Positions 1 through 64,000 of a DNA stretch of 64,000 bases are shown here, one piece after another. The position numbers and the translations under genes are program-made. Origin of the DNA: Salegentibacter salegens (lineage in GTDB: Bacteria; Bacteroidota; Bacteroidia; Flavobacteriales; Flavobacteriaceae); NCBI RefSeq assembly GCF_900142975.1, contig NZ_LT670848.1, positions 1,116,001 to 1,180,000 of the forward strand, in the 5' to 3' direction. The notes under the pieces were generated by a model that searched no databases, was not told the origin of the DNA, and saw only the letters and a program-made list of their open reading frames with translations. The number at the start of each line of letters is the position of its first letter. Within the stretch, counting starts at the first letter, position 1.

Positions 1-295
1 CAGTAATAAGATCAAAAGATTTATCCTGAAAGTTTGTTTCTTCAGCCCGCTGCACAGCATATTGAATATTAGGCCTCTTTACAGCATTTTCTAATTGCTG
101 ATTGCTAATATCGGTAGCTGCTACTTTTTTAAAGAATTTAGCGAGTTCTCCTGCTACCTGGCCGTTTCCGGTTCCGCAATCCCAGGCTGTTCCATTTTCT
201 GTTATTTTTCCTTTTAAAAACTCATATAAAGCCTGCGGATAAGCCGGTCTGTATTTAGCATAAGACGAAGATTGAGTAGAAAAATTATCTTTCAT
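1..295 (-). CDS. Class I SAM-dependent methyltransferase, N-terminal fragment
   Basis: The gene reads leftward from an ATG at 295-293 and runs off the left edge, so only about 98 residues are visible. Residues 38-47 (WDCGTGNGQV) are the glycine-rich SAM-binding motif I of Rossmann-fold methyltransferases. VAATDIS (58-64) supplies the acidic residue that normally contacts the ribose of SAM. The start, with SSSYAKYRPAYP, is typical of the methyltransferase type 11/25 group related to ubiquinone and trans-aconitate methyltransferases. The substrate cannot be told. No signal peptide is seen, so it should be cytoplasmic. It lies just downstream of the lipoprotein gene ending at 391, separated by a terminator, and is probably transcribed on its own. 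Confidence 0.8.
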   Translation of the reverse strand, partial: MKDNFSTQSSSYAKYRPAYPQALYEFLKGKITENGTAWDCGTGNGQVAGELAKFFKKVAATDISNQQLENAVKRPNIQYAVQRAEETNFQDKSFDLIT

Positions 296-335
296 AAAAA
301 ACATATTTCAACTAAAAATATGAAAATTATAAGAC

Positions 336-365
336 AAAAAAAGAGCCGCCTAAAATGGCGACTCT
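336..365 (-). terminator. Rho-independent terminator
   Basis: A nine-base stem (342-350 with 357-365, one wobble) with a six-base loop is followed on the minus strand by a run of T. It lies 25 bases beyond the stop of the lipoprotein gene 391-1062 and separates it from the methyltransferase. Confidence 0.75.
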
Positions 366-390
366 TAGAAACTTAATATTTCTTATTTTC

Positions 391-1062
391 TTATTTGTCT
401 ATTTCAACAGTATCTGGTTCCTGGCTGTAATCTGAAGCATCTACTGCGCCGGGATTGGTACTCATTGTCCCTTCTGTATTTGGCGCATCCATTTCCTCTA
501 TTACATCTGCCGCATTATGAAAGAAATTACGCAGCTTTTCTTTGGCATCATCAGCTTGCATATCTATTTCCTGAAGTTCGGCTTTTAATTCATCTACTTC
601 TTCAGAAAGTTCATTGTAAGAATTTTCCTGAAGCTTTTCCAAGGAAGCAATTGCGGTTTGCAACTGCGCACTCATATTTTCTTTAGAACTACTTAAGGTA
701 TCTCCAATAACTTTAAGTTCTTCATTGGCTTCCATCCCAAAACTCTGGGCTCTCTCTGAAACCGCAGCGGCGAATTTTTGCAAGGCCGTTTCAGGATCAA
801 TTTCCTCCTGCATTTCCTCATATTCATCATCACCATCTACATAAGTGAGATAATCTGCTACCGCGTTGCCTTCGTATGCATAATTAGATAAAGTATCATC
901 TTCTACCTCCATAGTCTGGTCGAATTCTATCTCGGCATCTTCAGCTTTTTTATTGCCATCATTACAGGCAAACAAAACACCGGAGACCATAACAAACAGT
1001 CCGGTCTTCTTTATAAAATTAGGTGTATTTAATGTCATTCTGTGATTTTTTCTAAACTTCAT
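391..1062 (-). CDS. Predicted coiled-coil lipoprotein of unknown function
   Basis: I do not recognise a named family. The 223-residue product has a hydrophobic N-terminal stretch ending in VLFAC (Cys33), a lipobox for export and lipidation. An alternative ATG at 1038 would give a more usual 25-residue signal (Cys25) and may be the true start. The mature part is strongly acidic. Residues about 85-190 are rich in Glu, Lys, Leu and Ala with heptad-like spacing, suggesting a long helical coiled coil. There is no Cys after the lipobox and no catalytic motif. It is transcribed alone, downstream of a 240-base gap that should hold its promoter. A structural periplasmic or envelope role is inference. 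Confidence 0.7.
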   Translation of the reverse strand: MKFRKNHRMTLNTPNFIKKTGLFVMVSGVLFACNDGNKKAEDAEIEFDQTMEVEDDTLSNYAYEGNAVADYLTYVDGDDEYEEMQEEIDPETALQKFAAAVSERAQSFGMEANEELKVIGDTLSSSKENMSAQLQTAIASLEKLQENSYNELSEEVDELKAELQEIDMQADDAKEKLRNFFHNAADVIEEMDAPNTEGTMSTNPGAVDASDYSQEPDTVEIDK

Positions 1063-1303
1063 TTCTCTTCATTTTCAATTGAATATTAAAAATAGAGAAA
1101 TACTCACAGCTTCAGTAAAATCAAGTGATAAACTAATTTTAAAAAAACAGAGGAGTTTATAAGACTTAGTTAAATCTCGAGGGTTTGCAGGTTGAAAGGT
1201 GAAAATCTCTTAAAATAAATTCTTAGAAATCTTCAGCAATTATAAAATTTACAATCTTTAACTATAAGTACAGGCAGTAATTTTACCTGAAAATTATAGA
1301 AAT

Positions 1304-2398
1304 TTACACATTAAATCTAAAGTGCATCACATCGCCATCCTGTACTATATATTCTTTGCCTTCTACTCGCATTTTCCCGGCTTCTTTTACTTTGGCTTCA
1401 CTTCCAAAACTGTCAAAATCAGTATAAGCAATTACCTCGGCACGAATAAATCCTTTTTCAAAATCGGTGTGGATTACTCCTGCGGCTTGGGGCGCTGTAG
1501 AACCCACGGGAATAGTCCAGGCACGAACTTCTTTCACGCCTGCGGTGAAATAAGTTTGTAAATTTAAAAGCTCGTAAGCCCCACGAATCAATTTTGCAGA
1601 ACCAGGTTCTTCCAGCCCAATATCCTGAAGAAACATTTGTCTTTCCTCAAAATCATCAAGCTCGGTAATATCGGCTTCAGTTCCTACGGCAAGCACTAAA
1701 ACTTCAGCGTTTTCTTCTTTTACCGCTTCCCTTACGCGATCTACGTGGGCATTTCCGTCTACAGCTGCACCTTCATCTACATTACAAACATACATTACCG
1801 GTTTATCGGTAATGAATTGAAGTGGTTTTATAAAATCTTTTCTTTCTTCTTCGGTTAAATCTATAGCCCTAACCGATTTTCCGGCTTCAAGACCCTGTTT
1901 TACCTTGCTAAGTGCAGCTTCTTCTTTCTGCGCTTCTTTATTTCCGGTACGGGCGGCACGCTTCACTTTTTCCAACTTCTTCTCAGCGGTCTCCAAATCT
2001 TTAAGCTGAAGTTCCATATCTATGGTTTCCTTGTCCCGAATAGGATCTATAGAACCATCTACGTGTACAATATTATCGTCCTCAAAACAACGCAAAACGT
2101 GCAGAATTGCATCGGTTTCACGAATATTTCCCAGAAACTGGTTTCCCAGGCCTTCACCTTTACTTGCGCCTTTTACAAGGCCTGCAATATCTACGATCTC
2201 TACGGTGGCCGGTTGTACTTTTTCGGGTTTAACCAAACTTTCCAATCGTTGAATGCGGGGATCGGGTACATTAACCACTCCCACATTAGGTTCTATGGTA
2301 CAAAAAGGAAAATTCGCACTCTGGGCTTTTGCGTTAGAGAGGCAATTAAAAAGAGTCGATTTTCCTACGTTTGGTAATCCTACAATTCCGGCTTTCAT
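1304..2398 (-). CDS. ychF: YchF/OLA1-type GTP-binding protein
   Basis: This is the universally conserved Obg-like ATPase/GTPase YchF, which binds ribosomes and affects translation and stress responses. The P-loop GLPNVGKST is at residues 7-15 and the G3 motif DIAGL at 70-74. The base-specificity position reads NVDE rather than NKxD, the feature that shifts this family toward ATP. A central coiled coil and a C-terminal TGS domain (roughly 280-364) follow, ending in [11 protein letters not shown]. The ORF can be extended to 2422 through a TTG, but I chose the ATG at 2398: it matches family starts, and a TAnnTTTG box at 2427-2420 overlaps the longer start. Length, 364 residues, is normal. Confidence 0.97.
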
Positions 2399-2419
2399 AG
2401 TAATGATTTTTTGCGGCTG

Positions 2420-2427
2420 CAAATGTA
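2420..2427 (-). promoter_or_regulatory. -7 box of ychF promoter
   Basis: On the minus strand this reads TACATTTG, the Bacteroidota TAnnTTTG -7 element, 22 bases upstream of the chosen ychF ATG. No clear -33 TTG is seen at the expected distance. Confidence 0.5.
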
Positions 2428-2630
2428 CATATTTTCTACTGTAGCGACTAATTTCTTTTTATTTAGCATTAGCCATTCAACTTAAAAAATCTTTATTTCC
2501 ATAATGGCGACATTATTAGTATGTTTATTGCTGTTATATGTTGAAAGGTTTCAGAAGAAATTCCCTGTAAAATTATAATTACATCAATTTTCTTTCTGAA
2601 TTATGTCGAATTTAAATACCTCAAATTGCT

Positions 2631-3566
2631 ATGAAAAAAATTCAAATTTCCTTACTGGTGCTTTTATTAAGCCTTACCGGATGTTATTCTGACAGAGACG
2701 ATTTAAATCCTGGTGGTAACAACCCCGCCATTCCCGAAATTCCGCAAGAAACCGAGAATCAGTTTATTTCTGAAGATGGTGAAATATATTCTACCGGACT
2801 TGAATGTTCAGGTACAGGAGAATATAATATAGATACTGAAAATCTACTGGAAGGACTGGTTGTCCCTGATACTTTCCCTGCTGCTTTTGATCTTTCTGAA
2901 AATCTTCCCCCGGTAGGCGATCAGGGTGCCCTGGGATCTTGTGTTTCCTGGGCTACGAGTTATTATATGAAATCCTATCAGGAAAAAATTGAATCTGGAT
3001 TACCATATTCCGAAGCAAATATTTTTAGTCCGTCTTACACCTATAATCAACTCACCACCGATGAGTGCGGTGGAACTTCAATTCCAGAAACTTTGGCACT
3101 AATAGAAGAACAGGGAGTTGCGGCCCTGGAACTTTTCCCTTACACCGAAAATGAATGCGAATCTCAACCCGGGGAAGTTGCTATTGAAGCTGCAGCAGAA
3201 GCAAGAATATCTGATTTTAAAAGTTTAAGCGGAGAAAATATACTTGCTGAAATGAAAACACTACTCACTCAGCAACAACCCATAATTATAGGCGCTGTAC
3301 TTTCCCCTGAGTTTGGAAAAACCGATAGTTTTGGTTTAAGTTCGTATAGAGAACACGCAGTCAATTATGAAGATGTGACCTGCCACGCTATGCTTGTGGT
3401 TGGCTTTAATGATGAATTTAATGCATTTAAAGTAGTGAACTCCTGGGGAGAAAGCTGGGGCGATAATGGTTTTGTCTGGATAGATTACAAGGCTTTTGAA
3501 AATATTAGTGATGAAAATTCTTCATTTAGAGTTATTAACCAGGCTTATGTAGCCTACGATCTATAA
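2631..3566 (+). CDS. Papain-like (C1 family) cysteine peptidase lipoprotein
   Basis: The signal MKKIQISLLVLLLSLTGC places a lipidated Cys at residue 18, so the enzyme should sit in the envelope or on the cell surface. The catalytic set of the C1 papain fold is intact: Gln98 in GDQGALGSC (oxyanion hole), nucleophile Cys104, His252 in CHAMLVVGF, and Asn270 in VVNSWGESWG. The acidic segment 20-75 is a linker or short pro-region; a classical inhibitory propeptide is not obvious. Two extra cysteines (146 and 175) may form a disulfide. It stands alone, divergent from ychF, and is followed by a dispersed repeat. The substrate is unknown; peptide scavenging or processing of surface proteins are both possible. 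Confidence 0.88.
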   Translation: MKKIQISLLVLLLSLTGCYSDRDDLNPGGNNPAIPEIPQETENQFISEDGEIYSTGLECSGTGEYNIDTENLLEGLVVPDTFPAAFDLSENLPPVGDQGALGSCVSWATSYYMKSYQEKIESGLPYSEANIFSPSYTYNQLTTDECGGTSIPETLALIEEQGVAALELFPYTENECESQPGEVAIEAAAEARISDFKSLSGENILAEMKTLLTQQQPIIIGAVLSPEFGKTDSFGLSSYREHAVNYEDVTCHAMLVVGFNDEFNAFKVVNSWGESWGDNGFVWIDYKAFENISDENSSFRVINQAYVAYDL

Positions 3567-3612
3567 AACTTATATGATTTCGAGAAAAGATGATATATAA
3601 ATTTCTTAAAAT

Positions 3613-3698
3613 CGTCATCCTGAATTTATTTCAGGATCTAAAAGTTGATAATCAAAACAAGTTAGAAGCTGAAACAAGTTCAGCTTGACGAAACTAGA
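3613..3698 (+). repeat. Cloverleaf intergenic repeat, copy A
   Basis: The copy starts CGTCATCCTGAA and ends TTCAGCTTGACG. CGTCA (3613-3617) pairs with TGACG (3686-3690). Inside are hairpin 1 (ATCCTGAA/TTCAGGAT), a small middle hairpin (TTGA/TCAA) and hairpin 3 (AAGCTGAA/TTCAGCTT). Related copies lie at 29616, 35406, 42135, 47025 and 51493. It fills the gap between the C1 peptidase and recQ. Confidence 0.85.
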
Positions 3699-3762
3699 CT
3701 TTCAATCGAGGTTAACCGTGATATTAAAAGTAAGTGATTTCCATATTTCTTCTGAGCATTTG

Positions 3763-3792
3763 TTTGCTAATTATTAGTTTAAACTAACTTTG
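3763..3792 (+). promoter_or_regulatory. recQ promoter
   Basis: TTTG (3763-3766), an 18-base spacer and TAACTTTG (3785-3792) match the Bacteroidota -33/-7 consensus. The -7 box ends only five bases before the recQ ATG, so the transcript should be leaderless or nearly so. Confidence 0.65.
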
Positions 3793-3797
3793 CTACT

Positions 3798-5915
3798 ATG
3801 GAAAATACCCGGGTTTTACATACACTTAAAGAATATTTTGGATTTGATAGTTTTAGACCGCTTCAAAAAAAGATCATCGATTCGGTTTTTGAAGGAAAAG
3901 ACAACCTGGTGATTATGCCCACCGGTGGCGGAAAATCTATTTGCTACCAGCTTCCTGCTATTTTACTTCCTGAAATTACCCTGGTGATTTCACCGCTTAT
4001 CGCCTTGATGAAAGACCAGGTAGACGGACTTACCGCTAATGGTGTTCCTGCAGCATTTTTAAATAGTAGCCAGACTGAAAGCCAGCAACAGGAAATCTTT
4101 AAAAAAATTGATTCCAAAGAATTAAAACTGCTTTACGTTGCTCCAGAAAGTTTACAGTTTGTAGACCGTTTTATGAGCGATGGCAAAATAAGTTTGATCG
4201 CCGTAGATGAGGCGCATTGTATCTCCAGCTGGGGGCACGATTTTAGACCGGCGTATACGCAATTGGGCTATTTAAAAAACCGCTTCCCCAATACCCCAAT
4301 GATCGCGCTAACCGCTACAGCCGATAAAGCTACACGAGAAGATATTTGCCGACAATTAAATATTCCAAACGCCGAAAAACACATCGCTTCTTTTGATAGA
4401 AAGAACCTTATCCTGGACGTTCGCCCGGGAATTAAGCGTTTTGAACAAATCACCAACTTTGTAAAAACCCGAAAAAAAGAAAGCGGAATTATCTATTGCC
4501 TAAGCCGAAAAAACACCGAGGAAATTGCTGCAAAGCTACAACGTAAAGGTTTTGAAGCTGAAGCTTATCACGCCGGTTTACCTGCGGAAAAGCGTATTGA
4601 AATTCAGGATAATTTTATCAACGATAATTCAAAAATTATTTGTGCAACCATCGCTTTTGGGATGGGTATCGATAAATCAAACATTCGCTGGGTAATTCAT
4701 TATAATATGCCCAAGAACCTGGAAGGCTATTACCAGGAAATTGGTCGTGCCGGGCGTGACGGTCTTCCTTCCGATACTATGCTTTTTCATAGTTATGCCG
4801 ATGTTGTGCAGTTGCAAAAATTCGCTTCCAATTCTGGAAACGAAGAAGTACAGCTTGCAAAACTGGACCGGATGAAACAATATTCTGAAGCCTTAAGTTG
4901 CCGTAGAAAAATTCTACTGAGCTATTTTGGCGAATTAAAACAGGAAGATTGTGGCAACTGTGATATTTGTAAGAATCCGCCACAGTTTTTTGACGGAACT
5001 GTGATCGCTCAAAAAGCGCTCTCGTGTATTTTCAGGCTAAAAGAAAACGAACCAATCACTGTTTTAATAGACGTTTTACGAGGTTCACAGAATGAAGCTG
5101 TTTTTAGTAAGAATTATCAGGAGATAAAAACCTTTGGAATTGGAAAAGATATTTCCTGGCATCACTGGCAGCAATATATTATTCAGCTTATCAATCTTGG
5201 GTATGTAGAAATAGCTTTTCACCGGGGCAATAATTTACAACTCACCGCATTGGCAAAAAACGTACTTTTTGAAGGCGAAAAAGTACAGCTTGCTGAAGTA
5301 CCAGACCGTAAAAAACTGAAGCGCCGGGAAGAAACAGAAGTTTCAGAAAAAACTTCAGATAATTCCCTTTTTGAAAAACTAAGGCAGTTACGTTTAAAAA
5401 TTGCTCGTGAAGAAGAAATTCCCGCTTACCTCATCTTTAACGATGCCACTTTAAAAGAAATGGAAAAATCCCGCCCTATGACCGATGATGAATTCCTTCA
5501 AATTAATGGCGTGGGAAGACAAAAAATGCAGGATTACGGGTACGATTTTATAAAGGAAATCATCGCTTTTAGTAAAAAAAAACGCAGCACTAAAAAACGT
5601 AAAAAAGCAAATACGTACAAAGCAACCCTGCATTTATTAAATGAAGGTTTAAGCCTGGAAGAAATTGCCAAAAAACGAGAGCTTGCGACTACCACAGTTT
5701 ATTCGCATTTAGCAAAATTATATGCCGAAAATGAAGCAGTAGATCCTATGAAATATATTTCTAAAGCTGATTTTAAAGCAATTGAAAAGGCAAAAGCTGA
5801 ACTTAAAAATCCCGAAGGTCTAAAACCATATTTCGAACATTTTGAAGAAGCAATAGATTATGGCACAATCAGACTCGCTTTAGCGGTTTTAGAAAAAGAA
5901 GAAGCAGAGGTTTAA
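3798..5915 (+). CDS. recQ: ATP-dependent DNA helicase RecQ
   Basis: RecQ is a 3'-5' superfamily 2 helicase acting in recombination and replication-fork repair. Walker A PTGGGKS is at residues 41-47, DEAH at 137-140, and motif VI QEIGRAGRDG at 313-322. The RecQ-Ct zinc site is formed by Cys368, Cys385, Cys388 and Cys391. An HRDC domain follows at about 525-595. After a very basic linker (near 596-608) comes a C-terminal helix-turn-helix-like segment (LSLEEIAKKRELATTTVYSHL) of the kind found in long RecQ proteins. At 705 residues it is longer than E. coli RecQ (about 610) because of this extra domain. Its stop overlaps the stop of convergent truA by four bases, and no terminator lies between them. 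Confidence 0.97.
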   Translation: MENTRVLHTLKEYFGFDSFRPLQKKIIDSVFEGKDNLVIMPTGGGKSICYQLPAILLPEITLVISPLIALMKDQVDGLTANGVPAAFLNSSQTESQQQEIFKKIDSKELKLLYVAPESLQFVDRFMSDGKISLIAVDEAHCISSWGHDFRPAYTQLGYLKNRFPNTPMIALTATADKATREDICRQLNIPNAEKHIASFDRKNLILDVRPGIKRFEQITNFVKTRKKESGIIYCLSRKNTEEIAAKLQRKGFEAEAYHAGLPAEKRIEIQDNFINDNSKIICATIAFGMGIDKSNIRWVIHYNMPKNLEGYYQEIGRAGRDGLPSDTMLFHSYADVVQLQKFASNSGNEEVQLAKLDRMKQYSEALSCRRKILLSYFGELKQEDCGNCDICKNPPQFFDGTVIAQKALSCIFRLKENEPITVLIDVLRGSQNEAVFSKNYQEIKTFGIGKDISWHHWQQYIIQLINLGYVEIAFHRGNNLQLTALAKNVLFEGEKVQLAEVPDRKKLKRREETEVSEKTSDNSLFEKLRQLRLKIAREEEIPAYLIFNDATLKEMEKSRPMTDDEFLQINGVGRQKMQDYGYDFIKEIIAFSKKKRSTKKRKKANTYKATLHLLNEGLSLEEIAKKRELATTTVYSHLAKLYAENEAVDPMKYISKADFKAIEKAKAELKNPEGLKPYFEHFEEAIDYGTIRLALAVLEKEEAEV

Positions 5916-6703
5916 AAATCTTCCAGCCCAATTTTATTTAAAAGCAATCCTGAAGCCGGTACTATATAATCCATTTGCATTTCTACACCAACTTTTAAGC
6001 TGTTTTCAATATCTTCTAAGCTCAATTCCCCTTTGCCAAGCTGCAGTAAAGCGCCCATCATTAACCTAACCTGGTGTCTTAGGAATCCGGCGCTGTGAAT
6101 ATGAAAAATATAAGATTTTTCAGGGAAAAAACTGGCGGTTATTTCGGTATTCTCTACTAATTCCGATTTTATAATTTCCCTTTCAAAAGTGCTGTTTTCT
6201 GAAACCCGCACACAGTAATTCCTAAATTGGTGTTTTCCTTCAAAAAGTTTTGCTCCTTTTTTCATCAATTCAATATCAAGATCAAATTGAAAATTAGCCA
6301 TTAAAGGCGCGCAAAAAGGATGGTTTTTGTCCCCGAAACTAAATAAATAGGCATACTCCTTAAGTTTTGGATGCTGAATGATATTAAATTTCGAATCTAC
6401 TTCAGTTATAGAAAGTGCTCTTATATCCTGGGGTAAATTCAGATTAAATTCCTTTAAAAATTCTTCAAAATCTGAAAGCGGTTTATAATCTAAAAACAAC
6501 TCAAACGCCGATTCCTGCGCTGAAACCATAGCATCTGTTCTACTGGTTCCTAAAATTTTAAACTTTTCAGCAGGCATCACATATCGCAGAGTTTTTGTGA
6601 TTAACTCTTCTACCGTTTTTACATTGGGCTGTTTTTGCCAGCCGTGTAAACGGTAACCTAAATACTGAATTTTAATAAGGTAAAAATAGCGTTTGGGTTG
6701 CAA
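5912..6703 (-). CDS. truA: TruA-family tRNA pseudouridine synthase, divergent
   Basis: The TruA fold is visible: YLGYRLHGWQKQPN at the N-terminus, the catalytic motif TSRTDAMVSA with nucleophile Asp57, and FLRHQVRLMMGAL near the C-terminus. TruA converts U38-40 in the tRNA anticodon arm to pseudouridine. The sequence departs from the usual GRTDxGVHA and GFLYHMVR motifs, so it may be a paralogue with another target; no second truA is in the window. The start is a TTG at 6703: an in-frame stop lies two codons upstream and the next in-frame ATG would delete the N-terminal domain. At 263 residues the length is normal. It probably forms a minus-strand unit with the acyltransferase upstream (33-base gap). 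Confidence 0.85.
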   Translation of the reverse strand: MQPKRYFYLIKIQYLGYRLHGWQKQPNVKTVEELITKTLRYVMPAEKFKILGTSRTDAMVSAQESAFELFLDYKPLSDFEEFLKEFNLNLPQDIRALSITEVDSKFNIIQHPKLKEYAYLFSFGDKNHPFCAPLMANFQFDLDIELMKKGAKLFEGKHQFRNYCVRVSENSTFEREIIKSELVENTEITASFFPEKSYIFHIHSAGFLRHQVRLMMGALLQLGKGELSLEDIENSLKVGVEMQMDYIVPASGLLLNKIGLEDF

Positions 6704-6735
6704 ATTTTAATTTTTCAGGGTTGTGGTAATTACTT

Positions 6736-7533
6736 CTAATATTCCCTTTTCTTGTTTAATTCTTCCATTTCCTTAATCGCTTCAGAAGGAATAACCTTGA
6801 GGAAAGAAGAGTGCTGCTCAATGGCATATTCGAGTTTATTTACAATATCTTCTATAGACTCATTTTCATAATCTATTTCAAGCGGTTCCTTAACCTGCAT
6901 AGTTTGTAAAATACCGCGCTTCTTGATCCTAATCCCTTTTTTATCAAAAGAGCGTCTAAATCCGTCTATCACAATAGGAATCACAATAGGTTTATATTGC
7001 TTTATAATATGCGCCGTTCCTTTTCTAATGGGTTTAAAAGGTTTGGTAGTTCCCTGGGGGAAAGTTATTACCCAGCCGTCTTCCAGGGCCATTCCAATAT
7101 TCTTTGTATCGTCTGGATTTACTTTTCGTTCAACTTCTTCGCCTTTTGCACGCCAGGTCCTTTCTACGCTAACGGCTCCCGCGTAAGCCATAATTCTATA
7201 AATCAATCCGGCATTCATCGTTTCTTTGGCCGCTACATAATATATATTAAGTTTTGGCTGCCAGATATAACCTACGTTTTTAATGGAATCTACCCTTCCG
7301 CTTAAGCTTGCGTTAAAAACGTGAAACATGGCGGTAACATCGGCAAAATAGGTTTGATGATTGGAAACAAAAAGTACATTATTATCGGGAAGGTTTTTAA
7401 TGATATCTGAGCCTTCAATACTAAGTTCATTATAGCCGCGATAACGGCGGTGGCTAAGTAATCCGAAGATACGGATAAGCCACTTTTTCAGAAATAAAAA
7501 ATGTCCAAATGGATTTCTTTTAAATAATCCCAT
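6736..7533 (-). CDS. Lysophospholipid acyltransferase (PlsC-like)
   Basis: The protein belongs to the LPLAT/PlsC superfamily, which transfers acyl groups from acyl-ACP or acyl-CoA to lysophospholipids at the inner membrane. Block I reads NHQTYFAD (His59...Asp65), five residues between His and Asp instead of the usual four. Block III reads FPQGT (158-162) instead of FPEGT. Similar variants are, from memory, common in Flavobacteriaceae, so it is likely an active subgroup. The N-terminus (residues 10-25) is hydrophobic and basic, suiting membrane attachment. It is upstream of truA on the same strand. It could be the 1-acylglycerol-3-phosphate acyltransferase or act on ornithine or other lipids. 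Confidence 0.85.
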   Translation of the reverse strand: MGLFKRNPFGHFLFLKKWLIRIFGLLSHRRYRGYNELSIEGSDIIKNLPDNNVLFVSNHQTYFADVTAMFHVFNASLSGRVDSIKNVGYIWQPKLNIYYVAAKETMNAGLIYRIMAYAGAVSVERTWRAKGEEVERKVNPDDTKNIGMALEDGWVITFPQGTTKPFKPIRKGTAHIIKQYKPIVIPIVIDGFRRSFDKKGIRIKKRGILQTMQVKEPLEIDYENESIEDIVNKLEYAIEQHSSFLKVIPSEAIKEMEELNKKREY

Positions 7534-7635
7534 AGTTTAAATTTCAGTTCTTACTTCCCTGTATACTTGCAGTTCGATTAGATTAGGAAACCAGCCCACG
7601 GAACCTAATCGAAAAATATAATTTAATTTTGAAAC

Positions 7636-7686
7636 AAGCCGGGCACTATTTAAATCTCGATTCTCGAGTAAAAATTAAGCCGGGCA
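7636..7686. repeat. Direct repeats flanking a shared intergenic motif
   Basis: Two exact copies of AAGCCGGGCA (7636-7645 and 7677-7686) flank a 30-base block (7648-7677) that recurs with three mismatches and a two-base gap at 62228-62259. The block contains CTCGATTCTCGAG, a partial palindrome. Both copies are intergenic. Function is unknown; it may be a second dispersed element. Confidence 0.5.
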
Positions 7687-7706
7687 AATATAGTAATTCT
7701 TAGTTT

Positions 7707-8348
7707 TTAAAAGCTTTTTCTAAAAATTTCCCGAATCTCACTCAGCATCATTCCCGTAGCTCCCCAAACAATTTGTTCGTTTAATCTAAATGCAGGAACA
7801 ATCATATTACTTGAGTAACTTGTGCTCAACTCCTGTTTTACAAAATTAGAATGATCTAAAAAATGATCTAAATCTACCTCTAAAATGCGCTCTACTTCGC
7901 TTTCCTGCGGAACCAAATTCGGAGTTTTTTCCAGCAAACCTAAATAAGGTTGCACCCAGAAATTACTTGGCGGGATATACAAGCGGGTAAGCGCTCTTAT
8001 TACTTCAATATTATTCCTGGGAATTCCTACTTCCTCTTCAGTTTCGCGTAAAGCGGTTTGTTGCAGGTTCTCGTCTTCAGGCTCTACGCGGCCACCCGGA
8101 AATCCTATTTGATTAGAATGAACGCCTTTATAAGTTTTTCTTAGAATTAAAACCAGGTGGGTTTTCCCAAAATTATCGGGATAAAATACAGCCATAACCC
8201 CTGCTTTATTAGGCTTAAGACTGTCAATATCAAGATTTCTCATCTCCTCAATGCGGTTGCCTGGCACTAATTTATGATGCGCCTTTTCTCCCGGAAGGAC
8301 AATTTTTTTTAATTTTGGTATCCTATCTTTAAAATCCTGAAAATCCAT
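7707..8348 (-). CDS. Nudix hydrolase, CoA pyrophosphatase-like
   Basis: The Nudix box GX5EX7REXXEEXGI is complete at residues 86-108 (GRVEPEDENLQQTALRETEEEVGI), giving a Mg-dependent nucleoside diphosphate-linked hydrolase. The segment just before it (GVHSNQIGFPGG) and the overall length (213 residues) match the NudL/CoA diphosphatase group, which cleaves CoA and its derivatives to phosphopantetheine and 3',5'-ADP. No signal peptide is present. The ATG (8348-8346) overlaps the ATG of the divergent cyclophilin gene by two bases, so the promoter for each must lie inside the other gene. Substrate assignment is from family resemblance only. Confidence 0.88.
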   Translation of the reverse strand: MDFQDFKDRIPKLKKIVLPGEKAHHKLVPGNRIEEMRNLDIDSLKPNKAGVMAVFYPDNFGKTHLVLILRKTYKGVHSNQIGFPGGRVEPEDENLQQTALRETEEEVGIPRNNIEVIRALTRLYIPPSNFWVQPYLGLLEKTPNLVPQESEVERILEVDLDHFLDHSNFVKQELSTSYSSNMIVPAFRLNEQIVWGATGMMLSEIREIFRKSF

Positions 8349-9108
8349 GAAAAACCCGCTTGCTTTCGTTTATCTTTTTCTAATTCTTTTTTTTGCAAGT
8401 TGTGAAGATAAGGAATCTTCCAGTAAAAATACTTCGGAAAAGCCTTTAGATAAAGAAGAAGTTACTCAAAAAACCTCCAAATTAGATTCACTGAGAGCGA
8501 AATACAGTAAAACAGAAGAACCCTCCTACCAAAGTGATTCTATTAAAAGCAACGAAGAGTTTCCCATTGCGCAGGAAGAACTAATCCCTTTTTTAACTCA
8601 ATACGGCAAGGAAAACCCTGAAACCCGGGTGAGAATCATTACCAGTTTTGGGAATATTGAAGTAGAACTTTTTAGAGATACTCCCCTGCACCGGGCCAAT
8701 TTTATAATGCTGGTAAAAGAAAATTATTTTAACAGCACCTTTTTTCACCGTGTTGCTCCGGGATTTGTAATTCAGGGCGGAAATTCAGATAATACGGCCA
8801 CACCCCGAAAACGTTCACAAATTGGAGATTACTTAATTCCCAATGAATTTGAGGCTGGGCATAAACATACTTATGGAGCTTTTTCTGCAGCAAAGTATAG
8901 CGAGCAAAATGTGAGTAAAGCTTCCTCTCCTTTTGAGTTTTTTATCGTAATAAAGGAAAACGGAACTCCGCATTTAAATAACGATCACACCGTTTTTGGA
9001 CGAGTTACCAAAGGCATGGATGTAGCTGAAAAAATTGTCCTGGTAGAAACCGGGCAATCTGAATGGCCAATTGATAACGTAGAGATGGACGTTGAAATAA
9101 TTGATTAA
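8347..9108 (+). CDS. Cyclophilin-type peptidyl-prolyl isomerase lipoprotein
   Basis: A lipoprotein signal (FLILFFASC, Cys19) is followed by an acidic, Ser-rich linker to about residue 90. The cyclophilin domain then runs to the end: VRIITSFGNIEVELF, NFIMLVKENYFNSTFFHRV, FVIQGGNSDN and FGRVTKGMDVAEKI are its recognisable blocks. The enzyme isomerises proline peptide bonds, here probably helping outer-membrane or secreted proteins fold in the periplasm. The start must be 8347, because a later start would remove the signal. A TAATTTTG -7-like box (8310-8317) lies inside the divergent Nudix gene. The stop abuts the stop of the convergent RDD gene with no intergenic DNA. Confidence 0.92.
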   Translation: MKNPLAFVYLFLILFFASCEDKESSSKNTSEKPLDKEEVTQKTSKLDSLRAKYSKTEEPSYQSDSIKSNEEFPIAQEELIPFLTQYGKENPETRVRIITSFGNIEVELFRDTPLHRANFIMLVKENYFNSTFFHRVAPGFVIQGGNSDNTATPRKRSQIGDYLIPNEFEAGHKHTYGAFSAAKYSEQNVSKASSPFEFFIVIKENGTPHLNNDHTVFGRVTKGMDVAEKIVLVETGQSEWPIDNVEMDVEIID

Positions 9109-9825
9109 TTAAGCTCGTTGGGTATAATAATTATAATCGGTAATCACCTGCTGTATAAATTCCATTGGGGATTCTTTGGGTTGAGTTTCCAGTAATTCTG
9201 ATAGTTTTTCTGAAAGCGATAAAATAAGTCGGTGATTATGGTTTCTTCTCGCGGTTTGGTAAAGATTTTTAATATTCTGCACATCGGTATCTTTTAAAAT
9301 ACTCACCTGTGGATATTTTGGTTCGTAGCCTTCAGGAACATCTACAGCCAAACTTCGGTTTAAATTTGTTCTTGGTTTTTCAGAAATCACCGTAGTTTTA
9401 GCGGCAAGATCGCCCAGCCGCTGCCCTTTTCCGTTTAATAAAATGGTGACAACAGCGATAGCGCCACTACTCATAGAAATATCAATAAACCGTAACAACC
9501 ACCTTATTAGATATTCGGCAAAAGCAGGCCTGCTGCCATCTAATTTCACCACTCTAATCTGTAAAGCGGCTTTTCCGGGGGTTTGGCCGTTATATAAACT
9601 CTCCCATAATAAATAATATAAGAGAGAAGGTAAACCCATAACCAGGTAATAGACCCACTGCCCTGCCGCATCTAATCCTGTACCGGCAAGTGCCAGCGAA
9701 CTTATCACTATATATAACCCAATTATAAACGCATCTACGATAAAAGCAAGGATGCGATCGCCCACACTTGCAACATTCTGATTAATACTTATATTTTGAG
9801 CGGTTTCAATTTGAAAATTATCCAT
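9109..9825 (-). CDS. RDD family membrane protein
   Basis: The protein carries an RDD domain: VGDRILAFIVDAFIIGLYIVI at 22-42 is the first membrane segment with its RD motif, followed by hydrophobic segments near 45-75 and 115-130. PGKAALQIRVVKLDG (about 84-98) and GQRLGDLAAKTTVI (133-146) are typical of the family. The remaining 90 residues are cytoplasmic and hydrophilic, with no motif I know. RDD proteins are poorly understood; some act in ion antiport. It is divergent from the SpoIIM-like gene, 34 bases away. RDD genes often accompany MoxR/SpoIIM operons in this phylum, so a link to that system is likely. Confidence 0.88.
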   Translation of the reverse strand: MDNFQIETAQNISINQNVASVGDRILAFIVDAFIIGLYIVISSLALAGTGLDAAGQWVYYLVMGLPSLLYYLLWESLYNGQTPGKAALQIRVVKLDGSRPAFAEYLIRWLLRFIDISMSSGAIAVVTILLNGKGQRLGDLAAKTTVISEKPRTNLNRSLAVDVPEGYEPKYPQVSILKDTDVQNIKNLYQTARRNHNHRLILSLSEKLSELLETQPKESPMEFIQQVITDYNYYTQRA

Positions 9826-9859
9826 TTAATCTGTTTCTTTGAGTCATAATAAAAAAACC

Positions 9860-10837
9860 ATGCGAGAGGCTGCATTTGTGAAGCAAAATAAGGATAAATG
9901 GCTTAAATTTGAAAGCCTGCTTCAAAATAAAAATATACTGCAACCAGAGCAGCTCTCTAATATTTATATTGAAATTAGTGATCATTTAAGCTATTCCAGG
10001 ACGTTTTATCCTAAAAGCAACACAACCACTTATTTAAACCAGTTAGCCGCTTCAGCGCACCAAAAGATTTATAAGAATAAAAAGGAATCTCAAAACCGGT
10101 TTATCACGTTTTTTACCAGGGAATTTCCGTTGTTCTTTTATAAATTTCAGAAACAATTACTGCTTAGCTTTCTAATTTTCGCACTTTTTTCAGCAGCAGG
10201 TGCTTTTTCGGCAGCATCAGATCATACTTTTGTGCGAAGCATTTTAGGCGATGCTTATGTGAATATGACGCTGCAAAATATTGCCGAAGGCGATCCTATG
10301 GCGGTTTATAAAAAAATGTCTGAAACCGATATGTTCCTGGGAATTACCATTAATAACATTCGGGTTTCGCTTATGGCTTTTAGTATGGGAATCCTGGCGG
10401 GTATTGGCACTGTATTTATCTTAATGCAAAACGCAGTGATGTTAGGATCTTTTCAGTACTTTTTTTATGACCAGGGTTTACTCTGGGAATCTGCCAGAAC
10501 TATATGGATTCACGGAACTATAGAAATTTCAGTGATAATTATTGCAGGCTGCGCAGGACTTGTAGTTGGAAAAAGTATACTTTTTCCCGGCACTTACACC
10601 CGATTAACATCCTTCGTAAATGGAGTTAAAAACGGACTTAAAATTGTGATAAGTACCATTCCGTTTTTTATCATTGCGGGATTTCTGGAAGGGTTTGTAA
10701 CTCGACTAACCCAAATGCCCGACTGGCTGGCGATTTTAATTATTTTAAGCTCTTTAGCACTCATTTTATTTTACTATATCTTTTATCCCATATTTCTACA
10801 TAAAAAACAACAAATTCATGAAGCAGGATTATATTGA
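9860..10837 (+). CDS. SpoIIM-like (DUF95) integral membrane protein
   Basis: MREAAFVKQNKDKWLKFE is the usual N-terminus of this family in Flavobacteriia, so I chose the ATG at 9860 over the TTG at 9839. A TTTCTTTG box at 9834-9841 would also leave the TTG at or before the transcript start. The 325-residue product has a soluble N-terminal helical part, then membrane segments around 100-118, 165-200, 220-245 and 260-310. Despite the name it has nothing to do with spores here. It is the first gene of the MoxR operon and overlaps the next gene by 20 bases. Role inferred: membrane partner in envelope maintenance. Confidence 0.88.
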   Translation: MREAAFVKQNKDKWLKFESLLQNKNILQPEQLSNIYIEISDHLSYSRTFYPKSNTTTYLNQLAASAHQKIYKNKKESQNRFITFFTREFPLFFYKFQKQLLLSFLIFALFSAAGAFSAASDHTFVRSILGDAYVNMTLQNIAEGDPMAVYKKMSETDMFLGITINNIRVSLMAFSMGILAGIGTVFILMQNAVMLGSFQYFFYDQGLLWESARTIWIHGTIEISVIIIAGCAGLVVGKSILFPGTYTRLTSFVNGVKNGLKIVISTIPFFIIAGFLEGFVTRLTQMPDWLAILIILSSLALILFYYIFYPIFLHKKQQIHEAGLY

Positions 10838-11675
10838 TTTTAAGCAGCAGCGAGAGCTGGGCGATATTATTAGCTATACATTTAAATTTATACGTGAAAA
10901 TTATAAGGCCTATTTTACAAGCGTAATCAAAATTGCGTGGCCCGCATTTTTACTTTTAATCGCTGCCGTATCTTATTATTCTTACAGCACGGTAGGAAAC
11001 TCGCTAATGTTCAGTCCGGACGGGGGATTTTTCATTGGTTTTGGTTTATTAATGATTGGCCTGCTTTTATACTTTTCGGTAATGAATGTTGCGGCATTTC
11101 ATTTTATAAAGTCTTATGTAAGTAACAATGGAGAAGCCAGCCACCAGGAAGTAAAAAAGGGAGTGAAAGAAGATTTAGGAAAAATGTTTGGACTTGGCGC
11201 AATTACCTGGATCTTAATTTTTGCCGGACTTATAATATTTATTCTTCCCGGTATATATTTAAGTGTGCCTTTAAGTATTGCAGCCGCGGTGCTTGTTTTT
11301 AAAAACGAAAGTATTGGCGGCAGTATTTCTGAAGGTTTTCACCTTGTAAAAGACAATTGGTGGATGAGTTTTATAAGTCTTTTTCTAATCTGGCTTATCG
11401 TGTATATTATTAGCCTTATTTTTCAACTGCCAGTGCTAATTTATACATTTATAAAAATGTTCACTTTAATGGAAGAAAATTCGGCTTCGACGACGAATGT
11501 AGCCGATATGTTTGATTGGGTTTATCTTACCTTAACCATTATTGCCTCTGCCATACAATACCTGCTTTATGCCATTACGCCAATTGGGGTTGCCTTTGTG
11601 TATTATAATCTTAACGAAATAAAATATTTTACCGGCGCCTACGAAAGCATTGAGAATCTAGGTAAAAACGATTAA
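10818..11675 (+). CDS. Polytopic membrane protein of the MoxR operon
   Basis: This 285-residue protein has no motif that I can assign to an enzyme. It shows five to six membrane segments (about 40-62, 70-100, 130-170, 190-215 and 240-270) separated by short loops, with Gly- and Pro-containing turns such as FILPGIYLSVPLSIAAAVLV, which resembles YciC/DUF4013-type membrane proteins. It overlaps the SpoIIM-like gene by 20 bases and the DUF4129 gene by one base (TAATGA), so the three are probably translationally coupled. Its context makes it a membrane subunit of the MoxR/DUF58 system; this is inference. Confidence 0.8.
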   Translation: MKQDYIDFKQQRELGDIISYTFKFIRENYKAYFTSVIKIAWPAFLLLIAAVSYYSYSTVGNSLMFSPDGGFFIGFGLLMIGLLLYFSVMNVAAFHFIKSYVSNNGEASHQEVKKGVKEDLGKMFGLGAITWILIFAGLIIFILPGIYLSVPLSIAAAVLVFKNESIGGSISEGFHLVKDNWWMSFISLFLIWLIVYIISLIFQLPVLIYTFIKMFTLMEENSASTTNVADMFDWVYLTLTIIASAIQYLLYAITPIGVAFVYYNLNEIKYFTGAYESIENLGKND

Positions 11676-12433
11676 TGATAAAAGTCTTACTCCTTTTCAG
11701 TTTTATTTTCTTCGGAAATTTACTTCCGCAAGAGCAAGCGATTGCTGATTCTACGGAAATGATTCAGGATTCTTCTGAAAAAACCCTGGAAAAAGTTGAT
11801 TTTGATGCTGAAAAAATTGAAGCTTATAAAGCTGATAAAGCTTTTGATTATTTAGAAAAGATTGAAGAAGATTCCTGGTGGACGCGTTTAAAACGATGGA
11901 TTAACCTTAAATGGAATGCCTTTTTACAATGGCTTTTTGGAGATTACCAAACCAACGCGTTTTGGAGTGCTGTGCTTTCAGCTTTACCTTACATTTTGCT
12001 AATCTTAGTCCTGGGATTAATTACCTGGCTATTTATTCGTTTAAATCCCGGGAATGCTGTTATGGCCGAACCAATTACCGGAAAAGTAAACTTTCAGCAA
12101 GAAGAAGAACTTGTTAAATCGGCTGATATTTCGTCTTTGATTCAAAAAGCCATTCAGCAGGAAAATTACCGTTTGGCGGTTAGGTATTTATATTTAAAAA
12201 GCCTGCGCTTACTGGACCAGAAAGAGCATATTTCTTATAGATTTCAAAAAACAAATGAGGATTATATCAATGAAATAAAAAATACCGAAATAAAAGAGCA
12301 GTTCACAAAAATCACCCGACTTTACGATTTTATCTGGTATGGAGATTTTGAACTTTCGCATGAACGTTTTGAAAAAGTAAACCGGGAATTCACCCAAATG
12401 GAAAACAGTTTAAAACCGGAAAATAATGGGTAA
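11675..12433 (+). CDS. DUF4129 domain membrane protein
   Basis: A hydrophobic N-terminus (residues 1-22) may be a signal or anchor. A stretch with SWWTRLKRWINLKWNAFLQWLF precedes the clear membrane segment at about 103-125. The C-terminal cytoplasmic part (150-250) contains YRLAVRYLYLKSLRLLDQK...ISYRFQKTNEDYINEI, the typical DUF4129 pattern. Function is unknown, but DUF4129 genes regularly lie with MoxR ATPases and DUF58 proteins. It overlaps both neighbours (one base upstream, eight downstream). No catalytic residue is evident. Confidence 0.88.
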   Translation: MIKVLLLFSFIFFGNLLPQEQAIADSTEMIQDSSEKTLEKVDFDAEKIEAYKADKAFDYLEKIEEDSWWTRLKRWINLKWNAFLQWLFGDYQTNAFWSAVLSALPYILLILVLGLITWLFIRLNPGNAVMAEPITGKVNFQQEEELVKSADISSLIQKAIQQENYRLAVRYLYLKSLRLLDQKEHISYRFQKTNEDYINEIKNTEIKEQFTKITRLYDFIWYGDFELSHERFEKVNREFTQMENSLKPENNG

Positions 12434-13640
12434 AACATCAAAACTGTTTTTCGGCTTTTTTCTGCTACTGGTTATTTTCCTAACCTACCTCGAGGCTACA
12501 GAACCGGAGCCGGTAAACTGGACACCCAGCTATATGAGTGATGATAAAATCCCACTGGGAAGTTTTGTTTTTTATGAAAGCTGGAAAAATAACAAAAACT
12601 GGGAATTTGAGGAAATTGCCATCCCACCGTTCGAGAAACTTTCTGACAGCCTGGGAAATGGCACTTATTTCTTTCTGAATAATTCTGCATTTTTTGATCA
12701 GGACGAATTACACAAATTGCTTGATTGGGTCTCTATAGGAAATGAACTTTTTATTTCTGCAAGAAGCATTAGTCCTGAGTTGTTGGATACGCTTCAGTTA
12801 GAAACCAGGGTTTTTATTCCAAAAAACGATCTTAGCTCCAAACCACAGTTGAATTTTAAAAATTCAGTTTTAAAAAGTGAAACCTATTTTAAGTTTAAAA
12901 ATGAATTTTCTTCACTTTTCTTTCATCAAAAAGACAGTGCCAAAATTGAGATCCTGGGAGAAATAAATATTCAGGAAGACGATAAAAACAAACAGGCTAA
13001 TTTTATAAAATCAAATTTTGGAAAAGGGCAAATTTACCTTCATACTACTCCTGAGGCCTTTGGGAATTACTTTTTACTTACCGGCCAAAATTATAAATAT
13101 GCTGAAAATATCTTAGCTTACGTCAATAAAGAAAAACCGGTATTTTTGGATAATTATTATAAAGCTGGAAAAACCTTTTATTCCTCACCGCTTTATATCC
13201 TGCTCAGCAATAACCGACTTAAATGGGCGTACTATTTCTTGCTGGCCGGCTGTGTTTTGTTCATTATTTTTGAAGGAAAGAGAAAACAAAGGGCTATCCC
13301 TGTAGTAAATCCTTTAAAGAACCAAAGTTACGAATATGCAAAAACCGTGGGAGATCTTTATTTAGAAGAAAAGGAATACGGAGAATTAATCACGAAAAAA
13401 ATCAGTTTATTTTTAGAATATATCAGGATTCATTATAAGATTCCAACCAAAACCATAGACGAAGAATTCCATACCTTACTCGCATCAAAATCTGGAAATA
13501 ATATTACTTCCGGCAAGAAGCTTTTTGCGAAAATTGAGAAGTTTTCAAACAATACAAATGCCGGTAAAAGTGAGTTTTACGAACTTTCTGAGGCAATAAA
13601 TAATTTTAAATCACATTCCAATGGAAAACCAAGAAAATAA
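12426..13640 (+). CDS. DUF4350 domain membrane protein
   Basis: The product has an N-terminal membrane segment (residues 5-22), a long extracytoplasmic domain to about 260 with the ThuA/GATase-like DUF4350 pattern (NGTYFFLNNSAFFDQDELHKLLDWVSIGNELFISA), a second membrane segment (about 265-285) and a cytoplasmic tail. DUF4350 domains lack clear enzymatic residues and probably bind ligands. It overlaps DUF4129 by eight bases and the MoxR gene by 20, showing coupled expression. The protein probably senses or scaffolds at the membrane for the AAA ATPase encoded next; that is inference from context. Confidence 0.85.
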   Translation: MGKTSKLFFGFFLLLVIFLTYLEATEPEPVNWTPSYMSDDKIPLGSFVFYESWKNNKNWEFEEIAIPPFEKLSDSLGNGTYFFLNNSAFFDQDELHKLLDWVSIGNELFISARSISPELLDTLQLETRVFIPKNDLSSKPQLNFKNSVLKSETYFKFKNEFSSLFFHQKDSAKIEILGEINIQEDDKNKQANFIKSNFGKGQIYLHTTPEAFGNYFLLTGQNYKYAENILAYVNKEKPVFLDNYYKAGKTFYSSPLYILLSNNRLKWAYYFLLAGCVLFIIFEGKRKQRAIPVVNPLKNQSYEYAKTVGDLYLEEKEYGELITKKISLFLEYIRIHYKIPTKTIDEEFHTLLASKSGNNITSGKKLFAKIEKFSNNTNAGKSEFYELSEAINNFKSHSNGKPRK

Positions 13641-14622
13641 AGAAACAGAATCCTTAGATTTTGATAGTCGCATTCCGCTAGACGATCTTAAAGAGGCCGT
13701 TTCAAGATTAAAAAACCAGCTTGCCAAAGTAATTGTTGGCCAAAACGATTTTGTGGAATTATTGATTGCCGGCCTACTTTCTAACGGTCACGTGCTAATT
13801 GAAGGTGTTCCCGGCGTTGCCAAAACCTTAACCGCAAAACTATTCGCTAAAAGCCTGGATACTAATTTTAGTAGAATTCAGTTTACACCAGATTTGATGC
13901 CGAGCGATGTACTGGGAACTTCAATTTTAAATGCTCAAAAAGGTGAATTTGAGTTTAAACCCGGACCTATTTTTTCTAATATTATTCTAATAGACGAAAT
14001 TAACCGTGCACCTGCAAAAACACAGGCCGCATTGTTTGAAGTTATGGAAGAACGCCAAATTACCATAGACGGTGTTCAACATGATTTGGAAGCCCCTTTT
14101 ATGGTTTTGGCCACACAAAATCCTATTGAGCAGGAAGGAACCTATGCCTTGCCTGAAGCCCAATTAGACCGGTTTTTATTTAAAATTCAGGTAGATTATC
14201 CTAAACTTGAGGAGGAAGTTGATATTTTAAAAACGCATCATAATAGAAAAGGTGTCTTGCCAGTTTCCCAAATTGAAGCCGTATTAAATCCTGAAAACCT
14301 AAACGAGTTAAAAAACCAGATCCAGGAAATAATCGTAGAAGAAAAGCTGATGCATTACATTGCCAGTATTGTAGGTAAAACGCGTAATCATTCGCACATT
14401 TACCTGGGCGCTTCTCCCCGGGCTTCTATCGCGGTAATGAACGCTTCTAAAGCGTTTGCCGCAATTAACGGAAGAGATTTTGTAATTCCTGAAGATATTA
14501 AAAAAGCTCTAAATCCTGTTTTGGCCCATAGACTTATTATTAGTCCAGATCGTGAAATGGAAGGGATTACTGCCAAAGAAGTGATAGAAATGATCTCGCA
14601 ATCTGTAGAAATTCCACGTTAG
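13621..14622 (+). CDS. MoxR-family AAA+ ATPase
   Basis: This is a MoxR-type AAA+ ATPase (333 residues), a class thought to act as chaperones that mature or activate partner complexes with von Willebrand A-like domains. Walker A GVPGVAKT is at 62-69 with the Ala-Lys-Thr variant typical of the family. Walker B IILIDEIN is at 121-128, followed by RAPAKTQAALFEVMEE and the sensor segment LATQNPIEQEGTYALPEAQLDRF. The C-terminal lid (about 245-333) includes GASPRASIAVM. It is cytoplasmic. It follows DUF4350 with a 20-base overlap, and its stop codon overlaps the GTG start of the DUF58 gene, its likely partner. Confidence 0.95.
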   Translation: MENQENKETESLDFDSRIPLDDLKEAVSRLKNQLAKVIVGQNDFVELLIAGLLSNGHVLIEGVPGVAKTLTAKLFAKSLDTNFSRIQFTPDLMPSDVLGTSILNAQKGEFEFKPGPIFSNIILIDEINRAPAKTQAALFEVMEERQITIDGVQHDLEAPFMVLATQNPIEQEGTYALPEAQLDRFLFKIQVDYPKLEEEVDILKTHHNRKGVLPVSQIEAVLNPENLNELKNQIQEIIVEEKLMHYIASIVGKTRNHSHIYLGASPRASIAVMNASKAFAAINGRDFVIPEDIKKALNPVLAHRLIISPDREMEGITAKEVIEMISQSVEIPR

Positions 14623-15953
14623 TGCTCAAATTCTTTAAATCTTTATATCTAAACCAGCGTTTTTTCTATGCGATTTTTGCTATCGCATTACTTTTCCTGT
14701 TTTCTTATTTCTTTGATTTTCTATACGGATTTTGCTGGGTTTTAAGCCTCCTTCTGCTATTGTTATTTCTCGCCGATTTAGTAAGTCTTTATAAAAATAA
14801 CCGGATAAATGCTGAAAGAATTCTTCCGCAGAAATTCTCTAATTCCGATGAAAATGAAGTGGAAATTATCATGGAAAATAATTACGCATTTTCAATTTAT
14901 GCTAACATTATAGATGAAATTCCCGTGCAATTTCAAAAGCGGGATTTTTTAAAAGAATTAAAAATAGGTGCAAATACTTCTGAAAAATTCAGCTATTTCT
15001 TAAGGCCAGTTGCTCGTGGTGAATATTATTTCGGAAAACTAAATATATATGTTTTTACAAAAATAGGCCTGGTAAAAAGGCGGTCGGTTTTTGGTGATAA
15101 ACAAATGCTTAAAGTCTATCCCTCCTTTATTCAGATGAAAAAACTGGATTTTCTAGCCATAGATAACCGCTTATCCCAACCCGGTTTAAAGAAAATACGA
15201 AAAATTGGCCATACGATGGAGTTTGAGCAAATTAAGGAATATGTTCCCGGAGATGACGTGCGAACTATAAACTGGAAAGCTACCGCCAAGCAGGGCGACC
15301 TTATGGTTAACCAATTTCAGGATGAAAAGGCCCAACCTATCTATTCTATTATAGATACCGGCCGTGTGATGAAAATGCCTTTTAATGGCTTGAGTTTATT
15401 GGATTATGCGATTAACAGCAGTTTGGCATTTTCTAATATCGCACTTAAGAAAAAAGACAAAGTGGGCCTGATTTCTTTTTCTGCTAAAATTGAAAATATC
15501 CTTAAGGCTAATTCCAAATTGAGCCAGTTGCAGCAAATTATGGAGCGTTTGTATAATATTAATACTCAGTTTCCAGATTCAGATTTTAACATGCTCTATA
15601 GCAATTTGCGACAAAGAATTACACAACGCAGTTTGCTAATGTTGTACACTAATTTTGAACATATTTCGGCTTTAAAAAGGCAACTCCCGTATTTAAAAGC
15701 AATCAATAAAAAGCACGTTTTGGTGGTGATCTTTTTTGAAAATACCGAACTGAATAACATTATAAGCAGCAATCCCGATAACACCACCGATATGGCTCAC
15801 CAGGTTATCGCCGAAAATTTTGCACACGATAAAAAACTAATGGCAGCCGAATTACGACAACACGGGATTAATACTTTACTCACCAAACCTGAAGATTTAA
15901 GTATTAATACTATTAATAAATACCTGGAAATTAAGGCTCGCGGTATACTTTAG
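14622..15953 (+). CDS. DUF58 domain protein (vWA-like), MoxR partner
   Basis: The start is a GTG at 14622 that shares its first base with the MoxR stop. Two membrane segments lie at about 13-55. The DUF58 signature follows at 205-230 (EYVPGDDVRTINWKATAKQGDLMVNQF), then a vWA-like Rossmann region beginning YSIIDTGRVM and including LLDYAINSSLAFSNIAL. DUF58 proteins are anchored to the membrane with a cytoplasmic vWA-like domain and are found beside MoxR ATPases almost everywhere. The MIDAS motif is incomplete here (IDTGR for DxSxS), as is usual for DUF58. It ends the operon; after it comes a repeat, and no clear terminator is seen. Confidence 0.92.
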   Translation: MLKFFKSLYLNQRFFYAIFAIALLFLFSYFFDFLYGFCWVLSLLLLLLFLADLVSLYKNNRINAERILPQKFSNSDENEVEIIMENNYAFSIYANIIDEIPVQFQKRDFLKELKIGANTSEKFSYFLRPVARGEYYFGKLNIYVFTKIGLVKRRSVFGDKQMLKVYPSFIQMKKLDFLAIDNRLSQPGLKKIRKIGHTMEFEQIKEYVPGDDVRTINWKATAKQGDLMVNQFQDEKAQPIYSIIDTGRVMKMPFNGLSLLDYAINSSLAFSNIALKKKDKVGLISFSAKIENILKANSKLSQLQQIMERLYNINTQFPDSDFNMLYSNLRQRITQRSLLMLYTNFEHISALKRQLPYLKAINKKHVLVVIFFENTELNNIISSNPDNTTDMAHQVIAENFAHDKKLMAAELRQHGINTLLTKPEDLSINTINKYLEIKARGIL

Positions 15954-15959
15954 TCCCAT

Positions 15960-16056
15960 CATTACGAACAACGCAGGAGCGCGGTAATCTTTTATTGGGG
16001 AAGTTACCTCATTTGAAGAGATTGCTTCAATCGTGGCTCCATCGCAACGACGACCT
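15960..16056. repeat. REP-like dispersed repeat, second family
   Basis: The segment begins CATTACGAACAACGCAGGAG and ends TCCATCGCAACGACGACC. Its two halves are imperfect inverted repeats (GGTAATCTTTT against AGATTGCTTC, and CATTACGAACAACG against CGCAACGACG). This resembles the cgtcattgcgag...gcaatgacg repeats that I recall in many Bacteroidota genomes. Only one copy is in the window. It lies between the DUF58 and DUF2141 genes. Confidence 0.6.
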
Positions 16057-16150
16057 GCTCTTTTCAATAAATAATTATAAGAATTCTACAATTCAGCATT
16101 CAATATTTACAATTCGGTAATAATTATTAAATAGGTAGAATTAATCAGTT

Positions 16151-16158
16151 TAGTTTTG
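16151..16158 (+). promoter_or_regulatory. -7 box upstream of the DUF2141 gene
   Basis: TAGTTTTG matches TAnnTTTG and lies 30 bases before the ATG at 16189. No good -33 TTG is present, so confidence is moderate. Confidence 0.4.
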
Positions 16159-16188
16159 AGGATATAAACCAATAAAAACTAACTAATT

Positions 16189-16608
16189 ATGAAAACTATT
16201 GCCATTTTATTTAGTCTATTCCTTTGCAACCTCGCTTGCGCGCAGGTAGAAGACTCTGGAAGCATTAATGTACATGTAAATAATATTTCTTCGGAAAAAG
16301 GAAAAGTTCATTTTGCCCTTTTTACGCAGGATAATTTTCTTAAAAAAGCACCAATTCAAGGGGAAATAAGTGAAATTAAAGACGGTGTCGCACAGGTTAC
16401 CTTCAGCGAAGTGCCCTTTGGAACCTATGCAATAACCGCCTACCACGATAAAAACGAAAATCAAAAAATGGACTTTGATACCAATGGGATGCCTACCGAA
16501 GCTTATGGTGTTTCAAATAATGAAATGAATTTATATGGTCCTCCACTTTGGGATGATGCAAAATTCGATTTTGATGAAGAAAGCAAGGAAATAAACCTTC
16601 GGTTTTAG
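16189..16608 (+). CDS. DUF2141 secreted protein
   Basis: A cleavable signal peptide is seen (MKTIAILFSLFLCNLACAQ, cut after Ala18 or Gln19). The mature 120 residues carry the DUF2141 pattern: INVHVNNISSEKGKVHFALFT, then VPFGTYAITAYHDKNENQKMDFDTNGMPTEAYG, an acidic loop with Asp, Asn and Gly that looks like a calcium-binding turn. DUF2141 proteins form a small beta-sandwich of unknown function in the periplasm. It stands alone between a repeat and oxyR, 106 bases upstream of oxyR. Co-transcription with oxyR is possible, but oxyR has its own -7 box. Confidence 0.88.
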   Translation: MKTIAILFSLFLCNLACAQVEDSGSINVHVNNISSEKGKVHFALFTQDNFLKKAPIQGEISEIKDGVAQVTFSEVPFGTYAITAYHDKNENQKMDFDTNGMPTEAYGVSNNEMNLYGPPLWDDAKFDFDEESKEINLRF

Positions 16609-16683
16609 CTAAAAGAAGAAACGAAAATAACTTTTCATATAGATAAAATCATATTTATTTTAATTTAGAATAGAAAAAACCAA

Positions 16684-16691
16684 TACATTTG
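16684..16691 (+). promoter_or_regulatory. -7 box of oxyR promoter
   Basis: TACATTTG matches the TAnnTTTG consensus 23 bases upstream of the oxyR ATG. The -33 region is AT-rich without a clear TTG. Confidence 0.45.
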
Positions 16692-16714
16692 CAGTAACAA
16701 TAAGGCTTTAATTT

Positions 16715-17671
16715 ATGACGATTACACAACTGCATTATGTGTTGGCTGTTGCCGAACATAAGAATTTCACCAAGGCTGCTCAAAAAGTTTTTGTAACTCA
16801 GCCTACATTAAGTATGCAAATTCAAAAGCTGGAAGAAGAACTGGATGTGCAAATTTTTGACAGGACCAAGAAACCTATTCAGCTTACTGAAACCGGACAA
16901 AAAATTGTGCAACAGGCCAGGAATATTGTTAATGAAAGTGACCGTATAAAAGATATTGTAGATCAGCAAAAAGGTTTTGTAGGCGGAATTTTCAAACTAG
17001 GGGTAATTCCTACGGTTATGCCTACTTTGCTGCCCATGTTCATCAATAATTTTATTAAAAAATATCCAAAAGTAAAACTCAAAATTGAAGAGTTAAATAC
17101 CGAAGCTATAGTTGAGCGTTTAAGGGAAGGACATTTAGATGCTGCAATTGCCGCAACTCCCCTGGAATTGCAGGGAATTAAAGAAAATGTGCTTTATTAC
17201 GAACCTTTTGTAGGCTATATCCCAAACACCCACCGACTTTATAAGAAGGAAGAGATTGAAATTAATGATCTTGATATAGATGATATGCTGCTTCTTGAAG
17301 ATGGGCATTGCTTTAAAGACGGTATTCTTAACCTGTGTAAATCTTCAAGAAATTATGATGATGACCATTTTCAATTGGAAAGTGGAAGTTTTGAAACTTT
17401 AATAAAATTGGCCAACGAAGGTTTAGGAATGACGCTGCTCCCCTATTTGCATACCCTTGATATTAAAGATTCTGAAAAGAAAAATTTGAGGATGTTTAAA
17501 GAGCCGGTACCCGCACGAGAAGTGAGCCTTATCTACAACCGCAGCGAATTAAAAATGCAAATTATTGAAGCTATACAAAGCACCATTGCCGGTGTTGTAA
17601 AAGGGGCTATTGCTTTTCACAATGTGAAAATTATAAGTCCGGTGAATAAGAAAAAAGAATATCAGGAATAG
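16715..17671 (+). CDS. oxyR: OxyR hydrogen peroxide-responsive LysR regulator
   Basis: An N-terminal LysR winged helix-turn-helix (residues 1-60, FTKAAQKVFVTQPTLSMQIQKLE) is followed by the periplasmic-binding-like effector domain. The redox pair is at the same numbering as E. coli OxyR: Cys199 in LLLEDGHC and Cys208 in ILNLC. This strongly supports a peroxide sensor that forms a disulfide and switches on catalase and peroxiredoxin genes. Length (318) is slightly above the usual 305-310. No catalase or peroxidase gene is adjacent; the neighbours are DUF2141 and, past a strong terminator, an unrelated lipoprotein. Its targets must therefore lie outside the window, although two methionine sulfoxide reductases are at 38.9-39.8 kb. 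Confidence 0.95.
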   Translation: MTITQLHYVLAVAEHKNFTKAAQKVFVTQPTLSMQIQKLEEELDVQIFDRTKKPIQLTETGQKIVQQARNIVNESDRIKDIVDQQKGFVGGIFKLGVIPTVMPTLLPMFINNFIKKYPKVKLKIEELNTEAIVERLREGHLDAAIAATPLELQGIKENVLYYEPFVGYIPNTHRLYKKEEIEINDLDIDDMLLLEDGHCFKDGILNLCKSSRNYDDDHFQLESGSFETLIKLANEGLGMTLLPYLHTLDIKDSEKKNLRMFKEPVPAREVSLIYNRSELKMQIIEAIQSTIAGVVKGAIAFHNVKIISPVNKKKEYQE

Positions 17672-17681
17672 TATATTTAGA

Positions 17682-17739
17682 AAAATTAAAATGGCTGTCG
17701 GGAGATTTTTTCACTCTCTCTAACAGCCATTTTAATTTT
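17682..17739. terminator. Bidirectional terminator between oxyR and a lipoprotein gene
   Basis: A perfect 17-base stem (17682-17698 with 17723-17739) has A-rich and T-rich outer ends, so it can stop transcription from both sides. Both convergent genes end within 12 bases of it. Confidence 0.85.
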
Positions 17740-17745
17740 TAAAAC

Positions 17746-18432
17746 CTATAAACTCTGATACTCAACAGCAGTCCAGGTTCCCTGGTGATTAGGATAATCA
17801 AAAGTACCAGCCATTGCTTCTCCTTCAAGAGTTCCGTAATACATCACATTTCCCGGGTCTGAGCTATCAAAATCGTAAGTAAGCTCATTGCCACTTAAAG
17901 ACCAGGTTCCATTTGTTAGGTAAGTTCCGGGAGAAGAAGGTTCATCATAGATAGCTGTTCCATCGGGATTAAATACCACGTCACCATGCCAGGAGCTATT
18001 TTGATCATACACTACATGAAAATCCCAGGTGGTTCCTTCTAATGAATTAGTTGTGAAAGATTCTTCATTACTATACGCCGTACCTTCAGCATTGGTCGCG
18101 TATGTTCTAAAGTAATAAGTTGTGTTTGCTTCTAAATTTTCTATTTCACTGGTAAAACTTGCTGAAGATTCTGTTGTAAGATTATCATTTATCGTAGGAC
18201 TAGCGTTAGTACCCCAAACGGTTCCCTGCGCTGTAACCGGATCTCCGCCATCGTCATCAACTGTTCCACTGATTTCAATGGTGGTATAGGTCTTTTCCAC
18301 ATCTGAAGTTGTCGTTTCCAAACTAACGCTTGGTACTGTAGCTGCCAGGGTTTGAGGACCATCATCGGTTGAACAACTTGAAAAAAATAAGCTTAAACTT
18401 ATTACAGAAAGGGTTTTTAAAATAATTCTCAT
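17746..18432 (-). CDS. Predicted lipoprotein with a fibronectin III-like domain
   Basis: The signal ends LFFSSC (Cys20), so the protein should be lipidated. Residues about 35-130 look like a fibronectin type III-like fold, as in many flavobacterial surface proteins: TYTTIEISGTVDDDGGDPVTAQGTVWG and ENLEANTTYYFRTYATNAEGTAYSNEESF. The last 90 residues are rich in Trp, Gly, Ser and Asp (TTWDFHVVYDQ..., NGTWSLSGNELTYDF), resembling a small beta-barrel lipocalin-like module. The function is unknown; binding at the surface is plausible. It is transcribed alone and convergent with oxyR. Confidence 0.78.
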   Translation of the reverse strand: MRIILKTLSVISLSLFFSSCSTDDGPQTLAATVPSVSLETTTSDVEKTYTTIEISGTVDDDGGDPVTAQGTVWGTNASPTINDNLTTESSASFTSEIENLEANTTYYFRTYATNAEGTAYSNEESFTTNSLEGTTWDFHVVYDQNSSWHGDVVFNPDGTAIYDEPSSPGTYLTNGTWSLSGNELTYDFDSSDPGNVMYYGTLEGEAMAGTFDYPNHQGTWTAVEYQSL

Positions 18433-18763
18433 AATGATTGGTTTAATTGCTCCTACTTCAAAATTGAATTGGCTTTTCGGAATGTTCCCAAGGTTTATAG
18501 ATTGCTTTTAAAATTTTGAATAATTTAGTTGTAGGGAAACCAAACGATAAAAGAAATTAAGCTTGATAATGAGCAATATACAAAAATTAAAAGGAAATGT
18601 TAAATTCCAGGAAAACCCCGATAAGTAAAAGGTAAGAAAACCTTTAGAATACTAAAAAACTATAACTTATATTGAAATTATTAAAGTCGTAGAATATATA
18701 AGGCTACTTTGGATAGATTGAGGAAAGTTCAATAAATAAAAAGCGGCCAAAATGCCGCTTTTT
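18433..18763. other. 331-base AT-rich gap, no convincing gene
   Basis: The right part holds the terminator at 18738-18765 and a small hairpin (AAAGGT/ACCTTT, 18628-18645). The left part should hold the promoter of the lipoprotein gene that starts at 18432. A 19-codon plus-strand frame starting at the ATG near 18568 is too short to support. Confidence 0.6.
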
Positions 18764-18765
18764 TT
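18738..18765. terminator. Terminator at the end of the 65-residue protein gene
   Basis: AAAAAGCGGC and GCCGCTTTTT (18738-18747 and 18754-18763) form a ten-base stem with a six-base loop and a T-run on both strands. It overlaps the stop codon of the minus-strand gene at 18764. Confidence 0.75.
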
Positions 18766-18961
18766 ATGTATTTAAATAGGTTAGACATTGATTAAGTTCT
18801 GGATTTTTACGCGTTAATGCTATAATCCAGATACGAAGTTCCTCAATTTCATGAGGTAAAAGTCGTTGAAGTGCTTTTTTCACTTCCCTGCAAAACAAGA
18901 TGGGATCAAAACTGACTTTATCCAGTACAGTTTTGGTGTATTCAAACATCGCTCTCGCCAT
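18764..18961 (-). CDS. Small conserved protein, 65 residues, unknown
   Basis: I recognise no domain. The sequence starts MARAMFEYTKTVLDKVSFD and appears as two amphipathic helices (5-35 and 38-60) with hydrophobic IWIIAL near 44-49; two Cys are present (24 and 60). A good terminator overlaps its stop and the start is a clean ATG, which supports a real gene. From memory, short proteins beginning this way occur in other Flavobacteriia. It has no signal peptide and is probably cytoplasmic. No partner gene is next to it, so a toxin-antitoxin role has no support. Confidence 0.7.
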   Translation of the reverse strand: MARAMFEYTKTVLDKVSFDPILFCREVKKALQRLLPHEIEELRIWIIALTRKNPELNQCLTYLNT

Positions 18962-19096
18962 AATTTGAAAGATTTAAATTAGAAGTTAGGTTTAAAAAAG
19001 TAGAAATCTTTTAATAAGCTAACGGATTTTTTTCAAGTATCTAAATATATTAAAAAAAATATAAATATCTTTCAATTTTCGGATGTTTAACACTTG

Positions 19097-19897
19097 TTAA
19101 AATCGGCGATCACCACTAATAACATCTCCTATTCCGCCAAGAATACTCCCTTCTCCTTTATCTTTCCCGCCACCCTGTGGGGCAGCCTGCCAAATTCGGT
19201 TAGCCAAACGGCTAAATGGTAGGGATTGTACGTAAACCGTACCCGGACCGGTAAGCGTTGCGAAGAAAAGTCCTTCCCCTCCAAAAAATGTATTTTTAAT
19301 TCCGCCTACAAATTCAATATCATAATTTATATCCTGGGTAAAACCAATAATACAGCCGGTGTCTATTTTTAATTTTTCACCAGGAGATAATTCCTTTCTG
19401 GCCATGGTACCGCCGGCATGAACAAAGGCCATCCCATCGCCTTCAAGTTTTTGCATAATAAAACCTTCCCCACCAAAAAATCCGCGCCCCAGCTTTTTAC
19501 TGAATTCTATTCCTACCGAAACCCCTTTCGCTGCACATAAAAAAGCATCTTTTTGGCAAATAAATTTATTTCCATATCGGGTAAGATCTATAGGAATTAT
19601 TTTCCCGGGATAAGGTGAAGCAAAACTAATGCGCTTCTTCCCCTGAATTTCATTGCTGAAAATCGTCATAAATAAACTTTCCCCGGTGAGTAAACGTTTC
19701 CCGGCACCTAAAACTTTACCCAGGAAACCTTCATTTTCTTTAGAGCCATCGCCAAAAATAGTATCCATTCTAATGCCATCGTCCATCATCATAAAATTGC
19801 CGGCCTCAGCAATAACTGCTTCCCTTGGATCCAGTTCCAATTCTACATACTGCATCTCCTCTCCAAAAATCTGGTAATCTATTTCGTGTGCATTCAT
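19097..19897 (-). CDS. TIGR00266/AIM24 family protein
   Basis: The protein has the trypsin-AMP-like (TRAP-like) beta fold of the AIM24/TIGR00266 family: [28 protein letters not shown] at the N-terminus, [22 protein letters not shown] in the middle, and [27 protein letters not shown] near the end. It has no signal peptide. The family's biochemical role is unknown; the yeast relative affects mitochondrial inner-membrane organisation. The last 30 residues are Gly-rich. It lies two bases after the DUF4442 gene on the same strand, so the two are almost certainly one operon. The 266-residue length is normal. Confidence 0.93.
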
Positions 19898-19899
19898 AA

Positions 19900-20352
19900 T
19901 TATTTAGCTTTTATAGTCCATTCAAACTCAAATACTGCAACTTGTTCCCCAGTATCGTTTAAGCCTGTAGATTTCATCCATAAGGTTTGCCCCTCTCCGG
20001 TTGCAAGTGTTTTCTCTATGGCTTCATCTATTAAATGCCCATCGTAACAATAAAAATTGATCTTTCCGGTGGCTTTTTTGGTAAATGTCGCACGATTTTG
20101 CGCTACCAGCATAGAAATTCTTCTATTAGATTGTTTAATTTTTCCCATCATCAATGCCCCGGTGCTTAACTCGGCTGCCATTGCCTGCACGGCAAAGTAC
20201 ATGCTATTAAAAGGGTTTTGGTTTATCCATTTATGCTTAACACCTACCTTACATGTATTTTCTTCAATTTCACTTACCCTAACCCCGCAAAGCCAGGCGC
20301 TTGGCAGTTTCAGCATTAGAAATTTATTGAGTTTGCTTTTATTTAATGTCAT
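19900..20352 (-). CDS. DUF4442 hotdog-fold thioesterase-like protein
   Basis: The product (150 residues from the ATG at 20352) belongs to DUF4442, a hotdog-fold group related to the YiiD C-terminal domain and acyl-CoA thioesterases. Typical blocks are [44 protein letters not shown] and the C-terminal [16 protein letters not shown] strand ([13 protein letters not shown]). The frame could be extended to 20394, but the 14 extra residues do not fit the family, so I prefer 20352. A substrate is not known; thioester hydrolysis is inferred from the fold. It is the first gene of a two-gene unit with the AIM24-like gene. Confidence 0.88.
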
Positions 20353-20445
20353 TGTGAATGGTTTGTTTTTAATAAATGTATTCAAATTAATCAATAAGTC
20401 TTCAGAAATAATTTCATAAATATATGTTAAATTTTAGTACTATGC

Positions 20446-20478
20446 TTTGCAAAATACCTTCTTTTAACCATATATTTG
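20446..20478 (+). promoter_or_regulatory. Promoter of the DUF4870-PadR-PspC operon
   Basis: TTTG (20446-20449), a 21-base spacer and TATATTTG (20471-20478) give a full Bacteroidota promoter. The ATG follows 20 bases later at 20498. Confidence 0.7.
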
Positions 20479-20497
20479 TAATGTAAATTAATAGGTT

Positions 20498-21034
20498 ATG
20501 AACTCAAAGATAGTAAAAGAAGAAAAAACACTGGCCACAATCCTGCATTTATCGGTCTTTAGTAAGTTTATTATTCCATTTGGAAATTTTATATTTCCAC
20601 TAATATTATGGTTAACAAAAAGGGAAAAGCCCTTTATAGATGATCACGGCAGGAAGGCAATCAATTTTCAAATTAGTCTCTTTCTCTACACGATTTTAAT
20701 ATTGGCGGTGGGAATTTCAATTATTCTTTTTCAGGCTATACGCCTTGGCGCCGAAGTACCTTTTGCAATTGGCCCCGACCATTTCTATATCGATGAGATG
20801 GGCCAGGCAATTTCAATAGTAATCACTATTAGTGTATTTGCGATTTTACTTTCGCTATTGTTTTTCATAGAAATCTTTGCAGTAATAAGCGCAAGTATTA
20901 AAGCCAGCAATGGAGAAAATTACTCTTTTCCGCTAAGCATCAATTTTATTGGAAGAAATTCAGATAATCATCATAATAACCATCAACAATCAAAAAATGA
21001 ACAGTTTAACAACCCTCAAAACCAAACGCTATGA
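20498..21034 (+). CDS. DUF4870 (Tic20-like) membrane protein
   Basis: Three to four hydrophobic segments are visible: about 22-44 (FSKFIIPFGNFIFPLILWL), 60-85 and 105-132, with FIDDHGRKAINFQISL between the first two, the hallmark of DUF4870/Tic20-like proteins. The last 40 residues are hydrophilic and Asn/His/Gln-rich (SDNHHNNHQQSKNEQ). The function is unknown. Its stop overlaps the start of the PadR gene by four bases (ATGA), which places it as first gene in an operon with a PadR regulator and a PspC protein, suggesting a membrane-state sensing role (inference). Confidence 0.88.
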   Translation: MNSKIVKEEKTLATILHLSVFSKFIIPFGNFIFPLILWLTKREKPFIDDHGRKAINFQISLFLYTILILAVGISIILFQAIRLGAEVPFAIGPDHFYIDEMGQAISIVITISVFAILLSLLFFIEIFAVISASIKASNGENYSFPLSINFIGRNSDNHHNNHQQSKNEQFNNPQNQTL

Positions 21035-21375
21035 AGATAGAAAACACCAAGGCTCAAATGCGTAAAGGTGTATTGGAGTATTGTATTCTTTCAGTCTTAA
21101 AAGACGAAGATGCGTATGTTGCCGAAATCCTGGACACCCTTAAAGACGCTAAATTACTGGTGGTTGAAGGCACTATTTATCCGCTCTTAACCAGGTTAAA
21201 AAATGCAGGATTGCTTAGTTATCGCTGGGAAGAATCCAGCAGCGGACCACCACGAAAGTATTACGGACTAACCGATACCGGGAAACTCTTTCTCAAGGAG
21301 CTTACCGGCACCTGGGATGAACTCCAAACCGCTGTAAATGTTGTAACCAATCAAAAAAACAAGAATCATGAATAA
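21031..21375 (+). CDS. PadR family transcriptional regulator
   Basis: At 114 residues this is a short PadR (subfamily 2-like) winged-helix regulator. LEYCILSVLKDEDAYVAEILDTL is the first helical pair, VEGTIYPLLTRLKNAGLLSYRW the recognition region, and ESSSGPPRKYYGLTDTG the wing; the C-terminal helix mediates dimerisation. PadR proteins usually repress a neighbouring membrane or efflux gene. Here it is coupled upstream by a four-base overlap to DUF4870 and downstream by an eight-base overlap to the PspC gene, so it probably controls its own operon. Confidence 0.95.
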   Translation: MKIENTKAQMRKGVLEYCILSVLKDEDAYVAEILDTLKDAKLLVVEGTIYPLLTRLKNAGLLSYRWEESSSGPPRKYYGLTDTGKLFLKELTGTWDELQTAVNVVTNQKNKNHE

Positions 21376-23104
21376 GACAGTAAATATAAATCTTGCCGGT
21401 ATATTCTTTCACATTGACGAAGATGCATATGCCAAACTGCAGCACTATCTAGATGCCATAAAGCGTTCTTTTACCAATACGCAGGGAAAAGATGAAATTA
21501 TAGCTGATATTGAAGCACGTATTGCTGAACTGTTCAATGAGAAGAAAAAAGAAGACCGCCAGGTTATCAGTATTAAAGAAGTAGAAGAAGTAATCGCCAT
21601 TATGGGGCAACCCGAAGATTATATGGTAGATGAAGAGATCTTTGAAGATGAGCCAGTTTATACTAAAACCACTAAATCTCCGGGAAAACAACTGTTTAGG
21701 GATACCGAACATTCCTATGTGGGTGGTGTTTCTTCAGGACTGGGACATTATTTAGGAATAGATTTTATCTGGGTACGTCTACTTTGGATCTTATTAACCA
21801 TTTTCTCAAGTGGTGCTTTTATCCTAATTTATATTGCGCTTTGGATCTTTGTTCCCGAAGCTAAAACCACAGCCGATAAACTGGCTATGCGTGGCGAGGA
21901 GGTGACTATAAGCAATATTGAAAAAAAGATTCGTGAGGGTTTTGATAATGTTACCGGAAAGGTAAAAGACGTAGATTACCAAAAGTATGGCAACCAGGCA
22001 AAAAGCGGAGCCACCTCTGCAGCCACCGCTATAGGTGATGTTATCGGTTTTATTTTAAAGGTATTTGTAAAACTAATTGGAATCCTCTTAATCTTAATAG
22101 CCGGTGCTGCATTAATCAGTCTTTTTATCGGTTTATTTACCGTTGGCACCTTCGGACTTATTGATGCTCCCTGGAGTAGTTATGTAGAAATGGCCGTTAG
22201 CGGTGCACCGCTTTGGTTGCTCTGGTTACTTAGCTTTTTACTTGTAGGCATCCCATTTTTCTTCCTATTTATCTTAGGATTAAAAATCCTGGTAGGACGT
22301 TTAAAATCTATTGGAACTCCGGCAAAACTCGTTCTCTTAGGTTTATGGCTCCTTGCACTTATAGGTGCGGCAATAATAGGTATACAACAAGCAACTCATC
22401 GCGCTTTTGATGGAGAGCAGGTAATTACTGAAACGCTTCCTATATCAGCTAACGATACCCTTTACCTGGTCATGCAGGCGAACCCTAATTATTCATCGAG
22501 TATTTACAGAAGTACAGATTTTAAAATTAAATATGATGATAATGATGAAAAGGTATTATATAGCTCTAATGTTCGCCTAATAGTAAAACCTACCAAAGAT
22601 TCGCTCGCCAAAATTGAAATAGTAAAATCGGCAGAAGGTAAAGATTACAAAGAAGCTAAAGAACGTGCCCAGAATATTGTATATAATACCAGCTTTAATA
22701 GAAATGAATTGTTATTGAAAAGCTTTTTTACTTCAGCTACAAAATATAAATATCGGGATCAAAAAGTGAAAGTTACTTTGTATCTGCCCACAGGCGCCAG
22801 CCTTTTTGCAGACGATAACACCAGTTCTTTTCATAGAAATACCGACTACTGGGGAGATATTTTGATAAACGGCGATGAAGAAAAAATCTTAAAAATCACA
22901 GAAGATGCTGCTATTTGTGAAGATTGCCCGGTTGAAGAATGGGAAACCGAAAGCGAAGATGAATGGAATGAAGACGGCGATTTTAATGCCAGGATAAATT
23001 CTGGGGACGAAGAGGTGAATATTCAAATTAACAGCAGAGGGGTAACGGTAGATAAAAAGCCGGTTAACAAAGAACAGGAAAATATTGAAAATGAGGAATT
23101 ATGA
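21368..23104 (+). CDS. PspC domain membrane protein with C-terminal sensor-like region
   Basis: The N-terminal 100 residues are cytoplasmic and helical (INLAGIFFHIDEDAYAKLQHYLDAI...GKDEIIADIEARIAELFNE). A PspC domain follows at about 110-167 (HSYVGGVSSGLGHYLGIDFIWVRLLWILLTIFSSG...IYIALWIFVPE). Further membrane segments lie near 230-260, 275-310 and 320-342. The final 230 residues are extracytoplasmic, acidic near the end, and contain CEDCPVEEW. PspC proteins respond to membrane damage in other bacteria. The gene overlaps PadR and, by its stop, a small 47-codon gene (ATGA). Confidence 0.92.
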   Translation: MNKTVNINLAGIFFHIDEDAYAKLQHYLDAIKRSFTNTQGKDEIIADIEARIAELFNEKKKEDRQVISIKEVEEVIAIMGQPEDYMVDEEIFEDEPVYTKTTKSPGKQLFRDTEHSYVGGVSSGLGHYLGIDFIWVRLLWILLTIFSSGAFILIYIALWIFVPEAKTTADKLAMRGEEVTISNIEKKIREGFDNVTGKVKDVDYQKYGNQAKSGATSAATAIGDVIGFILKVFVKLIGILLILIAGAALISLFIGLFTVGTFGLIDAPWSSYVEMAVSGAPLWLLWLLSFLLVGIPFFFLFILGLKILVGRLKSIGTPAKLVLLGLWLLALIGAAIIGIQQATHRAFDGEQVITETLPISANDTLYLVMQANPNYSSSIYRSTDFKIKYDDNDEKVLYSSNVRLIVKPTKDSLAKIEIVKSAEGKDYKEAKERAQNIVYNTSFNRNELLLKSFFTSATKYKYRDQKVKVTLYLPTGASLFADDNTSSFHRNTDYWGDILINGDEEKILKITEDAAICEDCPVEEWETESEDEWNEDGDFNARINSGDEEVNIQINSRGVTVDKKPVNKEQENIENEEL

Positions 23105-23244
23105 TACAATTTATGCTACAATTACTACTTATTGTCTTCCCGTTGGGAGAGCCGGTAGTTGAAAATGAAAACCTGGTTAAAGATTATATAGAATGCCATG
23201 AAGCCTTAACCAAAAACTGCACAGTAGCTTTCAATGAGTGCTAA
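23101..23244 (+). CDS. Small Cys-containing exported peptide, 47 residues
   Basis: A frame of 47 codons starts at the ATG at 23101, which overlaps the PspC stop as ATGA, and ends in TAA at 23242-23244, just before a strong terminator. The product begins MIQFMLQLLLIVFPLGEPVV, a hydrophobic segment without a positive n-region, followed by an acidic tail with Cys32, Cys40 and Cys47. I recognise no family. The start overlap, and the terminator ten bases after the stop, argue that it is translated as the last gene of the DUF4870-PadR-PspC operon. It could act as a small membrane regulator; this is inference. Confidence 0.6.
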   Translation: MIQFMLQLLLIVFPLGEPVVENENLVKDYIECHEALTKNCTVAFNEC

Positions 23245-23253
23245 GCAAGTCTT

Positions 23254-23280
23254 AAAAGCCTCCCATGCGGAGGCTTTTTT
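23254..23280 (+). terminator. Terminator of the PspC operon
   Basis: AAAAGCCTCC and GGAGGCTTTT form a perfect ten-base stem with a five-base loop and a T-run. It separates the PspC operon from the GIN lipoprotein gene. Confidence 0.85.
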
Positions 23281-23282
23281 AG

Positions 23283-23290
23283 TATATTTG
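23283..23290 (+). promoter_or_regulatory. -7 box of the GIN lipoprotein gene
   Basis: TATATTTG lies directly after the PspC terminator and 19 bases before the ATG at 23310. The -33 position falls in the terminator hairpin and shows no TTG. Confidence 0.45.
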
Positions 23291-23309
23291 TGTTAAACCC
23301 ATATTTTCT

Positions 23310-24128
23310 ATGAAAAAGATAATACTCTTACTAAGCATTTTTATGGCTTTTAGCTGTGGTGCAAAAAAAGTAAAAGGAAGCAGAAATGTAACTACCGAGA
23401 AAACACGTTTAACAGATTTCCACAGTGTAGATATTGCGGGTGACTTTGAAGTAACTCTCAAAAAGGGATCTACCGCGATGATGGAAGTTGAAGCCGATGA
23501 TAACCTACACCGAATAATAAGAGGTGAAATTGTAGACCAGGTTTTATACCTGAAGCCTACAAAAAAAATAGGCCGTAGCAAATCCCAGGAAATAACCCTT
23601 ACCTACCCTGAAAATCTTCAGAAAATTACGGTTTCAGGCAACACAGAATTGGAGGCCGATGAAGATTTATATTCTGAAGAATTAAAAATAACCACTGCAG
23701 ATGATGCTGAAGTGTACCTTACTGTTACTGCCACTAAATTCGATCTTTTTAATGAAGGAAAAGCTAACGTAGAATTAAATTTAACTGCAGAAGATGTTTA
23801 TTTTCAGCTCAACGAATCCAGCGATATTAAAGCTTTGGTAAATGCACCCAGGTTCAAAGTAGATATTTATGAAAAAGCCAGCGCAAGAATTGAAGGAGAA
23901 GTAGACGATTTACAATTACGTTCTGAACATTCTACCAAATTTGATGGTAGAAGATTAAGTGCTAGAACCGCAGTAGTTGTAGCTGAAGGAAAATCTAAAA
24001 ATGAACTTGAAGTGCTTGAAACACTTACCCTTACGGCCAAAAACCGTAGCGAAATGGAACTTTATGGAAATCCTAAAGTTGATTTAGTAGAGTTCTCAGA
24101 AAAAGCGGTACTCGCGAAAAAGGATTAG
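23310..24128 (+). CDS. GIN-domain (DUF2807) lipoprotein
   Basis: The signal MKKIILLLSIFMAFSC gives a lipidated Cys16. The mature part is a DUF2807/GIN (head GIN) beta-helix-like domain: LTDFHSVDIAGDFEVTLKKGS, VEADDNLHRIIRGEIVDQVLYLKP and repeated short strands (ITVSGNTELEADEDL, ITTADDAEVYLTVTATKF). Such domains form right-handed beta-solenoids on the surface. It differs from the second GIN protein at 34.6 kb in lacking GSGD repeats. It is the first gene after the PspC operon and is followed 44 bases later by a small lipoprotein gene. Function is unknown; adhesion or envelope sensing is suggested by family and context. Confidence 0.87.
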   Translation: MKKIILLLSIFMAFSCGAKKVKGSRNVTTEKTRLTDFHSVDIAGDFEVTLKKGSTAMMEVEADDNLHRIIRGEIVDQVLYLKPTKKIGRSKSQEITLTYPENLQKITVSGNTELEADEDLYSEELKITTADDAEVYLTVTATKFDLFNEGKANVELNLTAEDVYFQLNESSDIKALVNAPRFKVDIYEKASARIEGEVDDLQLRSEHSTKFDGRRLSARTAVVVAEGKSKNELEVLETLTLTAKNRSEMELYGNPKVDLVEFSEKAVLAKKD

Positions 24129-24172
24129 GATTTTTAATTACATTTAATCTACTAATCAAAATACATTTTACT

Positions 24173-24406
24173 ATGAAAATTGCATTAAAATCAATTTTAT
24201 TAATTCTCGCATTAAGCCTAAGTTTTGTGTCCTGTCGGGAAGAAGAAGAAAAATCGGAAATTGAACAATTAGCCGAAGAAGAAGATGCAAAGGTGAAAGT
24301 GAAAGATGATAAGATTAAAGTAAAGACGGACGATAAAAAGATCAAAATCAAAGAAGATGACGGCGAAGTGAAGAAAAAAGTAAAGATAGATAACGACGAT
24401 AATTAA
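24173..24406 (+). CDS. Small highly charged lipoprotein, 77 residues
   Basis: The signal ends in LSFVSC (Cys21). The mature 56 residues consist almost only of Lys, Asp, Glu, Val and Ile. From about residue 40 there are alternating short units (KVKVKDDKIKVKTDDKKIKIK) that look like amphipathic beta-strand repeats. There is no known domain. It is probably co-transcribed with the GIN lipoprotein (44-base gap) and is followed by a clear terminator. I cannot assign a function; surface charge or metal binding are only possibilities. Confidence 0.72.
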   Translation: MKIALKSILLILALSLSFVSCREEEEKSEIEQLAEEEDAKVKVKDDKIKVKTDDKKIKIKEDDGEVKKKVKIDNDDN

Positions 24407-24459
24407 TTAGATTAGCGCTATCTATTCTCACTTAGTGAGTCAATTCTAAAAATTGTTTT

Positions 24460-24486
24460 AAAAGTCCCGTTTTTCGGGACTTTTTT
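24460..24486 (+). terminator. Terminator after the small charged lipoprotein
   Basis: AAAAGTCCCG and CGGGACTTTT (24460-24469, 24475-24484) form a ten-base stem with a T-run. A second small palindrome, CTCACTTAGTGAG, lies upstream at 24427-24439. Confidence 0.85.
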
Positions 24487-24521
24487 ATTGGTATTTAGTA
24501 TCTTAATTTAAAATTATAACA

Positions 24522-25139
24522 ATGCATAAAAAAGAGATATATACCGCCGGAAAAGAGCTACGCGAGGCCGAAAAAGTATTGGTTTTAATTCACGGTCGTG
24601 GCGGCAGCGCTAAAGAATTTCTTGCTTTGGCCAATCAATTAAACACCTCAGAATTTGCGATTTTGGCACCACAGGCCACAGATTTCACCTGGTATCCAAA
24701 TTCATTTTTAGCGCCAATTGCTCAAAATGAGCCCGAATATTCATCGGCTTTAGAAGTTTTAGAAGAATTGCTTGAAGATATTAAAGAAACTGGCATCACT
24801 TCTGAAAATATTTATTTTGCCGGATTTTCACAGGGCGCCTGCCTAACGCTGGAATTTGTAACTCGAAACGCGCAAAGATTTGGCGGGGTTGCCGCGTTTA
24901 CTGGTGGACTCATTGGCGATAAGATTTATACCGAAAATTACTCGGGTGATTTTAACGCTACACCAATCTTTATTGGAAGTGGTGATCCAGATGCACACGT
25001 ACCGGTAAAACGTGTAGAAGATTCTGCTGAAATTCTCCGAGAAATGAATGCGAATGTTGAAGTGAAAATTTACAAAAACCGGCCTCATACAATTTCTGAA
25101 GACGAAATAAAACTCGTTAATAATTTTATTTTTAATTAA
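24522..25139 (+). CDS. Alpha/beta hydrolase, phospholipase/carboxylesterase type
   Basis: The protein (205 residues) belongs to the YpfH/acyl-protein thioesterase-like esterases. VLVLIHGRGGSA (19-30) is the oxyanion-hole turn, GFSQGA has nucleophile Ser103, the acid is Asp157 in GSGDPDAHVP, and His189 is in NRPHTISEDE. There is no signal peptide, so it is cytoplasmic. It is followed 16 bases later by a pirin gene and then a MOSC gene on the same strand. Such hydrolase-pirin pairs may handle small reactive or aromatic compounds, but no substrate can be read from the sequence. Confidence 0.9.
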   Translation: MHKKEIYTAGKELREAEKVLVLIHGRGGSAKEFLALANQLNTSEFAILAPQATDFTWYPNSFLAPIAQNEPEYSSALEVLEELLEDIKETGITSENIYFAGFSQGACLTLEFVTRNAQRFGGVAAFTGGLIGDKIYTENYSGDFNATPIFIGSGDPDAHVPVKRVEDSAEILREMNANVEVKIYKNRPHTISEDEIKLVNNFIFN

Positions 25140-25155
25140 GATTAAAATCAATTTT

Positions 25156-26010
25156 ATGAGAAGCATCAAAAAAATACATACTGCGGTAAGTTCTCCTATT
25201 GCCGATCTCATTACTTATCGTGCCCTACCAACAAACTCTGTAGACCATATTGATCCGTTTTTGTTTTTAAACCATCACGGTTACCAGGAATATCCCGAGA
25301 ATAATAACGGGCTACCTTTTGGCCCTCACCCCCACCGGGGATTTGAAACGGTTACCTTTATTTTGAAAGGTGATTTAACCCACAAAGACAGTGGCGGATA
25401 TGAAAGCGTTATTAAAGCCGGTGGCGTACAATGGATGACTGCTGGAAAAGGATTAATTCACGCTGAAGTTTCTTCAGAAGAATTCAAGAAAAAAGGCGGT
25501 GAATTGGAAATTCTTCAGCTTTGGGTAAACCTGCCCGCAAAACATAAAATGACAGAACCCAATTATGAAGGACTCCAAAAAGAAGATATTCCGCAGTTAA
25601 GTTTAGACCAGGGAAAAGTAAAATTAGCTTTAGTTTCAGGAAACTGGGAAAGTGAAAAAGGCGCTTTTGAACCTTTAAATGATATCCAGATGGCTACGCT
25701 GCATTTTGCTGAAGGCGGTAAATATTCCGTAGAAATTCCTTCAGAAAAGAATGTTTTCTTCTATGTGGTAAAAGGCAAAGTAAACGTAAACGGCGAAGAA
25801 GCCAAAATGCATAACCTGGTTGAATTTAATAATGAAGGAGATAAAATAGAAATTGAAGCTTTGGAAGAAAGTATATTGCTTTTGGGTCACTCAGCCCCTT
25901 TTAATGAACCTATTGTAGCCCAGGGTCCTTTTGTGATGAATTCACAGCAGGAAATCCAGCAAGCCTTTCAGGATTATCAAAATGGCGAGTTTGGAAATTG
26001 GAATGGTTGA
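25156..26010 (+). CDS. Pirin family protein
   Basis: The bicupin pirin fold is clear: DPFLFLNHHGY near 34-44, then FGPHPHRGFETVTFILKGDLTHKDSGG, which supplies the His and Glu metal ligands of the N-terminal cupin, and GVQWMTAGKGLIHAEVS. The C-terminal cupin (about 165-284) lacks a full metal set, as is usual. Pirins bind iron and some have quercetinase activity; others are regulators. The enzyme is cytoplasmic. It follows an esterase gene by 16 bases and precedes a MOSC gene by 77, probably as one unit. Confidence 0.95.
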   Translation: MRSIKKIHTAVSSPIADLITYRALPTNSVDHIDPFLFLNHHGYQEYPENNNGLPFGPHPHRGFETVTFILKGDLTHKDSGGYESVIKAGGVQWMTAGKGLIHAEVSSEEFKKKGGELEILQLWVNLPAKHKMTEPNYEGLQKEDIPQLSLDQGKVKLALVSGNWESEKGAFEPLNDIQMATLHFAEGGKYSVEIPSEKNVFFYVVKGKVNVNGEEAKMHNLVEFNNEGDKIEIEALEESILLLGHSAPFNEPIVAQGPFVMNSQQEIQQAFQDYQNGEFGNWNG

Positions 26011-26087
26011 TTAATTACTGAAACCACTAATTGAAACTTCGAATACCTTTTGACCAAAAATACCCTTAAAAATAAACTTTTAATTAC

Positions 26088-26723
26088 GTGAAAATAATTT
26101 CGACCAATTTAGGAAAACCAACCAAAATAATTTGGAATTCAAAAGAAGTATTAACAGGTATTTATAAAAAACCTACTGATGAACCCATATATTTAGCCAA
26201 AAACGATGTTATTAACGATGAAATTTCAGATCGTAAACATCACGGAGGGTTTTACAAAGCCTGCTATTTATTCTCTTCAGAACAGTACCCGTATTGGAAA
26301 AATCTATACCCTAAACTGGACTGGAACTGGGGAATGTTTGGAGAAAATCTAACCGTATCTGACTTTGATGAAAGCAGCGTTTTTTTAGGCGATGTTTATA
26401 AAGTAGGTGATGCCGTAGTTCAAGTTTCCGATTATAGAGAACCTTGCTATAAACTCGGTTATAAATTTGGAGATCAAAAGGTCCTGAAACAATTTATTGA
26501 AAAGGGTTTTACTGGAACCTATTTAAGTGTCCTGGAGGAAGGATTTGTAGCTAATAATGATCAATTCACATTAATAGAGCGTCCTGATAGCAGTTTAACT
26601 TTAGCCGAACTTTTCCATTTGGTTTATGCTAAAGAAAAGAACCAGCGCTTTTTAAAAATTGCTGCAAATAATAAAGCCTTAGATCCTAAGAAAAGAAAAT
26701 TGTTGGCGAAGCATATAGTGTAA
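26088..26723 (+). CDS. MOSC domain protein (YiiM-like)
   Basis: The start is a GTG at 26088; no in-frame ATG gives the conserved beginning KIISTNLGKPTKIIW. The MOSC domain includes HHGGFYKACYLFSSEQYPYW, WGMFGENLTVSDFDE and VSDYREPCYKLGYKFG, whose Cys is the conserved residue proposed to bind sulfur or molybdopterin. A C-terminal helical extension (about 165-211) matches the YiiM-like subgroup. Relatives reduce N-hydroxylated compounds using a molybdenum cofactor. It is soluble and is the last gene of the esterase-pirin-MOSC group, ending in a strong terminator. Confidence 0.93.
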   Translation: MKIISTNLGKPTKIIWNSKEVLTGIYKKPTDEPIYLAKNDVINDEISDRKHHGGFYKACYLFSSEQYPYWKNLYPKLDWNWGMFGENLTVSDFDESSVFLGDVYKVGDAVVQVSDYREPCYKLGYKFGDQKVLKQFIEKGFTGTYLSVLEEGFVANNDQFTLIERPDSSLTLAELFHLVYAKEKNQRFLKIAANNKALDPKKRKLLAKHIV

Positions 26724-26744
26724 TAAGCTTTTAGCTTCAATAAA

Positions 26745-26776
26745 AAAACCTCCTTAGCGAACTAAGGAGGTTTTTA
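26745..26776. terminator. Bidirectional terminator between the MOSC gene and rpsA
   Basis: A perfect 14-base stem (26745-26758 with 26763-26776) closes a CGAA tetraloop and has A and T runs on the two sides, serving both convergent genes. Confidence 0.92.
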
Positions 26777-26796
26777 TTTATGATAAATTCTGGGAT

Positions 26797-28647
26797 TTAC
26801 TTCCCTTCCATTTTATCTTTTAAAGCCTGAAGATCGGCATTAACATCACCAATAGTGGTTTTGTCATTGTTTTGCGAAGCTGCTTTTTTAGCGGCTTGCT
26901 TAACAATTTGCTGTTCTTCTTCTTTGTGAATAGCCATATGTGAAGCTACCACTCTTTTGAATTCTTTATTGAATTCAATGATCTGGAACTCTGCAGATTC
27001 ACCTTTAGTTAATTTGTTACCGTCTTCTTTTTCAAGATGTCTGGTTGGAACAAATGCAGTGATATCTTCGTTAAAGTCTATAGTCGCACCTTTATCTACG
27101 ATCTCTGCAATCTCTGCGGTGTGTTTAGTACCAACAGCGAACTCAGTTTCGTATTTATCCCAAGGGTTGTCTTCAACCTGCTTGTGACCAAGGCTTAACT
27201 TACGACCATCAACATCTAATTCAAGAACTACAACCTCAAGCTCATCACCTACATTAGTAAATTCTGATGGGTGCTTGATTTTCTTAGTCCATGAAAGATC
27301 AGAGATATAAATAAGTCCGTCAATTCCTTCTTCTAATTCTACGAATACACCAAAGTTGGTGAAGTTACGTACAATCCCTTTGTGTTTAGAACCAACAGGA
27401 TATTTAGTAGTAATATCTGTCCATGGGTCTGGAGTTAATTGCTTAATTCCAAGAGACATTTTACGGTCTTCACGATCTAAAGTTAAGATTTGAGCTTCAA
27501 CCTCATCCCCAACATTCACGAAATCCTGGGCTGAACGCAAGTGCGTGCTCCATGACATTTCAGAAACGTGGATAAGACCTTCAACACCATCGGCAACTTC
27601 AATAAATGCACCGTAATCTGCGATTACAACTACTTTACCTTTTACCTTGTCTCCAACCTTAAGTTTTTCGTCAAGAGCTTCCCATGGGTGTTTGCTTAAT
27701 TGCTTAAGACCAAGTTGGATTCTTGTTTTAGCTTCATCAAAGTCAAGAATTACCACGTTTAGTTTTTGATCAAGTTCAACGATCTCATTTGGATGGTTGA
27801 TACGAGACCAGCTAAGGTCGGTAATGTGAACAAGTCCGTCAACTCCTCCAAGGTCAACAAATACTCCGTAAGAAGTGATGTTTTTAACAGTACCTTCAAG
27901 TACCTGACCTTTTTCAAGCTGACCGATAATTTCTTTCTTCTGTTCTTCGATATCGGCTTCAATAAGCGCTTTGTGAGAAACCACAACGTTTTTGAATTCG
28001 TGGTTGATTTTCACAACTTTGAATTCCATTGTTTTTCCTACGTAAGCATCGTAATCACGGATAGGCTTCACGTCTATTTGAGAACCTGGCAAGAATGCCT
28101 CAATTCCAAATACATCTACGATCATACCACCTTTAGTTCTACATTTCACAAAACCGTTTACGATAAGACTTTCGTCATGAGCTTTGTTCACACGATCCCA
28201 AGCCTGGATTACACGAGCTTTACGGTGAGAAAGAATTAATTGTCCTGTTGAATCTTCACGAACATCAATCAATACCTCAACGTCGTCTCCAACTTTAAGA
28301 TCTGGATTGTAACGAAATTCGTTAAGAGAGATAACGCCTTCACTTTTTGCGTTAATGTCTATAATTGCATCACGATCTGTAATATTAATTACTTTTCCTG
28401 TTACAACTTCGTCATTTAAAGTGTCTACGAAATTTTCTGCAACTAATTTCTCAAATTCTTCCAGCTTCTTATCATCAATAGGGTCAATTCCCTCTTCATA
28501 ATTGTGCCAGTTAAATTCTTCAAGAAATTTCTCAGGGTTTTCCTGCTGCTCGGTAGGAGCAGGTTGCGATGAAGTAGCCATTCCAGCTACCGGTTGAACT
28601 TCAAGATTTTCGTCCTGAACGTCCTGGTTTTTTTTGTCTTCAGCCAT
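26797..28647 (-). CDS. rpsA: 30S ribosomal protein S1
   Basis: S1 brings mRNA to the 30S subunit. The 616-residue product has about six S1 (OB-fold) repeats. The best three are GTVKNITSYGVFVDLGGVDGLVHITDLSWSR, GKVVVIADYGAFIEVADGVEGLIHVSEMSW and GIVRNFTNFGVFVELEEGIDGLIYISDLSW. The acidic, Gln-rich N-terminal 45 residues are a Bacteroidota-type extension. Because this phylum rarely uses Shine-Dalgarno pairing, S1 and its AT-rich leaders matter for initiation. It is downstream of cmk on the same strand, the order also found in E. coli, but has its own promoter and a roughly 115-base leader that could bind S1 itself. Confidence 0.98.
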   Translation of the reverse strand: MAEDKKNQDVQDENLEVQPVAGMATSSQPAPTEQQENPEKFLEEFNWHNYEEGIDPIDDKKLEEFEKLVAENFVDTLNDEVVTGKVINITDRDAIIDINAKSEGVISLNEFRYNPDLKVGDDVEVLIDVREDSTGQLILSHRKARVIQAWDRVNKAHDESLIVNGFVKCRTKGGMIVDVFGIEAFLPGSQIDVKPIRDYDAYVGKTMEFKVVKINHEFKNVVVSHKALIEADIEEQKKEIIGQLEKGQVLEGTVKNITSYGVFVDLGGVDGLVHITDLSWSRINHPNEIVELDQKLNVVILDFDEAKTRIQLGLKQLSKHPWEALDEKLKVGDKVKGKVVVIADYGAFIEVADGVEGLIHVSEMSWSTHLRSAQDFVNVGDEVEAQILTLDREDRKMSLGIKQLTPDPWTDITTKYPVGSKHKGIVRNFTNFGVFVELEEGIDGLIYISDLSWTKKIKHPSEFTNVGDELEVVVLELDVDGRKLSLGHKQVEDNPWDKYETEFAVGTKHTAEIAEIVDKGATIDFNEDITAFVPTRHLEKEDGNKLTKGESAEFQIIEFNKEFKRVVASHMAIHKEEEQQIVKQAAKKAASQNNDKTTIGDVNADLQALKDKMEGK

Positions 28648-28768
28648 TGCTGATAAAAAATTTGTATCCTGTATTCTTCGGAAAAATTAAGCAAATAAAA
28701 CACAGAAGTAGTTATGGTTTTGATTTTCAATCCCTTTTGATTTTCCGATTCTTCGCCAAAAAGGGCTG

Positions 28769-28799
28769 CAAAAATACAACTTATTTTTATATTCTCAAA
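28769..28799 (-). promoter_or_regulatory. rpsA promoter
   Basis: On the minus strand TTTG (28799-28796), a 19-base spacer and TATTTTTG (28776-28769) match the consensus. Transcription should begin near 28763, giving a leader of about 115 bases before the ATG. Confidence 0.7.
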
Positions 28800-28825
28800 C
28801 CCTAAATAGTTTAAAAACAGTATGC

Positions 28826-29518
28826 TTATTCTTCAATTTTATCTTTGGCAAGTTTCAATACTTTTTCAAATTGTTCTTCCAAATGCATATCAGAATTATC
28901 TATTTCTATAGCATCTTCGGCTTTTACCAATGGTGAGTCTTCTCTCGTAGTATCCAGGTAATCCCGTTCCTTTACATTTTCAAGAACATCTTCATATTTA
29001 ACAGCGTCCCCACGATCTTTCAACTCATTATATCTTCGCTCTGCCCTTTTTTCGGTCGATGCGGTCATGAATAATTTAAGATCGGCATCAGGGAAAACCA
29101 CGGTGCCAATATCACGGCCATCCATAACCACCGCTTTATTTTTCCCGATTTCCTGCTGAATTTTAACTAACATTTCTCTTACCTGAGAAATAGCAGCCAC
29201 TTTACTAACCTGCTGCGACACTTCCATCAACCTGATTTCCTTTTCTACATTTTCCCCGTTTAAATGCACTTCACCATAACCAACCTCTTTATTAAAAACA
29301 AAACTGATATTAATAAATGGCAATTGTCTTAAAATGGTTTCTTTATCAAAATTGGTGTCGGTGACTATCATTTTGCGCATTAGGTATAAGGTCACCGCGC
29401 GATACATAGCACCCGTATCAACATAAACATAACCAAGTTCTGCCGCGAGTTGTTTGGCAACCGTACTTTTTCCGGTTGAAGAATAACCATCTATGGCAAT
29501 CGTTATTTTTTTACTCAT
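28826..29518 (-). CDS. cmk: Cytidylate kinase
   Basis: CMP/dCMP kinase, which phosphorylates CMP with ATP. The P-loop GYSSTGKS is at residues 11-18, VDTGAMYRAVTLYL is the CMP-binding segment, VVMDGRDIGTVVFPDADLKLF the second substrate motif, and RAERRYNEL the lid. The 230-residue length is normal. A TAATTTTG -7-like box is at 29547-29540. It lies between lon and rpsA on the minus strand. A terminator-like repeat separates it from lon, so it is probably transcribed independently. Confidence 0.97.
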   Translation of the reverse strand: MSKKITIAIDGYSSTGKSTVAKQLAAELGYVYVDTGAMYRAVTLYLMRKMIVTDTNFDKETILRQLPFINISFVFNKEVGYGEVHLNGENVEKEIRLMEVSQQVSKVAAISQVREMLVKIQQEIGKNKAVVMDGRDIGTVVFPDADLKLFMTASTEKRAERRYNELKDRGDAVKYEDVLENVKERDYLDTTREDSPLVKAEDAIEIDNSDMHLEEQFEKVLKLAKDKIEE

Positions 29519-29589
29519 AATTTAATTTCTGTGTAGATGCAAAATTAGGCAAAGCTTTAGTTTCCTGAAACTTTCAGTTTAGAATTAAA

Positions 29590-29719
29590 AAAGCTGTCTG
29601 GAAAGTCCCTGAGAACGTCATTCTGAATTTATTTCAGAATCTAAGAAAATGAGAATTAATCTCATGTTAGAACCTGAAACCAGTTCAGGTCGACGAAACT
29701 AGATGTTCCAAACAGCTTT
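29590..29719. terminator. Long inverted-repeat terminator of lon enclosing repeat copy B
   Basis: Outer arms AAAGCTGTCTGGAA (29590-29603) and TTCCAAACAGCTTT (29706-29719) pair with one G-U-type mismatch and, on the minus strand, are followed by a T-run. The stop of lon lies six bases upstream. The 100-base loop holds repeat copy B. Confidence 0.75.
29616..29704 (+). repeat. Cloverleaf intergenic repeat, copy B
   Basis: It starts CGTCATTCTGAA and ends TCAGGTCGACGAAACTAGA. Hairpin 1 is ATTCTGAA/TTCAGAAT, the middle hairpin ATGAGA/TCTCAT, and hairpin 3 ACCTGAA/TTCAGGT. Compared with copy A, both arms change together in hairpins 1 and 3, which keeps the pairing. Confidence 0.85.
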
Positions 29720-29724
29720 AAAAT

Positions 29725-32175
29725 TTAAAGCGTTTTTGCGTTTTTTACATTTTCATCAGTAATTGCAAGATCTATAACTTCACTCATTTCATTTACATAA
29801 TGAAAAGTAAGTCCTTTTAAATAATCTGCTTTAATTTCTTTTATATCACGTTCATTCTCCTTACAAAGAATGATTTCTTTAATACGGGCACGTTTGGCAG
29901 CAAGGATTTTTTCCTTGATTCCTCCTACCGGAAGAACTTTCCCTCTTAGGGTAATTTCTCCTGTCATCGCAATACTTTTCTTCACTTTCCTCTGCGTAAA
30001 CAGGGAAACTAAAGAAGTAAGCATCGTTATCCCCGCACTCGGCCCATCTTTTGGCGTAGCACCTTCTGGCACGTGAATATGTACATTATATTTTTCAAAA
30101 ATAGCAGGATCTAAACCAAGCTCTTCGGCATTAGACTTCATATATTCCATAGCAATGGTAGCCGATTCTTTCATCACTTTTCCAAGGTTACCTGTAATAT
30201 TCAGATTACCTTTTCCTTTAGAAAGAATAGATTCAATAAATAGTATATCGCCACCAACTTGCGTCCAGGCAAGGCCTGTAACAACACCGGCAACTTCATT
30301 ATTTTCATATTTATCGCGCTCCAATCTCGGACTTCCAAGAACTTCTATAACATCTTCGTTGGTCACCTTAACATTATACTCCTCATCCATCGCAATATTC
30401 TTGGCGGCGTGACGAACCATTTTTGCGATTTGCTTTTCTAGTCCACGAACACCCGATTCACGGGTATAACCTTCTACAATTTTCTCTAATTGCGGTTTAG
30501 CAATTTTTATATGCTCTTTTGTAAGTCCGTGTTCTTTTAATTGCTTCGGCAGCAAATGCTGCTTCGCAATCTCTACCTTCTCCTCTATCGTATATCCAGT
30601 CACATTAATAACCTCCATACGATCTCTAAGGGCAGGCTGAATTGTACTCAACGTATTAGCTGTAGCCACAAACATTACTTTTGAAAGGTCAAAGCCCATC
30701 TCCAGGAAATTATCGTGGAATTCGCTATTCTGCTCAGGATCCAACACTTCTAATAATGCAGAAGAAGGATCGCCGGCATGGCCCATACTTAGTTTATCAA
30801 TTTCGTCTAAAACAAAAACCGGATTGCTGGTTCCAGCTTTTTTAAGCGATTGGATAATTCTACCCGGCATCGCACCTATATAGGTTTTCCTGTGCCCACG
30901 TATTTCTGCTTCATCACGCAAACCACCAAGAGAAACTCTCACGTATTCTCTACCCAATGCCTCGGCCATAGATTTACCAAGTGAAGTTTTACCAACTCCG
31001 GGAGGTCCGTAAAGACAAAGTATTGGAGACTTCATATCATTACGCAGTTTTAATACTGCTAGATATTCTATAATTCGGCGTTTTACATCGTCTAAGCCAT
31101 AGTGGTCACGATCCAAAATTTTCTTCGCTCTTTTTAAATCGAATTTATCTTTACTGAATTCATTCCACGGAAGATCCAGGAACAGATCCAAATAGTTTCG
31201 CTGAATGGAATATTCTGCAACCTGCGGATTCATGCGTTGCATTTTAGAGATCTCCTTCTCAAAATGCTTTTGCACTTTTTCGCCCCATTTTTTCTTTTTG
31301 GCGCGCAGTTTCATTTCTTCAATTTCATCTTCATGAGAAACACCGCCCAATTCTTCCTGGATGGTTTTCATTTGTTGATGAAGAAAATATTCACGCTGCT
31401 GCTGGCTCATATCGCTTTGCACCTTGCTCTGAATATCATTTTTAAGTTCCAGTTTCTGAAACTCCATATTCATATGCCGCAAAGTAGCCAGGGCGCGATC
31501 TTTAAGATCGTTTGTTTCCAGTAATTTTTGTTTATCCTCTACCGCCAGGTTCATATTAGATGACACAAAGTTGATAAGGAAAGAAGAACTTTCTATATTC
31601 TTAATCGCAAAAGACGCTTCACTTGGAATATTAGGACTTCCCTTTATAATTTGAAGTGCAAGTTCCTTTATAGAATCTATAATCGCAGGAAACTCTTTAT
31701 TATCAAGTTCTGGTCTTGCTTCAGGAACTTCCTTAATTTTCGCTGTTAGGTAAGGTTCTTCTTTTACAATTTCATCAATTTCAAAACGCTTTTTCCCCTG
31801 AATAATTACCGTGGTGTTCCCATCGGGCATTTTTAAAACCCTTAAAATACGAGCCACAACGCCGGTATTATAAATATCTTTTGCTGAAGGGTTTTCTACT
31901 TCTTCGTCTTTTTGAGCAACAACCCCAATAATTTTAGAATCATTATTGGCTTCATTAATCAATTTAATAGAAGTATCCCTTCCAGCAGTAATGGGAATTA
32001 CCACCCCGGGAAACAATACTGTATTTCTTAATGGAAGTATTGGTAAAGTTGAAGGCAATTCTTCCCTGTTTATTTCTTCTTCATCCTCTGGCGTCATTAA
32101 GGGAATTAAATCTGCATCCTGATCTATATCTTGCAATGACAAACTGTCAAAACTCGTCAATTTAGTTTTAGCCAT
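29725..32175 (-). CDS. lon: ATP-dependent protease Lon (LonA)
   Basis: LonA degrades misfolded and regulatory proteins in the cytoplasm. The N-terminal substrate domain ([19 protein letters not shown]) spans about 40-250. The AAA+ module has Walker A GPPGVGKT near 389-397 and Walker [11 protein letters not shown]. The proteolytic domain carries the catalytic Ser in PKDGPSAGI (about 712) and Lys in [13 protein letters not shown]. At 816 residues it has normal length, with an acidic N-terminal extension. It is monocistronic by its terminator downstream. No consensus promoter is obvious in the 215-base gap upstream, where a divergent sigma factor gene starts; stress-type regulation is possible. 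Confidence 0.98.
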
Positions 32176-32390
32176 AATTTATTTTAAGTCAAACTGTCAC
32201 AAACAGCTTGTGGTTCTTAATCTTTTCTTTTTCTATAAAGCCTTAAGCTCAGTAATCTAAGCAGCTTTTTGTACAATTTCATTTAGAAGTAGTCAATTCC
32301 TATGCCACCATCTTTTTCAAATTTTTTTTCTGAAAAGTGTAACAAATCAAATTCAAAGCTATCTTTAGTATAGAAACAAGATAATTTTAA

Positions 32391-32945
32391 TTGACACCAA
32401 CCATCACACATATCAATGATCTTGTTGCTCGTTGCCGAAAAAACGATCAGCGTGCACAAATGGAAGTCTACGCTCGCTATTACAAAGCGATGTATAACAC
32501 TTCCCTACGTATTGTAAACGATACAGCTGAAGCTGAAGACATTATGCAGGAAGCATTTTTAAAAGCTTTTGCAAAAATAGATAGCTTTCAGGGTACTTCA
32601 ACCTTTGGCGCCTGGTTAAAAAGAATCGTGGTAAACCTAAGTATTAATGCCTTCAATAAAAAGGTGAAATTAAATGAAGTAACCTATAATGATGAATTGA
32701 AAAACGAAATAGATGAAAATGAAGGAATTATCCTGGAAGAAGATTCAAAAAATGAAAAAGTAAATAAGATTCTTAAAACGCTCAATTCACTTAAAGAAAA
32801 TTACCGCGTTGCTTTAACCCTGCACTTAATAGATGGTTACGATTATGAAGAGATTGGCGAGATTCTAAATTTAAGTTATGCCAATTCCCGTACAATGATT
32901 TCAAGAGCTAAAGAAAGTTTAAGAAAAAAATTGCTGAAATTATGA
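32391..32945 (+). CDS. RNA polymerase sigma-70 factor, ECF type
   Basis: Region 2 spans about 25-90 (YYKAMYNTSLRIVNDTAEAEDIMQEAFLKAF, FGAWLKRIVVNLSINAF) and region 4 about 125-180 (YRVALTLHLIDGYDYEEIGEILNLSYANSRTMISRAKESL). The start is a TTG at 32391: MTPTITHINDLVARCRKND lines up with family N-termini, and the first in-frame ATG (codon 24) would cut into region 2. The next gene overlaps by four bases (ATGA) and looks like its anti-sigma factor. Two exported proteins complete the operon. The sigma probably controls its own operon and envelope genes. Divergent lon lies 215 bases away. Confidence 0.93.
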   Translation: MTPTITHINDLVARCRKNDQRAQMEVYARYYKAMYNTSLRIVNDTAEAEDIMQEAFLKAFAKIDSFQGTSTFGAWLKRIVVNLSINAFNKKVKLNEVTYNDELKNEIDENEGIILEEDSKNEKVNKILKTLNSLKENYRVALTLHLIDGYDYEEIGEILNLSYANSRTMISRAKESLRKKLLKL

Positions 32946-33508
32946 AAAAGGATACTATAGACGAGCTTTTTAAAGAGCTTAATTTTGATAATAAAGAACC
33001 AGGTTCAGGTCATAAAGCAAGGTTCCTGGAAAAACTGGAAGAAGAGACCAGCCAAACCAAGAATTTTGGCGGCAGGCCCCATAAAAAAAGTCTTTGGGCG
33101 CCAATGCTTTCGGTGGCCGCAATACTTGCAATAGCCTTTATGATTTTTGCCGGATTTTTAAATGAAAATTCTGGCAGAAATTCAGGAGAGTTAGCAAGTG
33201 TTTCCCCTGAAATGAAAGAAACCCAGCAGTTCTATATCCAGCTTATAAAAACCGAATTGGCAACCCTTGAAACTGAGAATACCCCGGGAACCGAAGCAAT
33301 TGTAAAAGACGCTTTAATTCAATTAGAAAAATTGGAAACCGAATACGAAAAACTGAAAAAAGACCTGCAGAATAGCGGTAAAGACAAACGGGTTATCTAC
33401 GCGATGATCTCCAATTTTCAACAAAGAATAGACCTATTAAACGAAGTACTTGAACAAATAGAGAACATTAAAACCCTAAAAAAGCAAAACGATGAAAACT
33501 ATATTTAA
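32942..33508 (+). CDS. Probable membrane-anchored anti-sigma factor
   Basis: The protein (188 residues) has a cytoplasmic N-terminus (KKDTIDELFKELNFDNKEPGSGHKARFLEKLEEE), a single membrane segment at about 52-72 (PMLSVAAILAIAFMIFAGFL) and a periplasmic coiled coil rich in Leu, Glu and Lys (80-188). The N-terminal GSGHKARFLEKL is common in flavobacterial anti-sigma proteins. No zinc-binding HxxxCxxC is present, so it is not a ZAS type. It overlaps the sigma gene by four bases and the next gene by 17, indicating stoichiometric expression. The assignment rests on topology and position. Confidence 0.78.
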   Translation: MKKDTIDELFKELNFDNKEPGSGHKARFLEKLEEETSQTKNFGGRPHKKSLWAPMLSVAAILAIAFMIFAGFLNENSGRNSGELASVSPEMKETQQFYIQLIKTELATLETENTPGTEAIVKDALIQLEKLETEYEKLKKDLQNSGKDKRVIYAMISNFQQRIDLLNEVLEQIENIKTLKKQNDENYI

Positions 33509-34577
33509 AATATTAATGGTAACGATGCTGTCCCCGGCTTTAAGCTACTGCCACGGCGACCTCAACGGCAGGCACACCAAAGAGAAAAAGGTCACAAAAT
33601 CTTATAATGTGAGTGCCACCGATTTACTTACCATAGATAACAGCTACGGAAATGTAGATATTTCAACCTGGAATCAAAATAAGGTGGTGATAGAAGTGAA
33701 TATAAAAACTAATGGTGACGACGAAGAAAAAGTACAACAGAAACTGGATGAAATCAATATAGAATTTAACCAATCTTCATCTGGAGTGAGTGCAAAAACC
33801 CATTTCACAAGAGAAGACAGATCCTGGTGGAGTTCGCTTTTTAATAGCTCAGGCAATGTAAATATGCAAATTAATTATACCATTAAAGCACCTGAAAAAC
33901 ATAGCGTAGATATAGAAAATGATTACGGTGGAATTTATATAGACCGCCTCCTGGGAAATACGAAAATAAGTTGCGACTACGGTAAAATTGATATTGGCGA
34001 ATTACGCGGAAATTCTAACCTGCTTAATTTTGATTATACCCGCAACAGCCACATAGGCTATGTGAAAAATGCTGAGATAAATGCTGATTACAGCGGGTAC
34101 GAAATAGAGGAAGCTGAAAGATTAAATATTAGTGCCGATTACACAGATTCCAGAATCAAAAAAGTAGCCCAGCTGGATTTTAACTGTGATTATGGCAGCA
34201 TTAATATTGAAAAAGCAAAAAGAATTGTAGGCAACGGTGATTACCTGAGCACTAAAATAGGTCGTGTTTTCGAATCCTTAGACTTAAATCTCGATTACGG
34301 TTCTGCAACTATTGAAAAGATCTTAAAAGGAGTTTCTAAGGTAGAAATAAATACCGATTATGCCGGAATAAAAATAGGTTACGATGCTGAACATCCGTTT
34401 AATTTTACCGTAAAATCATCTTATGGAAGTGCAAAAGGGCTGGATGAGCTGCAAATTAGAAAACGCCACGATGAGAATACCAGCCAACTTTTGGAAGGTT
34501 ATCATCTTGAAGAAAACTCTGGGAACACCGTTTTTATCAATACCAGTTATGGAAACGTAACTTTTAACAAACAATAA
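33492..34577 (+). CDS. Exported beta-repeat protein (DUF4097-like)
   Basis: A signal peptide of about 18-20 residues precedes a Cys20; there is no perfect lipobox. The body has about ten copies of a short unit with the core DYG/DYS/SYG followed by hydrophobic residues (NDYGGIYIDRL, CDYGKIDIGEL, ADYSGYEIEE, CDYGSINIEKA, LDYGSATIEKI, TDYAGIKIGYD), spaced about 18-24 residues apart, the pattern of a right-handed beta-helix. It starts 17 bases before the anti-sigma stop. I infer a periplasmic or surface protein made with the sigma system; ligand unknown. Confidence 0.8.
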   Translation: MKTIFKILMVTMLSPALSYCHGDLNGRHTKEKKVTKSYNVSATDLLTIDNSYGNVDISTWNQNKVVIEVNIKTNGDDEEKVQQKLDEINIEFNQSSSGVSAKTHFTREDRSWWSSLFNSSGNVNMQINYTIKAPEKHSVDIENDYGGIYIDRLLGNTKISCDYGKIDIGELRGNSNLLNFDYTRNSHIGYVKNAEINADYSGYEIEEAERLNISADYTDSRIKKVAQLDFNCDYGSINIEKAKRIVGNGDYLSTKIGRVFESLDLNLDYGSATIEKILKGVSKVEINTDYAGIKIGYDAEHPFNFTVKSSYGSAKGLDELQIRKRHDENTSQLLEGYHLEENSGNTVFINTSYGNVTFNKQ

Positions 34578-34601
34578 ATCATCAATCATTAAACTTAAAA
34601 C

Positions 34602-35336
34602 ATGAAAAAACTAATCTTAATTTTAGCAGTATTATTTATTGCGTCAACACCAGTTCAGGCGCAATGGTGGGGCAGTAACGAAACCGTGAAAGGGAATGGC
34701 AAAATGACTTCAGAAAAAAGGAATACCGGCGATTACGACGAAATTTCCCTGGTAGGTTCTATGGATGTGGAACTGGTTTCGGGCATCGAGGGAAAGTTAA
34801 CCGTAGAGGCTGAAAGTAACCTCCAGGAATATATTACTACTGAAGTAAGCGGTGGTACTTTAAAAATTTCAGTAGAAAAAGGTTATAATTTAAGACCTTC
34901 CAGAAATAAAGGCATAAAAGTAACGGTGCCTTTTAAAGATTTAGATGCGGTTGAAGTAACCGGCTCTGGCGATCTTTGGAATTCTTCTACCATTAATGCG
35001 AGAAACTTCAGCACTAAGCTTACCGGCTCTGGTGATATTAAATTAGACCTGGAAGTTGAAAATCTGGAAGGTGCAGTAACTGGCTCGGGAGATATTCAGT
35101 TAACGGGAAAAGCCCGGAATTTTGATTGTAAAGTAACCGGCTCGGGAGATTTTAAAGCTTTTAATCTAAGAGCAGAGAATGTTGAAGCAACCGTAATGGG
35201 ATCTGGAGATATTCAAATTTCAGCAAATAAAAAATTGAAGGCTAAAGTAATGGGCTCAGGAGATATAAAATATAAAGGAAACCCCGAAACTCAGGATTTT
35301 AAAACCTCGGGATCAGGTTCAATTTCCTCCAATTAA
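34602..35336 (+). CDS. GIN-domain (DUF2807) secreted protein with GSGD repeats
   Basis: A cleavable signal (ILAVLFIASTPVQA, cut before QWW) is followed by a GIN domain: RNTGDYDEISLVGSMDVELVSGIEGKLTVEAESNL. From about residue 125 the motif GSGD occurs six times, 19-25 residues apart (TGSGDLW, TGSGDIKL, TGSGDIQL, TGSGDFKA, MGSGDIQI, MGSGDIKY), and a final GSGS. Each marks one turn of a beta-solenoid. It follows the DYG-repeat protein by 24 bases and closes the sigma operon. No Cys or enzyme motif is present. It may bind a surface or glycan; this is inference. Confidence 0.87.
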   Translation: MKKLILILAVLFIASTPVQAQWWGSNETVKGNGKMTSEKRNTGDYDEISLVGSMDVELVSGIEGKLTVEAESNLQEYITTEVSGGTLKISVEKGYNLRPSRNKGIKVTVPFKDLDAVEVTGSGDLWNSSTINARNFSTKLTGSGDIKLDLEVENLEGAVTGSGDIQLTGKARNFDCKVTGSGDFKAFNLRAENVEATVMGSGDIQISANKKLKAKVMGSGDIKYKGNPETQDFKTSGSGSISSN

Positions 35337-35380
35337 TAGAGAAAGCTCACAATAATAAAAATGGAGAGGAAAAATTGAAA

Positions 35381-35510
35381 AACGGTTTGAAAAGTTTCTT
35401 AAAAGCGTCATCCTGAATTAATTTCAGGATCTAGATTGTAATAATTTAGAATCTGAAACAAATGTTAGTATTTGGGACAAATTGACAATGAGAAGCCTTT
35501 TCAAACTGTT
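35381..35510. terminator. Inverted-repeat terminator enclosing repeat copy C
   Basis: Arms AACGGTTTGAAAAG (35381-35394) and CTTTTCAAACTGTT (35497-35510) pair with one mismatch, and T- or A-runs flank both ends. The right arm overlaps the stop and last codons of the convergent MFS gene (35501). Confidence 0.7.
35406..35490 (+). repeat. Cloverleaf intergenic repeat, copy C (degenerate 3' half)
   Basis: Hairpin 1 is intact (ATCCTGAA/TTCAGGAT, near 35409-35430) and the copy starts CGTCATCCTGAATTAATT. The 3' half (TTAGAATCTGAAACAAATG...ATTGACAATG) keeps the ATCTGAAACAA beginning but has lost the hairpin 3 pairing. Confidence 0.7.
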
Positions 35511-36823
35511 CTTTTTATGGGAACCCGCAACAGTAAGATTACCCCGGCAATAAAAAATATCACTAAAAATAAGATTGAATTTCTAACGCTTCCGGTAATT
35601 TGAGCCACAATTCCATACAGAAACATTCCTATTACAATTCCTATTTTTTCGGCTACATCATAAAAACTGAAATAACTCGCGGTATCAATAGCATTTTCAG
35701 GAAGCATTTTAGAATAAGTAGATCGGGAAAGAGACTGAATGCCGCCCATTACCAAACCTACCGAAGCAGCTGCCACATAAAACTGTTGGGGACTCACTAT
35801 AAAAAAGGCATACCCACAAATGGCTATCCAAATTAAGTTTATGAAAATAAGGATTTTAATATTTCCGAATTTTAGCGCCAGTCTGGAAGTTAAGGTTGCA
35901 CCAACTACAGCAACTAATTGAATTAATAAGATACTAATAATTAATCCTGTTGTTGCGTCCTGTTCTCCCCATTCAAGTTCCTCTATTCCAAAGTATGTTG
36001 CTACAAGCATAATAGTTTGTACCGCCATACTATAAACAAAAAATGCAGCTAAATATCGCTTTAATTGAATATTGTGTTTCAGGGTGATCCAAATTCCTCG
36101 AAGTTCTCTAAAGCCGTTAAACAGCACATTTTTAGTAAAAGCGGCTTTTTTATTTCCTTTTGGTAAATAGATATAGGTATATTGACTAAAACCAATCCAC
36201 CAAACTCCGGTTAAAACAAAAGACAAACGTGTTGGTAAAGCTTCACTTTCAAAACCAAAAGTTTCATAATTAAGAATCATAAGGAGACAAATAACCAGTA
36301 GAATCACACTTCCAATGTACCCCAGGGAAAAACCTTTTGCGCTAACTTTATCCTGCTGATTGGGAAAAGCGATATCTGGCAAATAGGAATTATAAAAAAC
36401 CAAACTCGCCCAAAAACCTATAAGTGCCAGAAAATAACACAAGAGCCCAAGCCATAGGTGCTCCAAACTAAACCAAAAAAGCCCTATACAGGAAAGCGCA
36501 CCTAAATAGCAGAAAAACTTTAAAAAACTCTTCTTATTTCCTACATAATCGGCAATTCCCGATAAAAAGGGGCTCAGAATAGAAACTACCAGAAATGCTG
36601 CTGCAGTTACATAACTTATTAAAGAGTCGTTATTAAAACTTATTCCGAAGAAATCTACTGTATCGTTTAGGATGGTACCGTCTTCATCTTTTACAATAGT
36701 AAGTGCACCATAGAAAATAGGAAAAATAGCAGAAGAAATTACAAGACTGTAAACCGAGTTCGCCCAGTCATAAAAAGCCCAGGCATGTAATAATTTTTTA
36801 TGCCCCCTGGGAAGTTTATTCAT
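35501..36823 (-). CDS. MFS transporter, UMF1 type
   Basis: The protein (440 residues) has about twelve membrane segments, and the N-terminus HKKLLHAWAFYDWANSVYSLVI is characteristic of the UMF1/vacuole effluxer (Atg22-like) branch of the major facilitator superfamily. Further hallmarks are FLSGIADYVGNKKSFLKFF and GGIQSLSRSTYSKMLP. The transported substrate is unknown; amino acids are exported by yeast Atg22. It lies in the inner membrane. It is probably monocistronic: the terminator at 36859 separates it from the M48 gene upstream, and repeat copy C closes it downstream. Stop and last codons form part of the terminator arm. Confidence 0.92.
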   Translation of the reverse strand: MNKLPRGHKKLLHAWAFYDWANSVYSLVISSAIFPIFYGALTIVKDEDGTILNDTVDFFGISFNNDSLISYVTAAAFLVVSILSPFLSGIADYVGNKKSFLKFFCYLGALSCIGLFWFSLEHLWLGLLCYFLALIGFWASLVFYNSYLPDIAFPNQQDKVSAKGFSLGYIGSVILLVICLLMILNYETFGFESEALPTRLSFVLTGVWWIGFSQYTYIYLPKGNKKAAFTKNVLFNGFRELRGIWITLKHNIQLKRYLAAFFVYSMAVQTIMLVATYFGIEELEWGEQDATTGLIISILLIQLVAVVGATLTSRLALKFGNIKILIFINLIWIAICGYAFFIVSPQQFYVAAASVGLVMGGIQSLSRSTYSKMLPENAIDTASYFSFYDVAEKIGIVIGMFLYGIVAQITGSVRNSILFLVIFFIAGVILLLRVPIKRTV

Positions 36824-36858
36824 TTACAACAACTATTTTTTAAGAAGCCCTAAAATAG

Positions 36859-36886
36859 AAAAAGCTGCCTTAAAAGACAGCTTTTT
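36859..36886 (-). terminator. Terminator of the M48 peptidase gene
   Basis: AAAAAGCTG and CAGCTTTTT (36859-36867, 36878-36886) pair perfectly and give a T-run on the minus strand, 22 bases past the M48 stop. It has the same AAGCTG core as the terminators at 29590 and 58532. Confidence 0.78.
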
Positions 36887-36908
36887 AATATAAATTATAT
36901 GTTATATA

Positions 36909-37730
36909 CTATTGAAAACTTGTTACACCGTATTTCTTAGCTTCGGCTTCGGCTTCAGGCGCCCATTTTTGCAGGTTATTAATCCTGGTCTCGTTAGCGG
37001 GGTGAGTACTTAAAAACTCCGGTGGAGACTGGCCATCACTTTGTGCAGCCATTCTTCTCCATAAATCGGCCGCTTCGTAGGGATCGTAACCGGCTATCGC
37101 CATTAAGGTCAACCCAATTCTATCGGCCTCGGTCTCGTGGCTACGGCTAAAAGGTAACATTACTCCCAATTGCGTTCCCAATCCATAGGCTTGTGCAAAA
37201 ATTTGTTGAGTTTCCTGGCTTCTTCCACTTACGGCTACAGAACCGGCAACGGCACCAAGTTGTTGTAATTGTGCGGCACTCATTCTTTGTGCACCGTGAT
37301 CGGCAAGGGCGTGGGCTATCTCGTGGGCCATAACTACGGCTACACCGGTTTCAGTCTCAGCTACCGGTAAAATTCCGGTAAAGAAAACTATTTTTCCGCC
37401 GGGCATTGCAAATGCGTTTACTGCATCGTCTTTTACCAGGTTATATTCCCATTTAAAATCTTCTAAAAAACCTTGATAACCATTGGCATTTAGATATCTT
37501 TCAGCGGCGGTTTCAATTTTATTACCTGTTCGCTTAATCATTTGTGCCTCTGCAGTTCCCGTCACCACTTCATTTTCAGACAAAAATTGATCGTATTGCT
37601 GAAAAGAAGCAGGAAACAACTGATCGTTAGAGACAAAATTTAAATTCTTTTCTCCGGTAAAGGGATTGGTTTTACATGCTACCACGAGCAGTAAAACAGC
37701 AATCACACTAATTGTCTTTTTAAGTTTCAT
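36909..37730 (-). CDS. M48 family metallopeptidase lipoprotein
   Basis: The signal ends LLLVVAC (Cys19), so this zinc peptidase is lipidated. HEIAH (residues 136-140) is the metal and catalytic motif, and Glu199 in HETEAD is the third zinc ligand. FAMPGGKIVFFTGIL and FSRSHETEADRIGLTLMAIAGYDP are typical of the LoiP/YcaL/BepA-like periplasmic M48C group. Such peptidases degrade misassembled outer-membrane proteins. The C-terminus has FLSTHPANETRINNL, the second signature of this group. Length (273) is normal. It is preceded by a 189-base gap and followed by a terminator, so it is probably expressed alone. Confidence 0.94.
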   Translation of the reverse strand: MKLKKTISVIAVLLLVVACKTNPFTGEKNLNFVSNDQLFPASFQQYDQFLSENEVVTGTAEAQMIKRTGNKIETAAERYLNANGYQGFLEDFKWEYNLVKDDAVNAFAMPGGKIVFFTGILPVAETETGVAVVMAHEIAHALADHGAQRMSAAQLQQLGAVAGSVAVSGRSQETQQIFAQAYGLGTQLGVMLPFSRSHETEADRIGLTLMAIAGYDPYEAADLWRRMAAQSDGQSPPEFLSTHPANETRINNLQKWAPEAEAEAKKYGVTSFQ

Positions 37731-37919
37731 ATGTTTTGGTTTAGTTTTGTTAAAATTACAAAAGCCTTTAATGCTTATTTATCGCTTTAAGCATCATTTA
37801 ACAGTTTACAGATTCCAAAAATGATACCACAAAAAGAATTGGCCCAGAGATAGCCATTTCTTCTATGGTTTGGCATTTAGGAAATATGTAAATTGCGGCT
37901 TAATTACCCAAAATTAAAG

Positions 37920-38789
37920 ATGAATAAACAACAAAAAGATCAAATCCCGGTACAAAGATTACTTGTACCAAATTATATTAGATATACAGGTAACATACTT
38001 TCTAAACTTTCTCCATTTGTGGCCAGTAGGTTTGCTGGGCAACTTTTCTTAACACCCTTTAAGTATAAATTGCCCGAAAGAGAAAAAAATATGGATGAAC
38101 ATTCTAAACAATATCGGGCCAAAATTCTGAAAACAGGCCGTGAGATTGTGGTATATGAATTTGGTAAAAGCAAAAAGAAAATTTTATTGGTTCACGGCTG
38201 GAGCGGTCGCGGAACACAATTAGCCAAAATAGCTGAAGCTTTAAAGGCTCAAGGTTATAGTACCATTAGTTTTGATGCTCCCGCCCACGGTAAAGCTCCC
38301 GGTAAAAAAAGTATGATGCTGGATTTTATAGATTCTGTTCAGTTTTTAGACGAAAAATATGGTCCATTTGAGGCTATTATTGGTCATTCCCTTGGTGGAA
38401 TGACCACTCTAAGAGCTGTAAAAGAAGGTTTGAATACCAAAAAACTGGTAATTATAGGGACAGCCAACAGTATTACCCATATAACCCGTGAATTTGCGCG
38501 AAACCTTAAAATGAACCGCAAGGTAGCTGATAAGATGAAAGCCCACTTCGATAAAAAATTTGATATTGATATGGATAGCTATTCCGGGGCGGTCTCAGCT
38601 AAAGAAGTAAAAACACCTACCCTGGTAATTCACGATGAAAATGATGTAGATGTGGAAATCTCTTCAGCCTACGATATTCACGAAGCATTAGAAAATAGCG
38701 AACTTTATATTACAAAAGGATTGGGACACCGCCGCATATTAGGCGATTCTAAGGTAATTAACAAAATCACAACGTTCATCGCGGTATAA
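37920..38789 (+). CDS. Alpha/beta hydrolase
   Basis: I chose the ATG at 37920 (MNKQQKDQIPVQRLL) over a TTG at 37893. The product (289 residues) has ILLVHGWSGRGTQL near 88-101 (oxyanion hole), nucleophile Ser157 in GHSLGG, an Asp in IHDENDVDV and a His in KGLGHRRIL near the end. It resembles serine esterases and lysophospholipases of the alpha/beta fold, but the substrate is unknown. There is no signal, although residues 17-48 are moderately hydrophobic. It stands alone between two lipoprotein genes; a weak hairpin at 38806-38828 may end its transcript. Confidence 0.87.
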   Translation: MNKQQKDQIPVQRLLVPNYIRYTGNILSKLSPFVASRFAGQLFLTPFKYKLPEREKNMDEHSKQYRAKILKTGREIVVYEFGKSKKKILLVHGWSGRGTQLAKIAEALKAQGYSTISFDAPAHGKAPGKKSMMLDFIDSVQFLDEKYGPFEAIIGHSLGGMTTLRAVKEGLNTKKLVIIGTANSITHITREFARNLKMNRKVADKMKAHFDKKFDIDMDSYSGAVSAKEVKTPTLVIHDENDVDVEISSAYDIHEALENSELYITKGLGHRRILGDSKVINKITTFIAV

Positions 38790-38878
38790 TCTTTGTACTT
38801 TTAAAATAAAAAACCCATCCGGGTATTTAAATGGCTGATTTTTCTCGCAAAAAGAGGCCGGTAAAATTTTGAAAAGCA

Positions 38879-39373
38879 ATGAAAAAGATAATACCAATTT
38901 TGCTCGCAGTTTTTATGATGAGCTGCCAGGGCAATGCACAAAAAGACCAGGAAAAAGACCAGCAAAAACAAGAGGAATTTGAAGTTTCCAAGACCGACAA
39001 AGAATGGAAAGCAGAATTAACCGATGCTGAATATAGGGTTTTGCGAAAAGCCGCTACCGAACCTTCTTTTTCGAGTCCGTTAAACGACATCAAAGAACCT
39101 GGAACCTTTGTTTGCGCTGCCTGCGGAAATGAACTTTATAAAACCGAACATAAATTTATGAGCGGTACAGGTTGGCCAAGTTTTGATCGCCCTATTAAAG
39201 ATGGAGTTGCTTATGGCACCGACTCTAAAATAGGCTACCAAAGAAATGAAGTACACTGTGCCCGTTGCGGTGGGCATTTAGGCCACGTTTTTGAAGACGG
39301 TCCTAAAGAAACTACCGGCAAAAGACATTGTATTAATGGGATTGCGATGAATTTTAAAGCAGATGAAAAATAG
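38879..39373 (+). CDS. msrB: Peptide-methionine (R)-S-oxide reductase MsrB, lipoprotein form
   Basis: MsrB reduces methionine-R-sulfoxide in proteins. A lipoprotein signal (VFMMSC, Cys16) places this one in the envelope. Zinc-site Cys79, Cys82, Cys127 and Cys130 (CAACG, CARCG) and catalytic Cys151 in KRHCINGIAMNF are all present. The usual second cysteine of SGCGWPSF is Thr97 here (SGTGWPSF), so recycling must use another partner. A 30-residue Gln/Lys/Glu-rich linker joins signal and domain. The next gene, 69 bases on, is a cytoplasmic MsrB that keeps this Cys. Probably made for oxidative damage repair outside the cytoplasm. Confidence 0.95.
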   Translation: MKKIIPILLAVFMMSCQGNAQKDQEKDQQKQEEFEVSKTDKEWKAELTDAEYRVLRKAATEPSFSSPLNDIKEPGTFVCAACGNELYKTEHKFMSGTGWPSFDRPIKDGVAYGTDSKIGYQRNEVHCARCGGHLGHVFEDGPKETTGKRHCINGIAMNFKADEK

Positions 39374-39442
39374 ATTTTAGCAGTATCAGAAAGAGAACGT
39401 TGAAGAGATTTCCGTCTACACGGAAATGACAAAAGAATAAAT

Positions 39443-39835
39443 ATGAAAAAATACAGTATAGAAAAGCCTGAAACCAAATGGAAAGAACAGCTTTCTGAAG
39501 AACAATTTCGGGTATTGAGAGAGAAAGGAACTGAAGCGCCACACACAGGAAAATACAATGTGCATTTTGAAGATGGTGAGTATTTTTGCGCCGGTTGTGG
39601 CGAAAAACTTTTTGACAGCGAAGCCAAGTTTGAAAGCGGCTGCGGTTGGCCTAGTTTTGATAAAGCCATAGAAGGAAAAGTAGAATATATACAGGATAAA
39701 ACCTTTGGTATGATAAGGACTGAAATTCTATGTGCTAACTGCGGTGGCCATCTTGGCCACGTTTTTGATGATGGACCTACAGATACCGGCCAACGCTATT
39801 GCGTAAACTCGGCCAGTATTAATTTTAATAAATAA
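39443..39835 (+). CDS. msrB: Peptide-methionine (R)-S-oxide reductase MsrB
   Basis: This 130-residue, signal-free MsrB is the cytoplasmic counterpart of the lipoprotein MsrB just upstream. Zinc ligands are Cys49, Cys52, Cys97 and Cys100, catalytic Cys120 lies in QRYCVNSASINF, and Cys67 in SGCGWPSF can be the resolving cysteine. Both copies share KWKxxLxxxxxRVLR and GGHLGHVF, so they arose from a common ancestor, probably by an old duplication given their divergence. Tandem arrangement and spacing (69 bases) suggest co-expression. Thioredoxin-dependent recycling is the family norm. Confidence 0.96.
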   Translation: MKKYSIEKPETKWKEQLSEEQFRVLREKGTEAPHTGKYNVHFEDGEYFCAGCGEKLFDSEAKFESGCGWPSFDKAIEGKVEYIQDKTFGMIRTEILCANCGGHLGHVFDDGPTDTGQRYCVNSASINFNK

Positions 39836-39848
39836 CAAACTAACACCT

Positions 39849-40421
39849 ATGATTATGAAAAAACTATTTTCAATTTTATTTATGACCGCTTTTTTATTTA
39901 CATCCTGTTCAGATGATGGCGAACGCGGTCCGCAAGGTCCTCCAGGCGAAGACGGTCTGGATGCTGCATCTGCAACGATATTTGAAATTAATTCAAACTT
40001 TTTCTATGACGAGGAAGCTAATTTATGGACTACTGATCTTTTAGCCTTTAGCGACTTTACTGATGTTAAAGTTCTTGAAACAGACGTAGTTTTAATTTAC
40101 CGCCTGGATGCTATAGGACAATTAGATGACGGTAGCGATGTAGATGAATGGAGCATGTTACCGCAGAATTTCTTCACTGAAGAGGGAACCATACAATATG
40201 TTTTTAACCATACTTTTGTAGATACTGAAATTTTTATTGATGGAAATTATGATATAGGCGGACTAAGTGACGATTTCACTACAGATCAAATATTTAGAAT
40301 AGCAATTATTCCTGCTAATTTTTATGAAAGTGCGAATTTTGATAGTTCAAGCATTCATTCTGTAATGAATGCACTTGATTTAAAAGAAAGTGATGTAAAA
40401 AAAGTGGAAGCGAATAAATAA
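39849..40421 (+). CDS. Lipoprotein with a collagen-like segment
   Basis: The first ATG is at 39849 with a second in-frame Met at 39855; both keep the signal. It ends FLFTSC (Cys20 from the first Met). After the lipidated Cys come GERGPQGPPGEDGLDA, four Gly-X-Y collagen-like triplets (residues about 24-38), then a globular acidic domain with FEINSNFFYDEEANLW, MLPQNFFTEEGTIQYVFNHTF and IFRIAIIP. I recall similar short collagen-like lipoproteins in many Flavobacteriia; their function is not known. It follows msrB by 13 bases and is likely in its transcript, which ends at the palindromic terminator. Confidence 0.82.
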   Translation: MIMKKLFSILFMTAFLFTSCSDDGERGPQGPPGEDGLDAASATIFEINSNFFYDEEANLWTTDLLAFSDFTDVKVLETDVVLIYRLDAIGQLDDGSDVDEWSMLPQNFFTEEGTIQYVFNHTFVDTEIFIDGNYDIGGLSDDFTTDQIFRIAIIPANFYESANFDSSSIHSVMNALDLKESDVKKVEANK

Positions 40422-40447
40422 TCCTTCATTTATATTATGTTTTTATT

Positions 40448-40487
40448 AGACCTCACAGGTTTTAAAACCTGTGAGGTCTTTTTTTTC
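40448..40487 (+). terminator. Terminator made of a 32-base perfect palindrome
   Basis: The arms, starting AGACCTCACAGG and ending CCTGTGAGGTCT (40448-40479), pair with no interruption, and eight T follow. It ends the msrB-lipoprotein unit. A T-run is lacking on the other strand, so it acts on plus-strand transcripts. Confidence 0.88.
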
Positions 40488-40653
40488 ATTCATAAAAAAC
40501 AGCACAATGTAAATTGATTTCAAAATCTTTACCTTTAATATAGCTGTTATACTCCTTACGAAAACTTTTCAGTTTAAGCGATTATTCCTTAAATTCGCAA
40601 CTTCACTCGCTAAGCGAGATTTGATTTATTAAGCCTAATAAAAATTTCCGAAT

Positions 40654-42045
40654 ATGAGTAAATACGATATCATTGTTTTAGGTAGTGGCCCAGGAGGTTA
40701 CGTAACCGCAATTAGAGCTTCACAGTTAGGATTCAAAACCGCTATTGTGGAAAAAGAAAGCCTTGGGGGTGTTTGTTTAAACTGGGGGTGTATCCCAACC
40801 AAAGCACTTTTAAAGAGTGCAGAGGTTTTTGATTACCTGAAACACGCCGAAGATTACGGATTAAGCCTGGAAAAAGCCGATAAAGATTTTTCAAAAGTGA
40901 TTAAACGTAGCCGCGATGTAGCGGGTGGAATGAGCAAAGGTGTTCAGTTCTTAATGAAAAAGAACAAAATTGACGTAATTGAAGGCTTCGGAAAACTAAA
41001 GTCTGGTAAAAAAATTGTTGTTACCGATAAGGATGACAAAACAAAAGAATACCAGGCCGATAATATTATCATTGCAACAGGCGCTCGTTCTCGGGAATTG
41101 CCAAACCTTAAACAGGATGGTAAAAAAGTAATTGGTTATCGAGAAGCAATGACTTTAGAAAAACAACCGAAATCTATGATTGTGGTTGGATCTGGCGCCA
41201 TTGGCGTTGAGTTTGCTCATTTTTACAATGCTATGGGAACCGATGTTACTGTAGTAGAATTTTTACCGAATGTTGTGCCTTTGGAAGATGAAGAAATTTC
41301 CAAGCAATTTGAGCGTAGCATTAAAAAAGCCGGAATTAAGGTAATGACCAATGCTTCAGTAGAAAGTGTAGATACTTCAGGTAAAACTGTAAAAGCTAAG
41401 GTGAAGACCAAAAAAGGCGAAGAAACTCTGGAGGCCGATATTGTACTTTCAGCCGTTGGTATCAAAACCAATATTGAAAATATAGGTCTTGAAGATCTAA
41501 AGATCAAGACCGATAAAGATAAAATTGTTGTAGACGATTTCTATAAAACCAATGTTGACGGAATTTATGCCATTGGAGATGTTGTACACGGTCCGGCGCT
41601 GGCACACGTTGCTTCTGCAGAAGGAATACTTTGTGTAGAAAAAATTAAAGGAATGGATGTAGAACCATTAGATTACGGAAACATCCCCGGTTGTACTTAT
41701 GCCACTCCTGAAATTGCATCGGTAGGAATGACTGAAAAGCAAGCCAAAGAAGCAGGATATGAACTTAAAGTTGGGAAATTCCCATTCTCTGCTTCAGGGA
41801 AAGCAAAAGCTGCAGGAAAGTCTGAAGGATTTGTAAAAGTGATCTTTGATGCAAAATACGGCGAATGGTTAGGTTGCCATATGATTGGCGCCGGCGTTAC
41901 CGATATGATCGCTGAAGCGGTTCTTGGACGTAAACTGGAAACTACAGGCCACGAAGTACTAAAAACAGTACACCCTCACCCAACAATGAGTGAGGCTGTG
42001 ATGGAAGCCGTTGCTGCTGCTTATGATGAAGTAATTCATATTTAA
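40654..42045 (+). CDS. lpdA: Dihydrolipoyl dehydrogenase (E3)
   Basis: This FAD- and NAD-dependent enzyme reoxidises dihydrolipoamide in the pyruvate, 2-oxoglutarate and branched-chain dehydrogenase complexes and in the glycine cleavage system. The FAD motif VLGSGPGGYVTAIRAS is at about 8-23. The redox disulfide is Cys41/Cys46 in GGVCLNWGCIPTKALL. The NAD motif VVGSGAIGVEFA and the FAD-binding GIYAIGDVVHGPALAH follow. The C-terminal catalytic pair is in HPHPTMSEAV. Length (463) is normal. No other complex subunit gene is nearby. A palindrome, CTCGCTAAGCGAG, at 40605-40617 in its leader region might be an operator. Confidence 0.98.
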   Translation: MSKYDIIVLGSGPGGYVTAIRASQLGFKTAIVEKESLGGVCLNWGCIPTKALLKSAEVFDYLKHAEDYGLSLEKADKDFSKVIKRSRDVAGGMSKGVQFLMKKNKIDVIEGFGKLKSGKKIVVTDKDDKTKEYQADNIIIATGARSRELPNLKQDGKKVIGYREAMTLEKQPKSMIVVGSGAIGVEFAHFYNAMGTDVTVVEFLPNVVPLEDEEISKQFERSIKKAGIKVMTNASVESVDTSGKTVKAKVKTKKGEETLEADIVLSAVGIKTNIENIGLEDLKIKTDKDKIVVDDFYKTNVDGIYAIGDVVHGPALAHVASAEGILCVEKIKGMDVEPLDYGNIPGCTYATPEIASVGMTEKQAKEAGYELKVGKFPFSASGKAKAAGKSEGFVKVIFDAKYGEWLGCHMIGAGVTDMIAEAVLGRKLETTGHEVLKTVHPHPTMSEAVMEAVAAAYDEVIHI

Positions 42046-42066
42046 GAAGCACATAATTTAAAAATC

Positions 42067-42102
42067 AAAATCCCCGAAGCGTTAAGGCTTCGGGGATTTT
42101 TT
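42067..42102 (+). terminator. lpdA terminator
   Basis: A perfect 14-base stem (42067-42080 with 42087-42100) with a six-base loop ends in a T-run, 22 bases after the lpdA stop. Confidence 0.9.
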
Positions 42103-42362
42103 GTTTATAAACGGTCTCTCATTAAAATCATTGTTTCGTCAAGCTGTCCCGACGCTTCGGGATGTTTCAGACTTTATCCCGAATTTTCTACGGGATTCCA
42201 TCATGTTCAAATTTCAACATATTAGATCTCCGAAAAAAATTCGGAGCAAGCTCTGAAATAAATTCAAGATGACGGCACGGCTATAAAGACCTTTCGAGAA
42301 ACAGTAGTTTGATATTGATCTAATCTACATTTTCTTTGTAATCTTTTCCCTGAATAAAAATT
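42103..42362. other. Gene-free stretch with a composite repeat
   Basis: Together with the terminator this 317-base gap holds no open frame of note. Repeat copy D occupies 42135-42275; the rest is AT-rich with a weak 5-base outer pairing (GGTCT 42114-42118 against AGACC 42288-42292). Confidence 0.6.
42135..42275 (-). repeat. Cloverleaf intergenic repeat, copy D (inverted and expanded)
   Basis: Read on the minus strand it starts CGTCATCTTGAA and ends AGCTTGACGAAAC. Extra GC-rich hairpins sit where short loops are found in other copies: TCCCGACGCTTCGGGA (42147-42162), ATCCCG...CGGGAT (42176-42196) and CTCCGAA...TTCGGAG (42228-42246). The middle hairpin is ATGTT/AACAT. Confidence 0.75.
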
Positions 42363-43088
42363 TTACTCCCACAATAAATCACAGTACACAAAACTGGTAT
42401 CCCAGGATTTTTGATCATCTGTAAAGCAATTATCATCTAATTCTTCAGGTTTATAAGATTTCTCTACCATCTCCCCTATTTTAAAATCAATTGGTTTCTT
42501 GAAAATTGGTCCGTCAAAAACGAAGGTGTGAAATTCTCCATTTTCTCCGCAGGGATCTACATTTTCGGAGAGATCGTTTAAAAAACTTTGGTCAATAAGT
42601 CTTCCGCAGAATGATTTATCGAGTTTATCGGTATTTACACAAACTACAATCGCTTTAAATCCGCTTTCAATAAATTCTTCTAATAATTCTGTTGTATTTT
42701 GATTCCAAAGCGGAAAAACAGCTTTTAAGCCTACTTCCTGCAATTGATTCTCGCGATAAGTTTTCAAATCTTCCAAAAAAATATCCCCAAAAATGCTATG
42801 GGTAAAACCTTGATTTAATAAGCTTTTGGTTTCTATTTCCATCACCTCATTATACTCCTCCATCGAAATTTCCCCGTGTAATTTTATTTGATGTAGCGGC
42901 AAATCTAAATGCTCAGCTTGTTTCTGAAGCAATTCTATTCTCACACCGTGCATGGAGATTCGGTTAAATTCGGTATTTACGGTTGTGACTAATTTCTCTA
43001 CCGAATACTCGCTATCCTGCTGAACTTTATATAGCGCCAATGCAGCGTCTTTTCCACTACTCCAGTTTATGTAAGCCTTTTTCATCAT
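42363..43088 (-). CDS. PP-loop ATP-binding protein, Dph6-like
   Basis: SGKDAALALY (residues 11-20) is the PP-loop of the DUF71/ATP_bind_4 group, related to eukaryotic diphthine-ammonia ligase. Further family features are NTEFNRISMHGVRIELL, FGDIFLEDLKTYRE and CGENGEFHTFVFDGP. Bacteria have no diphthamide, so the bacterial relative must amidate or adenylate another substrate, unknown so far. The product is soluble and 241 residues long, with a second start codon three bases on. The start overlaps the aroQ stop (ATGA), so the two are translationally coupled. Confidence 0.9.
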   Translation of the reverse strand: MMKKAYINWSSGKDAALALYKVQQDSEYSVEKLVTTVNTEFNRISMHGVRIELLQKQAEHLDLPLHQIKLHGEISMEEYNEVMEIETKSLLNQGFTHSIFGDIFLEDLKTYRENQLQEVGLKAVFPLWNQNTTELLEEFIESGFKAIVVCVNTDKLDKSFCGRLIDQSFLNDLSENVDPCGENGEFHTFVFDGPIFKKPIDFKIGEMVEKSYKPEELDDNCFTDDQKSWDTSFVYCDLLWE

Positions 43089-43507
43089 TTTTCATTTAAA
43101 AAACTTTGAATTGCCAAATCATAACCCATAAGTCCAAAACCAAGAATTACCCCTTTAGCATTAGGTGCTATATACGATTTATGCCTAAATTCCTCTCGCG
43201 AATGTGTGTTTGAAATATGCACTTCTACTACAGGCGTTTTTATACCTTTTACGGCATCTGCCAATCCAATTGAGGTGTGTGTGTAAGCCGCGGCGTTTAA
43301 AACAATACCGTCAAATTCCTTATCGGCTTCGTGAAGTTGATTAATAAGTTCCCCTTCTACATTACTTTGATAATAAGAAAGTTCGGTTTTTTGAAATTTA
43401 AACTGAAGTTCAGAAAAATAGGTTTCAAAACTTTTATTTCCGTAGGTATCGGGTTCACGGGTTCCCAGAAGGTTTAGATTGGGCCCGTTAATAATCATTA
43501 TTTTCAT
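43085..43507 (-). CDS. aroQ: 3-dehydroquinate dehydratase, type II
   Basis: Type II dehydroquinase catalyses the third step of the shikimate pathway. The N-terminal MIINGPNLNLLGTREPDTYG contains the conserved Asn and Arg and the catalytic Tyr of the flexible loop. VLNAAAYTHTSIGLADAV and VEVHISNTHSREEFRHKSYIAP supply substrate-binding Asn, His and Arg residues. At 140 residues it has normal length. It is the first gene of a two-gene minus-strand operon with the PP-loop gene and lies 104 bases from xerD's neighbour barrels; no other aro genes are nearby. Confidence 0.97.
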   Translation of the reverse strand: MKIMIINGPNLNLLGTREPDTYGNKSFETYFSELQFKFQKTELSYYQSNVEGELINQLHEADKEFDGIVLNAAAYTHTSIGLADAVKGIKTPVVEVHISNTHSREEFRHKSYIAPNAKGVILGFGLMGYDLAIQSFLNEK

Positions 43508-43571
43508 TTTCTACCGCTTAGCTTGTTATACCCGTAAAGGTAAAAAATTAGCTACAGCTGTAGCATAAAAA

Positions 43572-43625
43572 ACCCTTCAGAAAAAAGGAATATCGGTTTA
43601 ACGAGTTCCAATTCTTCCGAAGGGT
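43572..43625 (-). terminator. Long hairpin after an outer-membrane protein gene
   Basis: ACCCTTC (43572-43578) pairs with GAAGGGT (43619-43625), with an inner GGAA/TTCC pairing and a T-run on the minus strand. It lies 21 bases past the stop at 43646. Confidence 0.6.
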
Positions 43626-43645
43626 AATTGGTTGGTTAATTAAAA

Positions 43646-44134
43646 CTATAATCCGAATTCAAGTCCCAGGTTTATGGAGCCGAAGCTACCACCATCTACA
43701 CTAATCCCGGTGTAAGAACCTACAAGTCCAATTTTACCGAAATTATAACCTACTTGTGGGCGGTAATAAAAGCCACCATCGTTGCCATCATTTAAACCTA
43801 CGGCATAGCCAAGATCGGTCCCAAAGAAAAAGCCTCTTGCCAGACTTACGCGACCTGAAGCTGAAATAGGTAGAAAGGCAGGGTCGTCTACCTCAAAGCC
43901 TCCAATATCGTCTTCGTCCATGAAAAAGCGAGTATATCCAATTTTAGGACCAACATATAGCATATCTGCAACGCCAACCATATAAGCTAAATCTGCACCG
44001 GCCTGGAAATTACTAACTTCTTCAATATCACCAACGGGTAAGCCAATATTTGCAACAATTCTTAATCCACTTTGTGCCTGCATAGCATAGGTTCCCAAGA
44101 AAGCAAAACACATAATAAGTACTAATCGTTTCAT
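43646..44134 (-). CDS. Small outer-membrane beta-barrel protein
   Basis: A signal peptide (residues 1-20, cut after AMQA) is followed by 140 residues of alternating hydrophobic and polar strands with Gly and aromatic residues, ending FGSINLGLEFGL with an aromatic-containing terminal strand (hydrophobic final residue). IVANIGLPVGDIEEVSNFQAGADLAYMVGV and FFGTDLGYAVGLNDG are typical of flavobacterial OmpA-type small barrels. It lies next to another, unrelated barrel gene. A promoter with TTTG-N19-TAACTTTA is directly upstream. Its function in the outer membrane is not known. Confidence 0.87.
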   Translation of the reverse strand: MKRLVLIMCFAFLGTYAMQAQSGLRIVANIGLPVGDIEEVSNFQAGADLAYMVGVADMLYVGPKIGYTRFFMDEDDIGGFEVDDPAFLPISASGRVSLARGFFFGTDLGYAVGLNDGNDGGFYYRPQVGYNFGKIGLVGSYTGISVDGGSFGSINLGLEFGL

Positions 44135-44159
44135 AATTATACATTTTTGGTTACTTACG

Positions 44160-44190
44160 TAAAGTTATTGTAAGCCGCAATTAGTACAAA
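44160..44190 (-). promoter_or_regulatory. Promoter of the 43646 barrel gene
   Basis: TTTG (44190-44187), a 19-base spacer and TAACTTTA (44167-44160) on the minus strand match the consensus at all but the last base of the -7 box. The ATG lies 25 bases further on. Confidence 0.6.
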
Positions 44191-44221
44191 CCATAGTAAC
44201 GAATTACAGGATTTCAAGTAT

Positions 44222-44253
44222 AAAAAAAGCGGGAACCTTTAAGTTCCCGCTTT
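44222..44253 (-). terminator. Terminator of the PorT-like barrel gene
   Basis: AAAGCGGGAAC (44226-44236) and GTTCCCGCTTT (44243-44253) pair perfectly and are followed on the minus strand by a T-run. Confidence 0.85.
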
Positions 44254-44279
44254 CCATACATAGGTGTTAATATGCTGGC

Positions 44280-44894
44280 TTAAAACATTAGTCCGATACC
44301 TGCCTGGATTCCATTATTTTTTATGGCATCATCATCCCAGTTGTCGCTATCAAATACATCGGTAAATCCTTGAGTATATCTGGCAGATACAAAAAATCCA
44401 TTATTGAATTTATAAGAAGCACCAATGGCTCCACCAAATTCAAAAGTACTTCCGGCTTCAGTATCAAATTCAGTATCGCCAAAATCACTCTCAAAATCAT
44501 ACTCCTCTTCTACAAGAAAATTAAATGATGGTCCTGCTTCAATAGAAAGTCCTTCTATTAAATAGATTTTAGCTAAAACCGGCACCTGAATATAATCCAG
44601 TTGATATTCCCCGTTCACTGTTTGACCGGCAAAAGTTCTATCGGCTTCAAGTCCCTGAGTTGCATAAAGCACCTCTGGTTGAAGTGAAAAACGTTCGCTT
44701 AAAGGAATTTCAGAAAGTAGACCTAAGTGGAATCCTGTTCTGCTTTTTTCATCCTCAAAACCGTCTGAAGACATATTGGTGAAATTCACACCACCTTTGG
44801 CTCCAAAATAAACAAATTCCTGTGCGCTTGCTGCAGATGTAAAACCTAATACGGCAATTACTGCAATTAAAATCGACTTTTTCATTACTTTCAT
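44280..44894 (-). CDS. Outer-membrane beta-barrel protein, PorT family-like
   Basis: A signal peptide (residues 1-24, cut after ASA) precedes a barrel of about eight strands. FGAKGGVNFTNMSSDGFEDEKSRTGFHLGLLSEIPLSERFSLQPEVLYATQGL is the classic opening of the PorT/outer membrane beta-barrel domain of Bacteroidota. LDYIQVPVLAKIYL and GPSFNFLVEEEYDF follow. An in-frame Met three codons on (44885) is a possible start. A TACATTTG -7 box lies at 44922-44915. The role is unknown; such barrels are abundant structural or import proteins. Confidence 0.9.
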   Translation of the reverse strand: MKVMKKSILIAVIAVLGFTSAASAQEFVYFGAKGGVNFTNMSSDGFEDEKSRTGFHLGLLSEIPLSERFSLQPEVLYATQGLEADRTFAGQTVNGEYQLDYIQVPVLAKIYLIEGLSIEAGPSFNFLVEEEYDFESDFGDTEFDTEAGSTFEFGGAIGASYKFNNGFFVSARYTQGFTDVFDSDNWDDDAIKNNGIQAGIGLMF

Positions 44895-45001
44895 TTTTGT
44901 TAGTATTACAAGAACAAATGTAGGAACAGGCTTCTTAATAAAATGTTATCCAAGCCTAAAGTATTACTAAGATTAGGCTAAATTGTTTATATCTTTAACG
45001 T

Positions 45002-45898
45002 ATGAAATGGACCTCAGCCCTACAGGATTATTGTAACTATCTTCGCATAGAACGTGGACTCTCAGATAACTCCATCACCAATTACAGGTTGGATGTTGTG
45101 AAACTTATCAACTTCTTAAGCGTTAAAAATATCGAGGTGTCCCCTATTCAAATTTCCGAAGAAATTTTACAGCAATTTATTTATGAAATCGCCAGGGATG
45201 TGAATGCCCGTTCACAATCGAGAATAATTTCTGGTTTACGCGGATTTTTTAATTACCTGGTTTTTGAAGATTACCGTAAAGACAATCCTTTAGATCTTAT
45301 CGAATCTCCCAAAATTGGCAGAAAATTGCCCGATACCATTTCTACGGAAGAAATTGATCTTCTTATTGCAAGCGTGGATCTTGGCAAAGCTGAAGGCGAA
45401 CGCAACCGGGCTATCCTGGAAACTTTATATGGCTGCGGCTTGCGGGTTAGTGAACTTACCGAGCTAAAAATCTCTGATCTTTTCTTTAAAGAAGGCTTTA
45501 TAAAAGTAACCGGAAAAGGTAATAAGCAGCGTTTTGTACCTGTTTCAGCTTATACACAGAAGTTTATTAATATTTATAAAGATGAAGTTAGAATTCATCA
45601 AAAGATCAATAAAGAATTTTCTGATACTTTATTTCTAAATCGAAGGGGAAACCAGCTCACCCGGGCAATGATTTTTACCATTATTAAACGCCTGGCAGAA
45701 AAAGCCGGAATTCAGAAAAAGATAAGTCCGCATACCTTTCGGCATTCTTTCGCTACCCATTTATTAGAAAATGGGGCCGATTTAAGAGCTATTCAGCAAA
45801 TGTTAGGTCACGAAAGCATTACCACTACCGAAGTGTATATGCACGTAGACCGCAAACATCTACGGGAAGTAATGGAGCAATTTCACCCACGACGTTAG
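45002..45898 (+). CDS. xerD: Tyrosine recombinase XerD/XerC
   Basis: This 298-residue recombinase resolves chromosome dimers at dif by strand exchange. The N-terminal SAM-like domain is at 1-95. The catalytic residues are all visible: Arg148 in GLRVSEL, Lys172, His244 and Arg247 in HTFRHSFATHLL, His270 in LGH, and nucleophile Tyr279 in TTEVYMHV. Flavobacteriia may carry one main Xer protein, and the symbol xerD is by best resemblance. It is monocistronic and divergent from a barrel gene. No dif-like site is apparent nearby. It is not part of an integron or island, because neighbours are core genes. Confidence 0.95.
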   Translation: MKWTSALQDYCNYLRIERGLSDNSITNYRLDVVKLINFLSVKNIEVSPIQISEEILQQFIYEIARDVNARSQSRIISGLRGFFNYLVFEDYRKDNPLDLIESPKIGRKLPDTISTEEIDLLIASVDLGKAEGERNRAILETLYGCGLRVSELTELKISDLFFKEGFIKVTGKGNKQRFVPVSAYTQKFINIYKDEVRIHQKINKEFSDTLFLNRRGNQLTRAMIFTIIKRLAEKAGIQKKISPHTFRHSFATHLLENGADLRAIQQMLGHESITTTEVYMHVDRKHLREVMEQFHPRR

Positions 45899-46024
45899 TG
45901 CTATTAAATTTGGGTTAAACCCTGCTAAAATCTTCTAAAAGCCCTTATTTATTAGTAATTTCAAGCTGAATAATATTTTTAAAAATTGCTACGGAAACCT
46001 GGTTTCCTTAAAAACAATACACAA

Positions 46025-46987
46025 ATGAAAACATTAAAATTTAAGAACGGCGATGAAATGCCGGCCATAGGATTAGGTACCTGGAAATCTGGAAAAGATG
46101 AAGTAAAGAAAGCGGTTAAAATCGCCTTAAATAATGGCTACAAGCATATTGATTGCGCTGCAACTTATGGAAATGAAGATGCCGTAGGTGAGGCTTTTTC
46201 TGAAGTTTTTGCTGAAGGAAAAATAAAACGTGACGAAGTTTGGATAACCTCTAAATTATGGAACAATGCTCATAAACAAGAAGATGTAATCCCTGCATTA
46301 AAAAAGACATTAAAAGACCTGCAGTTAGATTATCTAGACCTGTATCTAATTCACTGGCCGGTGGCTTTTAAGCCCGAGGTAGATTTTCCTCAGAATGATG
46401 ACGAATATTTATCATTAGAAGAAGCGCCAATAATTGAAACCTGGAATATGATGCTGGAAGCGAAAAAACAAGGTCTGGTAAAGCACGTTGGGGTTTCTAA
46501 TTTTAGCAGTATGAAACTTGAAGAATTAATGGAAGAAACTTCTGATTATCCAGAAATGAACCAGGTAGAATTACATCCTTATTTACAACAAAATGAGCTA
46601 CTGGAATTTTGTAGCAGTCATAACATTCATGTCACAGGATTTTCTCCACTTGGAAGCGGCGACCGCCCTGATGGGATGAAGGCAAAAAATGAACCTTCTT
46701 TATTAGAAAATCCTGTAATTAAAAAGATTGCGAAAAAACACGGTGCCAGTGCAGGACAGGTTTTAATAAAATGGAGCGAAATGCGAGGAACCGCAGTAAT
46801 TCCTAAATCTACAAATGAAGAACGTATTATAGAAAACCTTCAAAGTACAGGTGTAAATTTAGATGAATCAGATCTTCAAAAAATCGCCGAATTAGACGAT
46901 CATTTTAGATATGTCACCGGAGAGTTTTTTGTTACCAAAGGAAACTCTTACGAGAACATCTATGATGACGACGATTATAAAGCTTAA
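46025..46987 (+). CDS. Aldo/keto reductase
   Basis: The ATG at 46025 gives MKTLKFKNGDEMPAIGLGTWKSG, the family N-terminus; a TTG at 45986 in frame would only add 13 residues. The catalytic tetrad Asp43, Tyr48, Lys77 and His110 lies in HIDCAATYGN, TSKLWN and YLIHWP. GVSNFSSMKLEELM, NQVELHPYLQQ and AVIPKSTNEERIIENL (NADPH binding) follow. The enzyme (320 residues) reduces aldehydes or ketones with NADPH; the substrate is unknown. It is cytoplasmic and stands alone. A small palindrome (GGAAACCTGGTTTCC, 45993-46007) lies just before its start. Confidence 0.94.
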   Translation: MKTLKFKNGDEMPAIGLGTWKSGKDEVKKAVKIALNNGYKHIDCAATYGNEDAVGEAFSEVFAEGKIKRDEVWITSKLWNNAHKQEDVIPALKKTLKDLQLDYLDLYLIHWPVAFKPEVDFPQNDDEYLSLEEAPIIETWNMMLEAKKQGLVKHVGVSNFSSMKLEELMEETSDYPEMNQVELHPYLQQNELLEFCSSHNIHVTGFSPLGSGDRPDGMKAKNEPSLLENPVIKKIAKKHGASAGQVLIKWSEMRGTAVIPKSTNEERIIENLQSTGVNLDESDLQKIAELDDHFRYVTGEFFVTKGNSYENIYDDDDYKA

Positions 46988-47024
46988 TTAGTGAAGAACA
47001 AAAAGGGTGCTGAGAATTTTCGCA

Positions 47025-47087
47025 CCGTCCCCCTGAACTTGTTTCAGGGTCTAATAACTTAGATTCTGAAACATGTTTAGAGTGACA
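47025..47087 (+). repeat. Cloverleaf intergenic repeat, copy E (short)
   Basis: Hairpin 1 is CCCTGAA/TTCAGGG, a further paired change compared with other copies. The right half (GATTCTGAAACATGTTTAGAGTGAC) is degenerate. A separate GGTGC/GCACC hairpin precedes it (47006-47026), and a standard terminator follows. Confidence 0.65.
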
Positions 47088-47106
47088 AGTTTTTTATATA
47101 ATACAT

Positions 47107-47141
47107 AAAAAATGCCTTAGAAAATTTCTAAGGCATTTTTT
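47107..47141. terminator. Bidirectional terminator between the AKR gene and rny
   Basis: AAAAAATGCCTTAGAAA (47107-47123) and TTTCTAAGGCATTTTTT (47125-47141) pair perfectly, with A and T runs at the ends, so both converging genes can use it. Confidence 0.9.
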
Positions 47142-47171
47142 ATTTAATTACTTCCTCTTTGACTTATTAGG

Positions 47172-48734
47172 TTACTTAGCAATATTTACCGCTCTTGTTT
47201 CGCGAATTACGGTTACTTTAACCTGCCCCGGATAAGTCATATCGGTTTGGATCTTTTGTGAAATTTCAAACGAAAGATTTGAAGCTTTTTCATCGTTTAC
47301 TTTCTCGCTTTCCACAATAACTCGTAGTTCACGTCCCGCCTGGATAGCATAAGCTTTCTTCACTCCACCAAATCCAAAGGCGATCTCTTCAAGATCTTTT
47401 AAACGTTGAATATAAGAATCGAGTACCTGTCTTCTTGCACCCGGTCTCGCTCCACTAATCGCATCACAAACCTGTACAATAGGAGATAGTAAAGAATTCA
47501 TCTCGATCTCGTCGTGGTGAGCACCAATAGCGTTACAAACTTCTGGTTTTTCCCCGTGCTTCTCTGCCCATTGCATTCCAAGAATAGCGTGAGGAGTCTC
47601 AGTCTCGGTTTCCGGCACTTTACCAATATCATGGAGTAATCCGGCACGTTTAGCCAGCTTAGGGTTTATACCAAGCTCTGAGGCCATCACACCACAAAGT
47701 TTAGCAACTTCCCTGGAGTGTTGTAACAGGTTTTGACCGTAAGAAGAACGGTATTTCATTCGGCCTACCAATTTAATTAGTTCGGGGTTTAAACCGTGGA
47801 TTCCTAAATCAATTACGGTACGCTTACCAATATCTATAATTTCCTCGTCAATTTGTTTACGGGTTTTCTTAACTACTTCTTCAATTCTGGCCGGGTGAAT
47901 TCTTCCATCGGTAACCAATTTATGCAGCGATAAACGAGCTACTTCCCTTCTAACCGAATCGAAACAGGAAAGAATAATAGCTTCAGGCGTATCATCTACA
48001 ATGATTTCCACACCGGTAGCGGCTTCTAAAGCTCTAATATTTCTACCTTCACGGCCAATAATTCTACCTTTTACATCGTCGCTTTCCAGGTTAAATACCG
48101 AAACGCAATTTTCTACAGCTTCTTCAGTTCCTATTCGCTGAATGGTAGTAATAATAATTTTCTTCGCTTCCTGCTGTGCAGTTAGTTTAGCCTCTTCTAT
48201 AGTATCCTGAATTAACGCCATAGCATCTGTCCTTGCGCTGTCTTTAAGTGCTTCAGAAAGTTGAGCCTTGGCTTCATCGGCAGAAAGGCCAGAGATCACT
48301 TCTAATTGCTGAATCTGGCTGTTGCGAAGTTTATCAATTTCTTCCTGTTTCTTTTCAAGATACGCTACACGTTGGTTATAATCATCTAATTTTTCTTCAT
48401 ACTCTTTATTGAGCTTTTTATTCTTAGAAAGTTCTCCCGAAACCTGTGATTCTTTATCCCTAATGCGTTTTTCGGCATCATTCATCTTTTTATCACGGTT
48501 AAGAATTACCTTCTCGTGTTCCGATTTTAATTCGATGAATTTTTCTTTAGCCTGAAGTATCTTGTCTTTCTTGATACTTTCTCCTTCAGATTTTGCTTCT
48601 TTAAGAATGTTAGTCGCAGTTTTTTTGGCGTTTTTAATGGTTTGTGAAGCTCTTTTTCGCTCCAAAAACTTCGCAATGGCAAACCCTATTGCTGCCCCAA
48701 TAACCCCTATAACTATATTTAATAATATCTCCAT
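47172..48734 (-). CDS. rny: Ribonuclease Y
   Basis: RNase Y is a membrane-anchored endoribonuclease that starts mRNA decay. A single N-terminal membrane segment (about 3-20) is followed by a long Lys/Glu-rich coiled coil (to about 140), a KH RNA-binding domain ([28 protein letters not shown]) and an HD domain with HDIGK and HHDE metal ligands. The C-terminal [14 protein letters not shown] is highly conserved. At 520 residues the length is normal. A 6S-like RNA lies directly upstream, between rny and zapA, all on the minus strand. Confidence 0.98.
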
Positions 48735-48751
48735 ATTTAAAATTTATGTAT

Positions 48752-48931
48752 AAAAAAAGCCTGTATTAGATAGGTTTTTGGATTAAACTCCTTAAAAACA
48801 AGTTTAGGGCTAACAAGCTGATCAAGAATCCGCTCATCCCGACTAATCGGGAGCGGCGCGCTTTTACAACTTAGACTCACCCTTTTTAAAGAATCTTTGT
48901 TGAGTTTATCAAAATATCACTAATACAGGCA
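48752..48931 (-). ncRNA. ssrS: 6S RNA (6S-Flavo-like)
   Basis: On the minus strand the 222-base gap between zapA and rny can fold into one long hairpin: GCCTGTATTAG (48930-48920) pairs with CTAATACAGGC (48769-48759), and a T-run follows the closing stem as in a terminator. Inside are large internal loops and a GC-rich central hairpin (CCGCTC...GAGCGG with CCCGA/TCGGG), around 48831-48857. This open-promoter-like architecture, the size of about 180 bases and the position beside zapA, as in gamma-Proteobacteria, point to 6S RNA, which binds the housekeeping RNA polymerase in stationary phase. I cannot run a covariance search. Confidence 0.8.
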
Positions 48932-48957
48932 GTAACCTTTATTTATTTAAAGAACGT

Positions 48958-49251
48958 TTATGACACCAAGTGCTTCTGCAGTAAATCATTAAGCGATTTA
49001 AGTTTATCTTCTGCTTTAAGCGTATCGGTAGATCTATCTATATCTTTCTGCTCGGTTTGGGCAGCAAACTGCAAGGCGCACATCGCCAATACATCTTGCT
49101 TATCCCTTACGGCATAACTTTGCTCAAATTGCTTGATCATAGCCTCAATTTTCTTCGCCGCCTTGCGTAAACCTTCTTCCTGTTGTGGATTAATAGTTAA
49201 AGGATACACACGATCTGCAATAGAAAGTTTTATTTTTAGTTTATCGGCCAT
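48958..49251 (-). CDS. zapA: Cell division protein ZapA
   Basis: ZapA binds and bundles FtsZ in the Z-ring. The 97-residue product has the N-terminal beta-hairpin part with KIKLSIADRVYPLTINPQQEEGLRKAAKKIEAMI, then a long coiled coil (about 55-97), and lacks a signal. It follows a 99-residue coiled-coil gene by five bases and is followed by the 6S-like RNA. Gene order zapA then 6S RNA is also found in E. coli. Start at ATG 49251. Confidence 0.93.
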   Translation of the reverse strand: MADKLKIKLSIADRVYPLTINPQQEEGLRKAAKKIEAMIKQFEQSYAVRDKQDVLAMCALQFAAQTEQKDIDRSTDTLKAEDKLKSLNDLLQKHLVS

Positions 49252-49256
49252 ATTTA

Positions 49257-49547
49257 TTATTCAGATAATTGAACGATACATTGATCAATTTCCCTAATTA
49301 AGCTATTTAATTTAAGCTTGGTCTCTGTTTTGAATTCGGTACTGCCCAGCATTGCATTGGCGGCTTTGAGGTTTTGAACTTCCAGATTAGAACCTTCCAG
49401 TTTTTGGACTAATCTTTGATTTTCTTCTTTAACAGTTGTCATTTCTTCCTCTAAAGAACGGTGATTCTGCTTTAAATTTTCGTACTTATGAAGCAGTTTA
49501 CTAATCCTATTTTCAAGGCTATCAACGATGTCTGTCAATTCACTCAT
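49257..49547 (-). CDS. Coiled-coil protein paired with ZapA
   Basis: The frame can be opened at a TTG (49556), but the ATG at 49547 (MSELTDIVDSLENRISKLLHKYE) is the better start, because a TACATTTG box at 49561-49554 overlaps the TTG. The product is one long coiled coil, about 96 residues, with heptads of Leu and Ile, no Cys and no motif. It lies five bases upstream of zapA, so the pair is an operon. By size, coiled coil and position it resembles a ZapB-like partner of ZapA, but I see no sequence proof. Homologues at this place are common in Bacteroidota. Confidence 0.75.
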   Translation of the reverse strand: MSELTDIVDSLENRISKLLHKYENLKQNHRSLEEEMTTVKEENQRLVQKLEGSNLEVQNLKAANAMLGSTEFKTETKLKLNSLIREIDQCIVQLSE

Positions 49548-49553
49548 AAAAGC

Positions 49554-49561
49554 CAAATGTA
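49554..49561 (-). promoter_or_regulatory. -7 box of the zapA operon
   Basis: TACATTTG on the minus strand ends six bases before the ATG at 49547, which would give an almost leaderless transcript. No -33 TTG at 17-23 bases is seen, so confidence is moderate. Confidence 0.4.
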
Positions 49562-49731
49562 ATGCTTATCCCCACAAAGTTAACATTCGCGCTCTAATAT
49601 GCCAATTGTTTTTTCGTCTATTTTTAAAAATCGGCAGGACTATTGCTAAGTTTCTAAGCACTAAGGCTTTAATTTTTGGTTAAACTTTAATTAACTTTAC
49701 CGCCCGGTAATACTCCAAATAAAATATTTAT

Positions 49732-51426
49732 ATGAAATCTATTTTAGCTGTTATTCTTTTATTCGCTAGCACTGCAATCCTCGCCCAGGCGCAGCTCCCA
49801 AAAGATTATTTTCAGAAACCACTTGAAGTTCCCCTTGTTCTTTCAGGCACTTTTGGAGAACTGCGTTCTAATCATTTTCACAGTGGGTTAGATATTAAAA
49901 CCCAGCAACGACAGGGATTAAGTGTTGTCGCCTCAGCAAAAGGATATGTTAGCCGAATCAATATTCAGCATTATGGCTACGGAAAAGCGCTTTATGTGCA
50001 GCACCCTAACGGCTACACTACAGTTTATGCCCATTTAAAAGAATTTTCTCCTGGAATTGAAGCTTATGTAAAAAAGCGACAATACGCTAATGAAACTTAT
50101 GAAATAGAACTTTTTCCGGAAGCTGGAGAATTACAGGTAGAAGCAAATGAGCTTTTAGCATTTAGCGGAAATACCGGTGGCAGCGGTGGCCCTCACCTGC
50201 ATTTTGAAATTAGAGATGGCAGCCAGCGACCAATGAATCCAAAACTCTTCGGAATAAATATTGACGATAATCGCGCCCCAATAATAGATGGCTTATATGC
50301 TTATCCTTTAGATGCCGAGGCACACGTAAATAACTCAAGAGAGCGACAAAAAATTAACCTTACACCCCTCGAGGACGGAACCTATATTGCAAGCGAAATA
50401 GATGCTTGTGGAAATATTGGCTTCGGCGTTTCATCTGTAGATCAGCAAGACGGGGCACCTAACCGAAACGGAGTCTATCAAATTGAAGCTGAGCTAAATG
50501 GTGATCGCATATTAACCTTACCCTTTAAGCGTTTTTCTTTTGCTGAAACCCGCCATTTAAATCAACTTATAGATTATGAATACTACAGTAAAAACAGAAA
50601 ACGCATTCAAAAGCTTTTTGTTGAAAACGGAAATCCACTAAGCCTTTATGAAGATGTAGTGAACAAAGGAGAACTTCATATTCAAGATAGCCTTAATTAC
50701 AATTACACAATAAAAGTGAGCGACTTTGCCGGGAACCAGCGCGTGATAAGAGTTCCTATCCAGGGAATGCAACGCAACGATATTCCGCCTAAAAAAGAAG
50801 ATAAAACCGATTATTTCGCGCAGGCGAATCAGCCCTTCGCTGCTGAAGCTAATGGAATGGACGTTTATATCCCCAAGGGAAGTCTTTATAGTGACACCTA
50901 TTTAGATATTGAATTTGGAGAAGACAAAGTGAAAGTTCATCAAGACCACACCCCGCTTCATAAAAATATCACTATAGGATTTGATGTAAGCGGATATTCG
51001 GCTGAAGAAAAAGAAAAACTTTTTATCGCCAGGTTAGGCTATGGAAATAGGCCTAATTATTCTTCAACTTATAAAAAAGCAAACCGTTTCACCACTGGTA
51101 CAAGAACTTTTGGGGAATACACGCTAGCTTCAGATGTTACCCCTCCAAAAATATGGCCTACGAATTTTAACGATGGCCAGTGGATCTCAAGCAATAACAA
51201 TTTACAGGTGAAAATTAGTGATGATCTCTCAGGGATTAAAAGTTACCGGGCTACGGTAAACGGAAAATTTATCCTGATGGAATATGAGTACAAAAATAAT
51301 ACGCTAACCCACGATTTTAGCGATGGCGTAGTCACTGAAACCGAAAATGAGCTAAAAATAATTGTAACCGATAATGTGGGGAATAGCAATACTTATGAAG
51401 CTACGTTTTTTAGGAAGGATTCTTAA
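49732..51426 (+). CDS. M23 family metallopeptidase (LytM type), secreted
   Basis: A signal peptide (cut after QAQA or near residue 20) is followed by a peptidase M23 domain. The zinc-site motifs are HxxxD at 50-54 (NHFHSGLD) and HxH at 155-157 (GGPHLHFEI), and His101 in VYAHLKEF is the catalytic His. The enzyme should cleave peptidoglycan cross-links or act as an activator of amidases. Residues 190-564 are a long beta-rich region with RDGSQRPMNPKLFGINIDDNRAP, KVSDFAGNQRVIRVPI and SDDLSGIKSYRATVNG, resembling Ig-like modules. It is monocistronic and ends before repeat copy F. Confidence 0.92.
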   Translation: MKSILAVILLFASTAILAQAQLPKDYFQKPLEVPLVLSGTFGELRSNHFHSGLDIKTQQRQGLSVVASAKGYVSRINIQHYGYGKALYVQHPNGYTTVYAHLKEFSPGIEAYVKKRQYANETYEIELFPEAGELQVEANELLAFSGNTGGSGGPHLHFEIRDGSQRPMNPKLFGINIDDNRAPIIDGLYAYPLDAEAHVNNSRERQKINLTPLEDGTYIASEIDACGNIGFGVSSVDQQDGAPNRNGVYQIEAELNGDRILTLPFKRFSFAETRHLNQLIDYEYYSKNRKRIQKLFVENGNPLSLYEDVVNKGELHIQDSLNYNYTIKVSDFAGNQRVIRVPIQGMQRNDIPPKKEDKTDYFAQANQPFAAEANGMDVYIPKGSLYSDTYLDIEFGEDKVKVHQDHTPLHKNITIGFDVSGYSAEEKEKLFIARLGYGNRPNYSSTYKKANRFTTGTRTFGEYTLASDVTPPKIWPTNFNDGQWISSNNNLQVKISDDLSGIKSYRATVNGKFILMEYEYKNNTLTHDFSDGVVTETENELKIIVTDNVGNSNTYEATFFRKDS

Positions 51427-51461
51427 AAACAGAAGTAATAAGTTTTTAATGAAAGAAAATA

Positions 51462-51597
51462 AAAGGCTATCTGAAATATCTTTAGTTCAGTTCGTCATCC
51501 TGAATTTATTTCAGGATCTAAGTTGTTTCAATTTGCAACATATTAGAAGCTGAAACAAGTTCAGCTTGACGAAAATTAGATATTTCAGGTAGCCTTT
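51462..51597. terminator. Inverted-repeat terminator enclosing repeat copy F
   Basis: A 20-base arm starting AAAGGCTATCTGAAAT (51462-51481) pairs with the arm ending TTCAGGTAGCCTTT (51578-51597) with one mismatch that can be a G-U pair. A and T runs flank the arms. Both convergent genes (M23, GlmU-like) end close by. Confidence 0.8.
51493..51571 (+). repeat. Cloverleaf intergenic repeat, copy F
   Basis: CGTCA (51493-51497) pairs with TGACG (51567-51571). Hairpin 1 is ATCCTGAA/TTCAGGAT and hairpin 3 AAGCTGAA/TTCAGCTT, identical to copy A. The middle hairpin, GTTG/CAAC, differs from copy A yet still pairs. Confidence 0.88.
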
Positions 51598-51632
51598 ATT
51601 AATAATTTTTTGGAAAGTAATGTTTTAACAAA

Positions 51633-52805
51633 CTAACCTCTCCTCCACTTGCTAGTTTCCTCAAAAACGTGCTCTAAAATCTTTTTATCGACTTCTGAAA
51701 ATTCTATGTTTCGACGGTTCATTACAATTTCAGCAACTTCAAAAGCTTTTTGAGTTTTGTAAACCGTCATTCCCGCGCTGCCACCCCAACTGAAGCTGGG
51801 TACAAAATTCCGTGGAAATCCTGCTCCAAAAATATTTGCACTTACGCCAACTACCGTCCCGGTATTAAACATGGTGTTTATTCCGCATTTACTATGGTCA
51901 CCCATCATCAAGCCGCAAAATTGCAATCCGGTTTTAGCAAAACCTTCAGTTTCGTAATCCCAGATGCGCACTTCAGCATAATTATTCTTTAGATTAGAAT
52001 TATTGGTATCGGCACCAAGATTACACCATTCCCCTAAAACCGAATTTCCTAAATAGCCATCGTGACCTTTATTGGAATTAGCGAAAAGCACCGCATTATT
52101 TATCTCGCCACCACCGCGGCAACCGGGGCCTAGAGTAGTTGGACCGTAAATTTTAGCGCCCATCTTTACTAAAGCACCTTCGCAAACCGCAAAGGCCCCT
52201 TTTATAAGGCTGCCTTCCAAAACTTTTGCATCTTTTCCAATGTATATTGAGCCGCTGGAGGCATTTAATGAACAATTTTCGACTTCAGCTCCCTCTTCAA
52301 GAAAAATCTTTTCGGGATTTTTTACATAATTAGATTCGTGAATGGGCTGGGATTTTCTGTCTTTGGTTATAATCTCAAAATCGGCTTCTATAGCTTCGCC
52401 ATTTTTGGAAAAAATATCCCAGGAGTTATTTATTTGAATAACCTCTTCAGCCAATTCTATTTGCTCATATTCATCTAAAGCTACTTCCTGATCTTCGTAA
52501 GCGTGGAAAGCAACAATATCTTCCTGATGAAAAATTGCCTGGTTAGGTTTTAGGTTTTTTATTTGATTTAAAAATTCAGGATTTGGAAGAAAAGAAGCAT
52601 TTATCATTACATTTTCTTCGAACTCTACCATGGGCCATTTTTCGGCTAAATAATCTTCAGTAACTGTAGAAGTGGTAGATTTTAAAAGTAATTCCCATTT
52701 TTCCCGAATTGTAAGAATTCCAACTCTAATATCGGCAACTGGCCGTGTAAAGGTAAATGGGAGTAAGCGGTTCCTGGCAGAACCGTCAAATAATATATAA
52801 TTCAT
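51633..52805 (-). CDS. GlmU-like sugar nucleotidyltransferase/LbH protein
   Basis: The N-terminal part resembles a truncated nucleotidyltransferase: YILFDGSARNRLLPFTFTRPVADIRVGI. The C-terminal half (about 190-370) has left-handed beta-helix hexapeptides (GPTTLGPGCRGGGEINNAVLFANSNKGHDGYLGNSVLGEWCNLGADT). This matches the GlmU family protein of Bacteroidota, distinct from true GlmU since the GXGTRM loop is absent. It probably handles sugar-1-phosphates. I chose the ATG at 52805 (391 product residues) over a TTG at 52853, because a promoter overlaps the longer start. Confidence 0.88.
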   Translation of the reverse strand: MNYILFDGSARNRLLPFTFTRPVADIRVGILTIREKWELLLKSTTSTVTEDYLAEKWPMVEFEENVMINASFLPNPEFLNQIKNLKPNQAIFHQEDIVAFHAYEDQEVALDEYEQIELAEEVIQINNSWDIFSKNGEAIEADFEIITKDRKSQPIHESNYVKNPEKIFLEEGAEVENCSLNASSGSIYIGKDAKVLEGSLIKGAFAVCEGALVKMGAKIYGPTTLGPGCRGGGEINNAVLFANSNKGHDGYLGNSVLGEWCNLGADTNNSNLKNNYAEVRIWDYETEGFAKTGLQFCGLMMGDHSKCGINTMFNTGTVVGVSANIFGAGFPRNFVPSFSWGGSAGMTVYKTQKAFEVAEIVMNRRNIEFSEVDKKILEHVFEETSKWRRG

Positions 52806-52823
52806 CCGCACAAATTTAGGGTT

Positions 52824-52853
52824 CAAAAATACAAATAAACTCACTTGACGCAA
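52824..52853 (-). promoter_or_regulatory. Promoter of the GlmU-like gene
   Basis: TTG (52853-52851), a 19-base spacer and TATTTTTG (52831-52824) match the consensus on the minus strand. A second box TAAATTTG (52818-52811) lies nearer to the ATG. Confidence 0.6.
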
Positions 52854-52961
52854 GTTTACCAGGTTTTAAGTTATAAAATGAAGTCAATTAATAATTCACT
52901 TCTTTCATATTTAAGTCTTTTTTAATCTTCCTCTTAAGTAACCCTCAAATTTACACACAAA

Positions 52962-52989
52962 AAAAGTCGCCTTAAAAAAGACGACTTTT
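52962..52989 (-). terminator. rpmE terminator
   Basis: AAAAGTCG (52962-52969) and CGACTTTT (52982-52989) pair perfectly, with a T-run on the minus strand, 23 bases past the L31 stop. Confidence 0.75.
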
Positions 52990-53011
52990 GTAATTATATA
53001 TAACAAAAAAC

Positions 53012-53263
53012 TTATTTCTTGAATTTCTTGTACTTGTTTTTAAACTTGTCAATACGCCCGGCGCTATCAACCAATTTGGTTTGCCCGGTGTAGTATGGGT
53101 GAGAAGTTCTTGAGATCTCCAACTTGATAAGTGGATACTCTGTACCTTCTACTTCAATAGTTTCTTTAGTGTTCGCGGTAGATTTAGTAATGAATACATC
53201 TTCGTTAGACATATCTTTAAACGCTACTAATCTATAATTTTCCGGATGGATTCCCTGCTTCAT
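53012..53263 (-). CDS. rpmE2: 50S ribosomal protein L31, type B
   Basis: The 83-residue protein begins [30 protein letters not shown] and contains [35 protein letters not shown], the conserved C-terminal part of L31. It lacks all Cys, so it is the zinc-free type B form. In other bacteria this form replaces zinc-binding L31 under zinc starvation; in Bacteroidota it is the usual copy. It lies in a monocistronic unit with a good promoter and a terminator. The C-terminus is very basic and contacts the ribosome. Confidence 0.97.
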
Positions 53264-53291
53264 CGCTTTGTTTCTTTTAATTTTCGAGGTG

Positions 53292-53321
53292 CAAATTTAA
53301 GAAATTCAATTATAAAAACAA
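53292..53321 (-). promoter_or_regulatory. rpmE2 promoter
   Basis: TTG (53321-53319), a 19-base spacer and TAAATTTG (53299-53292) lie upstream of the L31 ATG on the minus strand and match the Bacteroidota consensus. Confidence 0.7.
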
Positions 53322-53368
53322 GGAATAGACAAAATTATTTTTAATTCTTATGCAATGTAACGTTTTGC

Positions 53369-53376
53369 TATATTTG
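53369..53376 (+). promoter_or_regulatory. -7 box of the DUF4199-GT2 operon
   Basis: TATATTTG, 35 bases upstream of the ATG at 53411; the -33 region has no clear TTG. Confidence 0.45.
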
Positions 53377-53410
53377 CTTACTAACCGGTAAACTAATCAA
53401 CCTTAAAATT

Positions 53411-53929
53411 ATGGAAAATTCTACTTCAGTCAAATCGGTTGCCTATCCTTACGGAATAGTACTTGGTATTTATTCTATTTTAGCTCTCGTCCTTATTTAT
53501 GTTTTTAACGTTGCCCAAGATAACTGGACGGTTGGAATAATAAATACCCTTGTTTCGATTATTGTTTTTGTCTTAGCGATAAAAAAATTCAAACAAAATA
53601 ACAGCGGCTTTTTAAGTCTCAAGGAAGCGCTAAAAGTTGGATTAGCCGTAGCAGTAATAAGTGGAGTAATTGGAGCTATTTATTCATATATTCATTATAG
53701 TTTTGTATATCCTGAGTTTTCAGAGATGATGTATGATCAAGCTGTTTTACAAATGACTGAACAAGGCTTATCTGAAGCTCAACAATCTCAAGGTTTGGAA
53801 ATGACCAAAATGTTCACTAGCGCATGGTTTTTTGCCACAATGGCTTTAGTGGGAAGTTTGTTTTTCGGTTTTATTATTTCATTAATCACAGGCTTAATTC
53901 TAAAAAGAGAAAATCCAGCACACCAATAG
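53411..53929 (+). CDS. DUF4199 membrane protein
   Basis: The 172-residue protein has four hydrophobic segments (about 12-32, 38-56, 72-95 and 138-165) and a polar loop between the last two (PEFSEMMYDQAVLQMTEQGLSEAQQ), the pattern of DUF4199, a family largely restricted to Bacteroidota. The function is unknown. It is followed after 11 bases by a family 2 glycosyltransferase gene, a pairing that I recall as common in Flavobacteriia; perhaps the two act together at the inner membrane. Start and stop are clean. Confidence 0.9.
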   Translation: MENSTSVKSVAYPYGIVLGIYSILALVLIYVFNVAQDNWTVGIINTLVSIIVFVLAIKKFKQNNSGFLSLKEALKVGLAVAVISGVIGAIYSYIHYSFVYPEFSEMMYDQAVLQMTEQGLSEAQQSQGLEMTKMFTSAWFFATMALVGSLFFGFIISLITGLILKRENPAHQ

Positions 53930-53940
53930 CAATATAAAGA

Positions 53941-54900
53941 ATGCAAATTTCCGTCGTTATTCCTCTTTTAAACGAAGAACAATCTTTAACTGAATTGTAT
54001 AATTGGATCGCAAAAGTAATGCGATCCAATTCCTTTTCACACGAGATCATTTTTATTGACGACGGCAGTACCGATGATTCTTGGAAAACTATTGAAGCCC
54101 TGACTCAGAATGACAAGGCAGTTAAAGGAATCAAATTCAATAGAAACTACGGGAAATCCCAGGCACTGCACGCCGGCTTTCTTAGAGCTAAGGGCGATGT
54201 GATCATTACCATGGATGCCGATCTACAAGACAATCCCGAAGAAATTCCCGAACTCTATAAAATGATTACCGAAGAAGGTTACGACCTGGTTTCGGGCTGG
54301 AAAAAGAAACGCTACGACTCTGTAGTTTCCAAAAATATCCCTTCAAAGATTTTTAACGCTGCGGCGAGAAAAACTTCTGGTGTAAAACTTCACGATTTTA
54401 ACTGCGGACTTAAAGCTTACAAACAGGCAGTAGTAAAAAATATTGATGTCTATGGCGAAATGCATCGTTATATTCCGGTGTTAGCAAAAAATTCAGGTTT
54501 CACTAAAATTACCGAGAAAGAAGTACAGCATCAGGCCCGTAAATACGGGAAAACAAAATTTGGTGCCGAAAGATTTATTAATGGCTTCCTGGATCTTATC
54601 AGTATCTGGTTTCTTTCTAAATTTGGGCGCAGGCCTATGCACCTTTTTGGTGCTTTGGGCGTGCTAATGTTTATTTTCGGTTTTATATCTGCGGGATGGA
54701 TCGGGATTTCCAAACTTTACAAACTTTATCACGGCCTTCCCAACGTTTTGGTTACTTCGAACCCCTGGTTTTACATCGCGCTGGCGGTAATGATTATAGG
54801 TTCGCAATTATTTCTTGCCGGTTTTCTTGGAGAGCTCATTTTACGCTCTAAACGTGAAAAAGAACGCTACCTTATCAATAAAACCACGCCAAATTTATAA
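53941..54900 (+). CDS. Family 2 glycosyltransferase, membrane-anchored
   Basis: The N-terminal GT-A domain (1-215) has ISVVIPLLNEEQSL, IDDGSTDDSW and the metal-binding MDADLQDNPEEIP (DAD at 92-94), as in dolichyl-phosphate mannose synthase and bactoprenol glucosyltransferases. Two membrane segments follow (about 232-258 and 276-300). It would transfer a sugar from a nucleotide or lipid donor to a polyprenyl phosphate at the inner membrane. QHQARKYGKTKFGAERF is the conserved region at the end of the catalytic domain. It is 11 bases after DUF4199, and a phosphosugar mutase and ABC exporter follow on the same strand. Confidence 0.93.
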   Translation: MQISVVIPLLNEEQSLTELYNWIAKVMRSNSFSHEIIFIDDGSTDDSWKTIEALTQNDKAVKGIKFNRNYGKSQALHAGFLRAKGDVIITMDADLQDNPEEIPELYKMITEEGYDLVSGWKKKRYDSVVSKNIPSKIFNAAARKTSGVKLHDFNCGLKAYKQAVVKNIDVYGEMHRYIPVLAKNSGFTKITEKEVQHQARKYGKTKFGAERFINGFLDLISIWFLSKFGRRPMHLFGALGVLMFIFGFISAGWIGISKLYKLYHGLPNVLVTSNPWFYIALAVMIIGSQLFLAGFLGELILRSKREKERYLINKTTPNL

Positions 54901-54921
54901 TGCCATTAAGGCATTAATCCT

Positions 54922-54929
54922 TATTTTTG
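54922..54929 (+). promoter_or_regulatory. -7 box of the phosphosugar mutase gene
   Basis: TATTTTTG lies 19 bases upstream of the ATG at 54949. No -33 TTG is evident. Confidence 0.4.
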
Positions 54930-54948
54930 TTTCTCTAAACTTATAATT

Positions 54949-56679
54949 ATGGCTAAAAATAAACCAGAAATCCTGGCTAAGGCTAAAACCTGGCTTACCG
55001 ATATATTTGATGTAGATACGCATAAAGAAATTAATCATCTTATAGAAAACGATCCGGCTCAACTGGAAGAATCTTTTTATAAGAATGCCGCTTTTGGAAC
55101 TGGTGGTATGCGCGGAATTATGGGTATAGGCACCAACCGAATCAATAAATATACCCTCGGAAAAAATACCCAGGGACTTTCAAATTTACTGAAAGATGAG
55201 TTTAAAGATGAAAAAATAAAAGTTGCCATCGCTTACGATTGTAGAAATAACTCCAAAGAATTAGCGCAAATGGTGGCTGAAGTATTTTCGGCTAACGAGA
55301 TTGAAGTGTATTTATTTTCAGAATTAAGGCCAACCCCAGAGCTTTCTTTCGCTCTAAAATATCTTGATTGCCACGCCGGGATCGTATTGACCGCAAGCCA
55401 TAATCCGCCGGAATATAATGGTTATAAAGTATATTGGCAGGATGGTGGCCAATTGGTTCCGCCGCAGGACACCAAGCTTGTAGACATTATCAATAATCTG
55501 GAATATGACGAAATTAATTTTAAAGCCCAGCCGGCATTAATTCATAGTATAGACAAAAAAGTAGATGATGCTTTTCAAAAAGCTTCAGTAGAAAATGGAA
55601 GTTTTAATACTTCTGCTTCGGCAAAAGATAATTTAAATATTGTTTTCACCTCTTTGCACGGAACGGCTTGTAAGACGAATCCGCAAATTCTGGAGAAAGC
55701 TGGTTATAAAAATGTTTTTCTGGTTGAAGAGCAAAAAGAACCTAACGGAAACTTCCCAACGGTAAAATCACCAAATCCAGAAGAACCGGAAGCCTTAAAA
55801 ATGGCCCTGGACCTGGCTGAAGAAAAAAATGCCGATATTGTAATTGGCACCGATCCAGACGGCGACCGTCTTGGCGTGGCTGTTCGTGATTTGAATGGAA
55901 AAATGATTCTACTTAACGGAAACCAGACGATGTTGGTTATGACCTGGTTTTTGCTTGAACAACATAAGAAACAGGGTAAATTATCAGCTAATTCTTTTGT
56001 AGCTTCTACCATTGTTTCTACACCAATGCTTAAGAATATTACCGAAGATTTTGGCGCTCAATACCACGAGGTTTTAACCGGATTTAAGTGGATCGCTAAA
56101 TTGATAAAAGATAATCCGTCGCTTGATTTTGTAGGTGGTGGTGAAGAAAGTTTTGGTTTTATGGTGGGTGATTTTGTGCGTGATAAAGATGCGGCTACCG
56201 CTACCCTACTCGCCTGCGAGATAGCTGCCCAAATGAAAGCAAACGGAAGCTCTTTCTACGAGCAACTTTTAAAACTTTATACCCAATACGGTCTTTACCG
56301 TGAAGAACTTATTTCGTTAGTAAAAAAAGGTATTGAAGGGGAAGCAGAAATTAAGCAAATGCTAATTGATTTAAGGGAAAATCCGTGGCAGGAAATTGAT
56401 GGTGAAAAAGTAGTGCTTATTGAAGATTATCACACTTCAAAAGCAAATAACCTCCAGGATAAAATTGAAGAAGAGATTAAAATTCCAAAATCTAACGTAC
56501 TAATTTATTATACCGAAAATGGGACAAAAATCGCTGCCAGGCCAAGTGGCACAGAGCCAAAGATTAAGTTTTACATCAGTGTAAATTCAGATTTGGATAA
56601 AGTTGAAAACTTTAATGCTGAAAATGCTATAATGGCCGAAAAGATAAAGCGCATTAAAAACGAATTACAACTGGGCTAA
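54949..56679 (+). CDS. Phosphohexomutase (phosphoglucomutase/phosphomannomutase)
   Basis: The alpha-D-phosphohexomutase fold is complete: phosphoserine Ser150 in TASHNPPEYNGYK, metal loop Asp302, Asp304 and Asp306 in GTDPDGDRLG, sugar-binding GGEESFGF near 393, and the phosphate-binding RPSGTEPKIKFYI at the C-terminus. It converts hexose-1-phosphate to hexose-6-phosphate, feeding cell-wall or exopolysaccharide precursors. At 576 residues it belongs to the longer group close to PgcA/PGM2. The neighbouring GT2 and exporter make a role in glycan or lipid synthesis plausible. An upstream -7 box indicates its own promoter. Confidence 0.96.
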   Translation: MAKNKPEILAKAKTWLTDIFDVDTHKEINHLIENDPAQLEESFYKNAAFGTGGMRGIMGIGTNRINKYTLGKNTQGLSNLLKDEFKDEKIKVAIAYDCRNNSKELAQMVAEVFSANEIEVYLFSELRPTPELSFALKYLDCHAGIVLTASHNPPEYNGYKVYWQDGGQLVPPQDTKLVDIINNLEYDEINFKAQPALIHSIDKKVDDAFQKASVENGSFNTSASAKDNLNIVFTSLHGTACKTNPQILEKAGYKNVFLVEEQKEPNGNFPTVKSPNPEEPEALKMALDLAEEKNADIVIGTDPDGDRLGVAVRDLNGKMILLNGNQTMLVMTWFLLEQHKKQGKLSANSFVASTIVSTPMLKNITEDFGAQYHEVLTGFKWIAKLIKDNPSLDFVGGGEESFGFMVGDFVRDKDAATATLLACEIAAQMKANGSSFYEQLLKLYTQYGLYREELISLVKKGIEGEAEIKQMLIDLRENPWQEIDGEKVVLIEDYHTSKANNLQDKIEEEIKIPKSNVLIYYTENGTKIAARPSGTEPKIKFYISVNSDLDKVENFNAENAIMAEKIKRIKNELQLG

Positions 56680-56691
56680 GCGCTCTAATCT

Positions 56692-58521
56692 ATGACCTAT
56701 TTAAAGAAGATTCTTCAGTTTGCAAAACCCTACAAACGTTTTGCAATCCTTAATATTATAAGTAATATTTTCTACGCGCTTTTTAGCACCCTGGCGTTTA
56801 TTTCATTCATTCCAATGCTTAGGGTGCTATTTCAGGAAGAAGATCCCATTAGCACAAAGCCGGTTTGGAATGGAGAATTTGGCGGCTTAAAAGATTACGC
56901 TAACGATTATTCTAACTTCTTTTTGAATCAGCAGGTAGAAGAACACGGCCAACTGGCGGCTTTGGTAAGCATTTGTATCACCGTAATTGTACTTTTCTTT
57001 TTAAAAAACTTTTTCAATTATCTGGCCTTATATTTTATTGCCAACCTTAGAAACGGGATGCTTAAGGATATTAGAAATCGCATCTACGATAAAATTGTAG
57101 AATTGCCGGTTTCCTTTTTTTCTGAAAAACGAAAAGGAGATTTTATTTCCAGGATCACCAGTGATGTTCAGGAAATACAGACTTCATTCTTAAGTATGCT
57201 GGAGCTTTTTGTAAAAGAACCACTTACCCTAATTTTCACCCTGGTTGCAATGATTGCGCTTAGTCCTAAACTAACGCTTTTTGTGCTGGTATTTTTGCCG
57301 CTTTCAGGATTACTAATTTCTTCAATTGGAAAAAAATTAAAATCACAATCTACCCAGGCACAGCAGGAAAATGCAAACTTTCTAACTATTGTTGAAGAGT
57401 CTCTTTCCAGCCTAAAGATTATCAAAGGTTTTAATGCTGAAGATAAATTTAAAAAGAAATTTTACGATAGTACGGGCAGATTAAACCAAATTTTAAACAC
57501 CCTTTTACATCGCCAGAATTTAGCTTCACCAATGAGTGAATTTTTGGGCGTGGTTGTAATTACAATAATTCTTTGGTTTGGCGGAAGAATGGTCTTGATA
57601 GATAATACTATGGATGCCTCAACTTTTATAGGGTTTTTGGTATTAACTTATAATATATTAACTCCTGCTAAAGCCATTTCAAAAGCTACCTATTCCATAC
57701 AAAAAGGAAATGCCAGTGCAGAGCGAATCCTGGAAATCCTGGAAACCGAATCTACAATCCAGGATGATAAAAATGCAATAAAAAAAGAGAGTTTTGAGAA
57801 GAGTATTGAAGTTGAAAATATCAATTTTAGATACGAAAAAGAAAACGTACTCAAGAATTTTTCCATGCAGGTAGAAAAAGGGAAAATGGTGGCACTTGTG
57901 GGCCAATCTGGGAGTGGGAAATCTACCATCGCAAACCTAATAACCCGTTTTTACGATGTTAACGAAGGTGATATTAAATTAGATGGGCATAACATTAAAG
58001 GAATTACCAAAAAATCGCTGAGAAACTTAATGGGACTTGTCACCCAGGATTCTATACTTTTTAATGATACGGTTAAAAATAATATTGGGTTAGGAAAGGA
58101 TAATGCTTCCGAAGAAGAAATTATTGAAGCACTAAAAGTAGCTAATGCCTGGGAATTTGTTAGAGAGCTGCCTAAAGGCTTAGAAACAAATATTGGAGAT
58201 AGTGGCAACAAATTAAGTGGTGGGCAAAAACAAAGGCTTTCTATTGCTCGGGCGGTACTTAAAAATCCACCAATTATGATTCTGGATGAAGCTACCTCTG
58301 CCCTGGACACCGAAAGCGAAAAACTAGTGCAAAAAGCCCTGGAAAATATGATGAAAAACAGGACTTCTATAGTTATTGCCCATAGACTCTCCACAATCCA
58401 GAATGCAGATAAGATAATTGTACTGCACCGGGGTGAAATTGTAGAACAGGGTAAACACCTGGAATTACTCGCCCAAAAAGGCACCTATCAAAAGCTGGTA
58501 GAAATGCAATCTTTTGATTAA
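56692..58521 (+). CDS. ABC exporter, MsbA-like fusion of membrane and ATPase domains
   Basis: The half-size transporter (609 residues) has a six-helix TMD (residues about 18-330) and a nucleotide-binding domain. Walker A GQSGSGKST is at about 403-411, the signature LSGGQKQR near 507, Walker B IMILDEATSALD soon after, and the H-loop in IVIAHRLST. It probably flips lipids, lipid A or glycolipids, as MsbA does; drug export is an alternative. It is 12 bases downstream of the mutase gene, so is likely co-transcribed, and ends at a strong terminator. Confidence 0.95.
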   Translation: MTYLKKILQFAKPYKRFAILNIISNIFYALFSTLAFISFIPMLRVLFQEEDPISTKPVWNGEFGGLKDYANDYSNFFLNQQVEEHGQLAALVSICITVIVLFFLKNFFNYLALYFIANLRNGMLKDIRNRIYDKIVELPVSFFSEKRKGDFISRITSDVQEIQTSFLSMLELFVKEPLTLIFTLVAMIALSPKLTLFVLVFLPLSGLLISSIGKKLKSQSTQAQQENANFLTIVEESLSSLKIIKGFNAEDKFKKKFYDSTGRLNQILNTLLHRQNLASPMSEFLGVVVITIILWFGGRMVLIDNTMDASTFIGFLVLTYNILTPAKAISKATYSIQKGNASAERILEILETESTIQDDKNAIKKESFEKSIEVENINFRYEKENVLKNFSMQVEKGKMVALVGQSGSGKSTIANLITRFYDVNEGDIKLDGHNIKGITKKSLRNLMGLVTQDSILFNDTVKNNIGLGKDNASEEEIIEALKVANAWEFVRELPKGLETNIGDSGNKLSGGQKQRLSIARAVLKNPPIMILDEATSALDTESEKLVQKALENMMKNRTSIVIAHRLSTIQNADKIIVLHRGEIVEQGKHLELLAQKGTYQKLVEMQSFD

Positions 58522-58531
58522 GTCACAAAAA

Positions 58532-58562
58532 AAAGCTGTCTAAGAAAATCTTAGACAGCTTT
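58532..58562. terminator. Bidirectional terminator after the ABC exporter gene
   Basis: AAAGCTGTCTAAGA (58532-58545) and TCTTAGACAGCTTT (58549-58562) pair perfectly with a three-base loop. The AAAGCTGTCT core is the same as in the long terminator of lon, but here no repeat lies in the loop. Confidence 0.9.
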
Positions 58563-58589
58563 GCTTTTTTCAATTTAAGAATTATTGTT

Positions 58590-58943
58590 CTATAAAACTA
58601 ACTCTCCGTTTTCAAGAGCTTCATCTATATTAGCACTAATCGTAGTATGGGTTCTAAAGAATTTTCTTCCATCTTCTCTTCTCAGTTTAACAGTAGTTTC
58701 ACCCGCATCGTTTGTTTCAATTGCAGTTACTTCTACCCTATTCCCATTCAGGCTCTTATAGTTAGCAATTCCACCTTTTTTAATAATGAAATTAGCCTTA
58801 GGTAAATCTAATGATTTAAAATCCTGATTTTCAGTTTGATTAATCACTAATACGTCTCCTACCGTTACCGGTTCGGTTTGGTTCTGTGCCTCTACTTGAA
58901 AGGCAAATAATAACATAATCGGAATTATAAGTAAATTTTTCAT
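58590..58943 (-). CDS. Small secreted protein of unknown function
   Basis: A signal peptide (MKNLLIIPIMLLFAFQVEA, cut before QNQ) leads to a 98-residue mature protein with beta-strand pattern: VGDVLVINQTENQDFKSLDL, FIIKKGGIANYKSLNGNRVEVTAI and TTVKLRREDGRKFFRTHTTI. No Cys and no known motif are present; it resembles an SH3-like or OB-like small barrel. It stands alone, divergent across a 403-base gap from a sigma gene and convergent with the ABC exporter. A full promoter lies directly upstream. I cannot suggest a role beyond secretion. Confidence 0.78.
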   Translation of the reverse strand: MKNLLIIPIMLLFAFQVEAQNQTEPVTVGDVLVINQTENQDFKSLDLPKANFIIKKGGIANYKSLNGNRVEVTAIETNDAGETTVKLRREDGRKFFRTHTTISANIDEALENGELVL

Positions 58944-58962
58944 AGGTAAAATTTTTATTTAG

Positions 58963-58995
58963 CAAAAATATACAGATTATTTTACCATTATACAA
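58963..58995 (-). promoter_or_regulatory. Promoter of the 58590 gene
   Basis: TTG (58995-58993), a 22-base spacer and TATTTTTG (58970-58963) on the minus strand match the consensus, 20 bases upstream of the ATG. Confidence 0.65.
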
Positions 58996-59044
58996 TTTTA
59001 GAGCACTTTTAGCATAATTTTCACATGGTCACTTTTGGGCATAA

Positions 59045-59075
59045 AAAAAGGATGAAGTAAACTCCATCCTTTTTT
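59045..59075. terminator. Orphan terminator in a divergent gap
   Basis: AAAAAGGATG (59045-59054) and CATCCTTTTT (59065-59074) pair perfectly, with A and T runs on the two sides. Neither neighbouring gene ends here, since both are transcribed away from it. Confidence 0.75.
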
Positions 59076-59315
59076 AAAAATTATTCTCATTGTGGGGCAA
59101 TTAAGAATAATAGATTTAATTCGTTTTCATTTGGGGCAAAAAAGATTAAATCATTCTGATGGTGTAAATATAAATCAGAAAAACCAATTCACCAAACAAA
59201 AAGTGCTTTTTATCTGATTTATTTGCATTTTGTCGATTAAACAAGGATTTGACTCAAAAGGAATTCTGCACTAAATTCTTTTACACCCTGACTTTAAGAA
59301 GAATAAAGTTTTAAC

Positions 59316-59323
59316 TACCTTTG
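59316..59323 (+). promoter_or_regulatory. -7 box of the second sigma operon
   Basis: TACCTTTG lies 23 bases upstream of the ATG at 59347; the -33 position has TTTAAG rather than TTTG. Confidence 0.45.
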
Positions 59324-59346
59324 GCTTCCGTTACACGGGATTCCAC

Positions 59347-59916
59347 ATGAATATTAAGACAAGTATCCCTTTGAAAACGTCCGAAGATCTACTTATTAAA
59401 CGCTTACAGGAAAAAAAGACTTCTTCTGAAGCTTTTAAGGAACTGGTATCTCTATATAAGGAGCGTTTATACTGGCACATTCGTAACATGGTGAAAGACC
59501 ATGAGGATGCCCATGATGTGCTTCAAAATACTTTTATCAAAATTTTTAGAAATATTGATAATTTCAAAGGTGAAAGTAAATTGTTTTCCTGGATGTATCG
59601 CATCGCTACCAACGAATCTATAAGCTTTTTAAATAAACGCGCTAAACGCAATCACATAACTTCAGAAGATTTACAGCAACAACTCATTTCAAATTTAAAA
59701 AGCGATGTTTATTTTGAAGGAGATGAAATTCAATTAAAATTGCAAAAAGCAATTGCCAGTCTTCCGGCTAAACAACAGCAGGTTTTTAATATGAAATATT
59801 TTGAAGACTTAAAATACCGGGAGATGTCTGAAATTCTTGAAACCAGTGAAGGAGCACTTAAGGCTTCCTACCATCACGCGACTAAAAAAATTGAAGAATA
59901 CTTAAAAACCAATTAA
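59347..59916 (+). CDS. RNA polymerase sigma-70 factor, ECF type
   Basis: Region 2 spans about 27-98 (FKELVSLYKERLYWHIRNMVKDHEDAHDVLQNTFIKIF, FSWMYRIATNESISFL) and region 4 about 135-185 (LPAKQQQVFNMKYFEDLKYREMSEILETSEGALKASYHHATKKI). The first 20 residues are family-specific. It belongs to the SigW/RpoE-like ECF group of Bacteroidota. The following two genes encode a probable anti-sigma factor (32 bases on) and a small exported helical protein, so this operon has the same logic as the one at 32.4 kb with unrelated effectors. Confidence 0.94.
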   Translation: MNIKTSIPLKTSEDLLIKRLQEKKTSSEAFKELVSLYKERLYWHIRNMVKDHEDAHDVLQNTFIKIFRNIDNFKGESKLFSWMYRIATNESISFLNKRAKRNHITSEDLQQQLISNLKSDVYFEGDEIQLKLQKAIASLPAKQQQVFNMKYFEDLKYREMSEILETSEGALKASYHHATKKIEEYLKTN

Positions 59917-59948
59917 ACCTTTTGTACTTTTCATAGTCAAATAAGCAA

Positions 59949-60470
59949 ATGAAGAAAGAAAAAATATCATATAATCAAAAATCCGGCTTTGAAACCCCAA
60001 CAAATTATTTTGAGGGTTTAGAAGATGAATTATTGGATATTGTGAAGTTTTCAGAAAACCTGGGAGAAAAGAAATCTGCCGGTTTCACTACCCCAATGGG
60101 ATATTTTGATGCTCTGGAAGATAAATTGCTTAAAAAACCGAATAAATCTGAGCCCAGGGTTCGAACCTTATTTACGAAAGAAGCTTTTCTTTATGCAGCA
60201 AGTATCGCCGCAATTGTAATCGCTTTTGCAAGTACTTTTTATATAAACCCTGAAACCCAAACCAGTTGGGAAAACCTGGAACTTTCAGTGATGGAGAGCT
60301 ATATAGACGACAATAACATAGATCTCTCTACCGGTGAAATTTCAAATTATATTTTTCAACGAGGTTATATAGTAGACGATACCGATTTAGATAAGGTAGA
60401 TTCTGAAGCAATGATGAATTATCTTGATGAAAATTTAGAAGAACCTCTTTATATATTAGATGAAGATTAA
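59949..60470 (+). CDS. Probable anti-sigma factor with a duplicated N-terminal motif
   Basis: The N-terminal cytoplasmic segment has two copies of one motif: GFETPTNYFEGLEDELL (13-29) and GFTTPMGYFDALEDKLL (45-61). This FxxPxxYFxxLExxLL unit is common at the start of flavobacterial sigma-operon membrane proteins. A single membrane segment follows at about 82-102 (FLYAASIAAIVIAFASTFYI). The periplasmic part (103-173) is acidic (ESYIDDNNIDL, YIVDDTDLDKVDSEAMMNYL). No zinc motif is present. The stop overlaps the next start by 11 bases. Role inferred from topology and position. Confidence 0.75.
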   Translation: MKKEKISYNQKSGFETPTNYFEGLEDELLDIVKFSENLGEKKSAGFTTPMGYFDALEDKLLKKPNKSEPRVRTLFTKEAFLYAASIAAIVIAFASTFYINPETQTSWENLELSVMESYIDDNNIDLSTGEISNYIFQRGYIVDDTDLDKVDSEAMMNYLDENLEEPLYILDED

Positions 60471-60921
60471 GATGAAAAACCTACTTATAATAGTATTAAT
60501 GTTTTCCGGATTGTGGCAAATGCAGTCACAAAATCGAGATGGCTCTCATAGAGAGAAAATTAAAGAACTAAAGACCGCTTTTTTTACCCAGGAGTTAAAT
60601 CTTGACAAGCAAAAAGCCCAAAAATTCTGGCCAATTTATAATAAATATGAATCTGGATTACACGAATTGAGAAAACGAGAGCATAGAGATCTTCCAAATT
60701 TGGAATGTATTTCTGAAGATGAAGCCGAAAAAATGTTAGATGAATATGTTACGATAGAAAAACAGGATTATATTTTAAAACAGGAGCTTTTCAAGGATTT
60801 AAAGGAAATAATGACCGCACAGGAAATTATTAAACTTCATAAACTGGAAGACCAATTTCATAAAAAATTGATTAAAGAATATCGGTCCAGAAAAGATCGT
60901 GAAAATCAGGAAGAAGAATAA
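60460..60921 (+). CDS. Exported helical protein, Spy/CpxP-like
   Basis: A short signal peptide (MKIKMKNLLIIVLMFSGLWQMQSQ) is followed by an all-helical, highly charged mature protein (about 130 residues, Lys/Glu-rich): LKTAFFTQELNLDKQKAQKFWPIYNKYESGLHELRK, ISEDEAEKMLDEYVTIEKQDYILKQELF and MTAQEIIKLHKLEDQFHKKLIKEY. The pattern LDKQKAQKFWPIYNKYE resembles the Spy/CpxP LTxxQ-type helical periplasmic proteins, though no exact LTxxQ is present. A later in-frame Met (60472) could also start it. It closes the second sigma operon and may be its periplasmic chaperone or sensor output; this is inference. Confidence 0.75.
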   Translation: MKIKMKNLLIIVLMFSGLWQMQSQNRDGSHREKIKELKTAFFTQELNLDKQKAQKFWPIYNKYESGLHELRKREHRDLPNLECISEDEAEKMLDEYVTIEKQDYILKQELFKDLKEIMTAQEIIKLHKLEDQFHKKLIKEYRSRKDRENQEEE

Positions 60922-60951
60922 ATTAACTTTTGTAATTCCCGATTAAGAAAT

Positions 60952-60972
60952 AAAACTCAACTGGTGAGTTTT
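60952..60972 (+). terminator. First terminator after the second sigma operon
   Basis: AAAACTCA and TGAGTTTT (60952-60959, 60965-60972) pair perfectly, with a T-rich tail slightly further on. Confidence 0.6.
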
Positions 60973-61005
60973 AAAATTTAGTTTTTTGGTTAGTTAGTAG
61001 TTAGC

Positions 61006-61039
61006 ATCCCGGTAGGTTTAGGCCTTCCGGGATTCTTTT
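61006..61039 (+). terminator. Second terminator after the sigma operon
   Basis: ATCCCGG (61006-61012) pairs with CCGGGAT (61027-61033), and TCTTTTT follows. It touches the stop of the minus-strand YCF48-like gene, whose own terminator would lie on the same hairpin. Confidence 0.65.
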
Positions 61040-62103
61040 TATTTAAAAGTGAGCCGTGCAATTCGTCCTTTACCAGCAGCATAGGCCACCGAATCATTTT
61101 TAAATCGTAACGTATAAAAACCTTCCTTAGAAAGCTCTTTCCAGGTTTTCCCCGAATCTTTAGAATATGAAATTCCGCTAAATCCCGTTGCAATTATTTT
61201 CTTTCCTTCACTATTTGGCACAAATCGCACACTACTTTTATAGCCCGGCTCCTGCCCTTCCGCAATCAATTCCCAGCGCTTCCCACCATCTTTAGTAATT
61301 GCTTTATTTCCTGTATTTCCTTCAGGTTTGGTATAGTCTCCACCAATAATAATTCCGAAGTTTTCATCATAAAAATCTATACTATATCCGCCGGTTGTCG
61401 CTTCTCCGTCTATTAAAGGAGTATCATAAACTTCCCAGGTTTCACCTTTATTTGGAGAAAAATAAACTCGGGATTTCATTCCACCGGTTAAAATCCAGGT
61501 CTTATCTCCTTCTATCGCTATATTAGAATTACTCGCCGCAAAAGCTGCTTCTCCTTCTATAATTTCAGGCAATATATCGCAACTTAATTTTTCCCACGAT
61601 CTTCCACCATCACGGGAAATAATAATAGAAATACAATTATCGGTGGGATCGCCCATCGCAATCCCTTCTTTGTTATTCCAAAAAACCATAGCATCGTAAA
61701 ACGCTTTTTCGTGATCTTCTTTATAGACCAATTCCATTGCGCCAGAATCCCCTGTTTTATAAAGCAAGGCAGGACTTCCAACACTTAGCATAAAGAAATC
61801 TGTATCTGTTGAAGCTACCGCTCTATATTCAGGAACCAGGGTATCATACTCTTGGGTATTGGTTCGCCAGGTTTTATTATCAAAATTATACATCCCGAAA
61901 GTAGCATTATTTGCAGCAAAGGCGAGATTGTTCCCAATAATTTCTATCGCTCTAATACTTAAAGAATCATTTTCCAGAATAGGTTCTATTGCTACTGAAG
62001 AAAAATCTATTTCAGCTTTAACCTGTTTTTCGTTCTCTGCTTCTTTGTCATTTTTGCAGGCACTAAAAATTATAAGCAGGCAAAAAACTATAAGTCTGTT
62101 CAT
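61039..62103 (-). CDS. YCF48/BNR-repeat lipoprotein
   Basis: The signal ends LIIFSAC (Cys16). The mature 340 residues form a beta-propeller of BNR/Asp-box units: SRDGGRSWEKL, SPNKGETWEVYD, TKDGGKRWELIA and YSKDSGKTWKEL (Ser-x-Asp-x-Gly-x-x-Trp). Such YCF48-like or sortilin-like proteins serve as assembly factors or bind surface ligands; sialidase residues are not evident. It is a lipoprotein, so acts in the envelope. It stands alone, convergent with the sigma operon. The name 'oxidoreductase' used for some homologues has no support here. Confidence 0.88.
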   Translation of the reverse strand: MNRLIVFCLLIIFSACKNDKEAENEKQVKAEIDFSSVAIEPILENDSLSIRAIEIIGNNLAFAANNATFGMYNFDNKTWRTNTQEYDTLVPEYRAVASTDTDFFMLSVGSPALLYKTGDSGAMELVYKEDHEKAFYDAMVFWNNKEGIAMGDPTDNCISIIISRDGGRSWEKLSCDILPEIIEGEAAFAASNSNIAIEGDKTWILTGGMKSRVYFSPNKGETWEVYDTPLIDGEATTGGYSIDFYDENFGIIIGGDYTKPEGNTGNKAITKDGGKRWELIAEGQEPGYKSSVRFVPNSEGKKIIATGFSGISYSKDSGKTWKELSKEGFYTLRFKNDSVAYAAGKGRIARLTFK

Positions 62104-62257
62104 AGCTTAAATATTAATCGATTTATAAATCCCGCCAAAGATAATTTTTTCCGAAGCAAAATAGGGCATCGCAAGCTTAGAAAGGCTACAAAGACTTATT
62201 ATTTAATATCAAGCCAAGCCTCGAAGCATTTAAACCTCAATTATCGAGTAAAAAAAT

Positions 62258-62265
62258 TACCTTTG
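62258..62265 (+). promoter_or_regulatory. -7 box of the RNA methyltransferase gene
   Basis: TACCTTTG lies 18 bases upstream of the chosen ATG (62284) and overlaps an alternative in-frame TTG (62263). A 32-base block shared with 7648-7677 precedes it (62228-62259). Confidence 0.5.
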
Positions 62266-62283
62266 CAAATTCAAAATTTAGTT

Positions 62284-63501
62284 ATGCGGTTACACAGGAA
62301 TTTAGTTTTTGCTACCATAGATGCCTTAAATGAAATTTTTAACAATAATAAATATGCCGATAAGGTTATCGAGCAAACCCTAAAACGCGATAAACGTTGG
62401 GGTTCTCGCGATCGTAGTTTTATTGCCGAAACCGTTTACGATATTGTTCGGTGGAAAAGACTTTATGCTGAAATTGCTGAAGTAAAAGAACCTTTTGATC
62501 GGGAAAATCTATTTAGATTATTTACCGTTTGGGCTACCTTGCGTGGAATTGCGCTCCCAGACTGGCCTCAATTTGCCGGCACACCTACCCGAAGAATTAA
62601 AGGGAAATTTGATAGTTTAAGCAAAATTAGAAAATACCGCGAATCTATTCCCGATTGGATGGACGAGCTTGGCGCTAAAGAACTCGGTGAGAAAGTTTGG
62701 GAAAAAGAGATCGCAGCGCTTAATGAGCAGGCTCCGGTTATACTTAGGGCCAACACACTTAAAACCACCAAAGATAATTTACGCAGTGTTCTTAAAAACG
62801 AAGAAATAATTTCTGAACCTATAAAAGGTTATAAAAACGCTCTAAAACTGGAAGAACGCGGTAACGTTTTTAGAACCCAGGCTTTTAAAGATGGTTTTTT
62901 TGAAGTACAGGATGCCTCTTCGCAATTAGTAGCTGAATTCCTGGAAGTAGAACCCGGAATGCGCGTGGTTGATACTTGCGCCGGTGCCGGTGGTAAAACG
63001 CTTCACCTGGCTGCTTTAATGGAAAACAAAGGTCAGATTATCGCTACCGATATCTACGGAAATAAGCTCAAAGAACTTAAACGCCGCGCCAAACGTGCCG
63101 GTGCTCATAATATAGATCCGCGTGCCATTGACACTACAAAAGTGATCAAGAAACTCTACGGTACTGCAGATCGTGTACTTATAGATTCCCCGTGTAGTGG
63201 TCTCGGAGTGTTAAGTAGAAATCCAGATGCTAAATGGAAATTGCAACCTGAATTTATAGACAATCTTATAAAAACCCAGGCCGAAATTATCGAAACCTAT
63301 TCCCGCATTGTTAAACCAGGCGGAAAAATGGTTTATGCAACTTGCTCTGTTTTGCCTTCTGAAAATGAAAAACAAGTAGAGAATTTTTTGAAGAATACTG
63401 AGGAAGGAAAAAACTTCAGGTTGTTAAGAGATCAAAAAATACTTTCTTCAGAAACCGGATTTGACGGGTTCTATATGGCACTTTTAGAGAAAAAAGCTTA
63501 A
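62284..63501 (+). CDS. RsmB/NOP2-like rRNA cytosine-C5 methyltransferase
   Basis: The catalytic domain has the SAM-binding VVDTCAGAGGKTLHLAALM, then DSPCSGLGVLSRNPDAKW (Cys about 303) and YATCSVLPSENEKQVENFL (Cys about 357), the two cysteines of the RsmB/NSUN m5C methyltransferases. An N-terminal NusB-like helical part (about 1-130) suits RsmB, which modifies C967 of 16S rRNA in E. coli, but the exact target here is unknown. I chose the ATG at 62284 over the TTG at 62263, since the promoter -7 box overlaps the latter. It is a normal 405 residues long and probably monocistronic. Confidence 0.93.
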   Translation: MRLHRNLVFATIDALNEIFNNNKYADKVIEQTLKRDKRWGSRDRSFIAETVYDIVRWKRLYAEIAEVKEPFDRENLFRLFTVWATLRGIALPDWPQFAGTPTRRIKGKFDSLSKIRKYRESIPDWMDELGAKELGEKVWEKEIAALNEQAPVILRANTLKTTKDNLRSVLKNEEIISEPIKGYKNALKLEERGNVFRTQAFKDGFFEVQDASSQLVAEFLEVEPGMRVVDTCAGAGGKTLHLAALMENKGQIIATDIYGNKLKELKRRAKRAGAHNIDPRAIDTTKVIKKLYGTADRVLIDSPCSGLGVLSRNPDAKWKLQPEFIDNLIKTQAEIIETYSRIVKPGGKMVYATCSVLPSENEKQVENFLKNTEEGKNFRLLRDQKILSSETGFDGFYMALLEKKA

Positions 63502-63575
63502 GGGTTTTTACCCAAATTTTTTGAACGAATCAATTTCAGGGGAATTCCTTTTATTTTCCCTGAAATTGATTTTCA

Positions 63576-64000
63576 ATGAAAAATTACTACTTTTTATTTC
63601 TTTGCATACTCATTTATTCCTGTTCAGAAGACGATGCCTCAATTCCTGAAGAAAGGCCGGAAGAAAATAATTTCTCTACTGAAATCTTCTTTTCTGAATA
63701 TGTAGAAGGTACTTCTTATAATAAAGCGCTGGAAATTGTAAATCTTACCGGGGAAAATATCAACCTGGAAGCTGATGCATATTCCATTAAAAAACAATCT
63801 AACGGCACCGGCGACTGGATGGGTGAAGTTTTTCTGGAAGGTGATTTAGCGCACGAAGCGACTTTCGTTATCGCCCATGAATCTGCCCTTTCTGAAATCA
63901 CTTCAAAATCCAATCAATTAAAATTTGGGGCACCGCTGGATTTTAATGGTAACGACCCTATTGGATTATTCAAAAACGGGGAACTAATCGATGTAATTGG
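63576..64000 (+). CDS. Lipoprotein with a lamin-tail-like domain, cut by the right edge
   Basis: The gene starts at ATG 63576 and continues past the window. A lipoprotein signal (CILIYSC, Cys16) is followed by an acidic linker and FFSEYVEGTSYNKALEIVNLTG, which is the typical opening of a lamin tail (LTD) domain, as found in secreted nucleases and surface proteins. YSIKKQSNGTGDWMGEVFLEG and GNDPIGLFKNGELIDVIG continue the beta-sandwich. About 141 residues are visible. It is 75 bases downstream of the methyltransferase and may be co-transcribed. Any catalytic domain would lie outside the window. Confidence 0.82.
   Translation, partial: MKNYYFLFLCILIYSCSEDDASIPEERPEENNFSTEIFFSEYVEGTSYNKALEIVNLTGENINLEADAYSIKKQSNGTGDWMGEVFLEGDLAHEATFVIAHESALSEITSKSNQLKFGAPLDFNGNDPIGLFKNGELIDVI

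Follow-up and report, generated by a model that had tools for sequence, protein, structure and literature searches.

The six dispersed repeat copies that a sequence-only reading had described in the window (the whole 64 kb stretch of Salegentibacter salegens DNA analysed here), all with a common end, are real. The end sequence CGTCATYCTGAA, with at most one mismatch, gives six window matches against a shuffled mean of 0.37 (0/100 shuffles reach six); four coincide exactly with the ends of copies A, B, C and F, one is the end of copy D with one mismatch, and the sixth, at 12970, lies within an ORF and is no repeat copy. Copy E, whose end CGTCCCCCTGAA has two mismatches to CGTCATYCTGAA, was recovered by a repeat search. 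A complete copy consists of two CGTC-tagged hairpins in inverted orientation with the tags outward, and copies B, C and F have in addition a longer outer stem, absent from the earlier description. The features are:

3613-3690, + strand, copy A: complete CGTC-REP dimer, hairpins ATCCTGAA/TTCAGGAT and AAGCTGAA/TTCAGCTT
29588-29603, + strand, left arm of the outer terminator-like stem of copy B
29616-29695, + strand, copy B: complete dimer
29706-29719, + strand, right arm of the outer terminator-like stem of copy B
35384-35400, + strand, left arm of the outer stem of copy C
35406-35486, + strand, copy C: one REP intact, the second half (REP) decayed
35490-35505, + strand, right arm of the outer stem of copy C
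42137-42274, - strand, copy D: dimer with enlarged hairpins that carry nested hairpins (TCCCGA..TCGGGA, CTCCGAA..TTCGGAG)
47026-47087, + strand, copy E: short dimer, hairpin CCCCTGAA/TTCAGGGT
47107-47141, separate terminator-like hairpin 3' of copy E
51462-51480, + strand, left arm of the 19-base outer stem of copy F
51493-51571, + strand, copy F: complete dimer
51579-51597, + strand, right arm of the 19-base outer stem of copy F

The repeat family and its hairpins

Across the whole genome the 28-base motif (at most three mismatches) occurs at 106 forward and 106 reverse places, with none in a backwards-read control, and the T1 family occupies 86+83 places (169; reversed control 0). REPs paired within 170 bp are outward in 48 cases, inward in three and tandem in none, with a spacer of 28–31 bases in 29 of the 48 dimers; the strict detector misses some dimers of this genome, such as copy B, which has a mismatched closing pair. 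We show that compensatory changes back each hairpin: in a set of 75 distinct hairpins of this genome, for which nothing but tag, layout and inner core served as selection criteria, Watson–Crick pairing holds for 86.7% of the four outer pairs, versus 64.3% with the arms shuffled (1000-shuffle maximum 71%). The claim that both arms change together and that the fold is maintained thus holds genome-wide, with covariation beyond all 1000 shuffles. The tag, which served as search anchor, is CGTC in 70 of these hairpins and TGTC in five, and the eight pairs and five-base loop are a layout set by the search; the first pair is A-T in 64/75, the second T-A in 39, A-T in 14 and C-G in nine. The T1 tail reads CTAA or CTCA (the CTA(A) form), and CCA tails occur in T2-like elements at other loci.

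RNAfold offered an alternative, one long hairpin joining both dimer halves. Of the variable stem positions, however, only 9/180 would allow mutual pairing of the halves (a figure unaffected by selection), while each hairpin self-pairs at 172/180 (a figure favoured by the dimer selection), dimers outside 55–90 bases and identical dimers being left out. We therefore keep two separate hairpins, and the long hairpin is ruled out by this comparison together with the arm-shuffle test. Hairpins 1 and 3 of the cloverleaf proposed earlier are accordingly upheld, but its variable middle hairpin is weak, with a mean best stem of 3.71 versus 3.38 (SD 0.13) and 5/300 shuffles equally high. The proposed CGTCA/TGACG outer stem does pair; because the tags are inverted, this pairing is not independent evidence. 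A structured RNA was also considered and rejected: single mismatches among the 75 hairpins comprise 6 G-T, 6 A-C and 13 others, no G-T wobble excess in these small numbers, and a search of the window against Rfam at the gathering threshold found 6S-Flavo alone.

At least one gene lies upstream of 46/48 dimers of this genome, so that the dimer is downstream of a gene, and 14/48 sit within a long terminator-like outer stem. The sequence AGGCTGTTTGA is common to some of these outer stems and different in others, and the same terminator type is also found without a REP. Around copy F, 17–19 of the 19 pairs are Watson–Crick in five of six species; the stem in G123 contains an additional base and retains 14 such pairs. 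The outer stem is at most a possible part of the mobile unit.

Standalone GIY-YIG nuclease genes at CGTC REPs

The analyses demonstrate that small GIY-YIG nuclease genes of the standalone kind occur within or next to CGTC REPs. This association is new here; a search of the open-licence PMC literature, which leaves bioRxiv and subscription papers aside, found no GIY-YIG/REP link in print among the matches listed. A tagged hairpin lies within 350 bp of the gene at 52/80 standalone GIY-YIG loci from many phyla, and the density of tagged hairpins is 2.29/kb near the genes (125 in 54,552 bp) versus 0.185/kb farther away (42 in 226,605 bp), or, in intergenic DNA only, 3.87/kb (72 in 18,613 bp) versus 0.25/kb (10 in 40,015 bp). 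The strict detector finds no tagged hairpin at 28/80 loci and at 25/43 genus genes. An agnostic inverted-repeat test, which left out 4/30 family loci (L121, L125, L138, L142) and also 2/110 with short flanks, gave scores of at least 16 for 46/108 GIY-YIG genes versus 6/175 other genes (p=5e-17). As a control, long GIY-YIG genes have two hairpins in 7,000 bp, compared with 38 in 30,100 bp for the standalone genes of the genus, a count that left out 5/48 ORFs shorter than 75 aa.

The hairpins are also oriented with respect to the gene, the nearest upstream one being plus in 31 cases and minus in nine, the nearest downstream one minus in 31 and plus in ten. Hairpins flank the gene on both sides at 29/80 loci; in 19 of those 29 the gene lies within an outward pair, and nine of these 19 have hairpins within 20 bp on both sides. 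When 1,257 ORFs were scanned, seven were found in a tight outward pair: two GIY-YIG genes and five unrelated genes, with no transposase among them. The domain itself is assigned by a PF01541 match (6.1e-17), and Y7, Y18, G20, R28, H32 and E65, presumably the catalytic positions of GIY-YIG nucleases, are invariant in 20 sequences. The clade-a protein is modelled with high confidence (pLDDT 95.0) and has the GIY-YIG domains of UPF0213, Slx1 and UvrC as its nearest folds (best E 1.2e-3). As a separate observation, standalone GIY-YIG genes adjoin tRNA genes in 6/43 cases in the genus versus 1/86 control points, and in 0/80 and 0/26 cases in wider sets.

Nuclease clade predicts REP class, within one genome too, clearly for T1, T4 and T5 and more weakly for T2. 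REP class changes 29 times on the nuclease tree (29/110 rows have no class label, and the long ORF L062 was trimmed to 130 residues) versus a shuffled mean of 60.8, with 0/200 shuffles as low; one clade has T1 in 26/26, and T2 clustering is not significant (46/500 shuffles equally low). Within the genus, clade a goes with T1 in 7/7 cases, clade b with T2 in 6/7 and clade c with T5 in 3/3, in a table that leaves out ORFs outside these clades (31/48) and rests its T2 labels on one to three motif matches each; G123 holds all three clades in one genome. The REP classes used throughout were set after inspection of the flanks, and counts within the genus are not independent by descent.

Genomes with clade a have 169, 146, 77, 151 and 123 T1 places, and those without it 110, 2, 5, 100, 64, 76, 22, 0, 70 and 1 (exact one-sided p=0.0013); G125 (64 places) is counted among the latter, but the proteins nearest to its L243 belong to the wider T1 clade, and moving this genome gives p=0.006. 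T1 REPs occur in 19/20 further genomes, chosen from the 80 loci as T1-type. The clade-a gene is present once in the genome of the window (at 1517399-1517623; 169 T1 places) and twice each in G123 and G127. An intact standalone GIY-YIG gene is absent from G120 (110 T1 places), G128 (76) and G130 (70), and a clade-a gene from G124 (100), so REPs persist without the nuclease.

Differences between species and a potential mechanism

REP presence or absence differs among close species. At the copy A site the orthologous interval in G126 and G123 measures 26–47 bp and holds no dimer, the copy C site has no REP in G123, G125, G126 and G127, and at the copy D site G126 carries a T5-class REP instead. 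In G127 the tip of the first hairpin of copy B is a different hairpin (TCCCGAAGCTTCGGGA), the right flank being identical over the 40 bases shown. The orthologous site carries copy F in G120, G123, G125, G126 and G127, with inverted orientation in G123, G125 and G127. One comparison covered 26 testable sites, with a REP in both genomes at 18 and eight flagged; among these eight, the detector simply missed the REP at G127_C8:8183, and 13282 and 59852 are larger or unclear rearrangements. Two further sets gave 38 and 27 testable comparisons, 19 and 21 of them with a REP in both; several comparisons relate to a single copy of this genome, and detector misses account for some of the flagged cases. 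One terminator locus could be polarised by a third species, and there the difference is simpler as a loss in G126. Inspection by eye of the differing sites revealed no target duplication. Since T4 (13 places) and T5 (four by a strict pattern) fall far below T1 in number, amplification in this genome is well shown for T1 only.

Considering these findings, we suggest, with a probability of roughly 0.57, that CGTC REPs are non-autonomous and depend on a GIY-YIG nuclease specific to their class. The copies are CGTC-class REP dimers, on this reading small non-autonomous mobile DNA elements; some loci carry the single-domain endonuclease gene next to the REPs or where the spacer would otherwise be, like RAYT in a REPtron, and each well-sampled REP class has its own nuclease clade. 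The nuclease may bind the hairpin of its REP where the DNA is single-stranded or forms a cruciform, and may cut at the hairpin or tag. Given that the GIY-YIG domain, to our knowledge, only hydrolyses DNA, copying must then come from the host, whose repair would place dimer copies at new positions between genes, frequently at the tip of another hairpin, for instance a transcription terminator. Against this reading stand the three congeneric genomes that keep 70–110 T1 places with no intact standalone gene, the 14/48 dimers in long terminator-like outer stems, the loci at which the strict detector sees no tagged hairpin, the T2 clustering that is not significant, the lack of visible target duplications and the difference that is simpler as a loss in G126. 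More tentatively, and at somewhat less than even odds, standalone GIY-YIG nucleases (in Bacteroidota, Proteobacteria, candidate phyla and others) might be another class of enzyme that mobilises REPs, independent of the first. Such a system would need no transposase: a nuclease of 90 residues that recognises structure would, together with host repair, amplify hairpin DNA and steer it to hairpin tips (terminators, REPs, tRNA genes).

A different, and in our view unlikely, account is that the GIY-YIG genes encode homing endonucleases of the free-standing kind, for which REP dimers are landing sites: each would cut its own class, repair would copy the gene into the spacer, and the REPs would spread otherwise. 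GIY-YIG is a classical homing-nuclease domain, the gene lies inside the dimer at 19/80 loci, REPs persist without it, and some standalone genes adjoin tRNA genes (6/43 in the genus), as a site-seeking gene might; however, the gene has a low, RAYT-like copy number rather than occupying many equal REP sites (one clade-a gene per 169 T1 places in the genome of the window), genomes with clade a have more T1 copies, and the scan of 1,257 ORFs found no other recurrent gene inside REP pairs. Less probable still is that selection maintains the REPs as structures of use to the host (terminators, mRNA ends, nucleoid sites), that recombination and gene conversion spread them, and that the nucleases are passengers or repeat-region debris. 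The position of 46/48 dimers downstream of at least one gene, the 14/48 in terminator-like stems and the conservation of outer stems in orthologues would fit such a role, against which stand the differences in sites between close species, the class-specific association of one gene family across phyla, and G-T mismatches that are not above A-C, contrary to selection on RNA.

The sequence-only reading was right that the element is a dispersed one of REP type, but the precedent it offered, mobilisation by a TnpA-REP (RAYT) tyrosine transposase, is not supported here, the associated gene being the GIY-YIG nuclease. Movement by RAYT/TnpA-REP or by an IS200 Y1 transposase is a known mechanism for GTAG REPs, and the genome does contain one Y1 transposase, the only one found with Y1 Pfam and NCBIfam models; the IS200 model gives it 145.6 bits (cut-off 55), the RAYT model 29.2 (cut-off 80), and it is located within a T5-flanked GIY-YIG gene. 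Sub-threshold RAYT matches occur in 9/15 congeneric genomes (best 72.1 bits versus the cut-off of 80), but 0/15 reach the curated cut-off, and G000, G120, G124 and G126, each with 77–169 T1 places, have no match at E<=0.001. At five Y1 loci (L328-L332, flanks up to 1.5 kb), four lack a tagged hairpin and the fifth has a single hairpin unlike T1. In the available text of PMC3733652, no tyrosine transposase gene is described as having CGTC REPs on its flanks. On these searches, including the RAYT model in 15 genomes, we reject a RAYT/TnpA-REP partner and regard any such enzyme as a very improbable mover of these REPs.

Which enzyme, if any, moves CGTC REPs was left open by Di Nocera 2013 (PMC3733652, in the text available), and a small candidate enzyme with a matched substrate per clade turns the question into one of a cleavage assay. 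If GIY-YIG nucleases do serve the REPs, a common gene group now bearing merely a domain name would gain a role, and REP-like amplification would have arisen twice, with unrelated enzymes.

Relation to known systems

The repeats are of a known element type, for they fit the CGTC REP superfamily that Di Nocera 2013 described (PMC3733652). As described in the available text, that superfamily has a CGTC or TGTC tag, an 8-bp (8–9 bp) stem mostly starting AT, a loop of 4–5, a short tail and inverted dimers, often heterodimers, located between convergent and unidirectional genes; its dimers are predominantly inverted (HH), and those of families 2–3 mostly heterodimers; and the same text gives no dedicated transposase and does not contain the words GIY-YIG or terminator (PMC3733652). 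The copies analysed here share its tag, stem, loop, inverted dimers and setting among genes but have T1 tails CTAA or CTCA in place of the mostly CCA tails there, a mismatch that does not exclude them because the source says most, not all (PMC3733652). The heterodimer feature is seen in halves that match at 9/180 variable positions; the outward pairs may correspond to the HH dimers. We take 'G. forsetii' to be a Gramella. The name stands among the CGTC-positive genomes in PMC3733652.

GTAG REPs have a tetranucleotide tag at the hairpin foot and inverted pairs, and the RAYT gene is flanked by its own REP class (PMC6006769, PMC8266576, as far as their available text goes). The system described here resembles these REP/RAYT REPtrons and REPINs in the foot tag, the inverted pairs, an enzyme with its own REP class and several classes per genome; it differs in that the tag is CGTC, not GT[AG]G, the partner is a GIY-YIG nuclease rather than an HUH tyrosine transposase, and no RAYT lies above the cut-off in the genus (15 genomes). 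IS200/IS605 elements have subterminal hairpins and a short guide tag. Hairpins with a short tag are found here too, but no HUH enzyme is linked to the REPs. Finally, the nucleases share the fold and the conserved Y, G, R, H and E with GIY-YIG homing endonucleases, UPF0213, Slx1 and the UvrC N-domain, from which they differ in consisting of the domain of about 90 residues alone, in not being located in an intron at the loci seen, and in lying within or beside REP pairs.

Abundance and anatomy of the repeats

All six dispersed hairpin repeats (copies A–F) named by the sequence-only reading were found in the window by motif and repeat searches, and they belong to one class of REPs, T1. The window makes up 1.6% of the 4.01-Mb Salegentibacter salegens chromosome, in which the T1 motif, with at most one mismatch allowed, matches at 86 places on the forward strand and 83 on the reverse. 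This is the top count among 120 genomes of the family, of which 45 contain the motif at all; read backwards as a control, the motif gave 0 matches in every one of the 120. T1 REPs were present in 19 of 20 further genomes (2 to 62 places each), these being chosen as T1-type from the 80 GIY-YIG loci described below. At least 16 T1 places of S. salegens are crowded into about 126 kb (3.849–3.975 Mb).

In each REP unit CGTC is followed by a hairpin (8-bp stem, 5-base loop) and then by CTAA. The 145 units located in 322,648 bases of fetched sequence formed 48 outward-facing pairs (the dimers), 3 inward-facing and no tandem ones, and the spacer between dimer hairpins was 28–31 bases in 29 of the 48. 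Compensatory changes had been taken to suggest that the fold is maintained, and for each hairpin we could establish this: the Watson–Crick share at pairs not used for selection was 86.7%, against 64.3% when shuffled, with exchanges at the second pair (T-A 39, A-T 14, C-G 9), the third pair (C-G 31, G-C 18, T-A 13) and the first and fourth loop bases (C-G 42, T-A 27). The single mismatches (G-T 6, A-C 6, other 13) do not point to selection at the RNA level. Since the dimer halves are mutually complementary at only 9 of 180 variable positions, almost all dimers are heterodimers made up of two independent hairpins; the middle hairpin earlier placed between the two outer ones found weak support.

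Association of REPs with standalone GIY-YIG genes

At 80 loci chosen solely for protein similarity (the 80 best among 550 relatives), a [CT]GTC-tagged hairpin lay within 350 bp of the GIY-YIG gene in 52, a density 12 times that of DNA 1.2–2.9 kb off and 15 times when intergenic DNA is considered. The nearest upstream hairpin had one direction in 31 of 40 cases and the nearest downstream hairpin the opposite direction in 31 of 41; the gene lay within an outward pair at 19 of the 80 loci, in nine of them with both hairpins at most 20 bp away. In a test blind to the tags, inverted repeats between gene flanks (score 16) were found for 46 of 108 GIY-YIG genes vs 6 of 175 other genes of the same loci (p=5e-17).

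Seven GIY-YIG matches in S. salegens comprise three long genes (461–624 aa) and four small standalone ones:

L032: several T1 dimers in flanks
L033 (gene at 1375–1743 of the locus): adjoins tRNA-Val; T1 unit downstream
L034: GAGCGCAGTCGAG-type REPs (T4) in flanks; N-terminus broken in appearance
L035 (2213092–2213701 of the genome): CATTGCGAG-type REPs (T5) in flanks; gene split by an IS200-type transposase gene (IS200-like element)

Within the genus, hairpin density was 1.26/kb at standalone genes (18 of 43 loci with one) vs 0.29/kb (2 in 7,000 bp) at 13 long genes, one flank being cut off in 6 of these. A tRNA gene lies within 150 bp of 6 of the 43 genes, and at L033, L200, L262, L263, L277 and L283 the distance to tRNA-Val, -Asp or -Phe is 22–49 bp; some tRNA-adjacent genes adjoin tRNA-like copies in which, by eye, a TCCCGA..TCGGGA hairpin replaces the anticodon arm. 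For a further set of related GIY-YIG genes, from other flavobacteria (L119, L120, L123, L148 and, in genome G125, L243), the flanking hairpins have lost or decayed CGTC tags, and the neighbours are presumably histidine-biosynthesis genes.

Class specificity and genomic position

On a tree of 110 proteins with few columns and many open forks, REP classes, which were defined after inspection, required 29 changes, against 60.8 on average after shuffling (none of 200 shuffles needed so few), and one clade had T1 in 26 of 26; T2 alone showed no significant clustering on this tree (46 of 500 shuffles as low). Because host taxonomy could cause such clustering, comparison within genomes matters. Among the standalone nucleases of the genus, T1 accompanied 7 of 7 in clade a, T2 accompanied 6 of 7 in clade b (the remaining one is a tie, and the T2 labels come from 1–3 motif matches) and T5 accompanied 3 of 3 in clade c; genome G123 has all three clades, each beside its own class. 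T1 places were more numerous in the five carriers of clade a than in the ten non-carriers (exact p=0.0013, uncorrected for descent). The L243 protein of G125 has its closest relatives in the wider T1 clade; counting that genome as a carrier gives p=0.006. Considering that G120, G128 and G130 hold 110, 76 and 70 T1 places with no intact standalone gene, the REPs seem to outlive the nuclease gene.

The 48 dimers lie between convergent (23), same-direction (23) or divergent (2) genes, and 14 are enclosed by a longer outer stem at score 12, a level that 1 of 240 flank pairs attained after shuffling and 29 of 600 after swapping. Several outer stems end in a T run, resembling intrinsic terminators, and outer stems vary on both sides between species. 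At own_3823700 of S. salegens and in G127 a terminator with GCCGTTTG/CAAACGGC arms carries a dimer in its loop, and G126 has this terminator without the dimer; with S. salegens as third species, loss in G126 would be the simpler reading. Copy C was not found in any of four relatives compared, nor a second copy (own_1240700) in either of two, and in G127 one hairpin of copy B has another hairpin as its tip. At copy F (window 51462–51597; L212, L213, L214) 3 of 6 species have the entire REP-bearing hairpin in reversed orientation at its site, an inversion that would need no transposition if the outer inverted arms recombined with each other. The sole Rfam match at gathering threshold in the window was:

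48785–48905 (−): 6S-Flavo RNA, RF01685, 98.9 bits

Proposed mechanism and related systems

The clade-a protein (94 residues) is a single GIY-YIG domain (PF01541, 6.1e-17) with invariant Y18, G20, R28, H32 and E65, which we take to be the catalytic positions. Its structure model is confident; the nearest folds are UPF0213 BH0048, Slx1, which cuts branched DNA, and UvrC (none below E 0.001), and by sequence the closest proteins of solved structure are two members of UPF0213.

We suggest, with a probability of about 0.57, that the REPs are nuclease-dependent elements, the class-specific GIY-YIG protein being the candidate nuclease. Given the class specificity, the matched nuclease probably recognizes its hairpin, single-stranded or extruded; it would then cut at the foot or tip, and host repair would copy a dimer into the cut, both steps being inferred enzymology. 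Dimers lying in terminator loops, and the exchanged tip at copy B, suggest that hairpin tips may be the preferred targets.

The strongest rival, that REP dimers are spread by something else and serve the nuclease as homing sites, appears less likely to us but plausible: the nuclease gene is at low copy number, and no second gene recurs within REP pairs, tight outward pairs enclosing seven of 1,257 ORFs (two GIY-YIG, five unrelated) in stretches partly picked for REPs or GIY-YIG genes. That the REPs are host structures we regard as more doubtful still, although the G125 case makes it slightly likelier and nuclease dependence slightly less so. Apart from their tail, the elements agree with the CGTC REP superfamily. 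Their persistence may be likened to that of GTAG REPs, which, according to Di Nocera (2013; PMC3733652), persist where the REPtron is deleted. We rate the system as a REPtron, an enzyme gene flanked by its own REP class, with an enzyme different from the RAYT of GTAG REPs.
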